Part shown: positions 1 through 64,000 of the stretch, piece after piece
Position numbering within the stretch: the stretch's first letter is position 1
How the letters are laid out: each line of letters starts with the position of its first letter
From: Amycolatopsis sp. DSM 110486
GTDB lineage: Bacteria > Actinomycetota > Actinomycetes > Mycobacteriales > Pseudonocardiaceae
Length of the DNA stretch: 64,000 nt
Assembly (NCBI RefSeq): GCF_019468465.1
Contig: NZ_CP080519.1
Coordinates: 5,660,001 to 5,724,000, forward strand
Reading direction: 5' to 3'
Position numbers and translations under genes: made by a program
Notes under the pieces: generated by a model
Told to the model about the DNA's origin: nothing
Database searches by the model: none
Seen by the model: only the letters and a program-made list of their open reading frames with translations

Positions 1-921
1 TTCATCGTCTTCGACGACAGCTACGAAGCCGCGTGGGACAAGCGCTACCAGGGCATCAAGCCGTCGAACCAGTACAACGTGGACTACTCGATGCTCGGCA
101 CCGCTCGCGTCGAGCCGCTGCTGCGCCGCATCCGCAACGAGATGGCGGGCGCCGGCCTGTACCCCGAGTCGGCCAAGGGCGAGTGCAACCCCGGGCAGCA
201 GGAGATCGCGTTCCGCTACGCCGAGGCGCTCACCACGTGCGACAACCACAGCGTCTACAAGAACGGCGCCAAGGAGATCGCCGCGCAGGAGGGCAAGAGC
301 CTCACGTTCATGGCGAAGTACAACGAACGCGAGGGTAACTCCTGCCACATCCACCTCAGCCTGCGCGGCACGGACGGGTCAGCGGTCCTGCCCGGCGACG
401 GCGACCACGGCTTCTCGAAGGCCATGGAGCACTTCCTCGCCGGCCAGCTGGCCGCGCTGCGCGAGCTGACCTATTTCTTCGCGCCGAACATCAACTCCTA
501 CAAACGGTTCGTGCGCGGCAGTTTCGCGCCGACGGCCGTCGCGTGGGGCACCGACAACCGCACGTGCGCGCTGCGCGTGGTCGGCCACGGTGATTCGCTG
601 CGCGTGGAGAATCGCGTGCCGGGCGGGGACGTCAACCCGTACCTCGCCGTCGCCGCGCTGATCGCCGCCGGCCTGCACGGCATCGAGAACGAGCTGGCGC
701 TGGAGCCGGAGTTCACGGGCAACGCGTACGGCTCCGACAAGCCGACCGTGCCGACCACTTTGGGTGAAGCCGCGGACGTGCTGGCGGGCAGCCGCATCGC
801 GCGCGAGGCCTTCGGCGACGATGTGGTGGACCACTACCTCAACGCCGCCCGCGTGGAGCGGGAGGCGTTCGAGAAGGCCGTGACCGATTGGGAGCTCATC
901 CGTGGCTTCGAACGTCTCTGA
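1..921 (+). CDS. Glutamine synthetase-like gamma-glutamyl amine ligase, C-terminal 306 residues (5' end outside window)
   Basis: The reading frame is open from base 1 and ends at the TGA at 919-921, so the N-terminal beta-grasp part lies upstream. Visible glutamine synthetase catalytic-domain motifs are the ATP/metal motif EGNSCHIHLSL, the FFAPNINSYKRFV segment and the Arg-rich VENRVPGGDVNPY region that binds phosphate and substrate. The next genes encode an amidotransferase-like hydrolase and an aldehyde dehydrogenase. By analogy with the Puu pathway and actinobacterial GlnA3/GlnA4, this is probably a gamma-glutamyl-polyamine or -ethanolamide synthetase rather than the housekeeping glutamine synthetase. 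The family is seen directly; the substrate is inferred from context. It overlaps the next gene by 20 nt, which suggests translational coupling. Confidence 0.9.
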   Translation, partial: FIVFDDSYEAAWDKRYQGIKPSNQYNVDYSMLGTARVEPLLRRIRNEMAGAGLYPESAKGECNPGQQEIAFRYAEALTTCDNHSVYKNGAKEIAAQEGKSLTFMAKYNEREGNSCHIHLSLRGTDGSAVLPGDGDHGFSKAMEHFLAGQLAALRELTYFFAPNINSYKRFVRGSFAPTAVAWGTDNRTCALRVVGHGDSLRVENRVPGGDVNPYLAVAALIAAGLHGIENELALEPEFTGNAYGSDKPTVPTTLGEAADVLAGSRIAREAFGDDVVDHYLNAARVEREAFEKAVTDWELIRGFERL

Positions 922-1651
922 GCACGCCGCCCGAAAACCCGTCATCGGGCTGACCACCTACGTCGAGCAGGCCAAGTTCCTCGCCTGGGACACGGAAGCC
1001 ACGCTGCTGCACCGGGTTTACGCCGACTGCGTGGTGGCCGCCGGTGGGATTCCGGTGCTGCTGCCGCCGTTGACGGACGGGTACGCGAGCCTCGTCGACC
1101 GCGTGGACGGGCTCGTGCTCACCGGTGGCGCGGACGTCGAGCCGGAAAAGTACGGCGCCGAGCCACACCCGGCCACGTACACGCGCCCGGACCGCGACGC
1201 CTTCGAGTTCGGCCTGTTCGAGGCGGCCCGCGAGGCGCGCAAGCCTGTGCTCGGCGTGTGCCGCGGCCTGCAGGTGATCAGCGTCGCCCTCGGCGGCACG
1301 CTCAGCCAGCACCTGCCCGAGTCCCTCGGCGACACCGCGCACCAGCCGGCGCCCGCGACGTTCGGCACCAGCAGCATCACCCTCGTCGAAGGCACGCGCG
1401 CCGCCGCGTTGCTCGGGCCCGAGACGAAGGGCCACTGCTACCACCACCAGGCCATCGACCGGCTCGGCGACGGCCTCGTCGCGTCCGGGCACGCCGCCGA
1501 CGGCACCGTCGAGGCCGCGGAGCTGCCCGGTGACGAGTTCGTGCTCGGCGTGCAGTGGCACCCCGAGCAGGACACCGGCGACGTCCGCCTGTTCCGGGCC
1601 CTGGTCGAAGCAGCCGAAGCAGCGGCCCAAGCAGCAGAGGAGCGCAAGTGA
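902..1651 (+). CDS. Gamma-glutamyl-gamma-aminobutyrate hydrolase-like protein (peptidase C26, class I glutamine amidotransferase fold), 249 aa
   Basis: The protein has the class I glutamine amidotransferase layout: the nucleophile elbow GVCRGLQ near residues 118-124 and the His-Glu pair in QWHPEQ near residue 220. PuuD-type enzymes use this triad to release glutamate from gamma-glutamylated GABA or related products. The start is a GTG at 902, inside the end of the upstream ligase gene. The next gene starts on the stop codon (GTGA at 1648-1651). The order ligase, hydrolase, aldehyde dehydrogenase mirrors polyamine degradation through gamma-glutamyl intermediates. The substrate could equally be a gamma-glutamyl derivative of another amine. 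Confidence 0.88.
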   Translation: MASNVSEHAARKPVIGLTTYVEQAKFLAWDTEATLLHRVYADCVVAAGGIPVLLPPLTDGYASLVDRVDGLVLTGGADVEPEKYGAEPHPATYTRPDRDAFEFGLFEAAREARKPVLGVCRGLQVISVALGGTLSQHLPESLGDTAHQPAPATFGTSSITLVEGTRAAALLGPETKGHCYHHQAIDRLGDGLVASGHAADGTVEAAELPGDEFVLGVQWHPEQDTGDVRLFRALVEAAEAAAQAAEERK

Positions 1652-3015
1652 CGAGGATGTTCGACGTGATCAACCCCGCCACCGAACAGGTGGTGCGGTC
1701 GGTCGCGCTCACGAGCGCCGAGGAGGCCGACGCGGCGATCGCCCGCGCGCACGCCGCGTTCGGCGCCTGGCGAGCCGTCGCCCCCGGTGATCGCGCGCGG
1801 CTGCTGCGCCGCTTCGCCGACGCCGTCGAGGCCGACCTCGAGAACCTCGCGCGCCTCGAGGTGACCAACTCCGGTCACACCATCGGCAACGCGCGGTGGG
1901 AAGCGGGCAACGTCCGCGACGTCCTGAACTACTACTCCGCGGCCCCGGAACGCCTGATCGGGCAACAGATCCCGGTGCCCGGCGGGGTGAACGTGACCTT
2001 CCACGAGCCGCTCGGCGTAGTCGGCGTGATCGTGCCCTGGAACTTCCCGATGCCCATCGCGGGCTGGGGCTTCGCGCCGGCGCTCGCGGCCGGCAACACC
2101 GTGGTGCTCAAGCCCGCGGAGCTCACGCCGCTCACCGCGATCCGCCTCGGCGAGCTCGCGCGCGAGGCCGGCATCCCCGAGGACGTGTTCCAGGTCCTGC
2201 CGGGCAAGGGTTCGGTGGTGGGGCAGCGGTTCGTGGACCACGCGCTGGTCCGCAAGGTCGTCTTCACCGGCTCCACCGAGGTCGGCAAGCAGATCATGGC
2301 CGGCTGCGCGGCGCAGGTGAAGCGCGTGACCCTGGAGCTGGGCGGCAAGAACGCCAACGTCGTGTTCGCCGACGCCGATCTGGAGAAGGCCGCCGCGACG
2401 GCGCCGTACGGCGTGTTCGACAACGCCGGCCAGGACTGTTGCGCGCGTTCGCTGATCCTCGTGCAGCGCCGCGTCCGCGAGCGGTTCATGGAGCTGCTGG
2501 AGCCCGCCGTGCAGGGCGTGGTCGTCGGCGATCCCGGCGACGACGGCACGGAGATGGGCCCGCTGATCTCCGCGGCGCACCACGCGAAGGTGTCGTCGTA
2601 CGTCACCGACGCGACACCTGTTGCGTTTCGCGGTAGCGCGCCCGAAGGGCCGGGTTACTGGTTCGCGCCCACCGTCGTGACGCCGGCGAGCCTGGCCGAC
2701 CCGCTGGCCGCCGACGAGATCTTCGGCCCGGTCGTGGCCGTCGTGCCGTTCGACGACGAGGCCGACGCGATCCGCATGGCCAACCACACCGACTACGGCC
2801 TCTCCGGGTCGATCTGGACGCGCGACGTCGGGCGGGCCTTCCGCGTCGCGCGCGGGGTGGAGTCGGGGAACCTTTCGGTGAACTCGCACTCGTCGGTGCG
2901 GTACTGGACGCCGTTCGGCGGGTTCAAGCAGTCGGGCCTCGGCCGTGAGCTGGGCCCCGACGCGCCGACGGCCTTCACCGAGACGAAGAACGTTTTCCTG
3001 AGCACGGAGGAATGA
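1648..3015 (+). CDS. NAD(P)-dependent aldehyde dehydrogenase, aminobutyraldehyde dehydrogenase-like, 455 aa
   Basis: Aldehyde dehydrogenase superfamily motifs are complete: PWNFPMPIAGW for cofactor binding, the catalytic Glu in TLELGGKNANV and the catalytic Cys in FDNAGQDCCA. The GQDC version of the Cys motif resembles aminobutyraldehyde dehydrogenases more than generic members. GTG at 1648 overlaps the upstream stop and follows an AGAGG at 1636-1640; ATG at 1657 is an alternative three codons later. It probably oxidises the aldehyde formed from a gamma-glutamylated or free amine in this operon. The end overlaps the next start (ATGA at 3012-3015). The exact substrate is inferred. Confidence 0.9.
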   Translation: MTRMFDVINPATEQVVRSVALTSAEEADAAIARAHAAFGAWRAVAPGDRARLLRRFADAVEADLENLARLEVTNSGHTIGNARWEAGNVRDVLNYYSAAPERLIGQQIPVPGGVNVTFHEPLGVVGVIVPWNFPMPIAGWGFAPALAAGNTVVLKPAELTPLTAIRLGELAREAGIPEDVFQVLPGKGSVVGQRFVDHALVRKVVFTGSTEVGKQIMAGCAAQVKRVTLELGGKNANVVFADADLEKAAATAPYGVFDNAGQDCCARSLILVQRRVRERFMELLEPAVQGVVVGDPGDDGTEMGPLISAAHHAKVSSYVTDATPVAFRGSAPEGPGYWFAPTVVTPASLADPLAADEIFGPVVAVVPFDDEADAIRMANHTDYGLSGSIWTRDVGRAFRVARGVESGNLSVNSHSSVRYWTPFGGFKQSGLGRELGPDAPTAFTETKNVFLSTEE

Positions 3016-3788
3016 GAGAGATGGTGCAGCGTTTCGAGGGCCGCGTCGCCGTGATCACAGGCGGGGCCAGCGGCATCGGCCTCGCGTCGGCGCGCCGGCT
3101 GGCGAGCGAGGGCGCGAAGGTCGTGATCGGCGACCTCACGCCCGAGCAGGGCAAGGCGGCGGCCGACGAGGTCGGGGGCCTGTTCGTGCAGGCCGACGTG
3201 ACCGATCCCGAGCAGGTGGAGGCCTTGTTCCAGGCGGCCGTGGACCAGTTCGGCGCGGTCGACGTCGCGTTCAACAACGCCGGCATTTCGCCTCCTGAAG
3301 ACGACTCGATCCTCACCACCGGCTTCGAGGCGTGGGAGCGCGTGCAGCGCGTGAACCTGACCTCGGTGTACCTGTGCTGCAAGGCAGCGCTGCCGCACAT
3401 GCAGCGCCAGGGCAAGGGCTCGATCATCAACACGGCGTCGTTCGTGGCCGTGATGGGTGCGGCGACCTCGCAGATCTCCTACACCGCGTCGAAGGGCGGG
3501 GTGCTCGCGATGAGCCGCGAGCTCGGCGTGCAGTTCGCGCGGGAGAACATCCGCGTCAACGCGCTGTGCCCGGGACCGGTGAACACGCCGCTGCTGAAGG
3601 AGCTCTTCGCGAAGGACCCGGAACGCGCCGCGCGGCGGCTGGTGCACGTGCCCGTCGGCCGGTTCGCCGAGCCGGAGGAGATCGCGGCCGCGGTGGCATT
3701 CCTGGCCAGCGACGACGCCAGCTTCATCACGGCGTCGCAGTTCCTCGTGGACGGTGGCATTTCGGGCGCGTACGTCACTCCGCTTTAG
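3012..3788 (+). CDS. Short-chain dehydrogenase/reductase, 258 aa
   Basis: This is a classical SDR with the nucleotide-binding [10 protein letters not shown] near residue 15, NNAG near residue 90, and the catalytic Ser and YxxxK in SYTASKGG near residues 156-163. The C-terminal LVDGGISGAYVT is typical of the family. ATG at 3012 overlaps the upstream stop; ATG at 3021 is a possible second start. As last gene of the operon it presumably interconverts an alcohol and an aldehyde or ketone linked to the same amine catabolism, but the sequence does not reveal the substrate. The stop lies in the first unit of a triple 13 bp repeat. Confidence 0.88.
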   Translation: MREMVQRFEGRVAVITGGASGIGLASARRLASEGAKVVIGDLTPEQGKAAADEVGGLFVQADVTDPEQVEALFQAAVDQFGAVDVAFNNAGISPPEDDSILTTGFEAWERVQRVNLTSVYLCCKAALPHMQRQGKGSIINTASFVAVMGAATSQISYTASKGGVLAMSRELGVQFARENIRVNALCPGPVNTPLLKELFAKDPERAARRLVHVPVGRFAEPEEIAAAVAFLASDDASFITASQFLVDGGISGAYVTPL

Positions 3789-3822
3789 ACAGAGCCTTTG
3801 GACAGAGCTTTCGGACAGACGT
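3784..3822 (+). repeat. Three tandem 13 bp imperfect repeats at the SDR stop codon
   Basis: Units TTTAGACAGAGCC (3784-3796), TTTGGACAGAGCT (3797-3809) and TTCGGACAGACGT (3810-3822) follow each other without spacing. The TAG in the first unit is the stop of the SDR gene. They do not form an obvious hairpin. Function is unknown; a protein-binding site or replication slippage are both possible. Confidence 0.6.
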
Positions 3823-3937
3823 CACCGGGACGGGTTGATCTTCCGCCTGTTCCGGTGGCGACGCCCCCTGTCCGGTTTCGCGGTGGGTAGACCGGAACCG
3901 CGGCGACCGGCCCGGTCGCCCGGTCCGGGCGGGTGCC

Positions 3938-4399
3938 ATGCCGATCCGCGAAGCGTCTCCGATGCTGCAGGAGGTCGCCGACCTCTGCGAACTGTGCCGG
4001 GTGCGGTGCGAACGGGCGTTCGCGAGGCGAGCCGAACAAGCCGACCCTGGCAGCGAGCCGGCCACGATGGGACCGGTCATGCTCGCGGCGGCGTCGATGT
4101 CGCGCCTGTGCGCCGACACGCTCGACCGCTGTTCCGGAATGGCCGCCGACGTCGCGATGGTGCGCATGTCCGTGAAGGCGATGTGCGGCGAGGCCGCGCG
4201 GCTGCTGTCGCTGTGCGCCCAGTCCTGCCTCGGGACCGACGACGAGGAGCTGCGCGACCTCGCCGTACTGCTCACGCGCTGTGCCGACCTGTGCGCGTTG
4301 CTGGCAGGGCCGCCGAAGATCACGAAGGTCCCCGTGACGCTCCCCGCGCAGACCCGTCACCTGCGCACCTTCAGCCGCGGCTCGGCGGGTGTGGCGTGA
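3938..4399 (+). CDS. Small Cys-rich helical protein, possibly four-helix-bundle copper-binding (DUF326/Csp-like), 153 aa
   Basis: Third codon positions are strongly G/C in this frame, which supports real coding. The protein has ten Cys in helical contexts: CELCRVRC near residues 17-24, CADTLDRC near 58-65, CGEAARLLSLCAQSC near 80-95 and CADLC near 111-115. Helix-borne Cys pairs are typical of four-helix-bundle metal-storage proteins such as Csp and DUF326 members. That assignment is inference, because the spacing is not an exact family match that I can verify. Ribosome binding is weak upstream of the ATG at 3938. It lies alone between the amine operon and the glycine riboswitch. Confidence 0.65.
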   Translation: MPIREASPMLQEVADLCELCRVRCERAFARRAEQADPGSEPATMGPVMLAAASMSRLCADTLDRCSGMAADVAMVRMSVKAMCGEAARLLSLCAQSCLGTDDEELRDLAVLLTRCADLCALLAGPPKITKVPVTLPAQTRHLRTFSRGSAGVA

Positions 4400-4410
4400 A
4401 CCGTCCGAGG

Positions 4411-4416
4411 TAGACT
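4411..4416 (+). promoter_or_regulatory. Candidate -10 element (TAGACT) for the glycine operon
   Basis: TAGACT fits the actinobacterial TANNNT consensus and lies about 70 nt before the first aptamer. No good -35 is visible 17-18 bp upstream. A start near 4423 would give a leader of about 285 nt, enough to hold the whole tandem riboswitch. Confidence 0.45.
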
Positions 4417-4479
4417 GGCGCGCAAAGCGGCAGGTACCGTGGCCGCCAGCACACAAACGTGAATACCGGGCCGTTCGAG

Positions 4480-4665
4480 CAGGAGCGGGAGAGCCCCCAT
4501 GAGACCGGTGGGGCACCGAAGGAGCAAACTCCCCGGAATCTCTCAGGTACCCACTACCGCTTCGCGCGAGGCCACTCTGGAAAGCAGGCGCACCCGCGCC
4601 TCACCCAAGGTGAAAGCCGCGCTGTGCGGTGAAACTCTCAGGTGCCCATGACAGAGGGGGAGTTC
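4480..4665 (+). promoter_or_regulatory. Tandem glycine riboswitch (two aptamers)
   Basis: The first aptamer contains GAGCGGGAGAGCCCCC followed by CCGAAGGAGCAAACTCC and the conserved ATCTCTCAGGTA. The second contains CCACTCTGGAAAGC, the CACCCAAGGTGAAA stem and AACTCTCAGGTGCCC, and ends in ATGACAGAGGGGG. These are the hallmark elements of cooperative glycine riboswitches, which usually act as ON switches for glycine cleavage genes. Its position directly upstream of gcvP is the classical arrangement. The ATG at 4648 lies in the conserved 3' strand of the second aptamer, so it is structural and unlikely to be the real start of gcvP. Confidence 0.95.
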
Positions 4666-4707
4666 CCAGCGCACCGCTGTGCCCGGTGCCCGGCAAGAGG
4701 AGCTCCC

Positions 4708-7536
<2,829 letters not shown>

Positions 7537-7541
7537 GACTC

Positions 7542-8648
7542 GTGCCTGAATCAAACGCAGCCCGAGAGACCTCCCTGCACGCCGTCCACAAGGGACTGGG
7601 TGCGCTGTTCACCGACTTCGCGGGCTGGTCGATGCCGGTCCGCTACGCCAGTGAGCTGGCCGAGCACAAGGCCGTGCGCGAGGCGGCCGGGCTGTTCGAC
7701 CTGTCGCACATGGCCGAGATCCACGTCCGCGGCACGCAGGCCGCCGACGTGCTCGACTATGCGCTGGTCGGCAATCTCACCGGCGTGAAGCCGGGCCGCG
7801 CCCGCTACACGATGATCTGCGACGCCGACGGCGGCGTGCTCGACGACCTGGTCGTCTACCGGCTCGACGACGAGGAGTACCTGGTCGTGGCCAACGCCGG
7901 CAACGCCGACGTGGTCGCCGAAGCGCTGGCCGAGCGCGTGGCCGGGTTCGACGCCGTGGTGGAGAACCGGTCCGCGGACACGGCCTTGATCGCCGTGCAG
8001 GGCCCGCGCGCGGTCGACGTGCTGGCCGCGGTGACCGACGCGGACCTGGGCGCGCTGAAGTACTACGCGAGCGCGCCCGCCGTGGTGAAGGGGCACGACG
8101 TGCTCCTGGCCCGCACCGGTTACACGGGTGAAGACGGGTTCGAGCTGTACGTGCCGGCAGCCGAGGCGCCGGCGCTGTGGCGAGCGCTGACCGACGCCGG
8201 TGAGGCGTTCGGGCTCGTGCCGTGCGGGCTGGCGTGCCGTGACACGCTGCGGCTCGAAGCCGGGATGCCGCTGTACGGCAACGAGCTCTCGCGTGAGCTG
8301 AACCCGTTCGCCGCCGGTCTGGGCCGCGTGGTGAAGTTCGAGAAGCCGGGTGACTTCGTGGGCCGGGCCGCGCTGGAGGAGCTGGCGAAGGCGGACGTTC
8401 CGCGCGTGCGGGTCGGGCTGCGGGCCACCGGCCGCCGGGCACCTCGGCACGGTTACGCCGTGCTTTCCGGCGACGCTTCGGTGGGCGAAGTGACCAGTGG
8501 TGCGCTTTCGCCGACGTTGGGTTACCCCATCGCGATGGCGTACGTCGATCGGGCCTACGCCGAGCCTGGTACGAAGCTTTCCGTCGACATCAGGGGCAGG
8601 ATCGAGCCCGTCGAGGTCGTCGCCCTGCCCTTCTACTCCCGAGCCTGA
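7542..8648 (+). CDS. gcvT: Aminomethyltransferase, T protein of the glycine cleavage system, 368 aa
   Basis: T protein transfers the methylene carbon from aminomethyl-lipoyl GcvH to tetrahydrofolate and releases ammonia. Characteristic segments are the N-terminal GWSMPVRYASELAEHKAVREA, FDLSHMAEI near residue 50, RTGYTGEDGFELYVP near residue 190 and RLEAGMPLYGNEL near residue 240. The gene starts with GTG five bases after the gcvP stop, so the two are surely co-transcribed under the glycine riboswitch. Length matches the family. Confidence 0.95.
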   Translation: MPESNAARETSLHAVHKGLGALFTDFAGWSMPVRYASELAEHKAVREAAGLFDLSHMAEIHVRGTQAADVLDYALVGNLTGVKPGRARYTMICDADGGVLDDLVVYRLDDEEYLVVANAGNADVVAEALAERVAGFDAVVENRSADTALIAVQGPRAVDVLAAVTDADLGALKYYASAPAVVKGHDVLLARTGYTGEDGFELYVPAAEAPALWRALTDAGEAFGLVPCGLACRDTLRLEAGMPLYGNELSRELNPFAAGLGRVVKFEKPGDFVGRAALEELAKADVPRVRVGLRATGRRAPRHGYAVLSGDASVGEVTSGALSPTLGYPIAMAYVDRAYAEPGTKLSVDIRGRIEPVEVVALPFYSRA

Positions 8649-8717
8649 GAGCCCAGCCCCCGCCCCACCGCCACCCTCAACGGAGCGGCTGCGCCGCACT
8701 GAAAGGATTCCAGCACA

Positions 8718-9095
8718 GTGAGCATCCCCCAGAACCTGTCCTACACCAAGGAACACGAGTGGCTGTCCGTCGTGGACGGCGTCGCGACCGTGGGCATCAC
8801 CGCCTTCGCCGCCGAGTCGCTGGGCGACATCGTGTTCGTGCAGCTGCCCGCCGTGGGCGGCACGGTGACCGCGGGCGAGGTGTTCGGCGAGGTCGAGTCG
8901 ACGAAGTCCGTGAGCGAGCTGTACTCGCCGGTGAGCGGCGAGGTCGTCGAGGTGAACGAGACCACATCGGACACCCCCGAGATCGTGAACTCCGACCCCT
9001 ACACCGAAGGATGGCTCCTGAAGGTGCGGCTCACGGGCGACGTCCCGGAGCTGCTCGACGCGACCGCGTACGCCGCGCTCACCCAGGAGAACTGA
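8718..9095 (+). CDS. gcvH: Glycine cleavage system H protein (lipoyl carrier), 125 aa
   Basis: H protein shuttles the aminomethyl intermediate between P, T and L proteins on a lipoyl group. The lipoylated Lys is residue 63, in EVESTKSVSEL, followed by the typical SPVSGEVVEVNE turn. The start is GTG at 8718, after a 69 nt spacer. Its stop directly abuts the glyA start codon. The L protein is not in this window and is normally shared with 2-oxoacid dehydrogenases. Confidence 0.96.
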   Translation: MSIPQNLSYTKEHEWLSVVDGVATVGITAFAAESLGDIVFVQLPAVGGTVTAGEVFGEVESTKSVSELYSPVSGEVVEVNETTSDTPEIVNSDPYTEGWLLKVRLTGDVPELLDATAYAALTQEN

Positions 9096-10370
9096 ATGAC
9101 GACGTTCGACGCCCACCTGTCCGATGTGGACCCGGAGGTCGCCGCGGCCGTGGCGGCTGAGCTCGACCGCCAGCAGTCGACGCTGGAGATGATCGCTTCG
9201 GAGAACTTTGCGCCCGTGGGTGTGCTCGAGGCGCAGGGTTCGGTGCTGACCAACAAGTACGCGGAGGGCTACCCCGGCCGCCGCTACTACGGTGGCTGCG
9301 AGTACGTCGACGTGGTCGAGCAGCTGGCGATCGACCGGGCCAAGGCGCTGTTCGGCGCCGAGCACGCGAACGTGCAGCCGCACTCGGGCGCCCAGGCCAA
9401 CGCGGCGGCGATGTTCGCCGTGCTGAAGCCAGGCGACACGATCCTCGGCCTCGACCTGGCACACGGCGGCCACCTGACGCACGGGATGAAGATCAACTTC
9501 TCGGGCAAGCTCTACAACGTCGTGGCCTACCACGTCGACAAAGAGACCGGGATCGTCGACGTCGCCGAGGTCGAGCGGCTGGCCGTGGAGCACAAGCCGA
9601 AGCTGATCATCGCGGGCTGGTCGGCCTACCCGCGCCAGCTCGACTTCGCGGAGTTCCGCCGCATCGCCGACCTCGTCGACGCTCGCCTGATGGTGGACAT
9701 GGCGCACTTCGCGGGCCTGGTGGCCGCGGGGCTGCACCCTTCGCCGGTGCCGCACGCGGACATCGTCACCACGACCACGCACAAGACCCTCGGCGGCCCG
9801 CGCGGCGGCCTGATCCTGTGCCGTGAGGAGCTGGCGAAGAAGATCAACTCGGCGGTGTTCCCCGGTCAGCAGGGCGGGCCGCTGGAACACGTGATCGCGG
9901 CCAAGGCCGTGGCGCTGAAGATCGCGGCGAGCGACGAGTTCCGCGAGCGGCAGGAGCGCACGCTCGAGGGCTCGCGGATCCTGGCCGACCGGCTGTCGCG
10001 TTCGGACTGCGCCGAGGCGGGAGTGCGTGTGCTCACCGGTGGCACCGACGTGCACCTCGTGCTCGTGGACCTCGTCCAGTCCGCTTTGGACGGTCAGCAG
10101 GCCGAGGACCGGCTGCACTCCGTGGGGATCACGGTGAATCGCAACGCGGTGCCGTTCGACCCGCGGCCGCCGATGATCACCTCGGGCCTGCGCATCGGCA
10201 CGCCGGCGCTGGCCACGCGCGGGTTCGGCGCAGAGGACTTCGCCGAGGTCGCCGACGTGATCGCCGAGGCGCTGAAGCCGGACTTCGACGACTCCGTGGC
10301 GCAGACGCTGCGCGGGCGTGTGGAGCTGCTGGCGAAGAAGCACCCGCTGTACTCGGACCTGTCGCGATGA
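9096..10370 (+). CDS. glyA: Serine hydroxymethyltransferase, 424 aa
   Basis: PLP enzyme that condenses glycine with methylene-tetrahydrofolate to form serine. The PLP Lys is residue 230, in [14 protein letters not shown]. The YPGRRYYGG and [13 protein letters not shown] segments are also diagnostic. ATG at 9096 follows the gcvH stop with no gap, and the 3' end overlaps lipA by 4 nt. In this operon it can consume the methylene-tetrahydrofolate made by glycine cleavage, so two glycines yield one serine. Actinomycetes often carry a second glyA elsewhere, so this copy may be dedicated to glycine catabolism. Confidence 0.96.
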
Positions 10371-11371
10371 GCGCGCAGCCCGAGGGGCGCAAGCTGCTGC
10401 GGCTGGAGGTCCGCAACAGTGAGACGCCGATCGAGAAGAAGCCGTCGTGGATCAGGACGAAGGTGCGGATGGGGCCGGAGTTCACCGAGCTGAAGGGCTT
10501 GGTGCGCCGGGAGGGCCTGCACACCGTCTGCGAGGAAGCGGGCTGTCCCAACATCTACGAGTGCTGGGAAGACCGTGAGGCGACGTTCCTGATCGGTGGT
10601 GACCAGTGCACGCGGCGGTGTGATTTCTGCCAGATCGACACGGGCAAGCCCGCCGAGCTGGACCGCACGGAGCCACGCAAGGTCGCGGAGTCGGTGCAGG
10701 CCATGGGTTTGCGGTACTCGACGATCACGGGCGTCGCGCGCGACGACCTGGATGACGGCGGTGCCTGGCTGTACGCGGAGACTGTCCGGCAGATCCACGA
10801 GTTGAACCCGGGCACCGGCGTGGAGTTGCTGATCCCGGACTTCAACGCGGATCCCGAGCAGCTGGCGGAGGTGTTCGGTTCACGGCCGGAGGTTTTGGCG
10901 CACAACGTGGAGACGGTGCCGCGGATCTTCAAGCGGATCCGTCCGGGGTTCCGGTATGCGCGGTCGTTGGAAGTGCTGTCGAAGGCGCGTGAGGCCGGGC
11001 TGGTGACGAAGTCGAACCTGATCCTCGGGATGGGGGAGACGGCGGACGAGGTCGAGCCGGCGATGCGGGACCTGCACGAGGCGGGCTGCGAGATCCTCAC
11101 GATCACGCAGTACCTGCGCCCGTCGCCGCGGCACCACCCCGTGGACCGGTGGGTGAAGCCGGAGGAGTTCGTCGCGCACGCGCAGGCAGCCGAGGCGCTC
11201 GGGTTCGCCGGCGTGATGGCGGGACCGCTCGTGCGCTCGTCGTACCGGGCGGGTCGGCTGTACGCGCAGACCAAGGCCCACCGCGGTGAGGAGCTGCCGG
11301 AGAACCTGGCGCACCTCGCGGCCGAAGGCCCCGCAGCGCAAGAGGCCAGCTCGCTGCTGGCCAGACACTAG
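10367..11371 (+). CDS. lipA: Lipoyl synthase, radical SAM, 334 aa
   Basis: LipA inserts two sulfurs into protein-bound octanoyl groups. Two 4Fe-4S clusters are visible: the auxiliary cluster Cys in [12 protein letters not shown] near residues 52-63 and the radical SAM motif CTRRCDFC near residues 79-86. The C-terminal RSSYRAG supplies the conserved Ser ligand of the auxiliary cluster. Start ATG at 10367 overlaps the glyA stop by 4 nt. Its position in a glycine-induced operon links cofactor supply to GcvH demand. Confidence 0.95.
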
Positions 11372-11388
11372 AGGGAAGGGGCGGGTCA

Positions 11389-12759
11389 ATGGCGATCAGC
11401 GTCTTCGATCTGTTCTCCATCGGCATCGGGCCGTCCAGCTCCCACACGGTCGGCCCGATGCGGGCCGCGCGGACCTTTGTGGACGGTCTCGTCGACGAGG
11501 GCGTGCTGGACCGCGTGACGCGGGTGCAGGCGGAGCTGTTCGGCTCGCTCGGCGCGACCGGGTTCGGCCACGGCAGTGACAAGGCCGTGCTGCTGGGGCT
11601 GTCGGGTGAGCGTCCGGAGTCCGTCGACACGGAGACGGTGCCTGAGCGGGTCGCCGCGATCCGGTCTTCGGGGCGGCTGCTGTTGGGTGGCGTCCGGGAG
11701 ATCTCGTTCGACGAGGATGCCGACTTGACGATGCACCGGCGCAAGTCTCTGCCGGCGCATCCGAACGGGATGGTGTTCCGGGCCTTCTCCGGCTCTTCCG
11801 AGCTGCGCACGCGGACGTACTACTCCGTGGGCGGCGGCTTCGTGCGCGACGAGTCGTACGAGACGGACGCGGTGTTCGTGGAGGACTCGACGCCGGTGCC
11901 GTACCCGTTCCGCACCGGTGCCGACCTGCTCGGCCACTGCGCGGCGACGGGGCTGCCGATCAGCGAGATCATGCTGGCGAACGAGCTGGCGTGGCGTTCC
12001 GCTTCTTCGGTTCGGGCCGGCTTGCTGGAGATCTGGGACGTGATGGCCGCGTGCGTTTCGGCGGGCATCGCCCACGAGGGCGTGCTCCCGGGCGGCCTGA
12101 AGGTCCCGCGGCGCGCCAAGGCGTTGCACGACAAGCTGATCGCCGAGGACGGCGTCGGGGATCCGTTGTACGCCATGGACTGGGTCAGCCTGTACGCGCT
12201 GGCGGTGAACGAGGAGAACGCTGCCGGCGGGCGCGTGGTCACGGCTCCGACGAACGGCGCCGCGGGGATCATCCCGGCTGTGCTGCACTACTACCAGCGC
12301 TTCATCCGCGGGTCTTCGGACGACGGCATCGTCACCTTCCTGCTGACGGCGGGGGCGCTGGGTTCGATCCTCAAGCAGACTGGTTCCATTTCGGGCGCGG
12401 AGGTCGGTTGCCAGGGTGAGGTCGGCTCGGCCTCGGCCATGGCGGCCGCAGCGTTGACCGAAGTGCTGGGCGGGTCGCCGGCTCAGGTGGAGAACGCGGC
12501 GGAGATCGGTGTCGAGCATCATCTGGGTCTTACGTGTGACCCGGTTGGTGGGCTGGTGCAGATCCCTTGCATCGAACGCAACGCCGTGGGCGCTTCGAAG
12601 GCGATCCACGCTGCGCGGATGGCGATGCGCGGAGATGGCAGCCACGTGGTGACCCTGGACAAGGCGATCAAGACCATGCGCGAGACCGGGGCCGATATGT
12701 CGGTGAAGTACAAGGAAACCGCGCGCGGTGGACTGGCGGTGAACGTCATCGAGTGCTGA
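11389..12759 (+). CDS. sdaA: L-serine dehydratase (iron-sulfur type), 456 aa
   Basis: Single-chain bacterial L-serine ammonia-lyase that converts serine to pyruvate with a 4Fe-4S cluster. The N-terminal [19 protein letters not shown], the central [15 protein letters not shown] with its Cys, and the C-terminal [16 protein letters not shown] with two Cys are the family hallmarks and provide the cluster ligands. The start follows a GAGGGAAGGGG at 11371-11382. As last gene of the riboswitch operon it drains serine into pyruvate, making the operon a complete route from glycine to central metabolism. A strong terminator follows. Confidence 0.95.
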
Positions 12760-12781
12760 GGTGCTCGTTGGGTGTTGGTTG

Positions 12782-12814
12782 GATGGGACCGTTCGGAGGG
12801 CGAACGGTCCCATC
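12782..12814 (+). terminator. Intrinsic terminator after sdaA
   Basis: A perfect 14 bp stem (12782-12795 with 12801-12814), with arms GATGGGACCGTTCG and CGAACGGTCCCATC, encloses a GAGGG loop. It is followed by TTGCTTTT. It ends the glycine operon and lies about 140 bp before the convergent small gene. Confidence 0.85.
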
Positions 12815-12952
12815 TTGCTTTTCGATGGGTTTCCGGCGACCTGCCCCGGCGGCTTTTGGAGCACCAGTCGGTGAGCGGGGCGCGCGTCGTCTCACCGATA
12901 GCGGTGCGTCAGTGGCCCCGTCGCTGGGCGAATAGCCCTGTCGAGGCAGGGG

Positions 12953-13144
12953 TCAGGCGGGCAGGCTGAACGGCGCGCGTTCGCTCCGTTCGGTCACCAG
13001 GCGGAGGCCCGCGTGGACGAGGAGCCAGCCGAGGCGTTGTCGGGGCGTGTGGCTGCGGGGCCGGGCGTGATGGCGCGCGGCGGCGGCGCGCAGTTCGGCC
13101 TGACGGGCGTGGACGAAGTGTTCGGTGAAGTCGTGCGGAATCAT
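12953..13144 (-). CDS. Small basic protein downstream of an ArsR-type regulator, 63 aa
   Basis: The ATG overlaps the stop of the upstream regulator as ATGA (13144-13141 on the minus strand), a typical sign of translational coupling. The product begins MIPHDFTEHFVHARQAELR, is rich in Arg, Ala and His, and has a hydrophobic LGWLLVHAGLRLV stretch near residues 38-50 that could be a short amphipathic or membrane-associated helix. Small proteins of this look often follow ArsR-type regulators in actinomycetes. No function can be assigned. Confidence 0.6.
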   Translation of the reverse strand: MIPHDFTEHFVHARQAELRAAAARHHARPRSHTPRQRLGWLLVHAGLRLVTERSERAPFSLPA

Positions 13145-13749
13145 GGTGTCCCCAGTTCTTCGGTGGATTCGGCGTCGGGTTCCGGGTGGGCGGTGCGGGG
13201 AAACGCGGCCCAGTGGGTGACCACCGCGTCGTCGCCCGGGCGGGCGGGCCGGCGGTAGCGGTCGACCACGGCGAGGATGTCGTCGGACATTCGCCGGGCT
13301 TCTTCGGGCGTCAGGGAGAGCTGGTTGCTGGCCATCGAGGCGTTCTGTTCCCAGTTGTCCTGCCACCGTGGAAGCTCAGCGACGAACCGCGCCTCCTCCT
13401 CGTAGCGCTGCACCACGAGTTGGTGCAGGAACGAAGCCAGGTGCCCGGCCAGTTCCGGGTCGCCCGCGAAGTCGCCGGCGCGCATGGTCGTCGAGTCCTG
13501 CGCTGCTTTCCACCAGCGTTCGCGTTTCGAGCCTCGGCCGGGGTCTTCCGCGACCAATCCGGCGTCGGCCAGCTGGCGCAGGTGCCAGGACGTGGTGCCG
13601 GAGCTCTCGCCGACACGCTTGCCCAGCCCGGTGGCCGTCGCGGGGCCGTCGCGTTCGAGGAGGTCCAGAAGGCGCATCCGGAGCGGGTGGGCGAGCGCGC
13701 GCAGGGTGCGTGCGTCGAGGATCCGTTCGGTGCGTCCCTGGGAGCTCAT
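13141..13749 (-). CDS. ArsR-type winged-helix transcriptional regulator, 202 aa
   Basis: The N-terminal winged helix is clear: LRALAHPLRMRLLDLLERDGP, then the recognition helix in SSGTTSWHLRQLADAGLVAE and the wing RGSKRERWWK. The rest is helical, with no metal-binding Cys motif, so it probably does not sense metals. It is transcribed divergently from a FadR-type regulator across 72 bp that contain a palindromic site. TACAGT at minus-strand positions 13761-13756 leaves only 6 nt to the ATG, suggesting a leaderless transcript. The target beyond itself and the coupled small gene is unknown. Confidence 0.85.
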   Translation of the reverse strand: MSSQGRTERILDARTLRALAHPLRMRLLDLLERDGPATATGLGKRVGESSGTTSWHLRQLADAGLVAEDPGRGSKRERWWKAAQDSTTMRAGDFAGDPELAGHLASFLHQLVVQRYEEEARFVAELPRWQDNWEQNASMASNQLSLTPEEARRMSDDILAVVDRYRRPARPGDDAVVTHWAAFPRTAHPEPDAESTEELGTP

Positions 13750-13755
13750 GGCACC

Positions 13756-13814
13756 ACTGTAGACCGCAGAGAATCCTTTGCAAAGAGGTCTCTGCGATTA
13801 GGCGGGCTTAGACT
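13756..13814. promoter_or_regulatory. Divergent leaderless promoters with a nested palindrome
   Basis: The outer inverted repeat CGCAGAGA (13765-13772) and TCTCTGCG (13789-13796) encloses the palindrome CTTTGCAAAG (13776-13785). For the minus gene, TTGCAA (13783-13778), a 16 bp spacer and TACAGT (13761-13756) end 6 nt before the ATG. For the plus gene, TAGACT (13809-13814) ends 7 nt before the GTG at 13822. The palindrome would cover core promoter DNA and is a good candidate operator for either regulator. This is inference from sequence symmetry. Confidence 0.6.
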
Positions 13815-13821
13815 CGCCATC

Positions 13822-14541
13822 GTGGAGACGTCGGTGGCTAGCGCGAACGAGGCGCTGTTCCGGCCGGTGCGCGCGGGCAACGCGTTCGAGGAGACCGTCG
13901 AACGCCTGCTGCAGGCCATCCGCCTCGGCGTGGTCGGCGCGGGGGAGCGGCTGCCGTCGGAGCGCGAGCTGGCGGAGCGGCTCGGGGTGAGCCGCGTGAC
14001 GCTCAGGGAGGCCATCCGCGCGCTGGCCGATGCGGGTTACGTGGAGTCACGAAGGGGGCGCTACGGCGGCACGTTCGTGAACGAGAACCTGCCCGAGCCG
14101 CCACCGAGCAAAACGCGGGAAATCGACGCGGCCGCCTTCGAGGACGCGCTGTGTCTGCGCCACGTGCTCGAAACCGGCGCCGCCGAGGCCGCTGCCGCGC
14201 GGACGCTCAGCCCGGCCGACCGGCAGCACCTCAAGACCACGCTCGCGGAGGCCGCGGCCGCCGACCTGGTCGACTACCGGCGCAAGGACTCCCGCCTGCA
14301 CCTCGCGATCGCCGAGGTCACGGCGTCGAGCTCGCTCACCACGGCGATGGCCGACGCCCGCACGCGCGTGAACCAGCTGCTCGACCGCATCCCCCTGCTC
14401 GAGCCCAACCTGGACCACTCCAACGCCCAGCACGAGGCGATCGTCGACGCCATCCTCGCCGGCGATCCCGTGGCCGCGCGCCATGCGATGACCGAGCACA
14501 TCGAGGGCACGGCGTCGCTGCTGCGCGCCTTCCTGTCGTGA
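13822..14541 (+). CDS. FadR-subfamily GntR transcriptional regulator, 239 aa
   Basis: The N-terminal winged helix contains LPSERELAERLGVSRVTLREAIRALADAGYVESRRGRYGGTFV, the standard GntR recognition region. The C-terminal FCD ligand domain keeps candidate metal-binding residues: Asp in KDSRLHLAIAE, His in SNAQHEAIVDAI and His in MTEHIEGTA. FadR-type regulators usually bind carboxylic acids. The GTG start lies 7 nt after a TAGACT, which supports a leaderless transcript. Its target is not evident; the divergent ArsR-type gene is the nearest candidate. Confidence 0.85.
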   Translation: METSVASANEALFRPVRAGNAFEETVERLLQAIRLGVVGAGERLPSERELAERLGVSRVTLREAIRALADAGYVESRRGRYGGTFVNENLPEPPPSKTREIDAAAFEDALCLRHVLETGAAEAAAARTLSPADRQHLKTTLAEAAAADLVDYRRKDSRLHLAIAEVTASSSLTTAMADARTRVNQLLDRIPLLEPNLDHSNAQHEAIVDAILAGDPVAARHAMTEHIEGTASLLRAFLS

Positions 14542-14602
14542 CCCGCCGTGAATTTCTCACCGAACCGCACAACCTTTTCACCCGTACGGCCGTCGTCCCA
14601 TC

Positions 14603-16582
14603 GTGCTACGCGACACGGATGCCGAGACGGATGGAGCCACCAGCAGTGTCACGAACGAGCCGCCCGATGATCCCCGCGCCCGCCGTCGCCGCCGGTGGCG
14701 CAAGATCCGCCGCATCGCGTACTGCGGCTTCGGCGTCTTCGTCGGCCTGCCGCTGATCGCGTTCTGGGTCGCCTACCTGCTGATGGACGTCCGCAGCCCG
14801 CAGGACGTGCTCGCCTCGCTCGACAAGACCGTGGAGCTGAAGTACTCCGACGGCAGCGAGCTGCTCAAGGTCCTGCCCGCCGACGGCGACCGCTCCTTCG
14901 TGCCCTACGACAAGGTGCCCTCGAAGCTGCGCGACGCGATCATCGCCACCGAAGACCCGACGTTCTGGGACAACGCGGGCTTCGACCCCACCGGCATCGG
15001 CCGCGCGTTCCTGACCGGCGTCGGCGGCGGCTCGGGGATCACGCAGCAGTACATCAAGAAGTCGACCGGCGACGACGACGCGACGCTCGGGCGCAAGCTG
15101 CAGGAGCTGGTGCTCGCCACGAAGATCACGCAGCAGCAGAGCAAGGAACAGATCTTCACCAGCTACGTGAACATCATCTCCTTCGGCCGCGGCACCTTCG
15201 GCCCGGCCGCGGCGATGAACGCGTTCTTCGGCCGGCCGCTCGACGACTCCATGACCTGGAGCGAAGCCGCGTTCCTGGCCGGGATGATCCAGTCGCCCTC
15301 GGTGCACGACCCCGCCGTTTCCGGCGACGCACACGCGGCTAAACGCTGGACGTACGTGCGCGACAAGCTCGTGCAGCGCGGTTACGTCAAGCCCGCCGAC
15401 GCCGCCACGATGGCCTACCCCGGCAAGGAAATCCTGCCGCCCTCGGAGACGCGCGCGAGCGTGACCTACGACGAGTACCACGTGAAGCAGCAGGTGCTCA
15501 GCGAGCTCGAACAAGACGGGTTCTCGCTTTCCCGGCTGCAGCAAGGGAATCTGGTCGTGCAGACCACGCTCGACCGCAAGGCGCAGGCGTCCGCGCGCTC
15601 GACGCTGGCCGACCGCCTGAAGGGCGAGCCGAAGGAGTTCCGGGGCGCGCTCGTGTCCGTGGACCCGTCCACCGGGGCGGTGCGCGCGTACGACGGCGGC
15701 GACAACGGCGTCCGCGACTACGCCGGCACGGAACACCCGGCGGGCTCGGCGTTCTACCCCTTCACGCTCACGGCGGGTCTGCGCGCCGGCGTCTCGCCCG
15801 ACGAACCCACGGCCGCGCCGGGCAAGATCGACTTCCTGGGTGAGGACTTCGAGTACCCGCAGAAATGCCCGGCGACCTGTACGTTGCGCACGGCGATGAC
15901 CTCGGGCGCGGACACGCCGTACATCGGGCTGGCCAAACGCGTCGGCGCCGACGCGGTGAGCGCCGCGGCCCGCGACGCGGGCATCCCGGAGGCGGTCGAC
16001 GGCTCGCCGACCCTGCGCGAGAAGGACGGGTTCCTGATCGGCTCGGGCCTCGCCGTCGGGCGGTATCCGTTGCGGCCATTGGACTTGGCCGGGGCGTACG
16101 GGACCTTCGCGGCCGACGGGATGCGCGTCACGCCGCACCTCGTGGACAAGGTGCTCGACCAGGACGGCAGCGTCGTGTGGCAGCACGATGACGAGCCGCA
16201 CCCCGCGTTCTCTGACGACCCGGGGGTGAGCGCGAAGATCTCCGCCGAGGTGACGAACGTGCTGCAGACGTTCCTGCCCGACGGCCGCCCCGCCGCCCTG
16301 CGCACAGGCGAGTTCCAGCACGGCAACTCGTCGGACTACCAGGACGCCTGGGCGATCGGCTACACCCCGCAGCTGGCCACGGCCGTCTGGGTCGGCTCCG
16401 ACGACGAACGGCGGCTGTTCGACGCGCAGGGGAAGAAACTGATGGGTTCGACCGTGCCCGCGGACATCTGGCGGACGTTCATGGTGCAGGCGGAGCAGGG
16501 GCAGCCGATCAAGGAGAACGGCGGGGTCGAGCCGAGGTTCGCCCCTCCGCTCGCGAAGCAGACGGCCCCACCCGGTCGCTGA
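14603..16582 (+). CDS. Class A penicillin-binding protein-like glycosyltransferase (GT51) with an altered transpeptidase domain, 659 aa
   Basis: An Arg-rich cytoplasmic tail (about residues 25-40) is followed by one membrane helix (about 42-65) and a GT51 domain with ATEDPTFW, GGSGITQQYIKK, RKLQELVLATKI and YVNIISFGRGTFG, so peptidoglycan polymerisation looks intact. The penicillin-binding domain is recognisable, but all three catalytic motifs are changed. SxxK reads SAFY (S382-Y385) in HPAGSAFYPFTL; SxN reads SGA (434-436) in AMTSGADTPYIG; KTG reads RTG (567-569) in AALRTGEFQ, just before DAWAIGYTPQLATAVWVG. Loss of the SxxK lysine should abolish acylation, so this is probably a glycosyltransferase with a non-catalytic C-terminal domain. 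Start GTG at 14603 has no clear ribosome binding site. Confidence 0.88.
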   Translation: MLRDTDAETDGATSSVTNEPPDDPRARRRRRWRKIRRIAYCGFGVFVGLPLIAFWVAYLLMDVRSPQDVLASLDKTVELKYSDGSELLKVLPADGDRSFVPYDKVPSKLRDAIIATEDPTFWDNAGFDPTGIGRAFLTGVGGGSGITQQYIKKSTGDDDATLGRKLQELVLATKITQQQSKEQIFTSYVNIISFGRGTFGPAAAMNAFFGRPLDDSMTWSEAAFLAGMIQSPSVHDPAVSGDAHAAKRWTYVRDKLVQRGYVKPADAATMAYPGKEILPPSETRASVTYDEYHVKQQVLSELEQDGFSLSRLQQGNLVVQTTLDRKAQASARSTLADRLKGEPKEFRGALVSVDPSTGAVRAYDGGDNGVRDYAGTEHPAGSAFYPFTLTAGLRAGVSPDEPTAAPGKIDFLGEDFEYPQKCPATCTLRTAMTSGADTPYIGLAKRVGADAVSAAARDAGIPEAVDGSPTLREKDGFLIGSGLAVGRYPLRPLDLAGAYGTFAADGMRVTPHLVDKVLDQDGSVVWQHDDEPHPAFSDDPGVSAKISAEVTNVLQTFLPDGRPAALRTGEFQHGNSSDYQDAWAIGYTPQLATAVWVGSDDERRLFDAQGKKLMGSTVPADIWRTFMVQAEQGQPIKENGGVEPRFAPPLAKQTAPPGR

Positions 16583-16583
16583 T

Positions 16584-16626
16584 CTTCCCGTGAAGGGCGC
16601 CGTTCATGCGCGCCCTTCACGGGAAG
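16584..16626. terminator. Bidirectional terminator between convergent genes
   Basis: A perfect 16 bp inverted repeat (16584-16599 with 16611-16626, CTTCCCGTGAAGGGCG and its complement) with an 11 nt loop lies between the PBP-like gene (+) and the O-methyltransferase gene (-). Confidence 0.85.
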
Positions 16627-16634
16627 CGATCAGG

Positions 16635-17291
16635 TCAGCGCACGCGGGCGAGGACGAAACCGTCGTAACCCTTGTCTCCCACCGTCTGGATCGCGGTGGC
16701 CTCGAGGCGGTCGTCGCCGGTGAGAGCCGCGAACATCTCGCGCACGCCCCGCACGGACGGGTCCGTGCTGGTGGCTTCGAGCACGGCACCGTCGCGGACG
16801 ACGTTGTCGACCACGATCGTGGTGCCCGGCCGCGAAAGCCGCACGGCTTCGGCGACGTAGGGCGCGAGGTTGGCCTTGTCGGCGTCGATGAAGACGAAGT
16901 CGAACGGCCCCGTGAGCGTGGGCAGGGTGTCGAGAGCGGCGCCGACGCGGATGTCGGCCACGTCGGGCCCGAAGCCGGCGCGGTCGAGGTTCGCGCGCGC
17001 CACGGCGGCGTGCTTCGGGTCGTATTCGCAGGTCACCAGCGTGCCGCCGGGCGGCAGGGCGCGGGCGAGCCAGATCGTGCTGTAGCCGCCGAGCGTGCCG
17101 ATCTCGAGGATCGAGCGGGCGCCGGCGGTGAGAGCGAGCAGGTTGAGCAGTTTGCCTTGTGTGGGCGACACGGCGATGGCCGGCAGGCCGGCCGCGCCCG
17201 ACTCGGCGAGGGTGGCGTCGAGCACCGGGTCGGCGGGGAGCAGGGCTTCGGCCAGGTAGTCGTCGACTGCGGTCCAGAGTTCGCGGGTCAT
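16635..17291 (-). CDS. Class I SAM-dependent O-methyltransferase (family 3, catechol-type), 218 aa
   Basis: SAM motif I reads ILEIGTLGGYSTIWLARAL near residues 60-78, motif II has VTCEYDPKHAAVARANL, and the acidic FDFVFIDADKANLAPYV near 128-144 supplies the metal-binding Asp typical of Mg-dependent catechol and caffeoyl-CoA O-methyltransferases. C-terminal VVDNVVRDGAV is also family-typical. The acceptor is unknown. It lies 25 nt downstream of the minus-strand siderophore ATPase gene, so the two may be co-transcribed. Confidence 0.88.
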   Translation of the reverse strand: MTRELWTAVDDYLAEALLPADPVLDATLAESGAAGLPAIAVSPTQGKLLNLLALTAGARSILEIGTLGGYSTIWLARALPPGGTLVTCEYDPKHAAVARANLDRAGFGPDVADIRVGAALDTLPTLTGPFDFVFIDADKANLAPYVAEAVRLSRPGTTIVVDNVVRDGAVLEATSTDPSVRGVREMFAALTGDDRLEATAIQTVGDKGYDGFVLARVR

Positions 17292-17316
17292 GGCACCTCC
17301 GGCACCAACCTAGCGA

Positions 17317-18144
17317 CTATGCGGCGCGCCGGCCCGCCTTCGGGATCACCAGCGGGGTGCTCGTCTCGGGACACGGCATGACGCGGCACGGCAGTTCGAA
17401 GATCTTCTCCACGTTCTCCTCCGTCACGACCTCCTCGGGCGTTCCGGTGGCGAGCACCTGGCCGTCGCGCATGGCGATCATGTGGGTGGCGTAGCGGGCG
17501 GCGTGGTTGAGGTCGTGGAGCACGGCGACGAGGGTGCGGCCCTGTTCGGCGTGCAGCTGCGCGCACAGATCGAGGATGTCCATCTGGTGCGCGATGTCGA
17601 GGTACGTCGTGGGTTCGTCGAGCAGCAGCAGGTCGGTCTGCTGGGCCAGCGCCATCGCCATCCACACGCGCTGGCGCTGTCCGCCGGACAGCTCGTCGAC
17701 GAGCCGCTCGGCCAGGTCCGAGACGCCGGTGGCCGCCATGGACTCGGCGACCACGGCGGCGTCGTCGCGGGACCACTGGCGCAGCAGGCGCTGGTGGGGG
17801 TAGCGGCCGCGCGCGACGAGGTCGGCGACGGTGATGCCGTCGGGCGCGACGGAGCTCTGCGGCAGCAGGCCGAGGCGGCGCGCGACCTCCTTGGCGCCGT
17901 AGCTGGAGATCACCGAGCCGTCGAGGTAGACGGAGCCCTTGCGGGGCTTGAGCATCCGCGCGAGCGCGCGCAGGAGCGTGGTCTTGCCGCACGCGTTGGG
18001 GCCGACGATGACCGTGAACGACTTGTCCGGGATGACCACGCCGAGGTCTTCGGCGACGGTGCGCCCGTCGTAAGCGAGGGTCAGTTCCTCGGCGTGCAGC
18101 CGGGGCTCGGTCCGGGCCGGTGCTTCCGCGATCGTCTGTTCCAC
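17317..18144 (-). CDS. Iron-siderophore ABC transporter ATP-binding protein (FecE/FepC type), 275 aa
   Basis: Walker A is GPNACGKTT near residue 48, the Q-loop is LPQSS, the signature is LSGGQRQRVWMA near residue 153 and Walker B is LLLLDEPTTYLDI. This is the FecCD-partner ATPase subfamily that powers import of ferric siderophores. No permease or binding protein lies nearby, so it must pair with components encoded elsewhere. The GTG start at 18144 directly abuts an iron box that overlaps the -10 (TAGCCT), pointing to a leaderless transcript repressed when iron is plentiful. The C-terminal extension carries two Cys (CRVMPCPE) of unknown role. Confidence 0.92.
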   Translation of the reverse strand: MEQTIAEAPARTEPRLHAEELTLAYDGRTVAEDLGVVIPDKSFTVIVGPNACGKTTLLRALARMLKPRKGSVYLDGSVISSYGAKEVARRLGLLPQSSVAPDGITVADLVARGRYPHQRLLRQWSRDDAAVVAESMAATGVSDLAERLVDELSGGQRQRVWMAMALAQQTDLLLLDEPTTYLDIAHQMDILDLCAQLHAEQGRTLVAVLHDLNHAARYATHMIAMRDGQVLATGTPEEVVTEENVEKIFELPCRVMPCPETSTPLVIPKAGRRAA

Positions 18145-18163
18145 ACAGGTTAGGCTAACCTAG
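18145..18163 (-). promoter_or_regulatory. IdeR/DmdR1-type iron box
   Basis: The core AGGTTAG-G-CTAACCT is a perfect palindrome, and the 19 bp site matches 16 of 19 positions of the DtxR-family consensus TTAGGTTAGGCTAACCTAA. It covers the likely -10 TAGCCT (18157-18152 on the minus strand), which ends 7 nt before the GTG start of the ATPase gene. Confidence 0.9.
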
Positions 18164-18264
18164 TGACCCTCGTTCGGGGAGTTCCCTGGGTCGCATTGGC
18201 CGAACGTGACCAGCCGGTGTCATCATGCGGACGGGGTTCTGTGCGGTTCACGGCGTAAGCGAAG

Positions 18265-19608
18265 GTGGCGATGGATGACTACCGGGTCGTCGCGGACGAG
18301 CTCGCCGCCGACATCGAAGCCGGCCGGCTGAGGCCGGGCGACCGCCTCCCGCCGCAACGCCGGTTCGCGCGCGACCGCGGCATCGCCGGCTCCACCGCCG
18401 CCCGCGTCTACGGCGAGCTGATCCGCCGCGGCCTGGCCGTCGGGGAGGTCGGCCGGGGCACCTTCGTACGGGCCGCGCGCCCGGCGCCCGAGCCCGGGCT
18501 GGCCGAACCCGGCGACGCGCGCGTGGACCTCGAGCTCAACTTCGCCGTGCTGCCGAGCCAATCCGCGAAGCTCGCGTACGCGCTGGAGCCGCTGCTTCGC
18601 GCCGACGTCTTCACCGACGCCCTGCACCCCGTGGGCGCCGCGGGGACGAAAGCGGTGCGTGAAGCCGCGGCGGGACTGCTGTCTCGCGGCAGCTGGGAGC
18701 CCGACCCGGCGACGGTTCTGGTGACGGGCAACGGCCGCCAGGGCATCGCCGCCGCGATCTCCATGTTCGTGCCGCTGGGGGAGCGGCTCGCGGTCGAGGC
18801 GCTGACGTACCCCGTGGTGAAGGCGCTGGCCACGCGGCTGGGTGCCGAGCTCGTGCCCATCGAAACCGACGCCGACGGCCTCGTCCCGGCCGCGCTCGAA
18901 GCCGCCCACGCGGCGGCGCCCGTGCGCGCGCTGTACGTGCAGCCGACGCTGCACAACCCCCTCGGGCCGACGATGTCGCCCGCGCGCCGCGCCGAGCTGG
19001 CCGACACCGTGCGACGCCTCGACTTGCCGGTGATCGAGGACGGGATCTACACGTTCCTGCGCCCGGACGTCGAACCGCTGGCCGCGCTCGCGCCCGAGCG
19101 CACGGTGTTCGTCGACAGCCTGTCGAAGCGGGTCGCGCCCGGTCTCACCGCGGGGTTCGTGGTGTCGCCGGCGGCCTGGACCGCGCGGCTCGCGGGCGCC
19201 GTCCGTTCGGGTGGCTGGGGTTCGACGCGGTTCGCGATGGAGGCCGCCACGCGCTGGATCACCGGCGGCGCGCTGGCCGAGGTCGAGACCGCGAAGCGCA
19301 TCGACGCTGCCGAGCGCGCCACGATCCTCGACGAGCGCCTCGCCGGGTTCACGGTCGTCGGCGATCCGGCCGCGTACCACCGCTGGTGGGAGCTGCCTGA
19401 GCAGTGGCGCGCGGAGACGTTCGTGGCCGCCGCCGCCCGCCACGGCATCGCGTTGTCGCCGGCGGCCTCGTTCGCGGTGCTCCCAGGTCACGCGCCGAAC
19501 GCCGTGCGGCTCGCGGTTTCGGCGCCACCCAAGGAAACCCTCGCGGCCGCGCTCGAGGTCCTCGCGACGTTGGCGGCCGGCTCGCCCGACGACACGTTGC
19601 CGGACTGA
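18265..19608 (+). CDS. MocR/PdxR-type GntR regulator with aminotransferase-like domain, 447 aa
   Basis: The N-terminal GntR winged helix (residues 1-70, RLRPGDRLPPQRRFARDRG and GSTAARVYGELIRRG) is fused to a fold-type I aminotransferase domain. That domain has the PLP Lys in FVDSLSKRVAPGLTAGFV near residue 288 and YVQPTLHNPLGPTMS near residue 230. MocR proteins use PLP or an amino-compound external aldimine as effector and usually regulate a neighbouring gene. The candidates here are the divergent ATPase gene or the gene itself. GTG 18265 and ATG 18271 are both possible starts. No pdx genes lie nearby. Confidence 0.9.
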   Translation: MAMDDYRVVADELAADIEAGRLRPGDRLPPQRRFARDRGIAGSTAARVYGELIRRGLAVGEVGRGTFVRAARPAPEPGLAEPGDARVDLELNFAVLPSQSAKLAYALEPLLRADVFTDALHPVGAAGTKAVREAAAGLLSRGSWEPDPATVLVTGNGRQGIAAAISMFVPLGERLAVEALTYPVVKALATRLGAELVPIETDADGLVPAALEAAHAAAPVRALYVQPTLHNPLGPTMSPARRAELADTVRRLDLPVIEDGIYTFLRPDVEPLAALAPERTVFVDSLSKRVAPGLTAGFVVSPAAWTARLAGAVRSGGWGSTRFAMEAATRWITGGALAEVETAKRIDAAERATILDERLAGFTVVGDPAAYHRWWELPEQWRAETFVAAAARHGIALSPAASFAVLPGHAPNAVRLAVSAPPKETLAAALEVLATLAAGSPDDTLPD

Positions 19609-19612
19609 AGCC

Positions 19613-21328
19613 TCAGCGCACCCACTTGCCGACGAAGCTCCCGCACGCCACCGGTTGTCCGCTCAGCCGCGCGCGCAAGGCGTTCTCCAGCCCCAGGTAG
19701 TCGACGATCGGCGCATCCACCGCCACTTGAGCGGGCACCGGGCCGCCCTGCGCCAGCGTCTTGTTCGGCACGGTTTCGAACAGCACCAGGTAGTCGCCCT
19801 CGCGATCGAGATCCGCCGCGGTGTCGAGCATGCGCTGCGGCGCGTCACCGACGATCTCCAACGGCAGCGGCCACTCCAGCGGGAACGGGTTGCGCAGGCC
19901 GAAAGCCGGGTACGCGAACGGGTTGTCGGGCAGCACCGCGACGCGGGAGGCCGGGTAGCGCTGCAGACAGTCGCGGATCTGGGCGACGTAGGTGTAGGTC
20001 GCCGGGTTCGTGCGGATGCCGCGCATGGCCGGGCTGACCGTGCCGAGGTCGGCTGTGAGCTTGTCGTGCGAGAGGTCGAGGTACGCGGCTTCGTCGTGGT
20101 GCGCCACGACCGCCCAGCCGCACAGCGCCACCGTGACCAGGCCTGCCGTGGTGGTGAGCCACGTGCGGCGCAACACCGGCGAAAGGTCCGGCAGCACGAA
20201 ACCCAGCAGCAGCAACGCCGTGAGCGCCAGGGAGCCGGTGAGCAATGTCGGGGTGTCGTTGCCCCACGACAGGCTCGTCATGAACCCTGTCGCGAGTACC
20301 AGCAGCCCGGCCCAGGAAACCTTGCGCCGCACGGTCGCGTGGACCACGACGGCGACGGCCAGGATCCACCACAGCACGTCGGCCCAGCGCGACGAAGCTG
20401 TGAGCCGCCCGTCGACCACCGTCCACGCCACCGCGGCCGCGCCGCCGAGCGCGAGCAGCCACGACGCCGCGCGCCCGGCCGCGCCGAGCCGTTCGCCCGC
20501 GAGCCGCAGCACCAGCAGCACGACGGCGACGGCGGCGAAGAACGTGAGCTCCCGCACCGGAGGGTGCAGCAGCACCTGCGGGTCTTCCAGCCACAGGCCG
20601 AGCAGCCGTTCGCCGTACGCGGGCACGCCGCCCGTCAGCTGCCCGACCATCTCGCCGAAGCCGCCGCCGATGCTCACCCAGGCCACGTAGGCGATCCCGA
20701 ACGCGCCCAACGCCAACAGGTCACCCGGCAGGCGGCGCAGCCGGTTCGGGTAGCACAAGGTCCAGACCAGCCCGATCACCGCGGCGAGCACGAAGCTCTG
20801 CTTCACGAACACCGCCGCGCCCAGCAGCGCGAGCCCGCCGAGCCGCGCGTACTTGTTTCCCTTGCGCAGCCCGGAATCCAGGGCCCACGCGCCGCACGCG
20901 GTGAGCGTGATCCCGTCGACGGTGTGCCATGCCATGAGCGGGAAGCCGTTGAGGTTCAGCAGGGCCGCCGCCGCGACCAGTGCCGTGCGGCCGGGTCCCC
21001 ACGACAGGACCGGCCGCCGCGTCACGAGCACGGCGAACGCGATCGTCGCGAGGGTGATCTGCACCATCGCCAGACAGCTGGACGCGAAGAACAGCGGCCC
21101 CGGCAGCGCGAAATCGACCACGTGCAGGATCGCCGAGCCGAGCGGCCGCGCGGAGATGATGTCGGCATGCGGCACTTCGCCCTGCAACACCCGCCACGCC
21201 TGCGCGAGGATGAAGCCCTGGTCGGACGGATGGAAGCCGAACCGGCCCACACGCAGCTCCGTCGCCACGGCGAGCACGAGCACCCACGCGGCATGCGCAC
21301 TCACCCGCCGAGCCTCGGCGACGTCCAC
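19613..21328 (-). CDS. Polytopic membrane protein, glycosyltransferase 39-like architecture, 571 aa
   Basis: About ten to twelve hydrophobic segments are spread from residue 12 to about 420, followed by a soluble C-terminal domain of about 150 residues. An acidic loop early in the protein (FGFHPSDQGFILAQAWRVLQGE, residues 31-52) and a predicted extracytoplasmic end resemble lipid-linked-sugar glycosyltransferases of the GT39/ArnT group. I cannot confirm the family and would call it a membrane protein of unknown function. The GTG start follows AAAGGA on the minus strand. Repeat copy A ends only 22 bp upstream of the start, so it may lie in the 5' untranslated region. Confidence 0.75.
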   Translation of the reverse strand: MDVAEARRVSAHAAWVLVLAVATELRVGRFGFHPSDQGFILAQAWRVLQGEVPHADIISARPLGSAILHVVDFALPGPLFFASSCLAMVQITLATIAFAVLVTRRPVLSWGPGRTALVAAAALLNLNGFPLMAWHTVDGITLTACGAWALDSGLRKGNKYARLGGLALLGAAVFVKQSFVLAAVIGLVWTLCYPNRLRRLPGDLLALGAFGIAYVAWVSIGGGFGEMVGQLTGGVPAYGERLLGLWLEDPQVLLHPPVRELTFFAAVAVVLLVLRLAGERLGAAGRAASWLLALGGAAAVAWTVVDGRLTASSRWADVLWWILAVAVVVHATVRRKVSWAGLLVLATGFMTSLSWGNDTPTLLTGSLALTALLLLGFVLPDLSPVLRRTWLTTTAGLVTVALCGWAVVAHHDEAAYLDLSHDKLTADLGTVSPAMRGIRTNPATYTYVAQIRDCLQRYPASRVAVLPDNPFAYPAFGLRNPFPLEWPLPLEIVGDAPQRMLDTAADLDREGDYLVLFETVPNKTLAQGGPVPAQVAVDAPIVDYLGLENALRARLSGQPVACGSFVGKWVR

Positions 21329-21350
21329 TCCGTGTCCTTTCGCCTCGGCT

Positions 21351-21487
21351 GTGTTTTCTGCCTCGGCTTCGCCGAGGCGCGCGAGATCGCCTGGAAGCCG
21401 GTGTTGGGATTGAGCGGTCGGATCGGCCGGGGGCCGATCGCCCCGCTCAATCCCAACACCGGCGCGATCTCGCGCTGTGGTTGCCTA
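21351..21487 (-). repeat. Structured repeat element, copy A (minus orientation)
   Basis: Read on the minus strand, the element starts near TAGGCAACCACAGC and continues with an outer 10 bp stem (GCGAGATCGC pairing with GCGATCTCGC), a long inner stem of about 20 bp capped by GATCGGCC-CCC-GGCCGATC, then a second hairpin GCCTCGGC-GAA-GCCGAGGC and a tail AGAAAACAC. Copies B (22154-22289) and C (38203-38337) share all these parts. The inner stem here carries GTGTTGGGATTGAGCGG with a matching partner arm. It sits just upstream of the membrane protein gene and forms an inverted pair with copy B. Confidence 0.85.
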
Positions 21488-22153
21488 TAGGGCCCCGGGC
21501 CGGGGGCTGGCCCGGCGGGGCCAGGGTAGTCGGGTGGCGGTGGCGGTGAGTGAGGCCGGTGCGGGCGGGCGCGGCTGTTCGCGGGCTTCCTGAGCGGACT
21601 CCGGCATTACGCGGTAGGCCAGGTGGGCTAGGAGCCGGGCGAGGTCGGGGGCCAGGAGTGTGCTGGTTCGGCCGCGTGGCCTTGGGCAGTGACAGGTTGT
21701 GCGACCGTCGTTGCTGCGCCTCCGCGACGAGCGCCGCCGCCTGATCAGGGGAGGTCGTTGGCAGGCCGTAGCGGGCCAGGTGGGCGACGAGCTGGGTGGG
21801 GTCGGGGCCACGAGACTAGCCGGTTCGGTCGCGCGGCCTTGGGCGGCGGCAGGATCTGCGGCGCTGTTGCAGCGCCTTCGCGACGAGCGCTGGCGACCGA
21901 TCGGGGAGGTCGTTGGGCGGCGGCGGGTGCTCGTGACGTTCGCGGCGCGGTCGGCAGTCGCCGGCGGTGAGGTCGTGGCCGGCGCCGAGGTGGTCGAGGC
22001 GTGAGTGCGCGGCCGGGTGGAGACCGAGGAGGGGCGGTGAAGCGTCCGGCGTAGGCGGCCGGGTCGAGGCTGGGGAAGGCTCGGTGAGGGCACCGGTGGT
22101 GGGGATCGGGCGGTCTGCCACGGCGACGACGCAGGGGCCTCGCCAAGGTCCTC
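21488..22153. other. 666 bp segment without a convincing gene, containing a degenerate 100 bp direct duplication
   Basis: No frame has coherent protein sequence. Open frames on both strands are Arg/Pro-rich, as expected from high-GC noise. Bases 21662-21762 and 21819-21917 are alike over about 100 bp (both run from CGGTTCGGNCGCGNGGCCTTGG-like sequence to GGGGAGGTCGTTGG). On the minus strand they read as related peptides, for example PDQAAALVAEAQQRR and PDRSPALVAKALQQRR, but in different frames with stops between. This looks like a decayed gene with internal repeats, bracketed by inverted repeat copies A and B. Confidence 0.5.
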
Positions 22154-22289
22154 AGGCAACCACGGAGCGAGATCGCGCCGGTGTTGGGATCGGGCGGTGC
22201 GATCGGCCCCCGGCCGATCCGACCGCCCGATCCCAACACCGGCTCCAAGGCGATCTCGCACGCCTCGGCGGAGCCGAGGCAGAAAACAC
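22154..22289 (+). repeat. Structured repeat element, copy B (plus orientation)
   Basis: The outer stem pairs 22167-22176 with 22250-22259. The inner stem is a perfect 21 bp (22178-22198 with 22222-22242), capped by GATCGGCC-CCC-GGCCGATC (22201-22219). The second hairpin is GCCTCGGC-GGA-GCCGAGGC (22262-22280), followed by AGAAAACAC. The right side of the long stem carries a 7 nt bulge, CTCCAAG. The element ends 2 bp from the stop codon of the convergent 67-codon gene on the minus strand. Confidence 0.88.
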
Positions 22290-22291
22290 GG

Positions 22292-22495
22292 TCACTCCGG
22301 GTGCTGAGCCACGGCCACCACGGCGTCGCGCAGCGCGGCCCTCAGACGTCCGACGTCGAGGGGCCCGAGCACGGCCGCTTCGCCTGGCGGCGCCACGAGC
22401 ACGATCTTGTCGTCGCTGCTCACGAACACCGTCACGTCCCTGCGCCTGCCCGCCAGATCCCGGCAGCCGATCGACCACTCGTCCCGGTCTGTCAC
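22292..22495 (-). CDS. Small conserved-looking protein of unknown function, 67 aa
   Basis: The GTG at 22495 follows a good ribosome binding site (GGGAGG, about 8 nt upstream on the minus strand). The product alternates hydrophobic and charged residues like a small folded domain: VTVFVSSDDKIVLVAPPGEAAVLGPLDVGRLRAALRDAVV, which reads as two beta strands and a helix. Coding use is plausible with G/C-rich third positions. No family is recognised. Its stop codon almost touches repeat copy B, which could end its transcript. Confidence 0.6.
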   Translation of the reverse strand: MTDRDEWSIGCRDLAGRRRDVTVFVSSDDKIVLVAPPGEAAVLGPLDVGRLRAALRDAVVAVAQHPE

Positions 22496-22688
22496 GGCTC
22501 TCGCCCTCCCGATTCCGCGTTGCGATCGTGCTTCGTGCGGGGGTGGGACGAGCGCCTCACGCGGCTCTTACGCGGGTTCACCCGAATTGCCTACCGACGG
22601 GTTGTCCTGGCGGGTTCACCTGGGATGTGCCGTCCGCGCAACGGGAGTAGCGTCCACGCGGCAGGTGGTGGGGACGCGGGAGGTCGGG

Positions 22689-23924
22689 ATGTCCGGGATG
22701 GCGCAACCGCGCAAGATCGTGATCGTCGGGGCCGGTCTCGCGGGGGCCTCGGCTGCCGCCGCCGTGCGGGAAAAGGGCTTCGGCGGCGACGTGCTGCTGA
22801 TGGGTTCGGACCCGCACCGGCCCTACGAGCTGCCGCCGCTGTCGAAGGGCGTGCTGCTGGGCACCACTGACGAACCCGATTGGGTGCACGAGGCCGGGTT
22901 CTACGACGCCCACGCCATCCGGCTCACCTCCGGACTCACCGCCACACGCCTGGAGCTCGGCGCGCGCCTCGTGCTCGACGACGCCGGCGGCGAGCACCTC
23001 TTCGACCGCCTCGTGCTCGCGACGGGTTCCCGTCCGCGTCCGCTGACCGCGCCCGGCGGCAACTTCCCGGGCCTCTACACGCTGCGCACGCTGGACGACT
23101 CGCTCAGCCTGCGCACGGCGTTCGTCGACGCCCGGCGCGTGGTGGTCATCGGCGCCGGCTGGATCGGCACCGAGGCCGCGGCGGCCGCGCGTTCGCACGA
23201 CGCGGACGTGACCGTGGTGGCGCCCGGGCGCCTGCCGCTCGGGAAGGTCCTCGGCGCCGAGGTGGCCGGGGTTTTCCGGTCCCTGCACCAAGAACACGGC
23301 GTGCACTGGCGTCTGGGCGAGCACGTCGCGGAGGTCACGGGCGACCCGAGCGGCGTGCGTGGCGTGCGGCTGCAAAGCGGTGAGGAGCTGCTCGCCGACG
23401 TGGTCCTCGTGGCCGTCGGCGCCGCCCCGCGCGTGGAACTCGCCCACACGGCAGGCCTCGAGCTCTCGGACGACGGCGGCGTCGCGGTCGACGCGGGCCT
23501 GCGCACGGCCGCCCCGGACGTCTACGCCGTCGGCGACATCGCGTCGCACTTCCACCCCCGCTACGGCCACCGCGTGCGCGTCGAGCACTGGGCGACCGCG
23601 CGTACGCAGGGCGCCCACGTGGCCGGGAACCTGCTGGGGGAGAACGAGCCCTACCTGAATTCGCCGTACTTCTTCTCCGACCAGTACGACCTCGGCATGG
23701 AGTACCGCGGCCTCGCCGACCTCGACCGCGACCGCCTCGTCGTCCGCGGCGACCTCGCGGCGCGCGACTTCACGGCGTTCTGGGTCGGCGCCGAGGGCGA
23801 AGTACACGCCGCGATGAACGTGAACCAGTGGGACGACGGGGATGCGTTGCAGCGCTTGGTGGACGGACGCATGAACGTGCGTGACGAGGACCTGAAGTCG
23901 GGCAACCTCGCAAACCTCGGGTGA
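22689..23924 (+). CDS. FAD-dependent ferredoxin/rubredoxin reductase, 411 aa
   Basis: Two Rossmann motifs are present: IVGAGLAGASAAAAVRE for FAD near residue 11 and VVIGAGWIGTEAAAAAR for NAD(P) near residue 155. The second FAD-contact motif, DVYAVGDIASH, is near residue 280. The C-terminal reductase domain follows. Such enzymes pass electrons from NAD(P)H to ferredoxins serving cytochromes P450 or dioxygenases; no ferredoxin or P450 gene is adjacent. ATG at 22689 is preceded by GGGAGGTCGGG; ATG 22698 is an alternative. Confidence 0.9.
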   Translation: MSGMAQPRKIVIVGAGLAGASAAAAVREKGFGGDVLLMGSDPHRPYELPPLSKGVLLGTTDEPDWVHEAGFYDAHAIRLTSGLTATRLELGARLVLDDAGGEHLFDRLVLATGSRPRPLTAPGGNFPGLYTLRTLDDSLSLRTAFVDARRVVVIGAGWIGTEAAAAARSHDADVTVVAPGRLPLGKVLGAEVAGVFRSLHQEHGVHWRLGEHVAEVTGDPSGVRGVRLQSGEELLADVVLVAVGAAPRVELAHTAGLELSDDGGVAVDAGLRTAAPDVYAVGDIASHFHPRYGHRVRVEHWATARTQGAHVAGNLLGENEPYLNSPYFFSDQYDLGMEYRGLADLDRDRLVVRGDLAARDFTAFWVGAEGEVHAAMNVNQWDDGDALQRLVDGRMNVRDEDLKSGNLANLG

Positions 23925-23964
23925 TGGCTTGATCGCCAGTGGCACCGAAGGCACAGTGAAAGGC

Positions 23965-24435
23965 ATGCTGCTTCGCGCCGCTTAGCCCCATGAAGCCGCC
24001 GACCTCAGCGCGCTCACGCTGCGGTCGAAGGCTCACTGGGGCTACGACGAGGCGTTCCTGGAGGCATGCCGAACCGAGCTGACCCTCCGACCCGACGACC
24101 TGGTCGCGGGGAAAGCGACCGTGGCGCAGATCGGCGAGCACGTGGTCGGGTTCTACACCCTGGCCGGTCAGGCACCCGAAGGTGAGCTCGCCTGCCTCTT
24201 CGTCGAGCCTGACCACATCGGTACCGGCGTCGGCCGCCGGTTGTGGCAGCACGCGGTGGACACGGCCCGCACGCTGGACTTTCAGCGGCTCATCATCGGC
24301 TCCGACCCGTTCGCCGAGGACTTCTACCGGAAGATGGGCGCGGTCCGGATCGGCTCCGTGCTCTCGGGATCCATTCCGGGCCGGCTGCTCCCGCAGCTGG
24401 TCTACCGGCTCTCGCCTGGGCCGGCACCCGGGTGA
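23965..24435 (+). pseudogene. GNAT N-acetyltransferase with an in-frame nonsense codon at codon 7
   Basis: ATG at 23965 opens a normal GNAT start (MLLRAA), then TAG at 23983-23985, and the same frame continues without further stops: PHEAADLSALTLRSKAHWGYDEAF, and the acetyl-CoA motif FVEPDHIGTGVGRRLWQHAV. A GAG or CAG codon changed to TAG would explain it. The next possible start is GTG at 24121, which would give 104 aa lacking the first strand and helices. No other ATG, GTG or TTG lies in frame between. This is a recent pseudogene, a sequencing error, or a shortened product. Confidence 0.75.
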
Positions 24436-24438
24436 GGC

Positions 24439-25506
24439 TCAGACCTCCACCTGGATGACCGGCCCGTCCAGCGCCAGGTACCCCACCAGGTTCGGCGGCG
24501 CGTAGTCCGTAGCGCGCTTGTGGCGGGTGACGGAGCTGGAGGCGACGTACTCGTGTTTCGGGTCCGTGGTGCCGATTCCGCGCGTCATGGAGGGCAGCAG
24601 GCGGTAGAAGCCCGTGCGGGACGGGTGGATCGGCCCCAGGGCGTCGGGTTCGTTGGCGAGGCCGGGTTCCAGCGCCAGGCCGCACGACCGCGCTCGGTCG
24701 GCGAGCCAGCGCAAGGTGACGTCGGCGAGGCCGTGCTGGGTCCGTCCGCCACCGCCGACGTCGCCGTGGCAACCGGCGAACCACACCTGTTCCACGTGGT
24801 GCGTCACGCCCTCGGTGGGAGGCGCCCACACCGACGGTGTGAACGGCTTGCGGTGCTCGTCGATCGCCAGCGCCTGGTAGGCGGCGTCGACGGTCGCGCT
24901 CAGTGCCGTGTCGTGGAACTGGAACCGGCGGTTGAAGACGTCGAACGGCCAGAACCCGGTCAGCGGCACGCCGAGCGCGCCGACCGTGTCCCACACGCCG
25001 ATGAAGCGGATCCGCGGTTCGTGCGCGTAGGACTTGCGGAACAGGGCCATCTCGGTGGACCGCGGGTGCGTCTTGTCGGAACGGTCACGGTAGAGCCCGT
25101 ACGCCTGCTTCACCCGGTGCTCGTGTTCGCGGCGCAGCAGGCCGCAGTTGCGGATGAGCCCGGCCGTGCTGCGGGCCGTGTACGCACCGCGGCTGAAGCC
25201 CAGGAAGAAGATCTCGTCGCCGGGTTCGTAGGTCCGGACCAGGAAGAGGTAGGCCTCTTGAATGTTGCGCGAGAGCCCCACGCCGAACGCGCCGCCGAGC
25301 AGCTTCTGCCGTTTGGTGCCGACGCCGGACTGGTAGAAGGCCCGTTGTTCGGTCCCTGCTTCGTCGACCGGCGCCACGGCGAGTGCGAGCTGCGTGACGT
25401 TGGTCGGTGCCGGAGTGTGGCCGTCGACCACGTCCGCCATGTCCGCCGAGTCCCATGTGCCGTCGCAGCAGATCACGATCCGCTTGGGCATCCGCACCTC
25501 GTTCAT
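24439..25506 (-). CDS. DUF2235 alpha/beta-hydrolase-like protein, 355 aa
   Basis: The N terminus KRIVICCDGTWDSAD and the nucleophile elbow FLGFSRGAYTARS near residue 103 define the DUF2235 family, together with VWDTVGALGVP near residue 170 and VWFAGCHGDVGGG near residue 245, which supply the likely Asp and His of the triad. Some family members are phospholipase effectors or carried by secretion systems; no such genes are nearby and no signal peptide is seen. ATG 25506 or ATG 25488 may be the start. It converges on the GNAT pseudogene with 3 bp between them. Confidence 0.85.
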   Translation of the reverse strand: MNEVRMPKRIVICCDGTWDSADMADVVDGHTPAPTNVTQLALAVAPVDEAGTEQRAFYQSGVGTKRQKLLGGAFGVGLSRNIQEAYLFLVRTYEPGDEIFFLGFSRGAYTARSTAGLIRNCGLLRREHEHRVKQAYGLYRDRSDKTHPRSTEMALFRKSYAHEPRIRFIGVWDTVGALGVPLTGFWPFDVFNRRFQFHDTALSATVDAAYQALAIDEHRKPFTPSVWAPPTEGVTHHVEQVWFAGCHGDVGGGGRTQHGLADVTLRWLADRARSCGLALEPGLANEPDALGPIHPSRTGFYRLLPSMTRGIGTTDPKHEYVASSSVTRHKRATDYAPPNLVGYLALDGPVIQVEV

Positions 25507-25724
25507 CGGTCGAAGAGTCGGGGGCCATCAATTCACGACCCGGCGCGGTTTTCAACGGGTTCGGCCGAATCGGTACCGAAGACACGGTGTGACAAGGAAA
25601 AACGGGCGGGAACCCACGCTCGGGCGGAGGGACCATCGGCCAGGGTGCCCGCCAGGGTGATCCGATCAATTTTGACACCAAATCCTCCAGACCTCTGGAT
25701 CCCGCGCCGCCCATGCGCTATACA

Positions 25725-25740
25725 TCGGATGTCTTGATGT
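25725..25740. promoter_or_regulatory. Candidate GntR operator upstream of the L-fucose catabolic operon
   Basis: TCGGATGTCTTGATGT here and TCGGATGTTTCGGTGT at 33168-33183 match at 13 of 16 bases. The second lies upstream of the other fucose operon and its GntR regulator. TATACA at 25719-25724 could be the -10. The 258 bp gap 25507-25764 also contains TTGACA (25672-25677) and the near-palindrome TCCAGACCTCTGGA; nothing in it looks coding. Confidence 0.45.
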
Positions 25741-25764
25741 GGCTGTGGTGAGAGGGGAACGTCC

Positions 25765-26625
25765 GTGCAGCTTGTGCGTCTCGGAGCCGCGGGAGAAGAG
25801 CGACCGTTCGTGCGTGCCGGAGACGGCACTCTGTACGACCTCTCCCGCCTCACGGCCGACGTCGACGGCGCGTTCCTCGCGGCCGACGGCCTCGCCCGCG
25901 TCGCCGCCGCGCTCGAAGCCGGCGAGCTGCCCGCCGCCGGCCCGGAAACCGCGAGCCTGCGCGTCGGCCCGCCGCTGGCCTCGCCCGGCAAGGTTCTCTG
26001 CATCGGCATGAACTACCGCCGGCACGCCGAGGAAACCGGCGCCGCCGTGCCGACGGAACCGGTGCTGTTCATGAAAGCCCCCGACGTGATCGTCGGCCCG
26101 GACGACGACGTGCTCATCCCGCGCCGCTCGACCAGCACCGACTGGGAAGTCGAGCTCGGCGTCGTGATCGGCAAGCAGGCCCGCTACCTCGACAGCGTCG
26201 AGGAGGCCCTCCAGTACGTGGCCGGCTACGTCGTGTCCAACGACGTCTCCGAGCGCGAGTTCCAGCTGCACCGCGGCGGACAGTGGGACAAGGGCAAGAA
26301 CTGCGAGACGTTCAACCCGCTCGGCCCGGCGCTCGTGACCGCCGACGAGGTGCCCGACCCGCAGGACCTCGGGCTGCGCACCTGGGTCAACGGCAAAAAG
26401 GTGCAGGACTCCTCGACGAAGGACATGGTCTTCACCGTCGCCGAGATCATCCACTACCTGAGCCAGTTCATGGTGCTGCGCCCCGGCGACCTGATCAACA
26501 CCGGCACCCCCGAGGGCGTCGCGCTCGGGCAGCCGGAGCCGAAGCCGTACCTGCGCGAGGGCGATGTCGTCGAGCTGGAGATCGACGGCCTCGGCCGCCA
26601 GCGCCAGACGCTGAGGCAGGCCTGA
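25765..26625 (+). CDS. Fumarylacetoacetate hydrolase-family protein, probable 2,4-diketo-3-deoxy-L-fuconate hydrolase, 286 aa
   Basis: FAH-fold enzyme with the metal-binding acidic cluster [12 protein letters not shown] near residue 130 and NDVSEREFQ near residue 158. C-terminal [15 protein letters not shown] closes the active site as in the family. In the non-phosphorylating L-fucose pathway this hydrolase splits 2,4-diketo-3-deoxy-L-fuconate into pyruvate and L-lactate. The next two genes fit fuconate dehydratase and the 4-dehydrogenase, so this role is favoured over aromatic catabolism. Start GTG follows GAGGGGAAC. Confidence 0.88.
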
Positions 26626-26626
26626 C

Positions 26627-27928
26627 ATGGCGAAGATCATCGGCATGGAGGTGCTCGACGTCCGGTTCCCGACGTCCCGGGAGCTCGACGGCTCGGACGC
26701 CATGAACCCCGACCCCGACTACTCGGCCGCCTACGTCGAGCTCCACACCGACCTCGGCCCCGACGGCTACGGGCTCGCCTTCACCATCGGCCGCGGCAAC
26801 GACGTGCAGGCCGCCGCGATCCGCGCGCTCGCGCCACACCTCGTCGGCCGCGAAGTGCCGGAGGACGCCAACGCGCTCGGCCGGCTCTCGCGCGACCTGA
26901 TCGGCGACTCGCAGTTCCGCTGGCTGGGCCCGGAAAAGGGCGTGGCGCACATGGCGATCGGCGCGGTCGTGAACGCCGCGTGGGACCTCGCCGCGCGCCG
27001 GGCCGACCTGCCGCTGTGGAAGTTCGCGGCCCGCATGACGCCGGAAGAGCTGGTGTCGCTCGTGGACTTCCGGTACCTGTCCGACGCGCTGACCGAACAG
27101 GAGGCGCTCGACATCCTGCGCGCCGCCGAACCCGGCCGCGAGGAGCGGATCGCGAAGCTCGAAGCCGAGGGCTACCGCGCCTACAGCACGTCGCCAGGCT
27201 GGCTCGGCTACTCCGACGCGAAGCTGGTGCGCCTGGCCGAACAGGCCGTGGCCCACGGCTTCGAGATGATCAAGCTGAAGGTCGGTGGCAACCTCGAGGA
27301 CGACGTGCGCCGCATGAAGCTGGCGCGCGAGACGGTGGGCGCGGACATCCGCATCGCCGTGGACGCCAACCAGCGCTGGGACGTGGCCACGGCCGTGTCC
27401 TGGATGACGGAGCTCGCGCCGTTCGACCCGTACTGGATCGAAGAACCGACCTCGCCCGACGACATCCTGGGCCACGCGGCCATCGCGAAAGCACTGGCGC
27501 CGATCAAGGTCGCGACCGGCGAGCACGTGCAGAACCGCGTGGTGTTCAAGCAGCTGCTGCAGGCCGGCGCGATCGACGTGCTGCAGCTTGACGCCGCGCG
27601 CGTCGGCGGGGTGAACGAAAACCTCGCGATCCTGTTGCTGGCGGCCAAGTTCGGCGTTCCGGTGTGCCCGCACGCCGGCGGCGTCGGGCTGTGCGAGCTG
27701 GTGCGGCACCTGTCGATGTTCGACTTCGTGGCCGTCTCCGGCGAGGACACCGACCGCACCATCGAGTGGGTCGACCACCTGCACGAGCACTTCACCGACC
27801 CGGCCGTCGTGCGTGACGGCCGGTACCTGGCCCCGACCGCACCCGGGTTCTCCGCGCGGATGCACGACGCGACCCTGCGCCGCTTCCGCTTCCCGGACGG
27901 TCCAGAGTGGACGGAGGACGCCCAGTGA
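26627..27928 (+). CDS. L-fuconate dehydratase, enolase superfamily, 433 aa
   Basis: The catalytic base motif MIKLKVGG (KxK) lies near residue 218, metal ligands are in [21 protein letters not shown] and [10 protein letters not shown], and the catalytic His is in [13 protein letters not shown] near residue 350. The insert [14 protein letters not shown] preceding the barrel is typical of L-fuconate dehydratases. It dehydrates L-fuconate to 2-keto-3-deoxy-L-fuconate. The gene follows the FAH stop by one base and its own stop overlaps the SDR start. Length agrees with the family (about 430-440 aa). Confidence 0.92.
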
Positions 27929-28683
27929 GCGAGTTCGACGGCCTGGTCGCCGTGGTCACCGGCGGCGCTTCGGGGATCGGCCTGGCCACGGCCACGCTGC
28001 TCGCCGAGCGCGGCGCGCGGGTGGCCGTGCTGGACCTCAAGACCGACGACGTGCCCGAGCCGCTGGCCGGCTTCCGGTGCGACGTCACGGCCGACGCCGA
28101 GGTCAGGGCCGCGATCGACGCCGTCGCCGAGCGTTTCGGGCGGATCGATGTGCTGGTCAACAACGCCGGCATCGGCGCGGCCGGCGACGTCTCGGACAAC
28201 AGCGACGACGAGTGGCACCGCGTGTACGACGTGAACGTGGTCGGCATGGTCCGGGCCACGCGCGCCGCCCTGCCGCACCTCAAAGCCTCGCCTTCGGCGG
28301 CCGTGGTCAACACCTGCTCCATCGCCGCGTGGGCCGGCCTGCCGCAGCGGGCGCTGTACTCCGCGACGAAGGGCGCGGTGCTGTCGCTGACGCTCGCGAT
28401 GGCCACCGACCACCTGCCCGACCGCATCCGCGTGAACTGCGTGTGCCCCGGCACCGCGGACACGCCGTGGGTCGGGCGCCTGCTCGACGCGGCCGCGGAC
28501 CCGGCCGCCGAACGCGCGGCCCTGGCCGCTCGCCAGCCGATGGGCCGGCTCGTGACCGCCGACGAGGTCGCGAGCGCCATCACCTACCTCGCCAGCCCGC
28601 TGTCCGCGTCGACCACCGGCACCGCGCTCGCGGTCGACGGCGGCATGCACGGCCTGCGTCCGCGGGGACCTGTGCAGAACTAG
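27925..28683 (+). CDS. SDR, probable 2-keto-3-deoxy-L-fuconate 4-dehydrogenase, 252 aa
   Basis: Classical [17 protein letters not shown] near residue 10, [12 protein letters not shown] near residue 80, and the catalytic Tyr and Lys in [11 protein letters not shown] near residue 145. GTG at 27925 overlaps the dehydratase stop (GTGA) and is preceded by GGAGG at the right distance; an upstream in-frame GTG at 27907 is less likely. Between fuconate dehydratase and the transporter, it fits oxidation of 2-keto-3-deoxy-L-fuconate to the 2,4-diketo acid. Substrate assignment is inferred from the gene set. Confidence 0.85.
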
Positions 28684-28730
28684 TGCTCGTTTGCACGTCA
28701 TCAAGTTTGCCTGTCATCAAGGAGGATGCG

Positions 28731-29777
28731 GTGCGTACGAAGGTGATCCGGCTCGCCGCCGCGGCGGCCGCGTGTGGTCTGGTCCTGACCGCGTGTGGGT
28801 CCACGAAGGACAAACCGGCGGCGTCGGCGGGCGGCGGTGGCGACACCGGCGGGAAGGTCGGGGCCACACTGCCGCTGCTGACCTCGCCGTTCTGGCAGGC
28901 CTACAACAACTACGTGCCGCAGATGGCCAAGGCGGCCGGCCTCGACGCGCTGCCCACGGTGAACGCCGACAACGACGCGGCGAAGCTCATCACCGACATC
29001 GGCACCCTGCTCAACCAGGGCGTCAAGGGCCTCGTGGTGACGCCGATCGACTCCGCCGCGATCGCGGCCGGGCTGAAGCAGGCCGAGAACAAGGGCGTGC
29101 CCGTGGTCGCAGTCGACGTCGCGCCCGAGGGCGGCAAGGTCGCCATGGTCGTGCGCGCCGACAACAAGGCGTATGGCACCAAGGCGTGCGAAGAGATCGG
29201 CAAGCGCGTGAAGAGCGGCAAGGTCGTGCAGGTGATGGGTGACCTCGCCTCCGTGAACGGCCGTGACCGCTCGGCCGCGTTCCGCGACTGCATGAAGGCC
29301 AAGTACCCGGACATCAAGGTGCTGGAGATCGCGGCGGAGTGGAAGGCCGACAAGGCGTCCTCGGGCCTCGACAGCCTGCTCACCGCCAACCCCGACATCA
29401 AGGGCGTCTACATGCAGGCCGGCGGTACGTACCTCGCGCCGACCGAGCAGGCGCTCAAGCGCAAGAACCTGTTCTTCCCGACCAGCGACCCGCGCCACGT
29501 GGTGCTGGTGAGCAACGACGGCATCCCGCAGGAGCTCGCGGCGATTCGCGCGGGCGAGCTCGACGCCACCGTGTCGCAGCCGGCCGACGCCTACGCGAAG
29601 TACGGCATGTACTGGCTCAAGAAGGCCATGGCGGGGGAGAAGTTCCAGCCCGGCCCGACCGACCACGGTTCCACGATCGTCGAGATCAGCCCCGGCATCC
29701 TCGAGGACCAGCTGCCGGCGCCGGTCGTGACGAAGGACAACGTGGACGACAAGACGCTGTGGGGTAACAACCTGTGA
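28731..29777 (+). CDS. Sugar ABC transporter substrate-binding lipoprotein (ribose-binding type), 348 aa
   Basis: A strong AAGGAGG precedes the GTG at 28731. The signal sequence VRTKVIRLAAAAAACGLVL ends in the lipobox LTAC with Cys near residue 21, then a Gly/Ser linker. The mature part has the periplasmic-binding-protein type I pattern: ADNDAAKLITDIGTLLNQGVKGLVVTP and PVVAVDVAPEG. It probably captures L-fucose or a related sugar for the following ATPase and permease. The short gap upstream (28684-28730) contains GTCATCAAG twice. Confidence 0.9.
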   Translation: MRTKVIRLAAAAAACGLVLTACGSTKDKPAASAGGGGDTGGKVGATLPLLTSPFWQAYNNYVPQMAKAAGLDALPTVNADNDAAKLITDIGTLLNQGVKGLVVTPIDSAAIAAGLKQAENKGVPVVAVDVAPEGGKVAMVVRADNKAYGTKACEEIGKRVKSGKVVQVMGDLASVNGRDRSAAFRDCMKAKYPDIKVLEIAAEWKADKASSGLDSLLTANPDIKGVYMQAGGTYLAPTEQALKRKNLFFPTSDPRHVVLVSNDGIPQELAAIRAGELDATVSQPADAYAKYGMYWLKKAMAGEKFQPGPTDHGSTIVEISPGILEDQLPAPVVTKDNVDDKTLWGNNL

Positions 29778-31297
29778 GCGCGCCCGCCCCCGAGACGGCC
29801 GCGCCGGTGGTGAGTGCCCACGGCGTCGGCAAGCGCTACGGGCCCACCGTGGCCCTGCACGACGTGAGCCTCACCGTCCACGCCGGCGAGTCGCACGCGC
29901 TGGTCGGCCGCAACGGGGCGGGCAAGTCCACGCTCGTGTCGATCCTCACCGGACTGTCGCTTCCGGACACCGGGAGCGTCGAGTTCGGCGGCGTGCCCGC
30001 GCCGTCGCTGTCCAAACAGGACGACTGGAAGGCCCACGTGGCGTGCGTGTACCAGCACGCCATGGTGGTGCCCCAATTGACGGTGGCCGAGAACCTGTTC
30101 CTCAACCGGCAGGCGCGCGGCGGTTTCGCCATCGGCTGGCGCAAGCTGCGCCGCCAGGCCCGCGCGCTGCTCGACTCGTGGGACGTCCGCGTGGACGTGG
30201 ACACGCCCGCGGGTGAGCTTTCGGTGGAGGACCGCCAGTTCGTGGAGATCGCCCGCGCGCTGAGCTACGGCGCACGGTTCATCGTGCTCGACGAGCCCAC
30301 GGCCCAGCTCGACAGCCAGGCCATCGAGCGGCTCTTCGAACGCATGCGCCAGATGCAGCGCAGCGGCGTGACCTTCCTGTTCATCTCCCACCACCTGCAC
30401 GAGGTGTACGAGGTGTGCCAGGCCGTCACGGTGCTGCGCGATGCGAAGCACGTGCTCACCGCGCCGGTCGCCGACGTCAGCCGGCCACAGCTGGTCGACG
30501 CCATGACCGGCGAGCAGGGCGGGCTTTCCGTGCGCGACGCGGCGAGCCGCGATCCGCTGGCGGTCGACGCCGCCGAGGTCCTCACCGTCGACGCGCTGTC
30601 CGGCGACGGCTTCCACGACGTGTCGCTGCGGGTGCACCGCGGCGAGGTCGTGGGGCTGGCCGGCAGCAACGCGAGCGGCAAGCACCAGGTGGCCGAGACC
30701 GTGTACGGGTTGCGCTCGCCTTCGGCGGGAACCGTGGCGGTGGACGGGAAACCGTTGCCACCCGGCGACATCCCGGCCGCGGTGCACGCCGGGATCGGCT
30801 GCGTGCCGCGCGACCGTCACCACGAGGGGCTCGTGCTGGAGCACTCGATCATGGACAACGCCACGCTGTCGGTGCTCGACCGCATGGGCCCGGCCGGGTT
30901 CGCGTCGCCGAAGGCACGCCGCGACCGTGGGGCCCGCGCGCTGGCCGCCTACGACATCGTGGCGGCCGGGCCGGACCAGCCGGTGGCCGACCTGTCGGGT
31001 GGCAACCAACAGAAAGTGGTCCTCGCCCGGGCGCTGGAGAGCGGCCCGCGGGTGGTCGTGCTGATCAACCCCACCGCCGGCGTGGACGTGAAGTCGAAGG
31101 AGGCTCTGCTCGCGGTCATCGACCGGGTGCGGGCCGAAGGCAAGGCGGTGCTGATCGTGAGCGACGAGCTCGACGACCTGCGCCTGGCCGACCGGGTGCT
31201 GGTGCTGCGCGCCGGTGCCGTCGTCGCCGAACACCAGGCCGGCTGGTCCGACGGAGACCTCGTGGCCGACATCGAAGGAGTCGGGCTCCATGACTGA
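29774..31297 (+). CDS. Sugar ABC transporter ATP-binding protein with two nucleotide-binding domains (RbsA type), 507 aa
   Basis: The first domain has Walker A GRNGAGKST near residue 42 and Walker B FIVLDEPTAQLD near residue 170. The second is degenerate: Walker A reads GSNASGKHQ near residue 297 and Walker B reads VVVLINPTAGVD, with Asp-Glu replaced by Ile-Asn, while the signature LSGGNQQKVVLAR near residue 407 is intact. One degenerate site is common in this subfamily, but loss of the Walker B Glu is notable. GTG at 29774 overlaps the upstream stop. Confidence 0.92.
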   Translation: MSAPAPETAAPVVSAHGVGKRYGPTVALHDVSLTVHAGESHALVGRNGAGKSTLVSILTGLSLPDTGSVEFGGVPAPSLSKQDDWKAHVACVYQHAMVVPQLTVAENLFLNRQARGGFAIGWRKLRRQARALLDSWDVRVDVDTPAGELSVEDRQFVEIARALSYGARFIVLDEPTAQLDSQAIERLFERMRQMQRSGVTFLFISHHLHEVYEVCQAVTVLRDAKHVLTAPVADVSRPQLVDAMTGEQGGLSVRDAASRDPLAVDAAEVLTVDALSGDGFHDVSLRVHRGEVVGLAGSNASGKHQVAETVYGLRSPSAGTVAVDGKPLPPGDIPAAVHAGIGCVPRDRHHEGLVLEHSIMDNATLSVLDRMGPAGFASPKARRDRGARALAAYDIVAAGPDQPVADLSGGNQQKVVLARALESGPRVVVLINPTAGVDVKSKEALLAVIDRVRAEGKAVLIVSDELDDLRLADRVLVLRAGAVVAEHQAGWSDGDLVADIEGVGLHD

Positions 31298-32306
31298 GCT
31301 GATGAGCGATCCGCAGACGGCGCTGCCCGCGGCGCCCCCGAAACGGCGCAAGTCGCTGTGGCTGCGCGAGCTGGCGCTGCTGCCCGCGCTCGTGGTCGTG
31401 TTCGTGATCGGCGGGCTGATCAGCGACTCGTTCTTCACGTTCGACAACGTGATCAGCATCCTCTCGGCCGCCGCCGCGCTGTCGCTGGTGGTGCTGGGCG
31501 AATCGCTGGTGCTGCTGACGGGCAAGTTCGACCTGTCGCTCGAATCGACCATGGGCATCGCACCCGCGATCGGCGCGATGCTGGTGATCCCGGCGACGTC
31601 GTCGGGTTTCGGCACGGGCTGGCCGGCCGCGCTGGGCTTGCTCGCGATCCCCGTGGTGGGTGCGCTGATCGGGCTCGTGAACGGCTTCCTGATCGTGAAG
31701 CTCAAGCTCAACGCGTTCATCGTCACGCTGGCGATGCTCACGGTGCTGCGCGGCACGCAGATCGGCTCCACCAACGGCAAGACGCTGTTCGACCAGCTCG
31801 ACGCGTTCACGGCGCTGGCGACCACGACGTTCGCCGGGCTGCCGATGTCGGTGTGGCTCGCGGCGGTGCTGTTCCTGCTGTTCGGGCTCGGCCTGCGCTA
31901 CCACCGCGTCGGCCGCTCGCTCTACGCGATCGGCGGCAACCGCGAGGCGGCGCGCGCGGCGGGCATCCGGGTGGACCGGATCTCGTGGGCGGTGTTCATC
32001 GTCGCCGGTGTGCTGGCCGCGATCGGCGGCCTCGCCTACACCGGCTACGTCGGCGCGCTCGGCGCCGACCAGGGTGACGGCCTGATCCTGCAGGTCTTCG
32101 CCGCGGCGGTGATCGGCGGTGTCTCGCTCGACGGCGGCAAGGGCACGCTCGTCGGCGCCGTGACCGGGGTGCTGCTCCTGCAGTCGGTGGACAGCCTGCT
32201 GCGCATCGCGCAGGTGCCGGCGGAATGGCTGAAGGCGATCTACGGCGGCATCATCCTGATCGCCCTGATCATCAGCCGCTACGCCGGCGGAAAGCCGCAG
32301 ACCTGA
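31290..32306 (+). CDS. Sugar ABC transporter permease (RbsC type), 338 aa
   Basis: A hydrophobic protein with about eight to ten membrane segments and the family motifs GKFDLSLESTMG near residue 80, GLVNGFLIVKLKLNAFIVTLA near 135 and LYAIGGNREAARAAGIRV near 215. ATG at 31290 overlaps the ATPase gene by 8 nt. It completes a one-permease importer of the ribose/fucose type. A hairpin terminator follows. Confidence 0.92.
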   Translation: MTELMSDPQTALPAAPPKRRKSLWLRELALLPALVVVFVIGGLISDSFFTFDNVISILSAAAALSLVVLGESLVLLTGKFDLSLESTMGIAPAIGAMLVIPATSSGFGTGWPAALGLLAIPVVGALIGLVNGFLIVKLKLNAFIVTLAMLTVLRGTQIGSTNGKTLFDQLDAFTALATTTFAGLPMSVWLAAVLFLLFGLGLRYHRVGRSLYAIGGNREAARAAGIRVDRISWAVFIVAGVLAAIGGLAYTGYVGALGADQGDGLILQVFAAAVIGGVSLDGGKGTLVGAVTGVLLLQSVDSLLRIAQVPAEWLKAIYGGIILIALIISRYAGGKPQT

Positions 32307-32347
32307 TCGGCGCCTGGGCCGTGATCATCCGACCTTATCGCCGTTCC

Positions 32348-32394
32348 GTGAAGGGCCCCTCCAGGGATTCAGAGTCCCTCGAGGGGCTCCTCAC
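32348..32394. terminator. Bidirectional terminator between permease and GntR genes
   Basis: The arms GTGAAGGGCCCCTC (32348-32361) and GAGGGGCTCCTCAC (32381-32394) pair at 12 of 14 positions around an inner AGGGA/TCCCT stem. It separates the convergent permease (+) and regulator (-). Confidence 0.75.
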
Positions 32395-32410
32395 AGAGCC
32401 TCGGCGACGC

Positions 32411-33142
32411 TCACGAGGCGGCGGCTTCGGCGCTGTCGTCGGCCGGGCTGTCGGCGTCCGTGCCGGTCTGCGTGAGCGTGCTGCGCAGCCACTGCTCGAC
32501 CCCCGCGACGTGCACGGTCGCCCACGACCGGGCCACTTCCGGCTCACGGGCGGCGATGGCCTCGTAGATGGCCGTGTGCTGCTCACGCGTGCGCGCGACC
32601 GCGCCCTCCTGCGTGAGGCCGCGCCAGATCCGCGCCCGCGCCGTGGGCCCCGACAGGCTGTCGAGCAGCGAGCAGAGCACGGGGTTGCCCGAGCCATCGG
32701 CGATCTTGCGGTGGAACTGCAGGTCGTTGGCCACGAGCGCCTCCACCGTCGGCGCGTCGGCCAGCTCGTCGAGCAGGGCGCCGAGCTCGGTGATGTCGTC
32801 CTCGCTCATGTGCAGCGCGGCCAGCGCCGTGGCGGCCGGCTCGAGGATCCGGCGCACGGCCAGGAAGTCGAGCACGGTGTCGTCGCGGTGGAAGTCGACC
32901 ACGAACGTCATGGCGTCGAGCAGCAGGTTCGGCTCGAGACTGGTCACGTACGTGCCGTCGCCCTGGCGCACGTCGAGCACCCTGATCAGGCACAACGCCT
33001 TCACGGCCTCGCGCAGGGAGCTGCGCGAGAGCCCCAGCCGCTGGGCGAGCTCGGCTTCCTTGGGCAGCCGGTCGCCCGGCGCGAGCTCCCCGGAGATGAT
33101 CATGTCCTTGATCTTGTCGATCGCGACATCGGTGACGGGCAT
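32411..33142 (-). CDS. FadR-subfamily GntR regulator, probable repressor of the L-fucose genes, 243 aa
   Basis: The winged helix contains KIKDMIISGELAPGDRLPKEAELAQRLGLSRSSLREAVKALCLI near residues 10-52. The FCD ligand domain follows, with FHRKIADGSGNPVLCSLL near residue 145 and TREQHTAIYEAI near residue 190. The C-terminal 20 residues are Asp/Ala/Ser-rich. It lies between the two fucose operons and diverges from the mutarotase operon, and a shared 16 bp motif precedes both. It therefore probably senses a pathway acid such as fuconate. The target is inferred. Confidence 0.88.
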   Translation of the reverse strand: MPVTDVAIDKIKDMIISGELAPGDRLPKEAELAQRLGLSRSSLREAVKALCLIRVLDVRQGDGTYVTSLEPNLLLDAMTFVVDFHRDDTVLDFLAVRRILEPAATALAALHMSEDDITELGALLDELADAPTVEALVANDLQFHRKIADGSGNPVLCSLLDSLSGPTARARIWRGLTQEGAVARTREQHTAIYEAIAAREPEVARSWATVHVAGVEQWLRSTLTQTGTDADSPADDSAEAAAS

Positions 33143-33167
33143 CGAGACCGCCCTCCCTCAAGAGACC

Positions 33168-33183
33168 TCGGATGTTTCGGTGT
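33168..33183. promoter_or_regulatory. Candidate GntR operator in the divergent regulator/mutarotase promoter
   Basis: TCGGATGTTTCGGTGT matches the site upstream of the FAH gene at 13 of 16 bases. It is followed by the near-palindrome GTGTTCTGAACAC (33180-33192). The 80 bp gap is the only control region for both divergent genes. Confidence 0.45.
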
Positions 33184-33222
33184 TCTGAACACAGAGTGCC
33201 ACGTAACTCGTCAGGAGGGCTC

Positions 33223-33573
33223 ATGACCCACGGCTCGGCACCGCACTCTGCCCCTGAAAGGGTTGCTCTTCGCACTCGGCTCAAACCGGGTCAAGAGGCG
33301 ACCTACGAGTCCGTGCACGCCGTGATCCCGCCCGAGCTCGACGCGGCGCTGCGGCGCGCCGGCGTGCGCACGTGGCGGATCTGGCGCAGCGGGCTCGACC
33401 TGTTCCACTTCGTGGAGGTCGACGACTTCGACGCCATGAAGGCCGCGCTCGCCGACGATCCCGCCGACATCGAGTGGCAGATCCGCATCAACCGGCTGCT
33501 CGACACGGACGACGACTGGTCCGATACTTCGACGGCCCTGGGGCTCGTCTGGGAACTTCCGGTGAAGGAGTGA
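33223..33573 (+). CDS. L-rhamnose/L-fucose mutarotase-family protein, 116 aa
   Basis: RhaM-like ferredoxin-fold protein: RTRLKPGQEATYESVHAVIPPELDAALRRAGVRTWRIWR at the start, then DLFHFVEVDDFDAMKAAL, with the conserved His near residue 35 and the C-terminal WELPVKE. These proteins interconvert anomers of L-rhamnose or L-fucose, providing the anomer used by the dehydrogenase. ATG 33223 follows CAGGAGGGCTC. It starts the operon mutarotase, aldose dehydrogenase, lactonase, with 2 nt to the next gene. Confidence 0.85.
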   Translation: MTHGSAPHSAPERVALRTRLKPGQEATYESVHAVIPPELDAALRRAGVRTWRIWRSGLDLFHFVEVDDFDAMKAALADDPADIEWQIRINRLLDTDDDWSDTSTALGLVWELPVKE

Positions 33574-33575
33574 AC

Positions 33576-34550
33576 GTGAAGCTCTCCCCGCTCGGGCTCG
33601 GTGGCGCGCAGCTCGGCAACCTCTACCAGGCGATCGACGACGACACGGCGACCGCGACCGTGCGGCGTGCGTGGGACGAGGGCATCCGCTACTTCGACAC
33701 CGCCCCGCACTACGGGCTCGGGCTCTCCGAACGGCGCCTCGGCGCGGCACTCGCCGCGTACCCGCGAGACGAGTACGTTCTCTCCACCAAGGTCGGCCGG
33801 GTGCTCGAACCCCGCGCCGCGGCTCCGGGCGAGCGCGACGACCAGGGCTTCGACGTGCCGGCCACCTACCGGCGGCGCTGGGACTTCAGCCGCGACGGCG
33901 TGTTGCGGTCGCTGGAGGCGAGCCTCGACCGGCTCGGCCTCGACCGCGTCGACATCGTGTACGTGCACGACCCGGACGACCACTTCGCCGAAGCAGTGAG
34001 CGGCGCGTTTCCCGCGTTGCTGGAGCTGCGGGAGCAGGGCGTGATCGGCGCGGTCGGCGCCGGGATGAACCAGACGCCGATGCTCACCGAGTTCGTCCGC
34101 CGCTTCGACCTCGACCACGTGCTCATGGCCGGGCGCTACACCCTGCTCAACCAGCCGGCGCTCGACGACCTGCTGCCGCTGTGCCTCGAACGCGGCGTCG
34201 GCGTGGTCGCGGGCGGTGTGTTCAACGCGGGCATCCTCGCCACCGCGGAACCGGGCGCGATCTACGACTACGCGGCCGCGCCGGCGGAACTCGTCGAGAA
34301 GGCACGCAGGATCGCGGAGATCTGCGCCCGCCACGGCGTCGAGCTGCCGGAGGCCGCGCTCGCGCTGCCGGCTTCGCACCCGGCCGTGGTGTCGGTGGTC
34401 GTCGGCGCGCACGACGCCGGGCAGGTGGCGGTGAACGCGCGCCGCGCGGCCAAGGTCGTGCCCGCCGTACTGTGGACCGACCTCGTCGACGCCGGCCTGC
34501 TGCGCGCGGACGCCGTCGGCCGGCCCGTGACGTCTGGAGGACCGCAGTGA
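33576..34550 (+). CDS. Aldo/keto reductase, probable L-fucose (D-threo-aldose) 1-dehydrogenase, 324 aa
   Basis: Aldo/keto reductase catalytic residues are visible: Asp and Tyr in RYFDTAPHYGLGLSERRLG near residues 39-56, Lys in VLSTKVGRVL near residue 72, His in DIVYVHDPDDHF near residue 128. The short C-terminal NADP-binding region ends the chain. D-threo-aldose 1-dehydrogenases of this family oxidise L-fucose to L-fucono-lactone. GTG 33576 follows GGTGAAGGAG. It overlaps the lactonase gene by 4 nt. Confidence 0.9.
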   Translation: MKLSPLGLGGAQLGNLYQAIDDDTATATVRRAWDEGIRYFDTAPHYGLGLSERRLGAALAAYPRDEYVLSTKVGRVLEPRAAAPGERDDQGFDVPATYRRRWDFSRDGVLRSLEASLDRLGLDRVDIVYVHDPDDHFAEAVSGAFPALLELREQGVIGAVGAGMNQTPMLTEFVRRFDLDHVLMAGRYTLLNQPALDDLLPLCLERGVGVVAGGVFNAGILATAEPGAIYDYAAAPAELVEKARRIAEICARHGVELPEAALALPASHPAVVSVVVGAHDAGQVAVNARRAAKVVPAVLWTDLVDAGLLRADAVGRPVTSGGPQ

Positions 34551-35377
34551 TCGACGCCCACCACCACCTGTGGGACCCGACCCGCCGCGACTACCCGTGG
34601 CTCGCCGGCGCGGCGATGGACCCGATCCGGCGTCCGTACACAGTGGACGATCTACGCGCGGTGACACACGCGGCCGGGGTGCACGCCACCGTGCTGGTGC
34701 AGACGCTGCCCGACCAGGACGAGACGGAGGAGTTCCTGGCCGCCGCGGCGGCCGAGCCGGTGATCGCCGGCGTGGTGGGCTGGGTGGACCTGACGGCGCC
34801 CGACGTCGCCGACCGGCTGGCGCGGCTGAAGGAGCTGGGCCCGCTCGTGGGCATCCGCCACCAGGTCGAGAACGAGGACGACCCGGAGTGGCTGCTGCGT
34901 CCGGACGTGCTGCGTGGCCTGGCGGCCGTCGGGGCGGCGGGGCTGGTGTACGACCTGCTCGTGGCGCCCGCGCAGGTCGCGGCGGCGCGGAAGGTGGCCG
35001 AGCAGCTGCCGGAGCTGCGGCTCGTGCTCGACCACGCGGCGAAGCCGGCCATCGGGGCGCGGGAGTGGCAGCCGTGGGCCGACGGGATCGCATCGCTCGG
35101 CGCGCGGGACAACGTGGCGTGCAAGCTCTCCGGGCTCGTCACGGAGGCCGACTGGCAGCAGTGGCAGGTGGGCCACCTGCGCCGCTACGCCGACCACGTC
35201 TTCACCTCGTTCGGCGCCGACCGCGTGCTGTTCGGCACCGACTGGCCGGTGTGCGAGCTGGCGGCGGCCTACGAGGTCGTGCTCGACGCGGCCATGTCCC
35301 TCACAGGCCCGCTGACGGACCCGGAACGGCTCGACGTATTCGAGTACACGGCGAAACGCGTGTACGGACTCGGTTGA
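34547..35377 (+). CDS. Amidohydrolase-family lactonase, probable L-fucono-1,5-lactonase, 276 aa
   Basis: TIM-barrel amidohydrolase: the N-terminal metal motif IDAHHHLWDP is followed by GIRHQVENEDDPEWLLR near residue 105, LVLDHAAKPAIG near residue 163 and the catalytic Asp in LFGTDWPVCEL near residue 230. This is the same subgroup as L-fuconolactonase and L-rhamnono-lactonase. It hydrolyses the lactone from the preceding dehydrogenase to L-fuconate, the substrate of the dehydratase at 26627. GTG start overlaps the upstream stop. Confidence 0.9.
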   Translation: MIDAHHHLWDPTRRDYPWLAGAAMDPIRRPYTVDDLRAVTHAAGVHATVLVQTLPDQDETEEFLAAAAAEPVIAGVVGWVDLTAPDVADRLARLKELGPLVGIRHQVENEDDPEWLLRPDVLRGLAAVGAAGLVYDLLVAPAQVAAARKVAEQLPELRLVLDHAAKPAIGAREWQPWADGIASLGARDNVACKLSGLVTEADWQQWQVGHLRRYADHVFTSFGADRVLFGTDWPVCELAAAYEVVLDAAMSLTGPLTDPERLDVFEYTAKRVYGLG

Positions 35378-35381
35378 CGCG

Positions 35382-36053
35382 TCAGAAGTCTTCGCCCTGC
35401 ACCATGTCGCGCAGCTTCGTGAGCGCGCGGTGCTGGGTGACGCGGACGTTGCCGGCGGAGATGCCGAGCGTCTCGGCGGTCTCGTTGGCGCTCAGGCCGA
35501 CGATGATGCGCAGGGTCAGGATCTCCTGCTGCAGCGGAGCGAGGCGGGTGAGCATCTCCTGCAGGCGGGAACCGAGGTCGAGCCGCAGCGCATACGACTC
35601 GGGCTCGTTGCCGGTTCCCGACAGGGGTCGCTCCGGCAGCTCGGGCACCGGCTCGGACCGGTCCCGCGCGACGGCGCGGTAGGCGTCGGCGACCTTGTTG
35701 GCCGCGATGGCGTGCACGAGGTAGAGGAACGACCCGCCTCGGTCCTGGTAGTCGGGCAGGGCCTTGAGGACGGCCATGCTCACGTCCTGCGCCACGTCGT
35801 CGGCCGAGAGGTAGGACAGGTCGCGCCCGCCCATGCGCGCCCGGCAGTAGCGGGCCACCACGGGCCGCAGCACGTGGAGCAGTTCGGTGATCGCGCGCTG
35901 GTCCCCCCGGCCGGCGGCGACCACGAGCGGGTCGAGGTCTTCCTTGGTCAACCGGCCCGCGGGCCTCGGCAGCGTTTCCGGCGTGACGTAGCCTGGCACG
36001 TCTGCTTCGTCGGCGGCTGCTTCGGTATGGGACGTCTTCGACGGTGCTGTCAT
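35382..36053 (-). CDS. RNA polymerase sigma factor, SigD/ShbA type, 223 aa
   Basis: ECF-class sigma factor with region 2 (RYCRARMGGRDLSYLSADDVAQDVSMAVLKAL, then GSFLYLVHAIAANKVADAYRA) and region 4 (LAPLQQEILTLRIIVGLSANETAETLGISAGNVRVTQHRALTKLR). The ADDVAQDV and NKVADAYRAVARDR segments match the SigD/ShbA group, which in actinomycetes helps drive the principal sigma factor gene or late-exponential genes. I choose ATG 36053 because GGGGAGA precedes it; an in-frame start at 36158 would add 35 low-complexity residues. No anti-sigma gene is adjacent. Confidence 0.88.
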   Translation of the reverse strand: MTAPSKTSHTEAAADEADVPGYVTPETLPRPAGRLTKEDLDPLVVAAGRGDQRAITELLHVLRPVVARYCRARMGGRDLSYLSADDVAQDVSMAVLKALPDYQDRGGSFLYLVHAIAANKVADAYRAVARDRSEPVPELPERPLSGTGNEPESYALRLDLGSRLQEMLTRLAPLQQEILTLRIIVGLSANETAETLGISAGNVRVTQHRALTKLRDMVQGEDF

Positions 36054-36235
36054 GGTCGTCTCCCCGGCGACCCTGCGACCGTCGCTGGTCTTGGGGTCAA
36101 CACTCTGTGATGTTGCGGTCGCAGCTACTCCGGATGATCGAGTAGTTGCTGCCGTCATTGCGACGCTCCGTAACCCTATGCGGGTCGCGGGCCGACAGTC
36201 CAGATTTCAACTACGAATACCCCGTTAGCAGCAGT

Positions 36236-36256
36236 GGTCTTGATAAAATCGAGACC
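36236..36256. promoter_or_regulatory. 21 bp near-palindrome upstream of the sigma factor gene
   Basis: GGTCTTGATAAAATCGAGACC is symmetric at GGTCT-GAT and ATC-AGACC. It lies in an unusually A/T-rich stretch between the sigma gene and the DUF202 gene. It could be an operator for the sigma gene or part of a terminator for the DUF202 operon. The rest of 36054-36306 shows no gene. Confidence 0.35.
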
Positions 36257-36306
36257 AGTCAACGCACAGTACGATTCGCTGCTCGCAGGATGTGCGGACT
36301 GTCCAC

Positions 36307-36612
36307 TCAGTACGTCACCAAGAGTGACAGCGCCGTTGCACAACAGAGGGTGGCCACCACCGCGGGTAGAACGGGTTTCAGTGCGGGCGGCTCGGGGTCC
36401 GTGCGGAGTGATCGCTCCCGGTGTCGGCCGACCCCCGCGAGCGCCAGTGCGGTGAGGGCTGCGAACGCCGCCGGGACGATGTCCCACGCGCCTTCGTTGC
36501 GCACCGCGGCACCCAGCAGCAGCACCGCGCACGCGGCGGCCGACAGCGCGGTGCGGCGCCACGCGAGGCCGGTGCGTTCGGGCTGGGCGCCGTTCGCGAA
36601 GGGCCGGCTCAC
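36307..36612 (-). CDS. DUF202 membrane protein (second of a tandem pair), 101 aa
   Basis: The conserved DUF202 N terminus RTGLAWRRTALSAAACAVLLLGAA leads into three membrane segments, the last ending in TLCCATALSLLVTY. GTG at 36612 overlaps the stop of the other DUF202 gene by 4 nt, so both are made together and may form a heteromeric membrane complex. Function of the family is unknown. Confidence 0.8.
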   Translation of the reverse strand: MSRPFANGAQPERTGLAWRRTALSAAACAVLLLGAAVRNEGAWDIVPAAFAALTALALAGVGRHRERSLRTDPEPPALKPVLPAVVATLCCATALSLLVTY

Positions 36613-36992
36613 GACACGATCACCAGCACCACGGCGGCCGCCATCAGCAGGAACACTCCCACGGTGAGCACCAGGATCATCGAGCTGCGGGCCAGCGGCT
36701 GCCCGGCGCGCATGGCGATCTGCACGCGCCGCCAGCGCGGGTAGGCGCCGGCCGCGAGGATCGCCGCGAGCACCACGCACAGCCCGGCGAGCACGGAGCT
36801 CATCGCAACGGGCCTCGGCACCAGCTGGTGGACCGCGACACCGCCGGCGAGCAGGCCCAGGGCCGTGCGCAGCCACGCGAGGAACGTCCGCTCGTTGGCG
36901 AGGGTGAACCGGTAGTCCGGTTCGGTGCCACCGCTGTGGGGGCCGATGCTGGGTGGTTCGCCGTGGGGCGGGTCGAGCTTCTCTTCCGACAC
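36609..36992 (-). CDS. YidH/DUF202 membrane protein, 127 aa
   Basis: A soluble N-terminal stretch of about 25 residues is followed by the family signature RFTLANERTFLAWLRTALGLLAGGVAVHQLVP near residues 28-60 and two further membrane helices, ending LVLTVGVFLLMAAAVVLVIVS. It is the YidH-like partner of the shorter DUF202 protein downstream. It lies 10 nt after the GtrA gene in one operon. Function is unknown. Confidence 0.85.
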   Translation of the reverse strand: MSEEKLDPPHGEPPSIGPHSGGTEPDYRFTLANERTFLAWLRTALGLLAGGVAVHQLVPRPVAMSSVLAGLCVVLAAILAAGAYPRWRRVQIAMRAGQPLARSSMILVLTVGVFLLMAAAVVLVIVS

Positions 36993-37002
36993 TGCCCGGA
37001 CG

Positions 37003-37491
37003 TTAGTCGTGGTCCGCGGCGGGCGCTTCGGGCTCGGCGTGGGCGAAGACCCACCACCGCAGCACGGCGAACCGCACGACCCCGCCGATGAAGCTGGCGG
37101 CCAGCAGGCTGGCCGTTTCGTCCCACGCCGTCGGGTGGCTGACCACCGCGTCGAGGGTGGCCAGGACGATCGAGCCGTACCCGGCGTAGAAGACGAACGT
37201 GAGGAAGTCCTGCAGGTGGCGCTGGCCGGCCTTGCTCGCGCGCCCGGCGAACGTGACGCGGCGGTGGAACTCGGTGTTGCCGACCGTGGTGAGCGCGATG
37301 GCCACCAGGTTCGCCCACTGCGAGCCGAGTTCGGGGCGCAGGACCAGGAAGAGCACGGCCTGCAGGCCTGTGGTGACGCCGCCGGCGACGAGGTACCAGG
37401 CGGCGTGTCCGCCGAGCTCGTGGTCCTCGTGGTGACGCTGCGGGTCCCGGTGGAAAAGCGGCGGCCGGGGCGTCCACCTGGTGGTGGTCAT
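37003..37491 (-). CDS. GtrA-family membrane protein, 162 aa
   Basis: Four membrane segments and the GtrA hallmarks are present: WYLVAGGVTTGLQAVLFLVL near residue 32, NLVAIALTTVGNTEFHRRVTF near residues 61-81 and a C-terminal FIGGVVRFAVLRWWVFA. GtrA proteins are thought to flip lipid-linked sugars for surface polysaccharide modification. First gene of the operon with the two DUF202 genes. A perfect 7+7 bp inverted repeat lies 21 bp upstream of the start. Confidence 0.88.
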   Translation of the reverse strand: MTTTRWTPRPPLFHRDPQRHHEDHELGGHAAWYLVAGGVTTGLQAVLFLVLRPELGSQWANLVAIALTTVGNTEFHRRVTFAGRASKAGQRHLQDFLTFVFYAGYGSIVLATLDAVVSHPTAWDETASLLAASFIGGVVRFAVLRWWVFAHAEPEAPAADHD

Positions 37492-37511
37492 GATCTTGAC
37501 GCTACCTCTGC

Positions 37512-37527
37512 TTCACAAACTTGTGAA
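37512..37527. promoter_or_regulatory. Inverted repeat TTCACAA-AC-TTGTGAA upstream of the GtrA gene
   Basis: The two 7 bp arms are perfect, and a further half site CTTGTGA follows at 37549-37555. Its position near the start of the GtrA gene suits an operator; the binding protein is unknown. The rest of the 301 bp divergent gap 37492-37792 shows no gene. Confidence 0.5.
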
Positions 37528-37792
37528 CCTGATGAAGCCGATGAACACTTGTGATCCCGCTGACAGGGACTCCGCGCCTTTGGTTCAGCCCATCCGGCGC
37601 GCCGGCTATTCCGTGTTCTCGGGTGTTCGCGCGCACTCGCGCCCGCGTGTGGGCAGAACGCCCGGTTTTCAAACGCGTTTGTGACCGGTCCCACGGCTTC
37701 CCGGCGCGGGCGCCGCTCACGCTGCGCTGCCGAACGGGCGCCCCTAGCGTGAAAACCCATCGCATCCGACCGCGACGAAGGGAAGGCCGAAG

Positions 37793-38089
37793 ATGCTGAC
37801 CGTGACCGAAGCCGCCGCCGAGGCGATCTCCGCGCTGACGGCTCAACAAGGCGCCGAGGAGAGCGGGCTGCGGTTCGCCCTCCAGAGCGTGCAAGAGGGC
37901 GAGGGCGCTCAGCTCGCGCTTTCCGTCGCCCCCGCTCCCCAGGACGGCGACCGCGTCGTGGGCACCGACGCCGGCGCGAAGGTCTTCCTCGAACCCCAGG
38001 CCGCCGCCCTCCTGGACGACAAGGTCCTCGACGTCCAGCAGGACGAAACCGGCGACGTGGCCTTCGCGGTACTTCCGCAGCAAAGCTGA
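37793..38089 (+). CDS. HesB/IscA-like (A-type Fe-S scaffold fold) protein lacking cysteines, 98 aa
   Basis: The fold pattern matches A-type iron-sulfur carriers: MLTVTEAAAEAISALTAQQG, then GLRFALQSV, and near the end LEPQAAALLDDKVLDVQQDETGDVAFAVLP, where IscA has its C-terminal Cys pair. No Cys exists anywhere in the protein, so it cannot bind a cluster in the usual way. Actinomycete genomes often annotate such genes as HesB. ATG start follows GAAGGGAAGG. Function is unknown; it may be structural or bind something else. Confidence 0.75.
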   Translation: MLTVTEAAAEAISALTAQQGAEESGLRFALQSVQEGEGAQLALSVAPAPQDGDRVVGTDAGAKVFLEPQAAALLDDKVLDVQQDETGDVAFAVLPQQS

Positions 38090-38202
38090 ATAGTCTGCCC
38101 CCGCTTCCCGCCCGCCCCTAACGCGAGATCGCGTGTTGGGTTGGGAGCGAGCGGCGAGATCGACCTCCGGCGCAACTCAGACACATACCCGGACCGGCGC
38201 CT

Positions 38203-38337
38203 AGGCGACCACAGCGCGAGATCGCGCCGGCTTCCGGATTGGGCGGTGCGATCGGCCCCCGGCCGATCCGATCGCCCGATCCGGAAGCCGGCTCAAAGGC
38301 GATCTCGCCGCCCCGGCGGAGCCGGGGCCAAAGACAC
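38203..38337 (+). repeat. Structured repeat element, copy C, overlapping the glycerate kinase 3' end
   Basis: Same order of parts as copies A and B: TAGGCGACCACAGC, outer stem 38216-38225, inner stem 38227-38247 with 38271-38291 (two U-G/G-U type pairs only), GATCGGCC hairpin cap, second hairpin GCCCCGGC-GGA-GCCGGGGC (38310-38328), tail AAAGACAC. Its inner stem reads CTTCCGG where copy B has TGTTGGG, and the partner arm changes to match. The last 14 codons of the glycerate kinase gene lie within it. A partial related sequence (GCGAGATCGCGTGTTGGG) is at about 38121-38138. Confidence 0.88.
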
Positions 38338-39453
38338 AGCCCAGGTGCGGACCAGGTCGCTGGCGCGGGCGCGCAGCAGTTCGGCCGCGTGGGTGCGCGC
38401 GTGGTCGAGGGACGGGGCGTGGTCGATGAGCGCGCTGCTGCCGACCACGCCCAGGCTGGCGAGGCCGGCGGCGTCGAGCTGGATGCGCCCGGCCAGGACC
38501 ATCAGCGGCACGCCCGCGCGAGCGGCCCGGGCGGCGATGCCGGCGGGTGCTTTGCCCGACAGGCTCTGCGAGTCGAGTGACCCTTCGCCCGTGATGACGA
38601 GGTCGGCGCCGACCAGAGCCGTGTCGACGCCGGTGAGACCGGCGATGAGGTCGAAGCCCGACGCGACCGTGGCGCCGAGACCCGCGATGGCGCCGCCCGC
38701 GACACCGCCGCCGGCCCCCGCGCCGGGGACCGCCGAAACGTCCGGGGCGCCCGCGTTGACCAGTGTCTGAGCCCAGCGGCCGAGCGCCGTGTCCAGCTCC
38801 GTCACCTCGTGCGGCCGCGCGCCCTTCTGCGGGCCGAAGACCGCCGCGGCGCCGTCGGGGCCGACGAGCGGGTTGGTCACATCTGTCGCGACGGTGATCG
38901 GCACCGTGCCCAGCCGTTCGCGCGCCGGACCCAATTCGACCTTCGCGACGCGCGAGAGCGTGCCGCCGCCGAGGCCGATGGGGGCGTCGAACGCGTCGAA
39001 GACTCCGGCTCCCAGGGCGGCCAGCATGCCGGCGCCGCCGTCGGTGCTCGCGGTGCCGCCGACGGTCAGCACGAGCCGGGAAGCACCGCGGGACAGCGCG
39101 TCGCCGAGCAGTTCGCCGACGCCCCACGTGTGCGCGGCCAGCGCGGTCTCCGGCGTCGGGTCCACGAACTCGATGCCGCACGCGCGCGCCGACTCGATGT
39201 AGGCCGTGCCGTCGAGCACCACGTACCGCGCGTCGACGTGGTCCTCCAGCGGACCGCGCACCGAGAGCCGCACGAGCTCGCCGCCCGCGTTCTCCAGCAC
39301 TTCGAGCGTGCCTTCGCCACCGTCGGCGACGGGGCAGGCGGCGATGTCGGCGTCGGGCAGCGCGTCGCGCACTCCGAGGGCGATGGCCTCGGCCGCGGCG
39401 ACCGCGGTGAGGCTGCCCTTGAACTTGTCCGGGGCGATGACGACACGAGTCAC
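38293..39453 (-). CDS. Glycerate 2-kinase (GlxK/GarK family), 386 aa
   Basis: The family N terminus VVIAPDKFKGSLTAVAAAEAI and the motif CPVADGGEGTLEVL near residue 42 are clear, with LVLTVGGTASTDGGAGMLAALG near 128 and LVITGEGSLDSQSLSGKAP near 290. It phosphorylates D-glycerate to 2-phosphoglycerate. The upstream gene makes D-glycerate from hydroxypyruvate, so the pair forms a glycerate salvage route. The C terminus after about residue 372 (SLAPAPPGRRDRL) is encoded inside repeat copy C and probably differs from relatives. Confidence 0.92.
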   Translation of the reverse strand: MTRVVIAPDKFKGSLTAVAAAEAIALGVRDALPDADIAACPVADGGEGTLEVLENAGGELVRLSVRGPLEDHVDARYVVLDGTAYIESARACGIEFVDPTPETALAAHTWGVGELLGDALSRGASRLVLTVGGTASTDGGAGMLAALGAGVFDAFDAPIGLGGGTLSRVAKVELGPARERLGTVPITVATDVTNPLVGPDGAAAVFGPQKGARPHEVTELDTALGRWAQTLVNAGAPDVSAVPGAGAGGGVAGGAIAGLGATVASGFDLIAGLTGVDTALVGADLVITGEGSLDSQSLSGKAPAGIAARAARAGVPLMVLAGRIQLDAAGLASLGVVGSSALIDHAPSLDHARTHAAELLRARASDLVRTWAVSLAPAPPGRRDRL

Positions 39454-39550
39454 GGCGTTACCGATCCGACCGGAAGTAGGCGGGTACGCAGCTGGACGTC
39501 ACCGCGGCGGGCAACTGTTCCCGCCGTGGCTGTAGTCGGATTGGTGACAA

Positions 39551-40507
39551 TCAACACAAGACCTCCGTCAGCGGTGCTTCCCCGGCGAGTACCGAGGTCA
39601 CGTTTCGGGCGGCCAGCACGGCCATCGCGGTGCGCGTCTCCACGGTCGCCGAGCCCAGGTGCGGCATGACCACGACGTCGTCGCGCTCCAGCAGCCGCGG
39701 TTCGACCTCGGGCTCGCGTTCGAACACGTCCAGCGCGGCGCCCGCGATCTCGCCGGCCTCCAGCGCGTCGGCCAGCGCCGCCTCGTCGACGACCGGGCCG
39801 CGCGTGGTGTTCACGAGGTACGCGGTGCGCTTCATGGCGCGCAACGCCGCCGCGTCGATCAGGTGGCGCGTCTCCGGCGTGAGCGGGCAGTGCAGCGAGA
39901 CGAAGTCCGAACGGCGCAGCAGCTCGTCGAACGGCACGAACTCGCCGTCGAAGTCCGGTTTCGCCGACCGTCCCGAGTAGACGGTCCGCAGCCCGAACGC
40001 CGCTGCCCGCGTGGCCATCGCGCGGCCGATCTGCCCGAGCCCGACGATGCCGAGCGTTTTGCCCTGCAACCCCGAACCGAGCAGGAGCCCCAGGTGGAAC
40101 GACCACGGCTGCCGCGCCCGCAGCAGCCGTTCGCCCTCACCGAGCCGGCGCGTGACGGCCAGCAGCAGCCCGAACGCCAGGTCCGCCGTCGCGTCGGTGA
40201 GCACGCCGGGGGTGTTGGTCACGGTCACCTCGCGCGCGGCCAGCGCCGGCACGTCGACGTTGTCGTAGCCCACGGCCACGTTCGCGACCACGGCCAGCTG
40301 TGGCCCTGCCGCTTCGACCACGGACGCGTCGATCCGGTCGTGCAGCATCGAGACGATCGCCGACGCCCCGGCCACGAACGACCGCAGCTCCTCGGGCGTG
40401 AGCGGACGGTCGAGTTCGGACACCCGCACTTCTCCCGCGTCGGCGAGCACCTTCACCGCGTCGTCGGGAATCCAGCGCGTCACGGCGATGAGGGGGCGAT
40501 CGGGCAC
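39551..40507 (-). CDS. D-2-hydroxyacid dehydrogenase, glyoxylate/hydroxypyruvate reductase-like, 318 aa
   Basis: NAD(P)-binding motif LGIVGLGQIGRAMATRA near residue 150 follows the substrate-domain loop NVAVGYDNVDVPALAAREV near residue 78. Catalytic Arg is in YLVNTTRGPVVDEAALADAL near residue 233, Glu nearby and His in VVMPHLGSATVETR near residue 282. Together with the following glycerate kinase it likely reduces hydroxypyruvate to D-glycerate. A 97 bp gap with a short imperfect hairpin (39502-39529) separates the two. Confidence 0.92.
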   Translation of the reverse strand: MPDRPLIAVTRWIPDDAVKVLADAGEVRVSELDRPLTPEELRSFVAGASAIVSMLHDRIDASVVEAAGPQLAVVANVAVGYDNVDVPALAAREVTVTNTPGVLTDATADLAFGLLLAVTRRLGEGERLLRARQPWSFHLGLLLGSGLQGKTLGIVGLGQIGRAMATRAAAFGLRTVYSGRSAKPDFDGEFVPFDELLRRSDFVSLHCPLTPETRHLIDAAALRAMKRTAYLVNTTRGPVVDEAALADALEAGEIAGAALDVFEREPEVEPRLLERDDVVVMPHLGSATVETRTAMAVLAARNVTSVLAGEAPLTEVLC

Positions 40508-40536
40508 ATCGGCAGCCTAATGGGTGGAGCAGTCCG

Positions 40537-42621
40537 TTAGCGAGGTTCGCGCCGCAGCCGCACGAGCACGCTCGCGGCGGAAGTGCCGGCCAGGTCGATG
40601 AGCAGGCCGTGGGTCGTCAGCACGGCTCCGTGGTGCGTGGTTCCGGTTCCCACATCGTGGTAGACCGCGTCCGGGTCGAGGCCCTGGAGCACCGGCGTGA
40701 CGATCGGCCGGCCGTGGTCGTGCGGGCGCCGCGCGAACAGCACTACGACGTCGTCGCCGAGCACGAACTGCACCGCGGTGAGCGGGGAGACGGCGGGATC
40801 GGCCAGCCGGTAGGCCTCGCCGTGCTGCACGACGGGCCGGATCTCCTTGTACAGAGCCACGAGCTCGGCGGTGCGGCGCAGCTCGTCGTCGGTCCACTTC
40901 GTGAGATCGCCGCCGAGGCCGAGCACGCCGGCCATCGCGACGTGGAAGCGGAACTCGAGCGGCGCCTCGCGGCCGGTCAGCGGGTTCGGGCTGTCGGTGA
41001 CCCACGCGGCCATCGCGCCCGCGGGCAGCACCTGCGAGAAGCCGTGCTGGATCTTGACGCGATCGGCCGCGTCGGTGTTGTCCGAGGCCCAGATCTCGTC
41101 GGTGCGCGCGAGGATCCCCAGGTCCGTGCGCCCGCCGCCGCCCGCGCAGGCCTGGATCCGCAACGCCGGGTGGTCGGCCCGCAGTCGGTCGAGCACGCCG
41201 TAGACCGCGCGCACGTGGTCGACCCAGACGGGCCCGGGACCCGCCTCCGTGAACGCACGGTTCATGTCCCACTTGAGGTAGTCGATGCCGTGCTCGGCGA
41301 CCAGCCGGTGCAGCCACTTGTACGCCCAGTCGGCGACCTCGGGCCGGCCGAAGTCGAGCACGAGCTGGTTGCGCAGCGTGGTCCGCTCGCGGTGCGGCAT
41401 GTGCAGCACCCAGTCCGGGTGTGCGCGGTAGAGGTCGCTGTCGGGGTTGACCATCTCCGGCTCGACCCACAGGCCGAAGCCCATGCCGAGCCGGTGCACC
41501 TCGGTCACGAGCGGGCCGAGCCCCTCGGGGAAGCGTTCGCGGTTCACGGTCCAGTCGCCGAGGCCCGCGGTGTCGCCGGTGCGCGCGCCGAACCAGCCGT
41601 CGTCGACCACGAACAGCTCCGCGCCCACCTCGCCGGCGATGGCGGCGAGCTTGAGCTGGCCGGGCTCGTCGACGTCCCAGCCCGTGGCCTCCCACGAGTT
41701 GTAGGCGACCGGGCGTAGCTCTTCGTGGTGTGGCTGGACGAACGTGCGCACGTACGAGTGCCACCGCCGGCTCGCCCCGCCGAAACCGCCGGCCGCGTAC
41801 AACCCGGCGAACACGGGCGTTTCCCAGGTCTCGCCCGGGTCCAGCGACCACTGCACGCCCTCGTGCCCGAACCCGCCGGTCCACGTCACGCGGCCGGTGT
41901 GCGAGCGCTCGACGGTGATCCGCCAGCTGCCGCTCCACGCCAGCGCCGTGCTCCAGACTTCGCCGCGCGTTTCGGTGGCGGTGCCGTCGTCGAGCATCAC
42001 CCAGGGCTGGGCCTGGTGGCTGGAAACCCCGCGCCGGCTCGTCAGCGTCGTCTCGCCGACGGGCAGGGTTTCCCGCAGCAGCCCGGCTTCCGCGCTCCAA
42101 GCACCCGTCGTGTGGGAGACGCGGTAGGCGTCGCGACAGGGGAGCGTCCAGGCCGCGGAATCCGTGCGCAACAAGGAGATCGGCTCGGTTCCGGTGTTGC
42201 GCAGCACCACGTGCCGCTCGACGACGTCACCACGGAGGACGTAGTGCAATTCCGCTACGAGGCCGAAGTGCCGATCCTTCAGCCGCACGACCAGCCCGTC
42301 CCCGGCGTCGTGTCCGGTGTCGTGTCCGGCGTACGCCCACTCCACGGCCTGCGTCCCGTCCGCGAACCGCACCGACAGCCCGGCCACGCCGAAGAACGCG
42401 CCGCCCTCGGTCGCCAGCTCGGGCCGGTCGTCGCCCGGCTCGTCGAAGCTCGAGTCCACGGGATTGCGCCGGCTCGGGATCTGCGCCGCCTGCTCCAGCG
42501 TGAGTGGCGGGCCCCAGTGCACGTGCCGCGGCTGATCGGCTTCGTCGAGCCGGAAGGCGTACGCCGACTCGGGGGTTCGCAGCAGCCACAGCCGGTGATC
42601 GACGTCGAATTCCACGGACAT
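40537..42621 (-). CDS. Alpha-galactosidase, glycoside hydrolase family 36, 694 aa
   Basis: Full-length GH36: an N-terminal beta-sandwich of about 320 residues, then the TIM barrel with LFVVDDGWFGARTGDTAGLGDW, the nucleophile Asp in IDYLKWDMNRAF near residue 450, and the acid/base Asp in TDEIWASDNTDAADR near residue 513. GGGGRTDLG is also typical. No signal peptide is seen, so it acts in the cytoplasm on imported oligosaccharides such as melibiose or raffinose. It diverges from the ROK regulator and sugar importer across 76 bp. Confidence 0.94.
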   Translation of the reverse strand: MSVEFDVDHRLWLLRTPESAYAFRLDEADQPRHVHWGPPLTLEQAAQIPSRRNPVDSSFDEPGDDRPELATEGGAFFGVAGLSVRFADGTQAVEWAYAGHDTGHDAGDGLVVRLKDRHFGLVAELHYVLRGDVVERHVVLRNTGTEPISLLRTDSAAWTLPCRDAYRVSHTTGAWSAEAGLLRETLPVGETTLTSRRGVSSHQAQPWVMLDDGTATETRGEVWSTALAWSGSWRITVERSHTGRVTWTGGFGHEGVQWSLDPGETWETPVFAGLYAAGGFGGASRRWHSYVRTFVQPHHEELRPVAYNSWEATGWDVDEPGQLKLAAIAGEVGAELFVVDDGWFGARTGDTAGLGDWTVNRERFPEGLGPLVTEVHRLGMGFGLWVEPEMVNPDSDLYRAHPDWVLHMPHRERTTLRNQLVLDFGRPEVADWAYKWLHRLVAEHGIDYLKWDMNRAFTEAGPGPVWVDHVRAVYGVLDRLRADHPALRIQACAGGGGRTDLGILARTDEIWASDNTDAADRVKIQHGFSQVLPAGAMAAWVTDSPNPLTGREAPLEFRFHVAMAGVLGLGGDLTKWTDDELRRTAELVALYKEIRPVVQHGEAYRLADPAVSPLTAVQFVLGDDVVVLFARRPHDHGRPIVTPVLQGLDPDAVYHDVGTGTTHHGAVLTTHGLLIDLAGTSAASVLVRLRREPR

Positions 42622-42652
42622 GGGTCAGAGCGTAGGGATGACCAGCGGAAAA

Positions 42653-42690
42653 ATAAATTCTTGACGAAGTTAATTTATCCGTCGTACGGT
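42653..42690 (+). promoter_or_regulatory. Leaderless promoter with overlapping inverted repeat, GH36/ROK divergent region
   Basis: TTGACG (42661-42666), 18 bp, TACGGT (42685-42690) and then 7 nt to the ATG at 42698 describe a leaderless promoter. ATAAATT (42653-42659) and AATTTAT (42672-42678) are a perfect inverted repeat overlapping the -35, in an A/T-rich island, as expected for a ROK operator that also controls the divergent galactosidase gene. Confidence 0.65.
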
Positions 42691-42697
42691 TCCGCGC

Positions 42698-43897
42698 ATG
42701 CCACGCAGTGCACCGGCAAGGGCGCCGATCACGAGTCCCGCCGCGGCCACCGTGTTCACCACGGTGCTGACCCAGGGTCCGGTCAGCCGCGTGGACGTCG
42801 CCCGCCGCACAGGCCTCTCCTCGGCCGCCGTCACGAAGGCCGCGCGCCCGTTCATCGAAGCCGGTTACCTCGAAGAGCTCGCCTCCGCCGAACGCACCGC
42901 GCCCGGCGCCGGCCGGCCGGCCAGCCCGCTCGCCATCCGGCCCGACCGCGAGTACTTCATCGGCGTCAAGATCACCGGCGACGACCTGATCGGCGTGGTC
43001 ACCGACCTGCAGGCCCAGATCCGCGTGGCCAAGCACCACCCGCTGACCAGCCACGACGTGGATCACGTGGTGCGCGCGCTGGTCGACCTCGTCGCCGAGC
43101 TGCTGGCCGGCTCGGCGCCCGACGGCGCCACCAGCTTCCGCGACCGGGCCTACTGCCTGGGCGTGGCCATTTCCGGCGACGTCGACCGCGACACCGGCGT
43201 CGTGCGCTACTCACCCTTCCTCGGCTGGCGTGACGTGCCGCTGGCCGAGCTGCTGGAGGAGAGCACGGGCCTGGCGACCACGCTCGAGAACGACGTCAAG
43301 GCGCTCACCGTGGCCGAGCAGTGGTTCGGCGAAGGCGTCGGCGCCTCGTCGTTCGCGCTGGTCACCGTGGGTACCGGCATAGGAAGTGCCCTCGTGCTCG
43401 ACGGCCGGCTCGTCGGCGGCGCGCACGGGGTGGCCGGCGAGATCGGGCACGTCCCGGTCGCCGGCATGGGAGCCGACGGCCCGGCCTGCCACTGCGGTGG
43501 CACGGGCTGTGTGGAGGCGATCGCGTCGACCGAGGCGATCGTCGCGAGTGCGCGCCGGGTCGCGGGGGATCCGGCGCTGACGCTGGACGAGGCCGTCGCG
43601 AGGGCTCGGGCGGGGGACGAGCCGTTGCGGGCCGTCTTCGCGACCGCGGGCCACGCGATCGGGCTCGGTCTCGCTGCGCTGGTCAACCTTTTCGGCCCGG
43701 AACGGGTCGTCGTCTCGGGCGAGGGCGTGGCCACCTACGACCTGTTCGAGGACCAGATCCGCCGCACGTTCGCGGAGCAGGCGTTCGGCAGTGCCGCGCG
43801 GTGCGGCCTGGTGATCCGGCCGCTGCCGTTCGAGGAATGGGCACGGGGCGCCGCCGCTGTCGCCGTTCAGAGTCTTTTCGTGTCCGACCGTTTGTGA
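42698..43897 (+). CDS. ROK-family transcriptional regulator, 399 aa
   Basis: An N-terminal winged helix (GPVSRVDVARRTGLSSAAVTKAARPFIEAGYLEEL, residues 26-60) is fused to a ROK sugar-kinase-like domain. That domain has the glycine-rich VTVGTGIGSALVLDGRLVGG near residue 222, the HxGE equivalent GVAGEIGHVPV near 250 and the zinc motif CHCGGTGCVEAIAS near 267. ROK repressors respond to sugars. Between an alpha-galactosidase and a sugar importer, it probably represses both in the absence of galactosides. The transcript appears leaderless. Confidence 0.92.
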   Translation: MPRSAPARAPITSPAAATVFTTVLTQGPVSRVDVARRTGLSSAAVTKAARPFIEAGYLEELASAERTAPGAGRPASPLAIRPDREYFIGVKITGDDLIGVVTDLQAQIRVAKHHPLTSHDVDHVVRALVDLVAELLAGSAPDGATSFRDRAYCLGVAISGDVDRDTGVVRYSPFLGWRDVPLAELLEESTGLATTLENDVKALTVAEQWFGEGVGASSFALVTVGTGIGSALVLDGRLVGGAHGVAGEIGHVPVAGMGADGPACHCGGTGCVEAIASTEAIVASARRVAGDPALTLDEAVARARAGDEPLRAVFATAGHAIGLGLAALVNLFGPERVVVSGEGVATYDLFEDQIRRTFAEQAFGSAARCGLVIRPLPFEEWARGAAAVAVQSLFVSDRL

Positions 43898-43906
43898 GGA
43901 GAAGTC

Positions 43907-45193
43907 ATGGCCCCGTCCCCAAACCTGTCGCGCAGGAGCTTCCTCGTCGGCTCCGTGCTGTTCGCCGGGGGAGCCGCCCTGGCCGGCTGCACCTCCGACC
44001 CGTTGAACAAGAACTCCGGTGCCGCGGGCGGGGCGAAGGTCACGCTCAACCAGTGGTACCACGCGTACGGCGAATCGGGCACGCAGCAGGCGGTGCAGCG
44101 CTACGCGCAGGATTTCACCAAGGCCAACCCGGACATCGCGATCAAGGTCAGCTGGATCGCCGGTGACTACGAGACCAAGCTCAACTCCGCCATGCTCACC
44201 GCGGACGCGCCCGACCTGTTCGAAATCGGCGACTTTCGCTACCAGAACGTGAAGAACGGCTTGCTGGCCCCGCTCGACGACATCGTGGACCCGGTCAAGG
44301 GCGACTTCTCCAAGGCCGCGCTGGACACCGCGACCGTCGAGGGCAAGATCTACGGCGTCAAGACGATCGACGACGTCATGATGCTGTACTACCGCAAGAG
44401 CGTGCTGGCCGCGGCCGGGGTCAAGCCGCCGACGACGTTCGCCGAGCTGCTCGACGCGACGCGCAAGCTCACCACGAGCAAGCAGAAGGGCCTCTACGTC
44501 GGCACCGACGGCGTCGGCGAGGCCGCCACCCTGCTGCTGTGGTCCTCGGGCGCCGACTTCTTCGACGCCAGTGGCAAGAAGATCGCGTTCGCCACCCCCG
44601 AGGCCGTCGCCGCGATCGCGGGCCTCAAGCAGCTGCACGACACGGGTGGCCTGCTGCAGGGTTACCCCACCGACTGGTCCGACCCCGGCGCTTTCTCCGA
44701 CAACGCCACCGCGATGCAGTGGGGCGGCCTGTGGTCGCTGCCGGACATCAAAAAGGCACTCGGCGACGACTTCGGCGTGGTGCCGTGGCCGAAGTTCGGT
44801 GACGCGGGCCGCCAGGTCGCGCGCGTCGGCGGCTGGTACCAGCTGGCCAACGCGAAGAGCAAGAACCTCGACGCCGCCAAGAAGTTCATCAACTGGCTGT
44901 GGGTCCAGCAGGCCGACCTGCAGAAGGACTGGTGCGTCAAGTACGGCTTCCACATCCCGGCGCGCAAGGAGGTCGCGGCGCAGACGACCGAGTTCTCGTC
45001 CGGCGCGGCGAAGGACGCCGTCACGATCTCGCAGCAGAACGGGTTGTCGTACTCGGGGCTGTGGAACAAGGCGTCGGCGACGCTGTTCCTGCAAGCGGCC
45101 ACGAAGATCGCCAACGGTCAGGCCGACCCCGCCGCCGAGCTCGGCGACGCGGCGAAGCGCGCCCAGTCCGAAGTCGACAAGCAGCTCGCCTGA
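43907..45193 (+). CDS. Sugar ABC transporter substrate-binding lipoprotein with Tat signal, 428 aa
   Basis: The signal peptide contains the twin-arginine motif SRRSFLVG and the lipobox LAGC (Cys about residue 28), so it is probably exported folded by Tat and lipidated. The mature sequence is an extracellular solute-binding protein family 1 domain: YAQDFTKANPDIAIKVSWIAGDYETKL and GEAATLLLWSSGADFF. It probably binds an alpha-galactoside. It begins 9 nt after the ROK gene with GAGGAGAAG as ribosome binding site. Confidence 0.92.
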   Translation: MAPSPNLSRRSFLVGSVLFAGGAALAGCTSDPLNKNSGAAGGAKVTLNQWYHAYGESGTQQAVQRYAQDFTKANPDIAIKVSWIAGDYETKLNSAMLTADAPDLFEIGDFRYQNVKNGLLAPLDDIVDPVKGDFSKAALDTATVEGKIYGVKTIDDVMMLYYRKSVLAAAGVKPPTTFAELLDATRKLTTSKQKGLYVGTDGVGEAATLLLWSSGADFFDASGKKIAFATPEAVAAIAGLKQLHDTGGLLQGYPTDWSDPGAFSDNATAMQWGGLWSLPDIKKALGDDFGVVPWPKFGDAGRQVARVGGWYQLANAKSKNLDAAKKFINWLWVQQADLQKDWCVKYGFHIPARKEVAAQTTEFSSGAAKDAVTISQQNGLSYSGLWNKASATLFLQAATKIANGQADPAAELGDAAKRAQSEVDKQLA

Positions 45194-45194
45194 C

Positions 45195-46166
45195 ATGGCT
45201 GTCTCGTCCCCTTCAGTCCTGTCGCCCTCCACCAGTACTCCGGCGGCGCCCGCCAAGCGGCGCCGCCGGAAGGTGGACTGGCGCGCGGTCGGCGCGTTCA
45301 CGCTGCTCACCGCCCCGGTGGTGATCGGGCTCGGCGTGTTCAAGTACGTCGCGATCGCGTGGAGCTTCCTGCTCTCGTTCAACGACGCGCGCGGCACGAT
45401 CTCGCTGGGCAAGTGGATCGGCTTCGACAACTACACGTTCCTGTTGTCCGATCCCGCGTTCCGCGACTCGCTGCTGATCATCGCGCTGTTCACGGTGTTC
45501 ATCGTGCCGGTCACGTTCGTCGCGTCGCTGGCACTGGCCGTGCTGGTCAACAGCATCCGCCGCGGCAGGGCGTTCTTCCGCACGGTATTCCTCATCCCCG
45601 GCGCGGTGTCCTACGTGGTCGCCGCGCTCGTGTGGAAGATGGCGCTGTTCAACGGCCTGCCCTCGGGGGTCGCGAACGTGATCGGCGGCCTGTTCGGCGC
45701 CGACCCCGTGGCGTGGCTGTCGGAGACGAGCCCGCCGGTGTACTGGGTCGCGGTGGTCACGCTGCGGCTGTGGCTGCAGGTCGGGCTGTACATGATCCTT
45801 TTCCTCGCGGGCCTGCAGGCGATCTCGCCTTCGCTCTACGAAGCGGGTGAGCTCGACGGCACGTCGAAGTGGCAGGCCTTCCGCTACATCACGTTGCCGC
45901 AGCTGCGGAACACGTCGGTGGCGGTGCTGCTGCTCATCCTCATCGCGGCGTTCCAGGCGTTCGACGAGTTCTACAACCTGTTCGGCACCGGTCTTTCCGG
46001 CACGGCGACCGCGCCCGTGAAGCCGCCGCTGGTGTACCTCTACGACTCCGCGCTGGGCGACCAGAACTACGGCGTCGGTTCCGCGGGCGCGTTCCTGCTC
46101 ACGGTGATCATCGTGGCGATCACGTTGCTGCAGGGGAAGTTCGTGGGCTTCGGGAAGAAGGACTGA
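45195..46166 (+). CDS. Sugar ABC transporter permease, MalF type, 323 aa
   Basis: An N-terminal Ser/Pro-rich tail of about 35 residues is followed by six membrane segments and the EAA loop YEAGELDGTSKWQAFRYITLPQLRNT near residues 215-240, which docks the shared ATPase. No ATPase gene is in the cluster, as usual for this subfamily, where MsiK-like ATPases are encoded elsewhere. One base separates it from the binding-protein stop. Confidence 0.92.
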   Translation: MAVSSPSVLSPSTSTPAAPAKRRRRKVDWRAVGAFTLLTAPVVIGLGVFKYVAIAWSFLLSFNDARGTISLGKWIGFDNYTFLLSDPAFRDSLLIIALFTVFIVPVTFVASLALAVLVNSIRRGRAFFRTVFLIPGAVSYVVAALVWKMALFNGLPSGVANVIGGLFGADPVAWLSETSPPVYWVAVVTLRLWLQVGLYMILFLAGLQAISPSLYEAGELDGTSKWQAFRYITLPQLRNTSVAVLLLILIAAFQAFDEFYNLFGTGLSGTATAPVKPPLVYLYDSALGDQNYGVGSAGAFLLTVIIVAITLLQGKFVGFGKKD

Positions 46167-46167
46167 C

Positions 46168-47040
46168 ATGGCCGTGCTGACCGCCAAGGCACCGGCGAAG
46201 GTGCGGGAACGCCGCCCGGCCGGCTGGAGCCGCATGCCGAAGTACGCGCTGGCCACCGTGCTCGTGCTGATCTTCCTCCTGCCGTTCTACATCATGGTGC
46301 GCAACGCGTTGATGACGCGCGCGCAGGTCGCCTCGCCCGAGTGGTCGTGGTTGCCGGACCCGCTTTCGTGGGTCAACTTCGGCGACCTGTTCGCCGACGC
46401 GTCGGTGCCGATGGCCCATGCGCTGCTCAACTCGTTCGTCATCGCCATCATCACGGCGCCGGTGGGCACGATGTTCGGCTCGATGGCGGGCTACGCGCTG
46501 GCCCGCATCAACGTGCCGGGCCGGCGCGCGGTGTTCACCTACGTGCTGGTGACGCTGATGATCCCGCAGTCGGTCACGTTCGTGCCGACGTTCGTGGTCG
46601 TCGGCGCCATGGGCGGGGTGAACACCGAGTGGGGCATCATCGCGCCGAACCTGTTCAGCGCGTTCACGGTGATCCTCTTCCGCAACTTCTACCTGCGGTT
46701 CCCGGCGGAGATCGAGGAGGCGGGCCGGCTCGACGGACTCGGGTACCTCGGCGTGTACCGCAGGCTCGTGCTGCCCAACTCCGGCAGCATGATCGCCTCC
46801 CTCGGCGCGCTGATGTTCATCGAGAGCTGGAACTCCTTCCTGTGGCCGCTGGTCATCGGGCAGGACCCGTCGTCGTGGACGGCCCAGATCGCGCTCTCGA
46901 CGTTCCTCACCGCGCAGACGATCAACCTGCCCGCCCTGTTCGCCGGCGCGCTCGTGACCATCGCCCCGCTCGTGGCGATGTTCCTGGTGGCGCAACGGTT
47001 CATCGTCCGCGGCATCGCGGCGAGCGGGATGAAGGAGTAA
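46168..47040 (+). CDS. Sugar ABC transporter permease, MalG type, 290 aa
   Basis: Six membrane segments and the EAA motif IEEAGRLDGLGYLGVYRRLVLPNSG near residues 188-212. It ends GIAASGMKE, the usual MalG-family terminus. Follows the MalF-type gene by one base and precedes the damaged GH27 gene by 28 nt, so both probably share the transcript. Confidence 0.92.
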   Translation: MAVLTAKAPAKVRERRPAGWSRMPKYALATVLVLIFLLPFYIMVRNALMTRAQVASPEWSWLPDPLSWVNFGDLFADASVPMAHALLNSFVIAIITAPVGTMFGSMAGYALARINVPGRRAVFTYVLVTLMIPQSVTFVPTFVVVGAMGGVNTEWGIIAPNLFSAFTVILFRNFYLRFPAEIEEAGRLDGLGYLGVYRRLVLPNSGSMIASLGALMFIESWNSFLWPLVIGQDPSSWTAQIALSTFLTAQTINLPALFAGALVTIAPLVAMFLVAQRFIVRGIAASGMKE

Positions 47041-47068
47041 TCCCCCCACCCCACCGGGAGCGTGACCG

Positions 47069-48293
47069 ATGAAGTCCACACTCCGTCGACTGTGGACGGT
47101 AACCGCCGTCTGCTGAGTACGGCACGAGCTGGCTGGTCGACTCCCACATCCGCGATGCGGCCGACGCCGTGTCGGCCAAGCTCAAATCCGCCGGGGACAC
47201 GAACATCAACCTCGATGCGGGCTGGAACGCGAACTTCGACTGGGTGTTCCACGGCGACGCCAACGGGATCGCCGACCCCGATCCGGGGCGATTCCCGAAC
47301 GGTATGGCGCCGCTGGCGTCCTACGTGCACGGAAAGGGCCTGAAGATCGGCCTGTACGCGGCGACCGGGCTCGACAAGGAGGTCTACGACAAGAACGCGC
47401 CCATCGTCGCCACGACGTGTCACACGCGCGACATCGTCGTGCTGCCACTCACGCCGTCGAACATGTGGGGCGGCAACTGGAAGGTCGACTACAGCAACCC
47501 GTGCGCGCAGAAGTACTACGACTCCGTGGTCGCGAAGTTCGCTTCGTGGGGCGTGGACTTCCTGAAGGTCGACGGCACGACGGCGGACAACGTGCCCGAC
47601 ATCGCCGCGTGGTCGAAGGCGATCGATCACTCCGGGCGCGCGATGTGGCTGACGGCCAGCGCTTGGCCGGTGCCGCGCGAAGCGGGACCGGGGCTGGCGC
47701 CGTACGCGAACAGCGTGCGCGTGGACACCGATGTGGAGTGCTACTGCGAGTCGGTGTCTTCGTGGGACAGCTCGGTGAAGAAACGCGGGGACGACCTGCC
47801 GGCGTGGCAGGGCGTGTTCAATGCCGGATACCGGCCGGACCTGGACTCGATGCCGATCTCGAACAACACCGGGAGCGGGATCCAGGACGGGCTGAACGAC
47901 GCCGAGCGGCAGAGCGTGATGACGTTCTGGTCGATGGCGTCTTCGCCGCTGTACGTGGGTGGTGACGTGTACTTCCTGGACGATTCGGCTGTGCGCGTCC
48001 TCACGAACCCCGAGGTGATCTCCGTCGACCAGTCGGGCACCTACCCGGCGCAGGTCGCGGGCGGGACGCTGCAGGTGTGGAAGAAGCAGCTGGCCGGCGG
48101 GAAGCAGGCGGTGGCGGTCTACAACCTGGGTTCGTCGGCGGCGAGCATCTCGGTGAGCTGGTCGTCGCCGGGGCTGTCGGGTTCGCGCGCGGTGCGTGAC
48201 CTGGTGGCGCGGGCGGATCTGGGCTCGTTCTCGGGTTCGTGGACGGCGACCGCGGTACCGGCCCACGGGTCGCGGTTGATCACGGTCGGCTGA
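47069..48293 (+). pseudogene. Secreted GH27 alpha-galactosidase-like gene with a 5' deletion and frameshift
   Basis: ATG at 47069 follows GGGAG and opens a secretory signal start, MKSTLRRLWTVTAVC, then stops at TGA 47114-47116. From 47103 another frame runs to 48293: YGTSWLVDSHIRDAADAVSAKLKSAGDTNINLDAGWN, the nucleophile Asp in VDFLKVDGTTADN, then DTDVECYCE, and a C-terminal beta-sandwich. The rest of the signal peptide and the start of the barrel (the usual GWNSW region) are missing, and no stop-free frame joins the two parts. A deletion is the simplest explanation. GTG 47169 could start a 374-residue product, but it would lack an export signal and part of the barrel. Confidence 0.75.
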
Positions 48294-48303
48294 TTTCCTG
48301 CTG

Positions 48304-48340
48304 AAGGCTCCTACCCTGAGATCGTTGGGGGAGGAGCCTT
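48304..48340 (+). terminator. Intrinsic terminator after the galactoside cluster
   Basis: AAGGCTCCT (48304-48312) pairs with AGGAGCCTT (48332-48340), with a partial inner CCC/GGG stem, and is followed by TCTG. It separates the galactoside genes from the pca operon. Confidence 0.7.
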
Positions 48341-48502
48341 TCTGTGTTTCCGGGTGTTCTCGGGCGGGTTTCGGGGCCTCGCGTCGGGGCGCTGGTTCGT
48401 GCTATGTTCATATCAAGAACTTGTGTGCGCGATGCGAACATCGGAGCGAACACTTTACGGTGTTGGCGGGCGCGGTCGAGATCCAGGACGGAAAGGCTCG
48501 CG

Positions 48503-49312
48503 ATGGCTAGGGTGCTGTCGCTCGGCGAGGCAGTCGCCGAGCTGGTGCACGACGGGGACACCGTCGCGCTCGAGGGGTTCACGCACCTCATCCCGGTCGA
48601 GGCCGGGCACGAGATCATCCGGCAGGGGCGCAAGAACCTCACGCTGGTCCGGATGACCCCCGACATCGTCTACGACCAGCTGATCGGCGCGGGCTGCGCG
48701 AGTAAGCTGATCTTCTCGTGGGGCGGCAACCCGGGCGTCGGCTCCCTGCACCGGTTCCGCGACGCCGTGCAGCACAGCTGGCCGGTGCCGCTGGAGATCG
48801 AGGAGCACAGCCACGCGGGCATGGCCAACCGCTACGTCGCCGGCGCGTCCGGCCTGCCGTTCGCGGTGCTGCGCGGCTACACGGGCACCGACCTGCCGGC
48901 GCAGACGGACACGATCAAGCCGATCACCTGCCCGTTCACCGGTGAGCAGCTCACGGCGGTCCCGGCGCTGAACCCCGACGTCACGATCGTGCACGCGCAA
49001 CGCGCCGACCGCGCGGGCAACGTGCAGCTGTGGGGCATCGCCGGCGTGCAGAAGGAAGCGGTGCTGGCGGCGAAGCGGTCGCTGGTCACCGTGGAAGAGG
49101 TCGTCGACGAGCTGGAGCCGAAGCCGGGCGCGCTCGTGCTGCCCACCTGGGCCGTCACCGCCGTCGCCGAGGTGCCGGGCGGCGCGAAGCCGTCGTACGC
49201 CGCGGGCTACTACGAGCGTGACAACTCCGCCTACCAGGCGTGGGACCTGATCGGACGCGACCGCGACGAGTTCACCAAGTGGCTGAACGAGCTGACCGGG
49301 GTGAAGGCATGA
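48503..49312 (+). CDS. pcaI: 3-oxoadipate CoA-transferase subunit A, 269 aa
   Basis: CoA-transferase alpha subunit with the N-terminal VLSLGEAVAELVHDGDTVALEGFTHLIP, the glycine-rich FSWGGNPGVGSL near residue 75 and HAQRADRAGNVQLWG near residue 160. It starts the beta-ketoadipate gene run, with the beta subunit overlapping by 4 nt. ATG 48503 follows GGAAAGG. Together with PcaJ it moves CoA from succinyl-CoA to 3-oxoadipate. The promoter region holds inverted ATGTTC (48404-48409) and GAACAT (48436-48441), a candidate PcaR site. Confidence 0.9.
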   Translation: MARVLSLGEAVAELVHDGDTVALEGFTHLIPVEAGHEIIRQGRKNLTLVRMTPDIVYDQLIGAGCASKLIFSWGGNPGVGSLHRFRDAVQHSWPVPLEIEEHSHAGMANRYVAGASGLPFAVLRGYTGTDLPAQTDTIKPITCPFTGEQLTAVPALNPDVTIVHAQRADRAGNVQLWGIAGVQKEAVLAAKRSLVTVEEVVDELEPKPGALVLPTWAVTAVAEVPGGAKPSYAAGYYERDNSAYQAWDLIGRDRDEFTKWLNELTGVKA

Positions 49313-50060
49313 GCGAGTACACCGCCGACGAGATGATGAGCATCGCCGCGGCGCGCGCGCTCGGCGAGGGCATGTCCTGCTTCGTGGGCATCGGCCTGCC
49401 GAGCACCGCCGCCAACCTGGCGCGGCGCACGCACGCGCCGAACCTCACGCTGATCTACGAATCCGGCTGCCTTGGCGCGAAGCCGACCCGGCTGCCGCTG
49501 TCGATCGGCGACGGCGAGCTGGCCGACACGGCCGACGCCGTGGTGAGCGTGCCCGAGGTCTTCAACTACTGGCTGCAGCCCGGGCGCATCGACGTCGGCT
49601 TCCTCGGCGCGGCGCAGCTCGACAAGTTCGGCAACATCAACACCACCGTGATCGGGTCCGACTACCACGACCCGAAGGTCCGCCTCCCCGGCGCGGGTGG
49701 CGCGCCCGAGATCGCCGCCTCCTGCAAGGAGGTGTTCATCGTGCTGCGGCAGAGCCCGCGCGCGTTCGTGGACAAGGTCGACTTCATCACCTCGTTCGGC
49801 CACGGCACGGGCAAGGGCGACCGCGAGAAGCTCGGCCTGCCCGGCGCGGGCCCGACGCTGGTGGTCACCGACCTCGGCCTCATGCGGCCCGACCCGGAGA
49901 CCGCCGAGCTCACACTCACCGAACTGCACCCCGGCATCGAGGTCGAGCAGGCGATCGCGGCCACCGGGTGGAAACTGAAGGTGGCGGCGGACCTCAAGAC
50001 CACCCCGGCGCCCACCGACGAAGAACTGACCCTGCTCCGATCTCTGAAGAAGGCCGGCGA

Positions 50061-50064
<4 letters not shown>
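49309..50064 (+). CDS. pcaJ: 3-oxoadipate CoA-transferase subunit B, 251 aa
   Basis: CoA-transferase beta subunit. The catalytic Glu is in LTLIYESGCLGAKP near residue 50, preceded by CFVGIGLPSTAANLARRTHAP. C-terminal LTELHPGIEVEQAIAATGW is typical. It is coupled to pcaI by a 4 nt overlap and to pcaF by another 4 nt overlap (ATGA at 50061). Confidence 0.9.
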
Positions 50065-51242
<1,178 letters not shown>

Positions 51243-51294
51243 CACCCCTGTTCTGAAAACTGATCCGACACCACCGACCGGATACGGAGGAACT

Positions 51295-52029
51295 GTGGCC
51301 GCTCCCACCGATCTCCGCCTGCCCCGCTACCCGCGGGAGCCGGAGGGGACGAACGCTCCGCTGGACTTCGCGGGGTACGGCTCCACGAAGCTGCGCCACC
51401 CGTCGCAGCCGCTCGTGCTGCTCCCGCAGATGCTCACCGAGGTCACCGGGCCGCTGCTCGGCCCGGGCCGCCTCGGCGAGCTCGACAACGACCTCACCCG
51501 CCAGCACGACGGCGAGCCTCAGGGCCAGCGCATCATCGTCACCGGCCGGCTGCTCGACGGCGACGGCCGCCCGATCCGCAACTCGCTGGTCGAGATCTGG
51601 CAGGCCAACGCGGGTGGGCGCTACCGCCACACCGGCGACCGCTGGCCGTCGCCGATCGACCCGAACTTCTCCGGGCTCGGCCGGGCGCTGACCGACGGCG
51701 ACGGCCGCTACGAGTTCACCACCATCAAGCCCGGTGCGTACCCGTGGAAGAACCACGACAACGCCTGGCGCCCCGCGCACATCCACTTCTCCGTGTTCGG
51801 CTCGGCGTTCACGCAGCGGCTGGTCACGCAGATGTACTTCCCGGAAGACCCGCTGTTCTCGCAGGATCCGATCTTCAACTCGATCCCCGACGAGAAGGCG
51901 CGGCAGCGGATGGTCTCGCACTTCAACCTGGAGCGCACGGTGCCGGAGTGGGCGCTGGCGTACGACTTCGACATCGTCGTGCGCGGCAGTGAGCAGTCGG
52001 TGTTCGAGGACGAGGAGGACGAGGACTGA
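51295..52029 (+). CDS. pcaH: Protocatechuate 3,4-dioxygenase beta subunit, 244 aa
   Basis: Intradiol dioxygenase with the iron-binding Tyr-Tyr-His-His set, including Tyr in GGRYRHTGDRW near residue 110, Tyr in YPWKNHDNAWRPAHIHFSVFG near residue 148 and the two His in that segment. The N-terminal YPREPEGTNAPLDFAGYGST is typical of beta chains. An acidic tail EDEEDED ends the chain. GTG 51295 follows GGAGGAACT. Stop and next ATG overlap at 52029. It opens the ring of protocatechuate. Confidence 0.93.
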   Translation: MAAPTDLRLPRYPREPEGTNAPLDFAGYGSTKLRHPSQPLVLLPQMLTEVTGPLLGPGRLGELDNDLTRQHDGEPQGQRIIVTGRLLDGDGRPIRNSLVEIWQANAGGRYRHTGDRWPSPIDPNFSGLGRALTDGDGRYEFTTIKPGAYPWKNHDNAWRPAHIHFSVFGSAFTQRLVTQMYFPEDPLFSQDPIFNSIPDEKARQRMVSHFNLERTVPEWALAYDFDIVVRGSEQSVFEDEEDED

Positions 52030-52580
52030 TGGGCGAGCTGCTCACGACGCCGTCGCAGACCGTCGGCCCGTACCTGTCGATCGGGTTGCCGTGGGAAGAC
52101 GGGCCGTTCGTGGTGCCCGAGGGCACCCCAGGCGCGTTCTGGATCCGCGGCACCGTCACCGACGGCGCGGGCGAGGTCGTGCCCGACGCCATGATCGAGA
52201 CCTGGCAGGCCGACCCGAAGGGCGGGTTCGACCACCCGGACGACCCGCGGGGCCGCAGCGAGTCGGGCTTCCGCGCGTTCGGCCGGTGCCCCACCGACAA
52301 GAACGGCGAGTACCGCGTCCTCACGCTGCTGCCGGGTGTCCTGCCCGGTGAACAGGGCGAGCAGGCTCGTCACATCGACGTGTCGGTGTTCGCGCGCGGG
52401 CTGCTCAACCGGGTCGTCACGCGGATCTACTTCGAAGACCAGGACAACTCGGGCGACGCGGTGCTGGCGAGCGTGCCGGCCGAGCGCCGGAACACGCTCG
52501 TGGCGAAGAAGACCGAAGACGGTTACCGCTTCGACGTGCGGCTGCAGGGCGAGGGTGAGACGGTCTTCTTCGCGCTCTGA
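52029..52580 (+). CDS. pcaG: Protocatechuate 3,4-dioxygenase alpha subunit, 183 aa
   Basis: Alpha chain start TTPSQTVGPYLSIGLPW with DAMIETWQADPKGGF near residue 55 and ARHIDVSVFARGLLNRVVTRIYF near 115. Alpha subunits complete the active site without binding iron. It overlaps pcaH by one base (TGATG). The PcaGH oligomer makes 3-carboxy-cis,cis-muconate. Confidence 0.93.
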   Translation: MGELLTTPSQTVGPYLSIGLPWEDGPFVVPEGTPGAFWIRGTVTDGAGEVVPDAMIETWQADPKGGFDHPDDPRGRSESGFRAFGRCPTDKNGEYRVLTLLPGVLPGEQGEQARHIDVSVFARGLLNRVVTRIYFEDQDNSGDAVLASVPAERRNTLVAKKTEDGYRFDVRLQGEGETVFFAL

Positions 52581-52611
52581 TCGGTTCACTGTCCACTTTG
52601 GAGGTACAGGC

Positions 52612-53391
52612 GTGAGCGGCGTGGCGGTAAACCGGGTCGTCGAGGGTCGCGGCGACGGCCCGGTGGTGGTGTTCTCCAACTCGATCGGCAGCGACCACCG
52701 CATGTGGGAGCCGCAGGTGGCGCCGCTCGTCGAGCGCGGCTATCGGGTCGTGCGGTACGACACGCGCGGCCACGGAGCTTCGCCCGTGCCGGACGGCCCG
52801 TACGACCTGGCCGATCTGGGCGGTGACGTGCTGGCGCTGCTGGACGACCTGGGCGTGGAGCGGGCGCACCTCGTCGGGCTTTCGCTCGGCGGGATGACCG
52901 GGATGTGGCTGGGTGTGCACGCGGCCGAGCGGCTGCGGAGCCTGACGTTGTGCTGCACGTCGGCGAAGCTCGGCCCGCCGCAGGGGTGGGCGGACCGCGC
53001 GAAGCTGGTGCGGGCCGAGGGCACCCGCGCCATCGCCGAGGCCGGCGTGGGGCGCTGGGTCACGCCGGCGTACGCGCAGTCGCACCCGGACGAGATGGCG
53101 TTCCTGCGCGGGATGATGACCGACTGCCCGGACGAGGGGTACGCGGCCTGCTGCGGCGTGATCGAGCGGATGGACCAGCTGGCCGACCTGCCGAAGATCA
53201 CCACGCCGACGCTGGTGATCTCCGGCGCCGACGATCCCGCGACACCGCCCGACCCGCACGGCAAGCTCATCGCGGAAGGCATTCCGGGCGCGCGGTTCGA
53301 GGTCGTCGCCTCGGCCGCGCACCTGGGCAACTACGAGCAGCCCGCGGAGTTCACGCGGCTGATCCTCGAGCAGATCACGGAGGCAGCGTGA
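52612..53391 (+). CDS. pcaD: 3-oxoadipate enol-lactonase, 259 aa
   Basis: Alpha/beta hydrolase: VVVFSNSIGSDHRMWEPQVAPL with the oxyanion region near residue 20, RYDTRGHGASP near residue 48, nucleophile elbow LVGLSLGGMTGMWLG near residue 86, Asp in VISGADDPATPP near residue 208 and His in AAHLGNYEQP near residue 240. It is separate from pcaC rather than fused as PcaL. GTG 52612 follows GGAGGTACAGGC. The usual pcaB is not between pcaG and this gene. Confidence 0.92.
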   Translation: MSGVAVNRVVEGRGDGPVVVFSNSIGSDHRMWEPQVAPLVERGYRVVRYDTRGHGASPVPDGPYDLADLGGDVLALLDDLGVERAHLVGLSLGGMTGMWLGVHAAERLRSLTLCCTSAKLGPPQGWADRAKLVRAEGTRAIAEAGVGRWVTPAYAQSHPDEMAFLRGMMTDCPDEGYAACCGVIERMDQLADLPKITTPTLVISGADDPATPPDPHGKLIAEGIPGARFEVVASAAHLGNYEQPAEFTRLILEQITEAA

Positions 53392-53804
53392 TGGTCGACG
53401 TTCCGGGCGAGCGTTACGACGCGGGCATGAAGGTGCGCCGCGAGGTGCTGGGCGACGAGCACGTGGACGGGTCGGTGGCCCGGACCACGGAGTTCAGCAA
53501 GCCGTTCCAGGAGTACATCACCGAGGCGGCGTGGGGCTCGATCTGGACGCGCGACGGCTTGGACCGCAAGACGCGCAGCTGCATCACGCTGGCCACGCTC
53601 ACCGCGTTGCACTGCCACGACGAGCTGGCCATGCACGTGCGCGCGGCCGTCCGCAACGGCCTCACCGCCGCGGAGATCCGTGAGGTCCTGATGCACACCG
53701 GCGTGTATGCCGGCGTGCCCGCGGCGAACACCGCGATGGGCATCGCCCAGCGCACGCTGGCCGAACTGGGCGAGCCCACCGCGCAGGTCCCCGACGCCGG
53801 ATAG
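53391..53804 (+). CDS. pcaC: 4-carboxymuconolactone decarboxylase, 137 aa
   Basis: CMD/AhpD-fold protein: MKVRREVLGDEHVDGSVARTTEFSKPFQEYITEAAWG, then DRKTRSCITLATLTALHCHDELAMHVRAAVRNGLT with the conserved His residues, and EIREVLMHTGVYAGVPAANTAM. It decarboxylates 4-carboxymuconolactone to the enol-lactone used by PcaD. ATG 53391 overlaps the pcaD stop by one base; GTG 53388 is an alternative. Confidence 0.93.
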   Translation: MVDVPGERYDAGMKVRREVLGDEHVDGSVARTTEFSKPFQEYITEAAWGSIWTRDGLDRKTRSCITLATLTALHCHDELAMHVRAAVRNGLTAAEIREVLMHTGVYAGVPAANTAMGIAQRTLAELGEPTAQVPDAG

Positions 53805-53814
53805 GGTTCGCCGC

Positions 53815-54621
53815 ATGGACTCCGACGAACCGGCCGAACGCGGCGCGCACCACGTGCAGTCGCTGGAGCGCGGGCTGGCGGTGATCAAGGCCTTCAGCGC
53901 CCAGGCACCGCACCCGACGCTCAGCGACGTCGCGCGCATCACGGGCCTCACGCGCGCCGCCGCTCGCCGGTTCCTGCTCACGCTCGTGGATCTCGGCTAC
54001 GTCCGCACCGACGGCAAGTACTTCTCACTGACCGCGCGCGTGCTCGATCTGGGGTACGCGTACCTGTCGAGCCTGTCGCTTTCGGAGGTCGCGCAGCCGC
54101 ACCTGGAGAGGCTTTCCGCGCTGGTGCGGGAATCCAGCTCCGTGTCGGTGCTGGAGCCGCCGGACATCGTCTACATCGCGCGCGTGGCGGTTTCACGCAT
54201 CATGACGGTGAGCATCAACGTCGGCACGCGGTTCCCCGCCTACGCCACGTCCATGGGCCACGTGCTGCTCGCCGACATGTCGGCGGCGGAGCTCGAGGCG
54301 TACTTCGTGATCACCGACCTCGACCGCCTCACGTCCCACACCCTCACCGACCGCGCCGCCCTCGAGGCCGAGCTCGCGCAGGTCGCCGAGCAGGGCTGGG
54401 CCATGGTCGACCAGGAGCTCGAGGAGGGCCTGCGCTCGGTCGCCGCGCCGATCCGCAACCGCCAGGGCCGCGCGGTCGCCGCCGTGAACATCTCCACGCA
54501 CGCCAGCCGCACCCCCGCCCACTCCGTCCGCGAAGACCTGGTGCCACCCCTGCTCGACACGGCCCACGCCATCGCCGCCGACCTCGCCGGCTCGAGCCCC
54601 GCGCAGGCCGTCCGTGGCTGA
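53815..54621 (+). CDS. pcaR: IclR-family regulator of the beta-ketoadipate pathway, 268 aa
   Basis: IclR winged helix SLERGLAVIKAFSAQAPHPTLSDVARITGLTRAAARRFLLTLVDLGYV (residues 16-63) is followed by the effector domain with YATSMGHVLLADM near residue 141 and VDQELEEGLRSVAAPI near residue 198. PcaR/PobR-type members sense beta-ketoadipate or aromatic acids. It lies 10 nt after pcaC. The next gene starts inside its last codons, which ties the pca and cox-type genes together in transcription. Confidence 0.9.
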   Translation: MDSDEPAERGAHHVQSLERGLAVIKAFSAQAPHPTLSDVARITGLTRAAARRFLLTLVDLGYVRTDGKYFSLTARVLDLGYAYLSSLSLSEVAQPHLERLSALVRESSSVSVLEPPDIVYIARVAVSRIMTVSINVGTRFPAYATSMGHVLLADMSAAELEAYFVITDLDRLTSHTLTDRAALEAELAQVAEQGWAMVDQELEEGLRSVAAPIRNRQGRAVAAVNISTHASRTPAHSVREDLVPPLLDTAHAIAADLAGSSPAQAVRG

Positions 54622-55393
54622 CCCGCTCACCACCGCTCCCAATGCCGCACCGACCGACTCTCCTCTCGGCCGGCCGAGTGCCGCTGCCCACAAGCAGGCC
54701 GACTCTGCGGGAAGTGCCCCGGCAGCCTCGATTGCTGCGAGCGGCGACCCGGAGGCCGCGCCGGCCGAACGACGAACCAGTACGGCTCCGCGCGTGGCCG
54801 GGCTGCTGCTCGCTGCCGGGGCGGGGCGGCGGTTCGGTGGGCCGAAGGCGCTGGTCGAGCTGGACGGGGAGCCGTTGGTGCGGCGGGCGTTGCGGACGTT
54901 GACTGAGGCCGGCTGCGGCCCGGTGCGGGTGGCGGTGGGGGCGGCGGCGGAGGACGTGATGAAGCTGCTGCCCGACCCGAGCCAGGCGGTCTACGCCGAA
55001 CGCTGGGAAGGCGGCATGGGTGCGTCGCTGAAGGCGGGGCTGGCGGCGCTCGCCGGGCAGTTCCCGGATGGTGCCGACAGTGCGCCCGTGGCGGTGCTCG
55101 TGCACCTGGTGGACCTGCCGTGGGTGCCGGCGGCGGCGTTGGCGCGCGTGGTCGCGAAAGCTTCGCCGACGGCGGTCGCCAGGGCCGCCTACGACGGCGT
55201 ACCCGGACATCCCGTGCTTTTCGGGCGACGGTGGTGGGGCGAGGTTGCCGAGTCGGCGCAGGGGGACCGCGGGGCGCGGGACTGGCTGCGGGGCCGGGAG
55301 GACGTCGTGCTCGTCGAGTGCGGGGATCTGGGCAGCGGCCAGGACGTCGACCGGCCCGCTGACCTGGGGCGGACCCCGAAGACGGCGGGATGA
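54614..55393 (+). CDS. MobA/MocA-like nucleotidyltransferase for molybdenum hydroxylase maturation, 259 aa
   Basis: The nucleotide-binding motif LLLAAGAGRRFGGPKALVELDGEPLVRRAL begins near residue 64 and HLVDLPWVPAAALARVV lies near residue 162, both typical of MocA/MobA cytidylyl- or guanylyltransferases. The first 60 residues are a low-complexity Ala/Pro/Ser stretch unlike the family, so a later start is possible, but only the GTG at 54614 overlaps pcaR as seen elsewhere here. It probably makes the dinucleotide form of the molybdenum cofactor for the downstream Cox-type enzyme. It overlaps the AAA gene by 4 nt. Confidence 0.85.
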   Translation: MADPLTTAPNAAPTDSPLGRPSAAAHKQADSAGSAPAASIAASGDPEAAPAERRTSTAPRVAGLLLAAGAGRRFGGPKALVELDGEPLVRRALRTLTEAGCGPVRVAVGAAAEDVMKLLPDPSQAVYAERWEGGMGASLKAGLAALAGQFPDGADSAPVAVLVHLVDLPWVPAAALARVVAKASPTAVARAAYDGVPGHPVLFGRRWWGEVAESAQGDRGARDWLRGREDVVLVECGDLGSGQDVDRPADLGRTPKTAG

Positions 55394-56310
55394 CCGGCGC
55401 AACCGCGGCTGGGAGCCCTACGATCGGGAGCGTGACCGAGTCCCTCGCCTCGCCCGAAGAGCTCACCGCCGCGCTCGACGCCACCGGGTACCTCGCCGAC
55501 GAGGGACTGGCGACAGCCGGGTTCCTCGCCCTGCGCCTGCGCCGCCCGTTGTTCTGCGAAGGCGAACCCGGGACGGGCAAGACGTCGCTGGCGCTGGCGC
55601 TCTCCGCCGCGCTCGACCTGCCGCTCGTGCGCTTGCAGTGCCACGAGGGCATCGACGCCGCGCAGGCCCTGTACGAATGGGACTTCCCCCGCCAGCTCCT
55701 GCACCTGCGCGCCCTCGAAGCCTCCGACGGGGGCCGCCTCGACGCCGAGACGGCCGAGCGCTCGCTCTACACCGAGCGGTTCCTGCTCGCGCGCCCGCTG
55801 CTGCAGGCCCTGACCACCGCGCCGTGCGTGCTGCTCGTCGACGAGATCGACCGCGCCGACGACGAGTTCGAAGCGTTCCTGCTGCAGCTGCTCGACGACT
55901 ACACCGTCACGATCCCCGAGTACGGCGAGGTCCGCGCCGAGCAGCCGCCGCTCGTCGTGCTCACCTCCAACCGCACGCGCGAGGTCCACGACGCCCTCAA
56001 GCGCCGCTGCCTCTACCACTGGCTCGAGCACCCCGACCTCGCCCGCGAGATCACCATCCTGCGTCGCCGCATCCCCGGCATCGGCGAAACCCTCGCCCGC
56101 CAGGTCGCCGACGCCGTCCACCGCCTCCGCGCCATGGACCTGCTCAAACCCCCGGGCGTCGCCGAATCCCTCGACTGGGCCCGCGCCCTCCTCGCCCTCG
56201 ACCGCGACGAGCTCGACGCCGCCACCGCGGCCCGCACCCTCGGCGCGGTCCTCAAGTACAGCGAGGACATGGACCGCGTGCGCGCCAAACTGGACACGCT
56301 CTTCTCCTGA
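55390..56310 (+). CDS. MoxR-type AAA ATPase, CoxD-like, 306 aa
   Basis: Walker A GEPGTGKTSLALAL is near residue 60 and Walker B VLLVDEIDRADDEFEAFLL near residue 155, with sensor 1 in VLTSNRTREVHDALKRRCLYHW. Such ATPases work with a VWA partner in CO-dehydrogenase-like maturation, where CoxD helps build the Cu or S part of the active site. The partner VWA gene is 878 bp downstream. ATG 55390 overlaps the previous stop; GTG 55432 is a possible later start. Confidence 0.88.
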   Translation: MTGATAAGSPTIGSVTESLASPEELTAALDATGYLADEGLATAGFLALRLRRPLFCEGEPGTGKTSLALALSAALDLPLVRLQCHEGIDAAQALYEWDFPRQLLHLRALEASDGGRLDAETAERSLYTERFLLARPLLQALTTAPCVLLVDEIDRADDEFEAFLLQLLDDYTVTIPEYGEVRAEQPPLVVLTSNRTREVHDALKRRCLYHWLEHPDLAREITILRRRIPGIGETLARQVADAVHRLRAMDLLKPPGVAESLDWARALLALDRDELDAATAARTLGAVLKYSEDMDRVRAKLDTLFS

Positions 56311-56449
56311 CACCGCCCGCCCGCCTGCCCGCTCGCCGGGGTGCTCGGCGGCGGCGATGCCGGCTCGCGCACGGTCACCTCCACACGCCGCCCGCCAGGC
56401 GGTGCGCGGCGGCGGTGACCCCCGCACGGCGCAAGGCCGGCGATTTTCC

Positions 56450-56680
56450 TGCCGCACCCCGTGCCGACTGCCTCGGCGCAGCGCTCGAACAGCGCCGGCG
56501 CCGCCTGCCGCGTTGGGTGGCGCCACCTGGTGATGCCGCGCGAAGCGGTTAGCGCTGTTCCGCGAGGGCGGCGTTGTTGTTCTGCCCCGCCCGAACGTCG
56601 ACTGCGCTGGCGCGGCGCTCGAACAGTGCCGGGGCCGCCTGCCACGTTAAGTGGCGCCGCGCGGTGGTGCTCGCGCGAGG
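56450..56680. repeat. Two imperfect direct repeats of about 95 bp, 134 bp apart, in an 877 bp gap
   Basis: The sequence around 56453-56550 (GCGCTCGAACAGCGCCGG, CCGCCTGCCGCGTT, GTGGCGCC) recurs at about 56586-56684 (GCGCTCGAACAGTGCCGG, CCGCCTGCCACGTT, GTGGCGCC). On the minus strand both read a related peptide (RQAAPALFERCAEAV and WQAAPALFERRASAV), hinting at a duplicated gene remnant. No full gene is visible in 56311-57187. Confidence 0.55.
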
Positions 56681-56841
56681 CGAGGAGCAGCTATCTGTGG
56701 CACCACCGTTCCGGGAACGTGGTGCAGCACTTGCCCGATCAGTCCACTGTGGACCCCAGGTTAATTGCGTTGACCGGACCACTACCCGCGAGTCATGCTT
56801 TTCCCATCACCGCGACAGAAGCAGCCGAGAGGAGGAAGACC

Positions 56842-56892
56842 GTGCGGATGACCGAGATCGATCGCGCAGCCGCGGTCTTCCCCGTGCTCTGA
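56842..56892 (+). CDS. Possible 16-codon small ORF with a strong ribosome binding site
   Basis: GAGAGGAGGAAG (56827-56838) lies at ideal distance from GTG 56842 (or ATG 56848). The product would be VRMTEIDRAAAVFPVL. TTGACC (56774-56779) could be a -35 for a promoter just upstream. It may be a leader peptide or chance; nothing identifies it. Confidence 0.25.
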   Translation: MRMTEIDRAAAVFPVL

Positions 56893-57187
56893 CCTGGCAG
56901 CCGACCGGTACTGATACCCCGGCACCGAACTCCGGCACCGAAACGGCCCTGCCCCACGCCGACCGCGCCAACCGCGGCATTGAAGCGCGTAACCGCACCC
57001 CAGAACCACCAGCACCCGAAGCTCTCGATCTTTCCCCAAGCCTCCGTGCGCCCGCCCTCCCGCTACCTTGGGCGGTCGCTGCGCGGAGCCGCCGAGCGCG
57101 CGCGTCGTCCCGGGGGAGGGGCGGCGTGCGCGCCCGCGCGTGGCAGGCGAAATCCCGCCGCGGGCGAAACCGTTGCACAATGGGGGC

Positions 57188-58303
57188 ATGGACACCGAGG
57201 TCGCCGATCCGCTGGCCGGGTTTGCCGGGTTCGCGGCGGCCCTGCGAGAGGCGGGCGTGGCGTGCGATGCGCGCCGCGTGCAGGCGTACCTGGCGGCCGT
57301 CGCGGAGGTGGACATCGCGGAGCCCACGCAGCTGTACTGGGCCGGCCGGCTCACGCTGTGCTCCGATCCCGACGACCTGCCGCGCTACGAAGAAGCGTTC
57401 GCCCGCTGGTTCGACGGCGACGAGACCCGCCGCGGCACCCAGGCCGCCCCCGCGCAGAAGCGCGCCCGCATCGCGCCGCTGACCTCCGACACCGGCGGCA
57501 GCGGCGAAAGCGACGAAGAGCCCGACAGTCTCAAAGTCGCCGCCAGTGACCACGAAGTGTTGCGCCACCGCGACCTCGCCGAGCTCACCAAGGCCGAGCG
57601 CGAGCACCTGCGCGAGCTCCTGGCCACCCTCAAACCGGTTCCGCCGCAACGTCGGGCGGCGCGCCGCCGCCCCGCCCACCGCGGCCGGCTGGACCCCGCC
57701 CGCACGCTGCGCGCCATGCTCGCCGACGGCGGCGAACCCATCCGCCTCATCCACAGCCGCCGCGGTACTCGCCCGCGGAAAACGGTGCTGCTCATCGACG
57801 TCTCCGGTTCGATGAGCCCCTACGCCGACGCGTTACTGCGCTTCGCCCACGTGCTCACCAGGTCCGCGCCGGCCAGCGTCGAAGTCTTCACCCTCGGCAC
57901 GCGCATGACGCGGGTGTCGCGCCAGCTGCGGCAGCGCGACCCGGAGCAGGCCATGCTCGCCGCCGGCAACGCGGTGCCCGATTTCGCCGGTGGCACGCGC
58001 CTCGGCGAGACGCTTCGGGTGTTCCTCGACCGCTGGGGTCAGCGCGGCATCGCGCGCCGCTCCGTGGTCACCGTGTTCTCCGACGGCTGGGAACGCGGCG
58101 ACGTGATGCTGCTGTCCGAGCAGCTCGGCAGGCTGCGCCGGCTCGCGCACGCCGTATTCTGGGTTAATCCGCACGCGGGGCGGGAAGGGTACGCTCCGGT
58201 CCAGTCGGGCATCGTGGCCGCCTTGCCCCACATCGACCGGTTGCTGGCCGGGCACAGCCTGGCGACGTTGGAACGATTGCTCGGGGAGATTGCCGATGCG
58301 TGA
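57188..58303 (+). CDS. VWA-domain protein, CoxE-like, 371 aa
   Basis: The MIDAS motif DVSGSMS lies near residue 204 in KTVLLIDVSGSMSPYADALLRF, with a second MIDAS residue in FAGGTRLGETLRVFL near residue 265 and SDGWERGDV near 298. The N-terminal 180 residues are helical and charged. CoxE-type proteins act with the CoxD ATPase during maturation of CO-dehydrogenase-like enzymes. CACAAT (57176-57181) ends 6 nt before the ATG, suggesting a leaderless start. The gene overlaps the next by 8 nt. Confidence 0.88.
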   Translation: MDTEVADPLAGFAGFAAALREAGVACDARRVQAYLAAVAEVDIAEPTQLYWAGRLTLCSDPDDLPRYEEAFARWFDGDETRRGTQAAPAQKRARIAPLTSDTGGSGESDEEPDSLKVAASDHEVLRHRDLAELTKAEREHLRELLATLKPVPPQRRAARRRPAHRGRLDPARTLRAMLADGGEPIRLIHSRRGTRPRKTVLLIDVSGSMSPYADALLRFAHVLTRSAPASVEVFTLGTRMTRVSRQLRQRDPEQAMLAAGNAVPDFAGGTRLGETLRVFLDRWGQRGIARRSVVTVFSDGWERGDVMLLSEQLGRLRRLAHAVFWVNPHAGREGYAPVQSGIVAALPHIDRLLAGHSLATLERLLGEIADA

Positions 58304-59408
58304 CGTACTGGACGACGTGTACCGCCGCTGGCTGGCGGGCGAGACGGTGGGCCTGGGCACGGTGGTGGCCACGTTCTCGTCGGCGCCGCGGTCACCGGGT
58401 GCGTCGATGGTGGTGGCGCCGGACGGCACCGTGGCCGGCAGCGTGTCCGGCGGGTGCGTCGAGGGTGCCGTGTACGAGCTGGCCCAGGACGTGGTCACCG
58501 ACCGCAAGCCCGTGCTGCAGCGCTACGGCGTGACCGACGACGACGCCTTCGCCGTGGGCCTGACCTGCGGCGGGATCATCGACATCTACGTGGAGCACCT
58601 CGACCGCGAGTCGATGCCGGAGCTGGACCAGGTCGTGGCCTCGGTGCGCAGCGGCGAGCCCGTGGCCATTGTCACGATCGTCGAGCACGAGACGCCCGGC
58701 CTGGTCGGCGAGCGCATGATCGTGTGGCCGGACCGCGTCGAGGGTTCGCTCGGCTCTTCGCGCATGGACGACGCAGTGGCCGACGACGCGCGCGGCCTGC
58801 TGGCCAGCGGCCGCACCGGCACCCTGCGCTACGGGCCGGATGGCCAGCGTCGCGGCGAGGGCATGGCGGTGTTCGTGAACTCGTTCGAACCGCCGCCGCG
58901 GCTGCTCGTGTTCGGCGCCATCGACTTCGCCGCCGCCATGGCGCGCATGGGCGCCTACCTCGGCTACCAGGTCACGGTGTGCGACGCGCGGCCCGTGTTC
59001 GCCACCAGCAGCCGCTTCCCCGACGCGCACGAGGTCGTGGTCGACTGGCCCCACCGCTACCTCGCCGCCGAGGCCGAGGCCGGCCGCATCGACAGCCGCA
59101 CCGCGATCGCCGTGCTCACGCACGACCCGAAGTTCGACGTGCCGCTGCTGGAGATCGCGCTGCGGCTCGACGTCGGCTACGTCGGCGCCATGGGCTCGCG
59201 CAAGACCCACGACGACCGGTTCTCCCGGCTGCGCGAAGCCGGCATCACCGAGCCGGAGCTGGAGCGGCTCTCGTCGCCGATCGGCCTGGACCTGGGTGCG
59301 CGCACGCCCGAGGAGACCGCCGTGTCGATCGCGGCGGAGATCATTTCGCTGCGCTGGAGCGGAACCGGACGACGATTGGCCGCTCTGTCCGGCCGGATCC
59401 ACAACTGA
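58296..59408 (+). CDS. XdhC/CoxF-family molybdenum cofactor insertion protein, 370 aa
   Basis: The N-terminal XdhC/CoxI domain (GLGTVVATFSSAPRSPGASMVV, GSVSGGCVEGAVYE, GLTCGGIIDIYVE with its Cys) is followed by a Rossmann domain (RLLVFGAIDFAAAMARMGAYLGYQVTVCDARPVFA, then VGAMGSRKTHDDRFSRLREAG). XdhC binds Mo cofactor and passes a sulfurated form to the apo-enzyme. ATG at 58296 lies inside the end of the VWA gene. A terminator follows. Confidence 0.92.
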   Translation: MRDVLDDVYRRWLAGETVGLGTVVATFSSAPRSPGASMVVAPDGTVAGSVSGGCVEGAVYELAQDVVTDRKPVLQRYGVTDDDAFAVGLTCGGIIDIYVEHLDRESMPELDQVVASVRSGEPVAIVTIVEHETPGLVGERMIVWPDRVEGSLGSSRMDDAVADDARGLLASGRTGTLRYGPDGQRRGEGMAVFVNSFEPPPRLLVFGAIDFAAAMARMGAYLGYQVTVCDARPVFATSSRFPDAHEVVVDWPHRYLAAEAEAGRIDSRTAIAVLTHDPKFDVPLLEIALRLDVGYVGAMGSRKTHDDRFSRLREAGITEPELERLSSPIGLDLGARTPEETAVSIAAEIISLRWSGTGRRLAALSGRIHN

Positions 59409-59418
59409 GCGTTTTTCA

Positions 59419-59452
59419 GAAAGTCCCGCACGCCACGGTGTGCGGGACTTTC
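59419..59452 (+). terminator. Intrinsic terminator after the XdhC-type gene
   Basis: A perfect 13 bp stem, GAAAGTCCCGCAC (59419-59431) with GTGCGGGACTTTC (59440-59452), has an 8 nt loop and A/T at its base. It separates the maturation genes from the structural genes, so coxS needs its own promoter. Confidence 0.85.
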
Positions 59453-59460
59453 TCATGAGC

Positions 59461-59728
59461 CCGCACCTGCGGAGACAATAGCCTGTAAAATCCGCATCTG
59501 CAGTAAAAAATCCACTGTGGACCCGAATTTGCGGTGAATCACGAGCAATTCTCAAGCGACTCGACGCGCAGTGGGCGAATGACCGGAAATCCCCTTGCCC
59601 AGGCAGAAGTCGACCATGTCGCGACCGTCCATCTGAGACTTGGGTGAGTTTTGCCGCCGGGTGGAAAAATCACTCTAACGGAGGTCCGCATTTGCGGAAT
59701 GGCCCTGCGCATAAGCGTGCAGATGCGG
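59461..59728. promoter_or_regulatory. Five CCGCA-NN-TGCGG sites in two 31 bp-phased groups upstream of coxS
   Basis: Sites: CCGCACCTGCGG (59461-59472), CCGCATCTGCAG (59492-59503), CCGAATTTGCGG (59523-59534), CCGCATTTGCGG (59686-59697) and, on the other strand, CCGCATCTGCAC (59717-59728). Starts within each group are exactly 31 bp apart, about three helical turns, so bound proteins would lie on one face. The 475 bp gap 59409-59883 contains no gene and is A/T-richer than its surroundings. The binding protein is unknown. Confidence 0.7.
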
Positions 59729-59883
59729 GAGCACGGCCCGGATGTACGACATCAGGACTTGTCCGCGCGCGAGAGGAGTAGCAGGCTCGCCTGTGAGGCC
59801 GATCACGATCGACCTTGGCCGTTCCCGAACCGGCCCGCCGGCCCCACCCGGGTCAGGCGGGCATTTGCTCTTGGAGGCCTTTG

Positions 59884-60399
59884 ATGCGCATCACCGTCAC
59901 CGTCGACGGCACGAAGTACACCGATGAGGTGGAGCCCCGCACACTTCTTGTCCATTACCTGCGGGAACGCGTCGGGAAGGTGGGCACGGTCGTCGGCTGC
60001 GACACGAGCAACTGCGGCGCGTGCACCGTCCACCTCGACGGTCATAGCGTGAAGTCCTGCTCCGTGCTCGCCGTCCAGGCCGACGGCAGCGAGGTCACCA
60101 CCGTCGAAGGGCTCGCCCGCGACGGGCAGCTCCACCCCGTGCAGAAGGCGTTCCGCGACAACCACGCCCTGCAGTGCGGGTTCTGCACGCCCGGCATGAT
60201 CATGGCGTCGATCGACCTGCTGGCCGACAACCCCGACCCCGACGAGAAGGCCGTGCGCGAAGGCCTCGAAGGAAATCTCTGCCGCTGCACCGGGTACCAG
60301 AACATCGTGCGCGCAGTGCGCGACGCCGCGCACCACATGAGCCCGGGCGCCGGACCCGAGGCCGAGCAGATCAAGCACGTCGGCGTGGGTGGTGAGTGA
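59884..60399 (+). CDS. coxS: CO dehydrogenase-like small subunit, 2x[2Fe-2S], 171 aa
   Basis: Plant-type cluster ligands are in [16 protein letters not shown] near residues 40-55 and the second cluster in [11 protein letters not shown] near residue 99 and CRCTGYQNI near residue 134. It carries electrons from the Mo site to FAD in the M subunit. The order S-L-M is that of form II CO-dehydrogenase-like enzymes. ATG 59884 follows TTGGAGGCC. It overlaps coxL by 1 nt. Confidence 0.93.
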
Positions 60400-62837
60400 T
60401 GACCGCGACCATTGAGCCGGAAGTCGGAAAATCCCGTCTCCGCAAGGAAGACGAGCGGCTGATCACCGGCCGCACGCGCTGGACCGACAACATCGTGCTG
60501 CCGGGCATGCTGCACCTCGCCGTGCTGCGCAGCCCGATGGCGCACGCGAAGATCGTGTCCCTGGACGTTTCGGCGGCCAAGGACTCACCCGGCGTCGTCG
60601 CGGTCTACACCGCGAAGGACCTGGACCCGGACGGCTCGATCGGCATGCCGTGCGCGTGGCCGATCACGCCGGACATGAAGGCGCCGCGCCGGCCGGTCCT
60701 GGCGGACGGCCAGGTCAACTTCGCCGGTGAAGGCATCGCGGTGGTGGTCGCGCGCTCCGCGGCCGAAGCTCACGACGCGCTCGAAGCGATCGACGTCGAG
60801 TACGACGAGCTGCCCGTGGTCCTCGACATGGAGGCCGCGCTCGCCGAGGGCGCGCCGCTCGTGCACGAGGACCTCGGCACCAACAAGAACGCGTTCTGGG
60901 TCTTCGACTCGGGTGAAGCGGGTACCGGCGGCAGCGTCGAGGACGCCATCTCGTCGTCGGAGATCGTGGTCAAGCGCCGCTTCCGCCAGCAGCGGCTGGT
61001 ACCGGCGTTCATGGAGCCGCGCGCGTGCGTGGTCGACCCGACGGGCGCGCAGCTCACGATGTGGTCGGCTACGCAGATCCCGCACATTCTGCGGGTGATG
61101 ACGGCGCTGACGCTGGGCATCCCGGAGCACAAATTGCGTGTGATCGCCCCCGACGTCGGCGGCGGTTTCGGCGGCAAGATCGGTGTGCTGCCGGAAGAGA
61201 TGATGACCGTGCTGATCGCGCAGAAACTCGGCAAGCCGGTGAAGTGGAACGAGTCCCGGTCCGAGACGATGGTCACCGCACATCACGGCCGCGACCAGAT
61301 CCAGGACATCACGATCTCCGCCAACGCCGACGGCACTGTCACGGGGCTCAAGGTCGAACTGCTTGCCGACATGGGCGCCTACAACGGACTCGTCGGTCCC
61401 GGGGTGCCGATCCTCGGCGCGTTCATGTTCAACGCCATCTACAAGTTCCCGGCGTACCACTTCGCCTGCACGAACGTGTTCACCACCACGACGATCACCG
61501 ACGCCTACCGTGGTGCCGGGCGGCCGGAGGCGACGTTCGGGGTCGAGCGGATCATGGACGAGCTCGCCGACGAGCTCGGCATGGACCCGATGGAGCTGCG
61601 CGAGAAGAACTGGATCAAGCACGAGGAGTTCCCGTTCACCACGGTGGCCGGGCTGACCTACGACTCGGGCAACTACGAGGCGGCCACCGCGAAGGCCAAG
61701 GAGCTCTTCGACTACGACGGCCTGCGGCGCGAGCAGGCGCAGCGACGTGAATCGAACGACCCGGTGCAGCTCGGCATCGGCATCTCCACGTTCACGGAGA
61801 TGTGCGGCCTCGCGCCGTCGCGGGTGCTCGGCTCGCTGGACTACGGGGCCGGTGGCTGGGAGTACGCGTCGATGCGCATGCTGCCGACCGGCAAGGTCGA
61901 GGTCACCAGCGGCGCCTCCGCGCACGGCCAGGGGCACGAGACGGCGTGGAGCCAGATCGTGGCCGACCAGCTGGGCGTCCCGTTCGAGGATGTCGAGATC
62001 CTGCACGGCGACACGCAGTCCTCGCACAAGGGCATGGACACCTACGGCTCGCGTTCGCTGGTGGTCGGCGGCGTCGCCGTCATCAAGGCCGCCGAGAAGG
62101 TGATCGCGAAGGCCAAGCCGATCGCCGCGCACATGCTCGAGTGCGCCGAGGACGACCTCGAGTTCGCGGGTGGCAAGTTCACCGTGAAGGGCACGGACTC
62201 GTCGACGACGCTGCAGGACGTCGCGCTCGCTGTGTTCGCCGCGCACGACCTGCCGGATGGGATCGAGCCGTCACTCGACTCCGACGCCACGTTCGACCCG
62301 GAGAACTTCTCGTTCCCGCACGGCACGCACCTGTGCGCGGCCGAAGTGGACACGGAGACGGGCAGCATCAAGCTGCGCTCGTACGTGTGCGTGGACGACG
62401 TCGGTGTGGCGGTGAACCCGCTGATCGTCGAAGGCCAGGTGCACGGCGGGCTCGCGCAGGGCATTGCGCAGGCGCTGTTCGAGGAGGCCGTGCACGACGA
62501 GAGCGGCACGCTCACCACAGGCACGTTCGCCGACTACCTGCTGCCGTCGGCGGCCGACCTGCCCTCGTTCACGACGGCGCGGACCGAAACGCCGTCGACC
62601 ACGAACCCGTTGGGCGCCAAGGGCGTCGGCGAGGCGGGCACGATCGCCTCGACGCCGGCGGTGGTCAACGCGGTGATCGACGCCGTGCGCCACTTCGGCG
62701 TGAACGACATCGAGATGCCGCTGACGCCGATGCGCGTGTGGCACGCCGTCCAGCACGGAACCACGGACGCCGGGGGAGCCGGCTCGGAGGCCGGTGGCGG
62801 CCTCGGTTCGATCGACACCTCCGGAGGTGCCCAGTGA
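60399..62837 (+). CDS. coxL: Form II CO dehydrogenase-like molybdenum hydroxylase large subunit, 812 aa
   Basis: Xanthine-oxidase-family Mo subunit. The active-site loop reads AYRGAGR (near residue 370), the form II version. The proven CO-oxidising form I has AYXCSFR with a Cys. [14 protein letters not shown] near residue 250, [11 protein letters not shown] near residue 508 and the catalytic Glu in GAKGVGEAG near residue 745 are all present. The natural substrate may be CO, a purine, or another aldehyde or heterocycle; it cannot be told from sequence. ATG 60399 overlaps coxS; GTG 60396 is an alternative. Follows an 800-residue family length. Confidence 0.92.
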
Positions 62838-63688
62838 TCCCGGCCCCGTTCGAGTACGTGGCTCCGTCCAGTGTCGACGAAGCCGTGCAGGCGCTCGCGG
62901 CGGCGGGCGAGGACGCCAAGGTGCTGGCGGGCGGGCAGAGCCTGCTGCCGGTGCTGCGGATGCGCCTCGCCGCGCCGAGCACGATCGTGGACCTCGGCAA
63001 GATCGCCGAGCTGCGCGGTGTGCGCGAGGACGGCGAAGCCCTCGTGATCGGCGCGATGACCACGCACTACGACGTGCAGCGCGACGCTTTGGTCGCCGAG
63101 CACGCTGCCCTGATCAAGGCGGCGACCGACACCGTGGCCGACCCGCAGGTGCGCCACCGGGGCACGTTCGGCGGCTCCATCGCGCACGCCGACCCGGCGG
63201 GCGATCTGCTGGCTCCGGTGCTCGCGCTCGACGCCTCGCTGGTGATCGCCGGGCCCAACGGGCGGCGCACGCTCGGCGCGGCGGAGTTCTTCCAGGACTT
63301 CTTCACCACCGCGCTGGCGCCCGACGAGCTGCTCGTCGAGGTGCGGCTGCCCAAGCACACGGGTTGGCGCGCGCACTACGAGAAGTTCAACCGGGTGGCG
63401 CAGGCGTGGTCGATGGTCGCCGTCGCGGCCACCGTCCGCACCGAGGGCGGTGTGATCGAGGAGGCCCGCGTGGCGCTCACGAACATGGGCTCGACGCCTG
63501 TGCGGGCCGTCGCCGTGGAGCAAGCGTTGGTGGGCGCTTCGGCGAACGCCGACGTGATCCGCGCGGCCGCCGCGCACGCCGCCGACGGCACGAACCCGGC
63601 AGCGGACGGCAACTCCGACGTCGAGTACCGGCAGCACCTCGCGCGGGTGCTCACGGGCCGTGCCCTGACGGCTGCTGTCGGAGCCTGA
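62834..63688 (+). CDS. coxM: CO dehydrogenase-like FAD-binding medium subunit, 284 aa
   Basis: FAD-binding motifs AGGQSLLPVLRMRLAAP near residue 33 and the TxGGxxxxxDPxxD type GTFGGSIAHADPAGD near residue 110 are clear, with the CO-deh_flav_C domain after about residue 175. It hands electrons from CoxS to a respiratory acceptor. GTG 62834 overlaps the coxL stop by 4 nt. Confidence 0.93.
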   Translation: MIPAPFEYVAPSSVDEAVQALAAAGEDAKVLAGGQSLLPVLRMRLAAPSTIVDLGKIAELRGVREDGEALVIGAMTTHYDVQRDALVAEHAALIKAATDTVADPQVRHRGTFGGSIAHADPAGDLLAPVLALDASLVIAGPNGRRTLGAAEFFQDFFTTALAPDELLVEVRLPKHTGWRAHYEKFNRVAQAWSMVAVAATVRTEGGVIEEARVALTNMGSTPVRAVAVEQALVGASANADVIRAAAAHAADGTNPAADGNSDVEYRQHLARVLTGRALTAAVGA

Positions 63689-63693
63689 TGTCC

Positions 63694-63739
63694 ATGAGGC
63701 CCACCTTTCGACCGCCGACGGTCGTAAGGTGGGCCTCAT
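63694..63739. terminator. Long hairpin between coxM and the CoxG-like gene
   Basis: A stem of 21 pairs with one mismatch (63694-63714 with 63719-63739) and a CCGA loop follows the coxM stop by 5 nt. It may terminate most transcripts or stabilise the upstream mRNA, lowering expression of the next gene. Confidence 0.7.
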
Positions 63740-63785
63740 CGGCTTCGGCCGAGACCGGCTTTGATGAAGGAGAGGAGGTCGGCCC

Positions 63786-64000
63786 GTGCGGCTCGACCAC
63801 GAATTCACCGTCCCAGCACCCCTCGAGGAGGTCTGGCAGGCCGTCATCGACCCCGAGCGCGTCGCCCCGTGCATGCCGGGGGCAGCGCTCACGAAGGTGG
63901 AAGGCGACTCCTTCACAGGCACGGTGAAGGTCAAGCTGGGCCCGATCTCGTTGCTGTACAAGGGCTCCGGCGAGTTCCTCGAAAAGGACGAAGCGGCCAG
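63786..64000 (+). CDS. coxG: CoxG-like SRPBCC protein, N-terminal 71 residues (continues past window)
   Basis: The start VRLDHEFTVPAPLEEVWQAVIDPERVAPCMPGAALTKVEGDSFTGTVKVKLGPI is that of CO dehydrogenase subunit G, a SRPBCC-fold protein that anchors the enzyme at the membrane. GTG 63786 follows GGAGAGGAGG (63768-63777). It runs off the window end. Confidence 0.9.
   Translation, partial: MRLDHEFTVPAPLEEVWQAVIDPERVAPCMPGAALTKVEGDSFTGTVKVKLGPISLLYKGSGEFLEKDEAA

Follow-up and report, generated by a model that had tools for sequence, protein, structure and literature searches.

We wanted to know what kind of repeat lies in the window, that is, the whole stretch of 64,000 nucleotides of Amycolatopsis sp. 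DSM 110486 analysed here. The original prediction had placed three copies of a structured repeat in it and left two explanations side by side, an RNA structure kept by selection and a mobile palindromic element. We used a covariance model built from 48 copies, and all three copies were confirmed at their predicted places (E 1e-23 to 1e-25). Copy A lies on the minus strand at 21346..21483 (cmsearch, 142.4 bits, E 1.3e-24), and copies B and C lie on the plus strand at 22157..22294 (148.1 bits, E 1.2e-25) and 38206..38342 (137.1 bits, E 1.2e-23). Besides these and their reverse-strand shadows, the window gave a single match, a weak one at 52136-52216 (E 0.018). Read from its 5' end, the element starts with a C/A-rich motif (GGCGACCACAGC or CCGACCACAAC) and the first arm of an outer stem, followed by an inner hairpin, about 30 bp long in the window copies and with a cap at its end. 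About 6 unpaired nucleotides (e.g. TCAAAG, TCCAAG) lead to the 3' outer arm, and after it come a second hairpin, whose loop is G-R-A, and an A/C-rich tail (e.g. CATCAAACACAG, CAAAGACACAG). In copy B, on the plus strand, the outer arms (22167..22176 and 22250-22259) enclose the inner hairpin with its GATCGGCC cap (22177..22243), variable in sequence and conserved in pairing, and the 6 unpaired nucleotides that separate the inner from the outer stem on the 3' side (22244..22249); the second hairpin (22262..22280) and the 3' tail (22281..22291) come after. Copy C has its outer arms at 38216-38225 and 38299-38308 and its second hairpin at 38310-38328, all on the plus strand. In copy A, the minus-strand sequence places the second hairpin at 21360-21378 and the tail at 21349-21359, with a second, degenerate tail unit beyond it, to about 21331. 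The outer stem, the long inner stem, the cap, the second hairpin and the A-rich tail were all present as predicted.

Several details of this anatomy vary. A small ORF on the minus strand, without Pfam match, ends at 22292, and the tail of copy B abuts its stop codon; copy C is adjoined on the plus strand by a probable relict of an older copy (about 38115..38208, nhmmer E 2.4e-4). Between copies A and B lie 660 bp without a called gene (21490-22150); the related genome G028 has one copy in this region and a much shorter intervening stretch. When the flanks of 142 copies were inspected by eye, a CGACCACA-like 5' motif and an ACACAG-like 3' motif were seen. Tandem repetition was found in several copies, either of the tail alone or of the part from the outer 3' arm through the tail; two full-length matches of G570 follow each other head to tail and share 14 bases. 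Elsewhere in the own genome (C1:9225369-9225607; L031, about 1370-1610), a 60-bp unit made of the left flank and the first 30 or so nucleotides of the element is repeated four to five times in tandem before a full copy. One subfamily carries an internal loop (GGACTGAG against GGAGGGAAG) where other copies pair throughout.

The same covariance model was run on the own genome and on related genomes, as had been proposed, and further copies were found in both. At least 40 copies were scored in the own genome of 10.98 Mb, and the matches listed divide into 22 and 18 between the two strands; BLAST with copy B gave 57 matches there, 34 of them long. The element was detected in 25 of the 80 Amycolatopsis genomes (counting the own genome; four of the 25 match more weakly than 1e-6) and in 53 of the 297 genomes of a sample of the GTDB family (own included, E <=1e-4), which belong to 6 of 46 genera. 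From the phylum sample, 2 of 296 genomes matched, the own genome and, weakly (59-69 bits), G055. Copy numbers per genome are lower bounds, as up to 40 matches per genome were counted in the genus and up to 11 in the family and phylum samples. Full-length matches above 60 bits were obtained in A. circi, A. orientalis DSM 43388, A. echigonensis and A. jejuensis, and also in Saccharothrix luteola, S. algeriensis and Saccharothrix sp. RH59; short or weak matches only came from S. carnea, Saccharothrix sp. ALI-22-I and Actinokineospora auranticolor. A pattern scan returned 113 places, and among the 80 tested with the model those from other orders or phyla had no match at E 0.01. G055 is a genome of the same order; four of its stretches, 160-230 bp long and similar to one another (L099, L100, L102 and L104), match the model weakly and may represent a structured repeat of their own, outside the GTDB family.

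Then, the fold was studied across copies. The differences between the stems of copies B and C are compensated, as had been read from the two sequences. The 48 copies come from several species. Of their 1962 pair cells, 98.2% held standard pairs, against a mean of 88.2% after shuffling, and none of 500 shuffles reached the observed value. Double changes were found at 21 of 41 pairs, and the covariation score was 0.319 against 0.126 in shuffled alignments and at most 0.081 with the partner slid by 1-3 columns; further pair types were the one measure that shuffles reached (5/500). In the outer stem, 4 of 10 pairs were invariant over the 48 copies. Copies sharing a site, compared in 26 overlapping comparisons, showed 78 double changes, 43 single changes to a wobble and 62 broken pairs.

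What reads as A-C on one strand is G-U on the other, so a bias among wobbles tells which strand folds. The two odd pairs of copy C are U-G and G-U when read on the forward strand, as first noticed, and this pattern holds over the whole family. Among 107 distinct copies, 80 cells were G-U and 25 A-C; this count used the first 110 alignment rows (>75 bits), the full alignment including reverse-strand matches. After clustering at 85% identity (53 groups), 63 G-U stood against 20 A-C (p 2.4e-6), or 29 against 7 when unambiguous stems only were counted. Counted by pair and type only, the figures were 27 and 15 (p 0.09), not significant alone, and an alignment-free count including loops gave 137 to 71. 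Since G-U is about three times commoner on the strand that the original prediction took as forward, the fold of that strand, as RNA or single-stranded DNA, seems to be under selection; the wobble bias could stem from single-stranded DNA as well as from RNA. The RNA-structure alternative is borne out to this extent, as covariation and forward wobble bias indicate that compensation keeps the single-stranded fold of one strand. Compensation could also arise in a DNA palindrome if one arm corrects the other when the DNA is replicated, and selection on a single-stranded fold would then have no part in it. Near-perfect arms, tandem duplications and the repeated loss of the inner palindrome described below suggest that a DNA hairpin is acted on. 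Arm correction is strand-blind, yet G-U prevails over A-C by 63 to 20 after clustering, and the bulge, the second hairpin and the tail are conserved with one polarity, so we regard this explanation as improbable. A strong conserved fold of the size of an RNA gene would also suit a trans-acting small RNA gene that has multiplied. We consider this very improbable, because by eye the 142 flanks hold no conserved upstream sequence that could be a promoter, copies sit in gaps in either orientation, and Rfam gave no match to the element at gathering score.

To see how stable the copies are, we compared the same gaps between relatives. Among 28 gaps common to different records, the element had opposite orientations in 11 (2 ambiguous, with an inverted pair within the gap). 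Between a ParA-like gene and HisG, for example, the own genome and G071 carry it in one orientation and G028 and G091 in the opposite one, and the inner stems differ. From the own genome, 16 copies were picked for comparison with G028, and 14 of the places were located there. G028 had no full copy at any of them and short forms at nine (model E <0.001), six in the same orientation and three in the opposite one, of which one lies about 500 bp off, perhaps in a different gap; the remaining five places gave no model match at E 0.05. Six other places are full in both genomes, a biased choice, having been noticed through long matches in both. A further site is empty in G091 and G029, and G028 has a deleted relict there. 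Copy C and the G028 copy L070 were considered as one insertion; their opposite orientations ruled this out and the pair was excluded from the counts. Short forms of about 70 bp, which have lost the inner palindrome by a cut at its foot, were found in several genomes. Loss of this kind is how unstable DNA palindromes behave. In G088, the gap where relatives carry the element holds an unrelated long palindrome (L083, about 1860-1930), which may be another repeat family of the genus.

By comparison of these sequences, the element has been both gained and lost between relatives, insertions being deduced from presence and absence. The mobile-element alternative likewise has support as regards mobility, since many dispersed copies exist and relatives show presence, absence or opposite orientation at the same gap. 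Altogether, the comparison of genomes shows dispersal, gain and loss, the use of gaps in either orientation, decay by palindrome loss and forward-biased pairing, together with the sense placement reported next. We consider that the repeat is probably a family of non-autonomous mobile elements of about 137 bp, found in Amycolatopsis, Saccharothrix and some related genera. Counting against this reading are the six places full in the own genome and in G028, the absence of a mobilising gene from our searches and one flush repeat in L014, both described below.

Next, we looked at the placement of the element relative to genes. Neighbours were taken from a codon-usage gene caller, not from annotation, with one copy per site at 113 sites. 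Both neighbours were in sense at 37 sites, convergent at 36, divergent at 17 and both antisense at 16; at the remainder, four copies were inside a called gene and three were unclear. The gene preceding the element was in sense at 73 and not in sense at 33 of the 106 classified sites (p 1.3e-4), and between genes of the same direction the element was in sense 37 times and antisense 16 times (p 0.005). A small control with the window gaps above 40 nt gave 4 convergent and 7 divergent. When the gene on the 3' side was on the opposite strand, its stop codon fell between -7 and +18 nt of the element end in 30 of 50 cases, and by eye the tail ACACAG often reads TTACAG, CTCAG or TCACAG where such a gene ends there. 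A Rho site in the 5' flank was considered and rejected, C being 40% against 36% in the control and equal for either direction of the left gene. Copy C illustrates how the element meets a coding sequence: the frame of the minus-strand glycerate kinase ORF (PF02595, 38293..39453) enters the copy and stops in the unpaired stretch, so that its last 14 residues are read from copy C. In place of these 14, the G028 homologue has two residues and then stops, ahead of a copy of its own that lies in the opposite orientation.

Such placement raises the question of a use for the host, the element then being an mRNA 3'-end structure for processing, protection or termination of the preceding gene, with its position selected. 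Sense placement behind genes, the opposite-strand stops near the element end (30/50) with many tails altered to a stop by eye, the compensated changes between same-site copies and the unrelated palindrome in the same gap of G088 are all consistent with it. The gap between the genes for ribosomal proteins L11 and L1 bears on both sides. It was located in 79 of the 80 genus genomes, with the flanking genes checked, and its sequence was inspected in 42 of these, the 8 genomes with a full copy and 34 others. The eight full copies lie five in one orientation and three in the opposite one. Among the 34 others, four gaps had a short form or relict (G089, E 2e-8; G034, 1.2e-4; G024, 0.0024; G080, 0.024) and 30 had nothing recognised, including that of the own genome, which is empty. 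Empty gaps are mostly about 20-40 bp long, and G081, G011 and G061 hold longer sequence of a different kind. Full copies in this gap were also found in G580, of the genus Saccharothrix, with mismatches in its outer stem, and in G595, of another genus; the 3' junction to the L1 leader is identical within about one base in these two and in the five sense copies. As this gap is occupied in Amycolatopsis and two further genera, a host function fits as well as mobility. The full copies in both orientations mean, however, that the element cannot be a strong terminator in this gap, except if the L1 gene is transcribed from a promoter of its own. By eye, no U-run follows either hairpin. At the 14 own-genome places located in G028 a full copy was never found, and the preceding gene is not in sense at 33 of 106 sites. 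With these points on the two sides, we hold a host-useful 3'-end element to be possible and rather doubtful.

If the repeat is mobile, which enzyme would move it? The Y1/RAYT transposase (PF01797) was found in none of the 80 genus genomes, with a profile that matched 5 of 14 control genomes. The Y2 transposase of the IS91/Helitron type (PF04986) was found in none of the 80 either, and the control genomes were likewise without match. Reverse transcriptase (PF00078) was present in 53 of 80, namely in 20 of 25 element-bearing and 33 of 55 other genomes (Fisher p 0.12), a weak correlation, and G091 has 39 element matches and no RVT_1 hit. A direct repeat flush with the element flanked 1 of 168 copies (25 bp, in L014), and other flanking-repeat scores were at or near control (12 against <=11) and not flush. 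In L014 (1495-1650), the 25-bp repeat spans a possible gene start and defines clean ends of the unit; it resembles the trace of a target-duplicating transposase. By eye, the 3' tail is not an inverted repeat of the 5' motif; the two look more like direct repeats. The criteria for an integron attC site are an integrase and a GTTRRRY core. A search of the own genome with the second-hairpin pattern gave 41 places, most of them listed copies and two that looked like chance; three further ones (L392, L393 and L394) proved to be a full copy, a short form and a fragment. No ORF-bearing, autonomous copy was noticed among these 41 places, in a search that was not exhaustive.

These searches bear directly on REP sequences and REPINs mobilised by a RAYT. 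REPINs are described as having conserved ends and base, a variable hairpin with compensatory changes and a mobiliser acting in trans (PMC3116915), and the present element shares the conserved ends and the compensated hairpins. It also resembles the REP-RAYT system as described in being a dispersed intergenic palindrome with a conserved base, and in that no autonomous copy was seen. It differs in build, being made of two hairpins of unequal size with a bulge and a tail rather than of an inverted pair of REPs, and among 142 copies whose flanks were read by eye neither GTAG nor CGTC was seen at the hairpin foot. Proteobacteria, Cyanobacteria, Chloroflexi and PVC are the groups given for GTAG repeats, and five phyla for CGTC repeats; Actinobacteria are in neither list as given in that account (PMC3733652). 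Since no Y1/RAYT transposase was found in the 80 genus genomes, the elements are not REPs, and we give a RAYT-mobilised REPIN next to no probability.

How, then, would a mobile family of this build spread? The unit would be the long hairpin on its conserved outer stem with the bulge of about 6 nt, the second hairpin and the A/C-rich tail. A putative enzyme that copies the element would recognise the forward-strand fold, whether this forms the 3' part of an RNA or is single-stranded DNA. Surviving copies would then be those at gene ends, where they do little harm and may add a strong hairpin to the mRNA. As a more specific and tentative version, which we think rather unlikely, the family may be a new class of mobile element in which a folded single strand of one polarity, RNA or single-stranded DNA, is directed to gene 3' ends by an enzyme of its own. 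This less likely version, a bacterial SINE-like element or a rolling-circle palindrome, would entail neither target duplication nor a Y1 transposase. The family adds a large unnamed set of structured repeats to the Pseudonocardiaceae, a group rich in antibiotic producers. It shares short gene gaps across species in either orientation, that between L11 and L1 included, and can alter neighbouring proteins such as the window glycerate kinase. With strong covariation and many species at hand, selection on it as RNA, as single-stranded DNA or as DNA only is now directly testable.

Finally, we compared the element with other known families. In the best reading, it is a new family with ERIC- and REPIN-like behaviour and a different build; its behaviour is closest to these two. 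ERIC is similar in length as described (about 127 against 137 bp), in its long hairpin and in its intergenic position behind genes, and an effect on mRNA is reported for it in Yersinia (PMC10969869). The present element differs from it by the second hairpin and tail, by lacking terminal inverted repeats and by giving no match when copy B was searched by blastn against 20,395 E. coli records at E 1e-3, the E. coli genomes being carriers of ERIC. Correia/NEMIS sequences and other MITEs are likewise small, non-autonomous, present in many copies and form a hairpin in RNA, and Correia transcripts are described as cut at the terminal inverted repeats (PMC10969869). Here, in contrast to Correia/NEMIS as described, the paired outer stem is internal to the second hairpin and tail, and unlike MITEs of DDE transposons the element has no terminal inverted repeats and shows a flush direct repeat in just 1 of 168 copies. 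The Pae-1 and Efa-1 stem-loop families, predicted as a pair of adjacent hairpins (PMC2267715), also have two hairpins side by side and belong to other phyla, a comparison made by description only. The original prediction knew of no named family with these features, which agrees with Rfam 15, with the phage, plasmid and E. coli records and with the open-access literature. Blastn found no match in phage and plasmid records, and searches of open-access papers gave no such repeat for Amycolatopsis, Saccharothrix or Pseudonocardiaceae. With copy B as query and E up to 5, Rfam returned 14 matches, all below gathering score. At gathering score, the one Rfam 15 family found in the window was a glycine riboswitch (RF00504, 54.5 bits), on the plus strand at 4476-4569 and away from the element.
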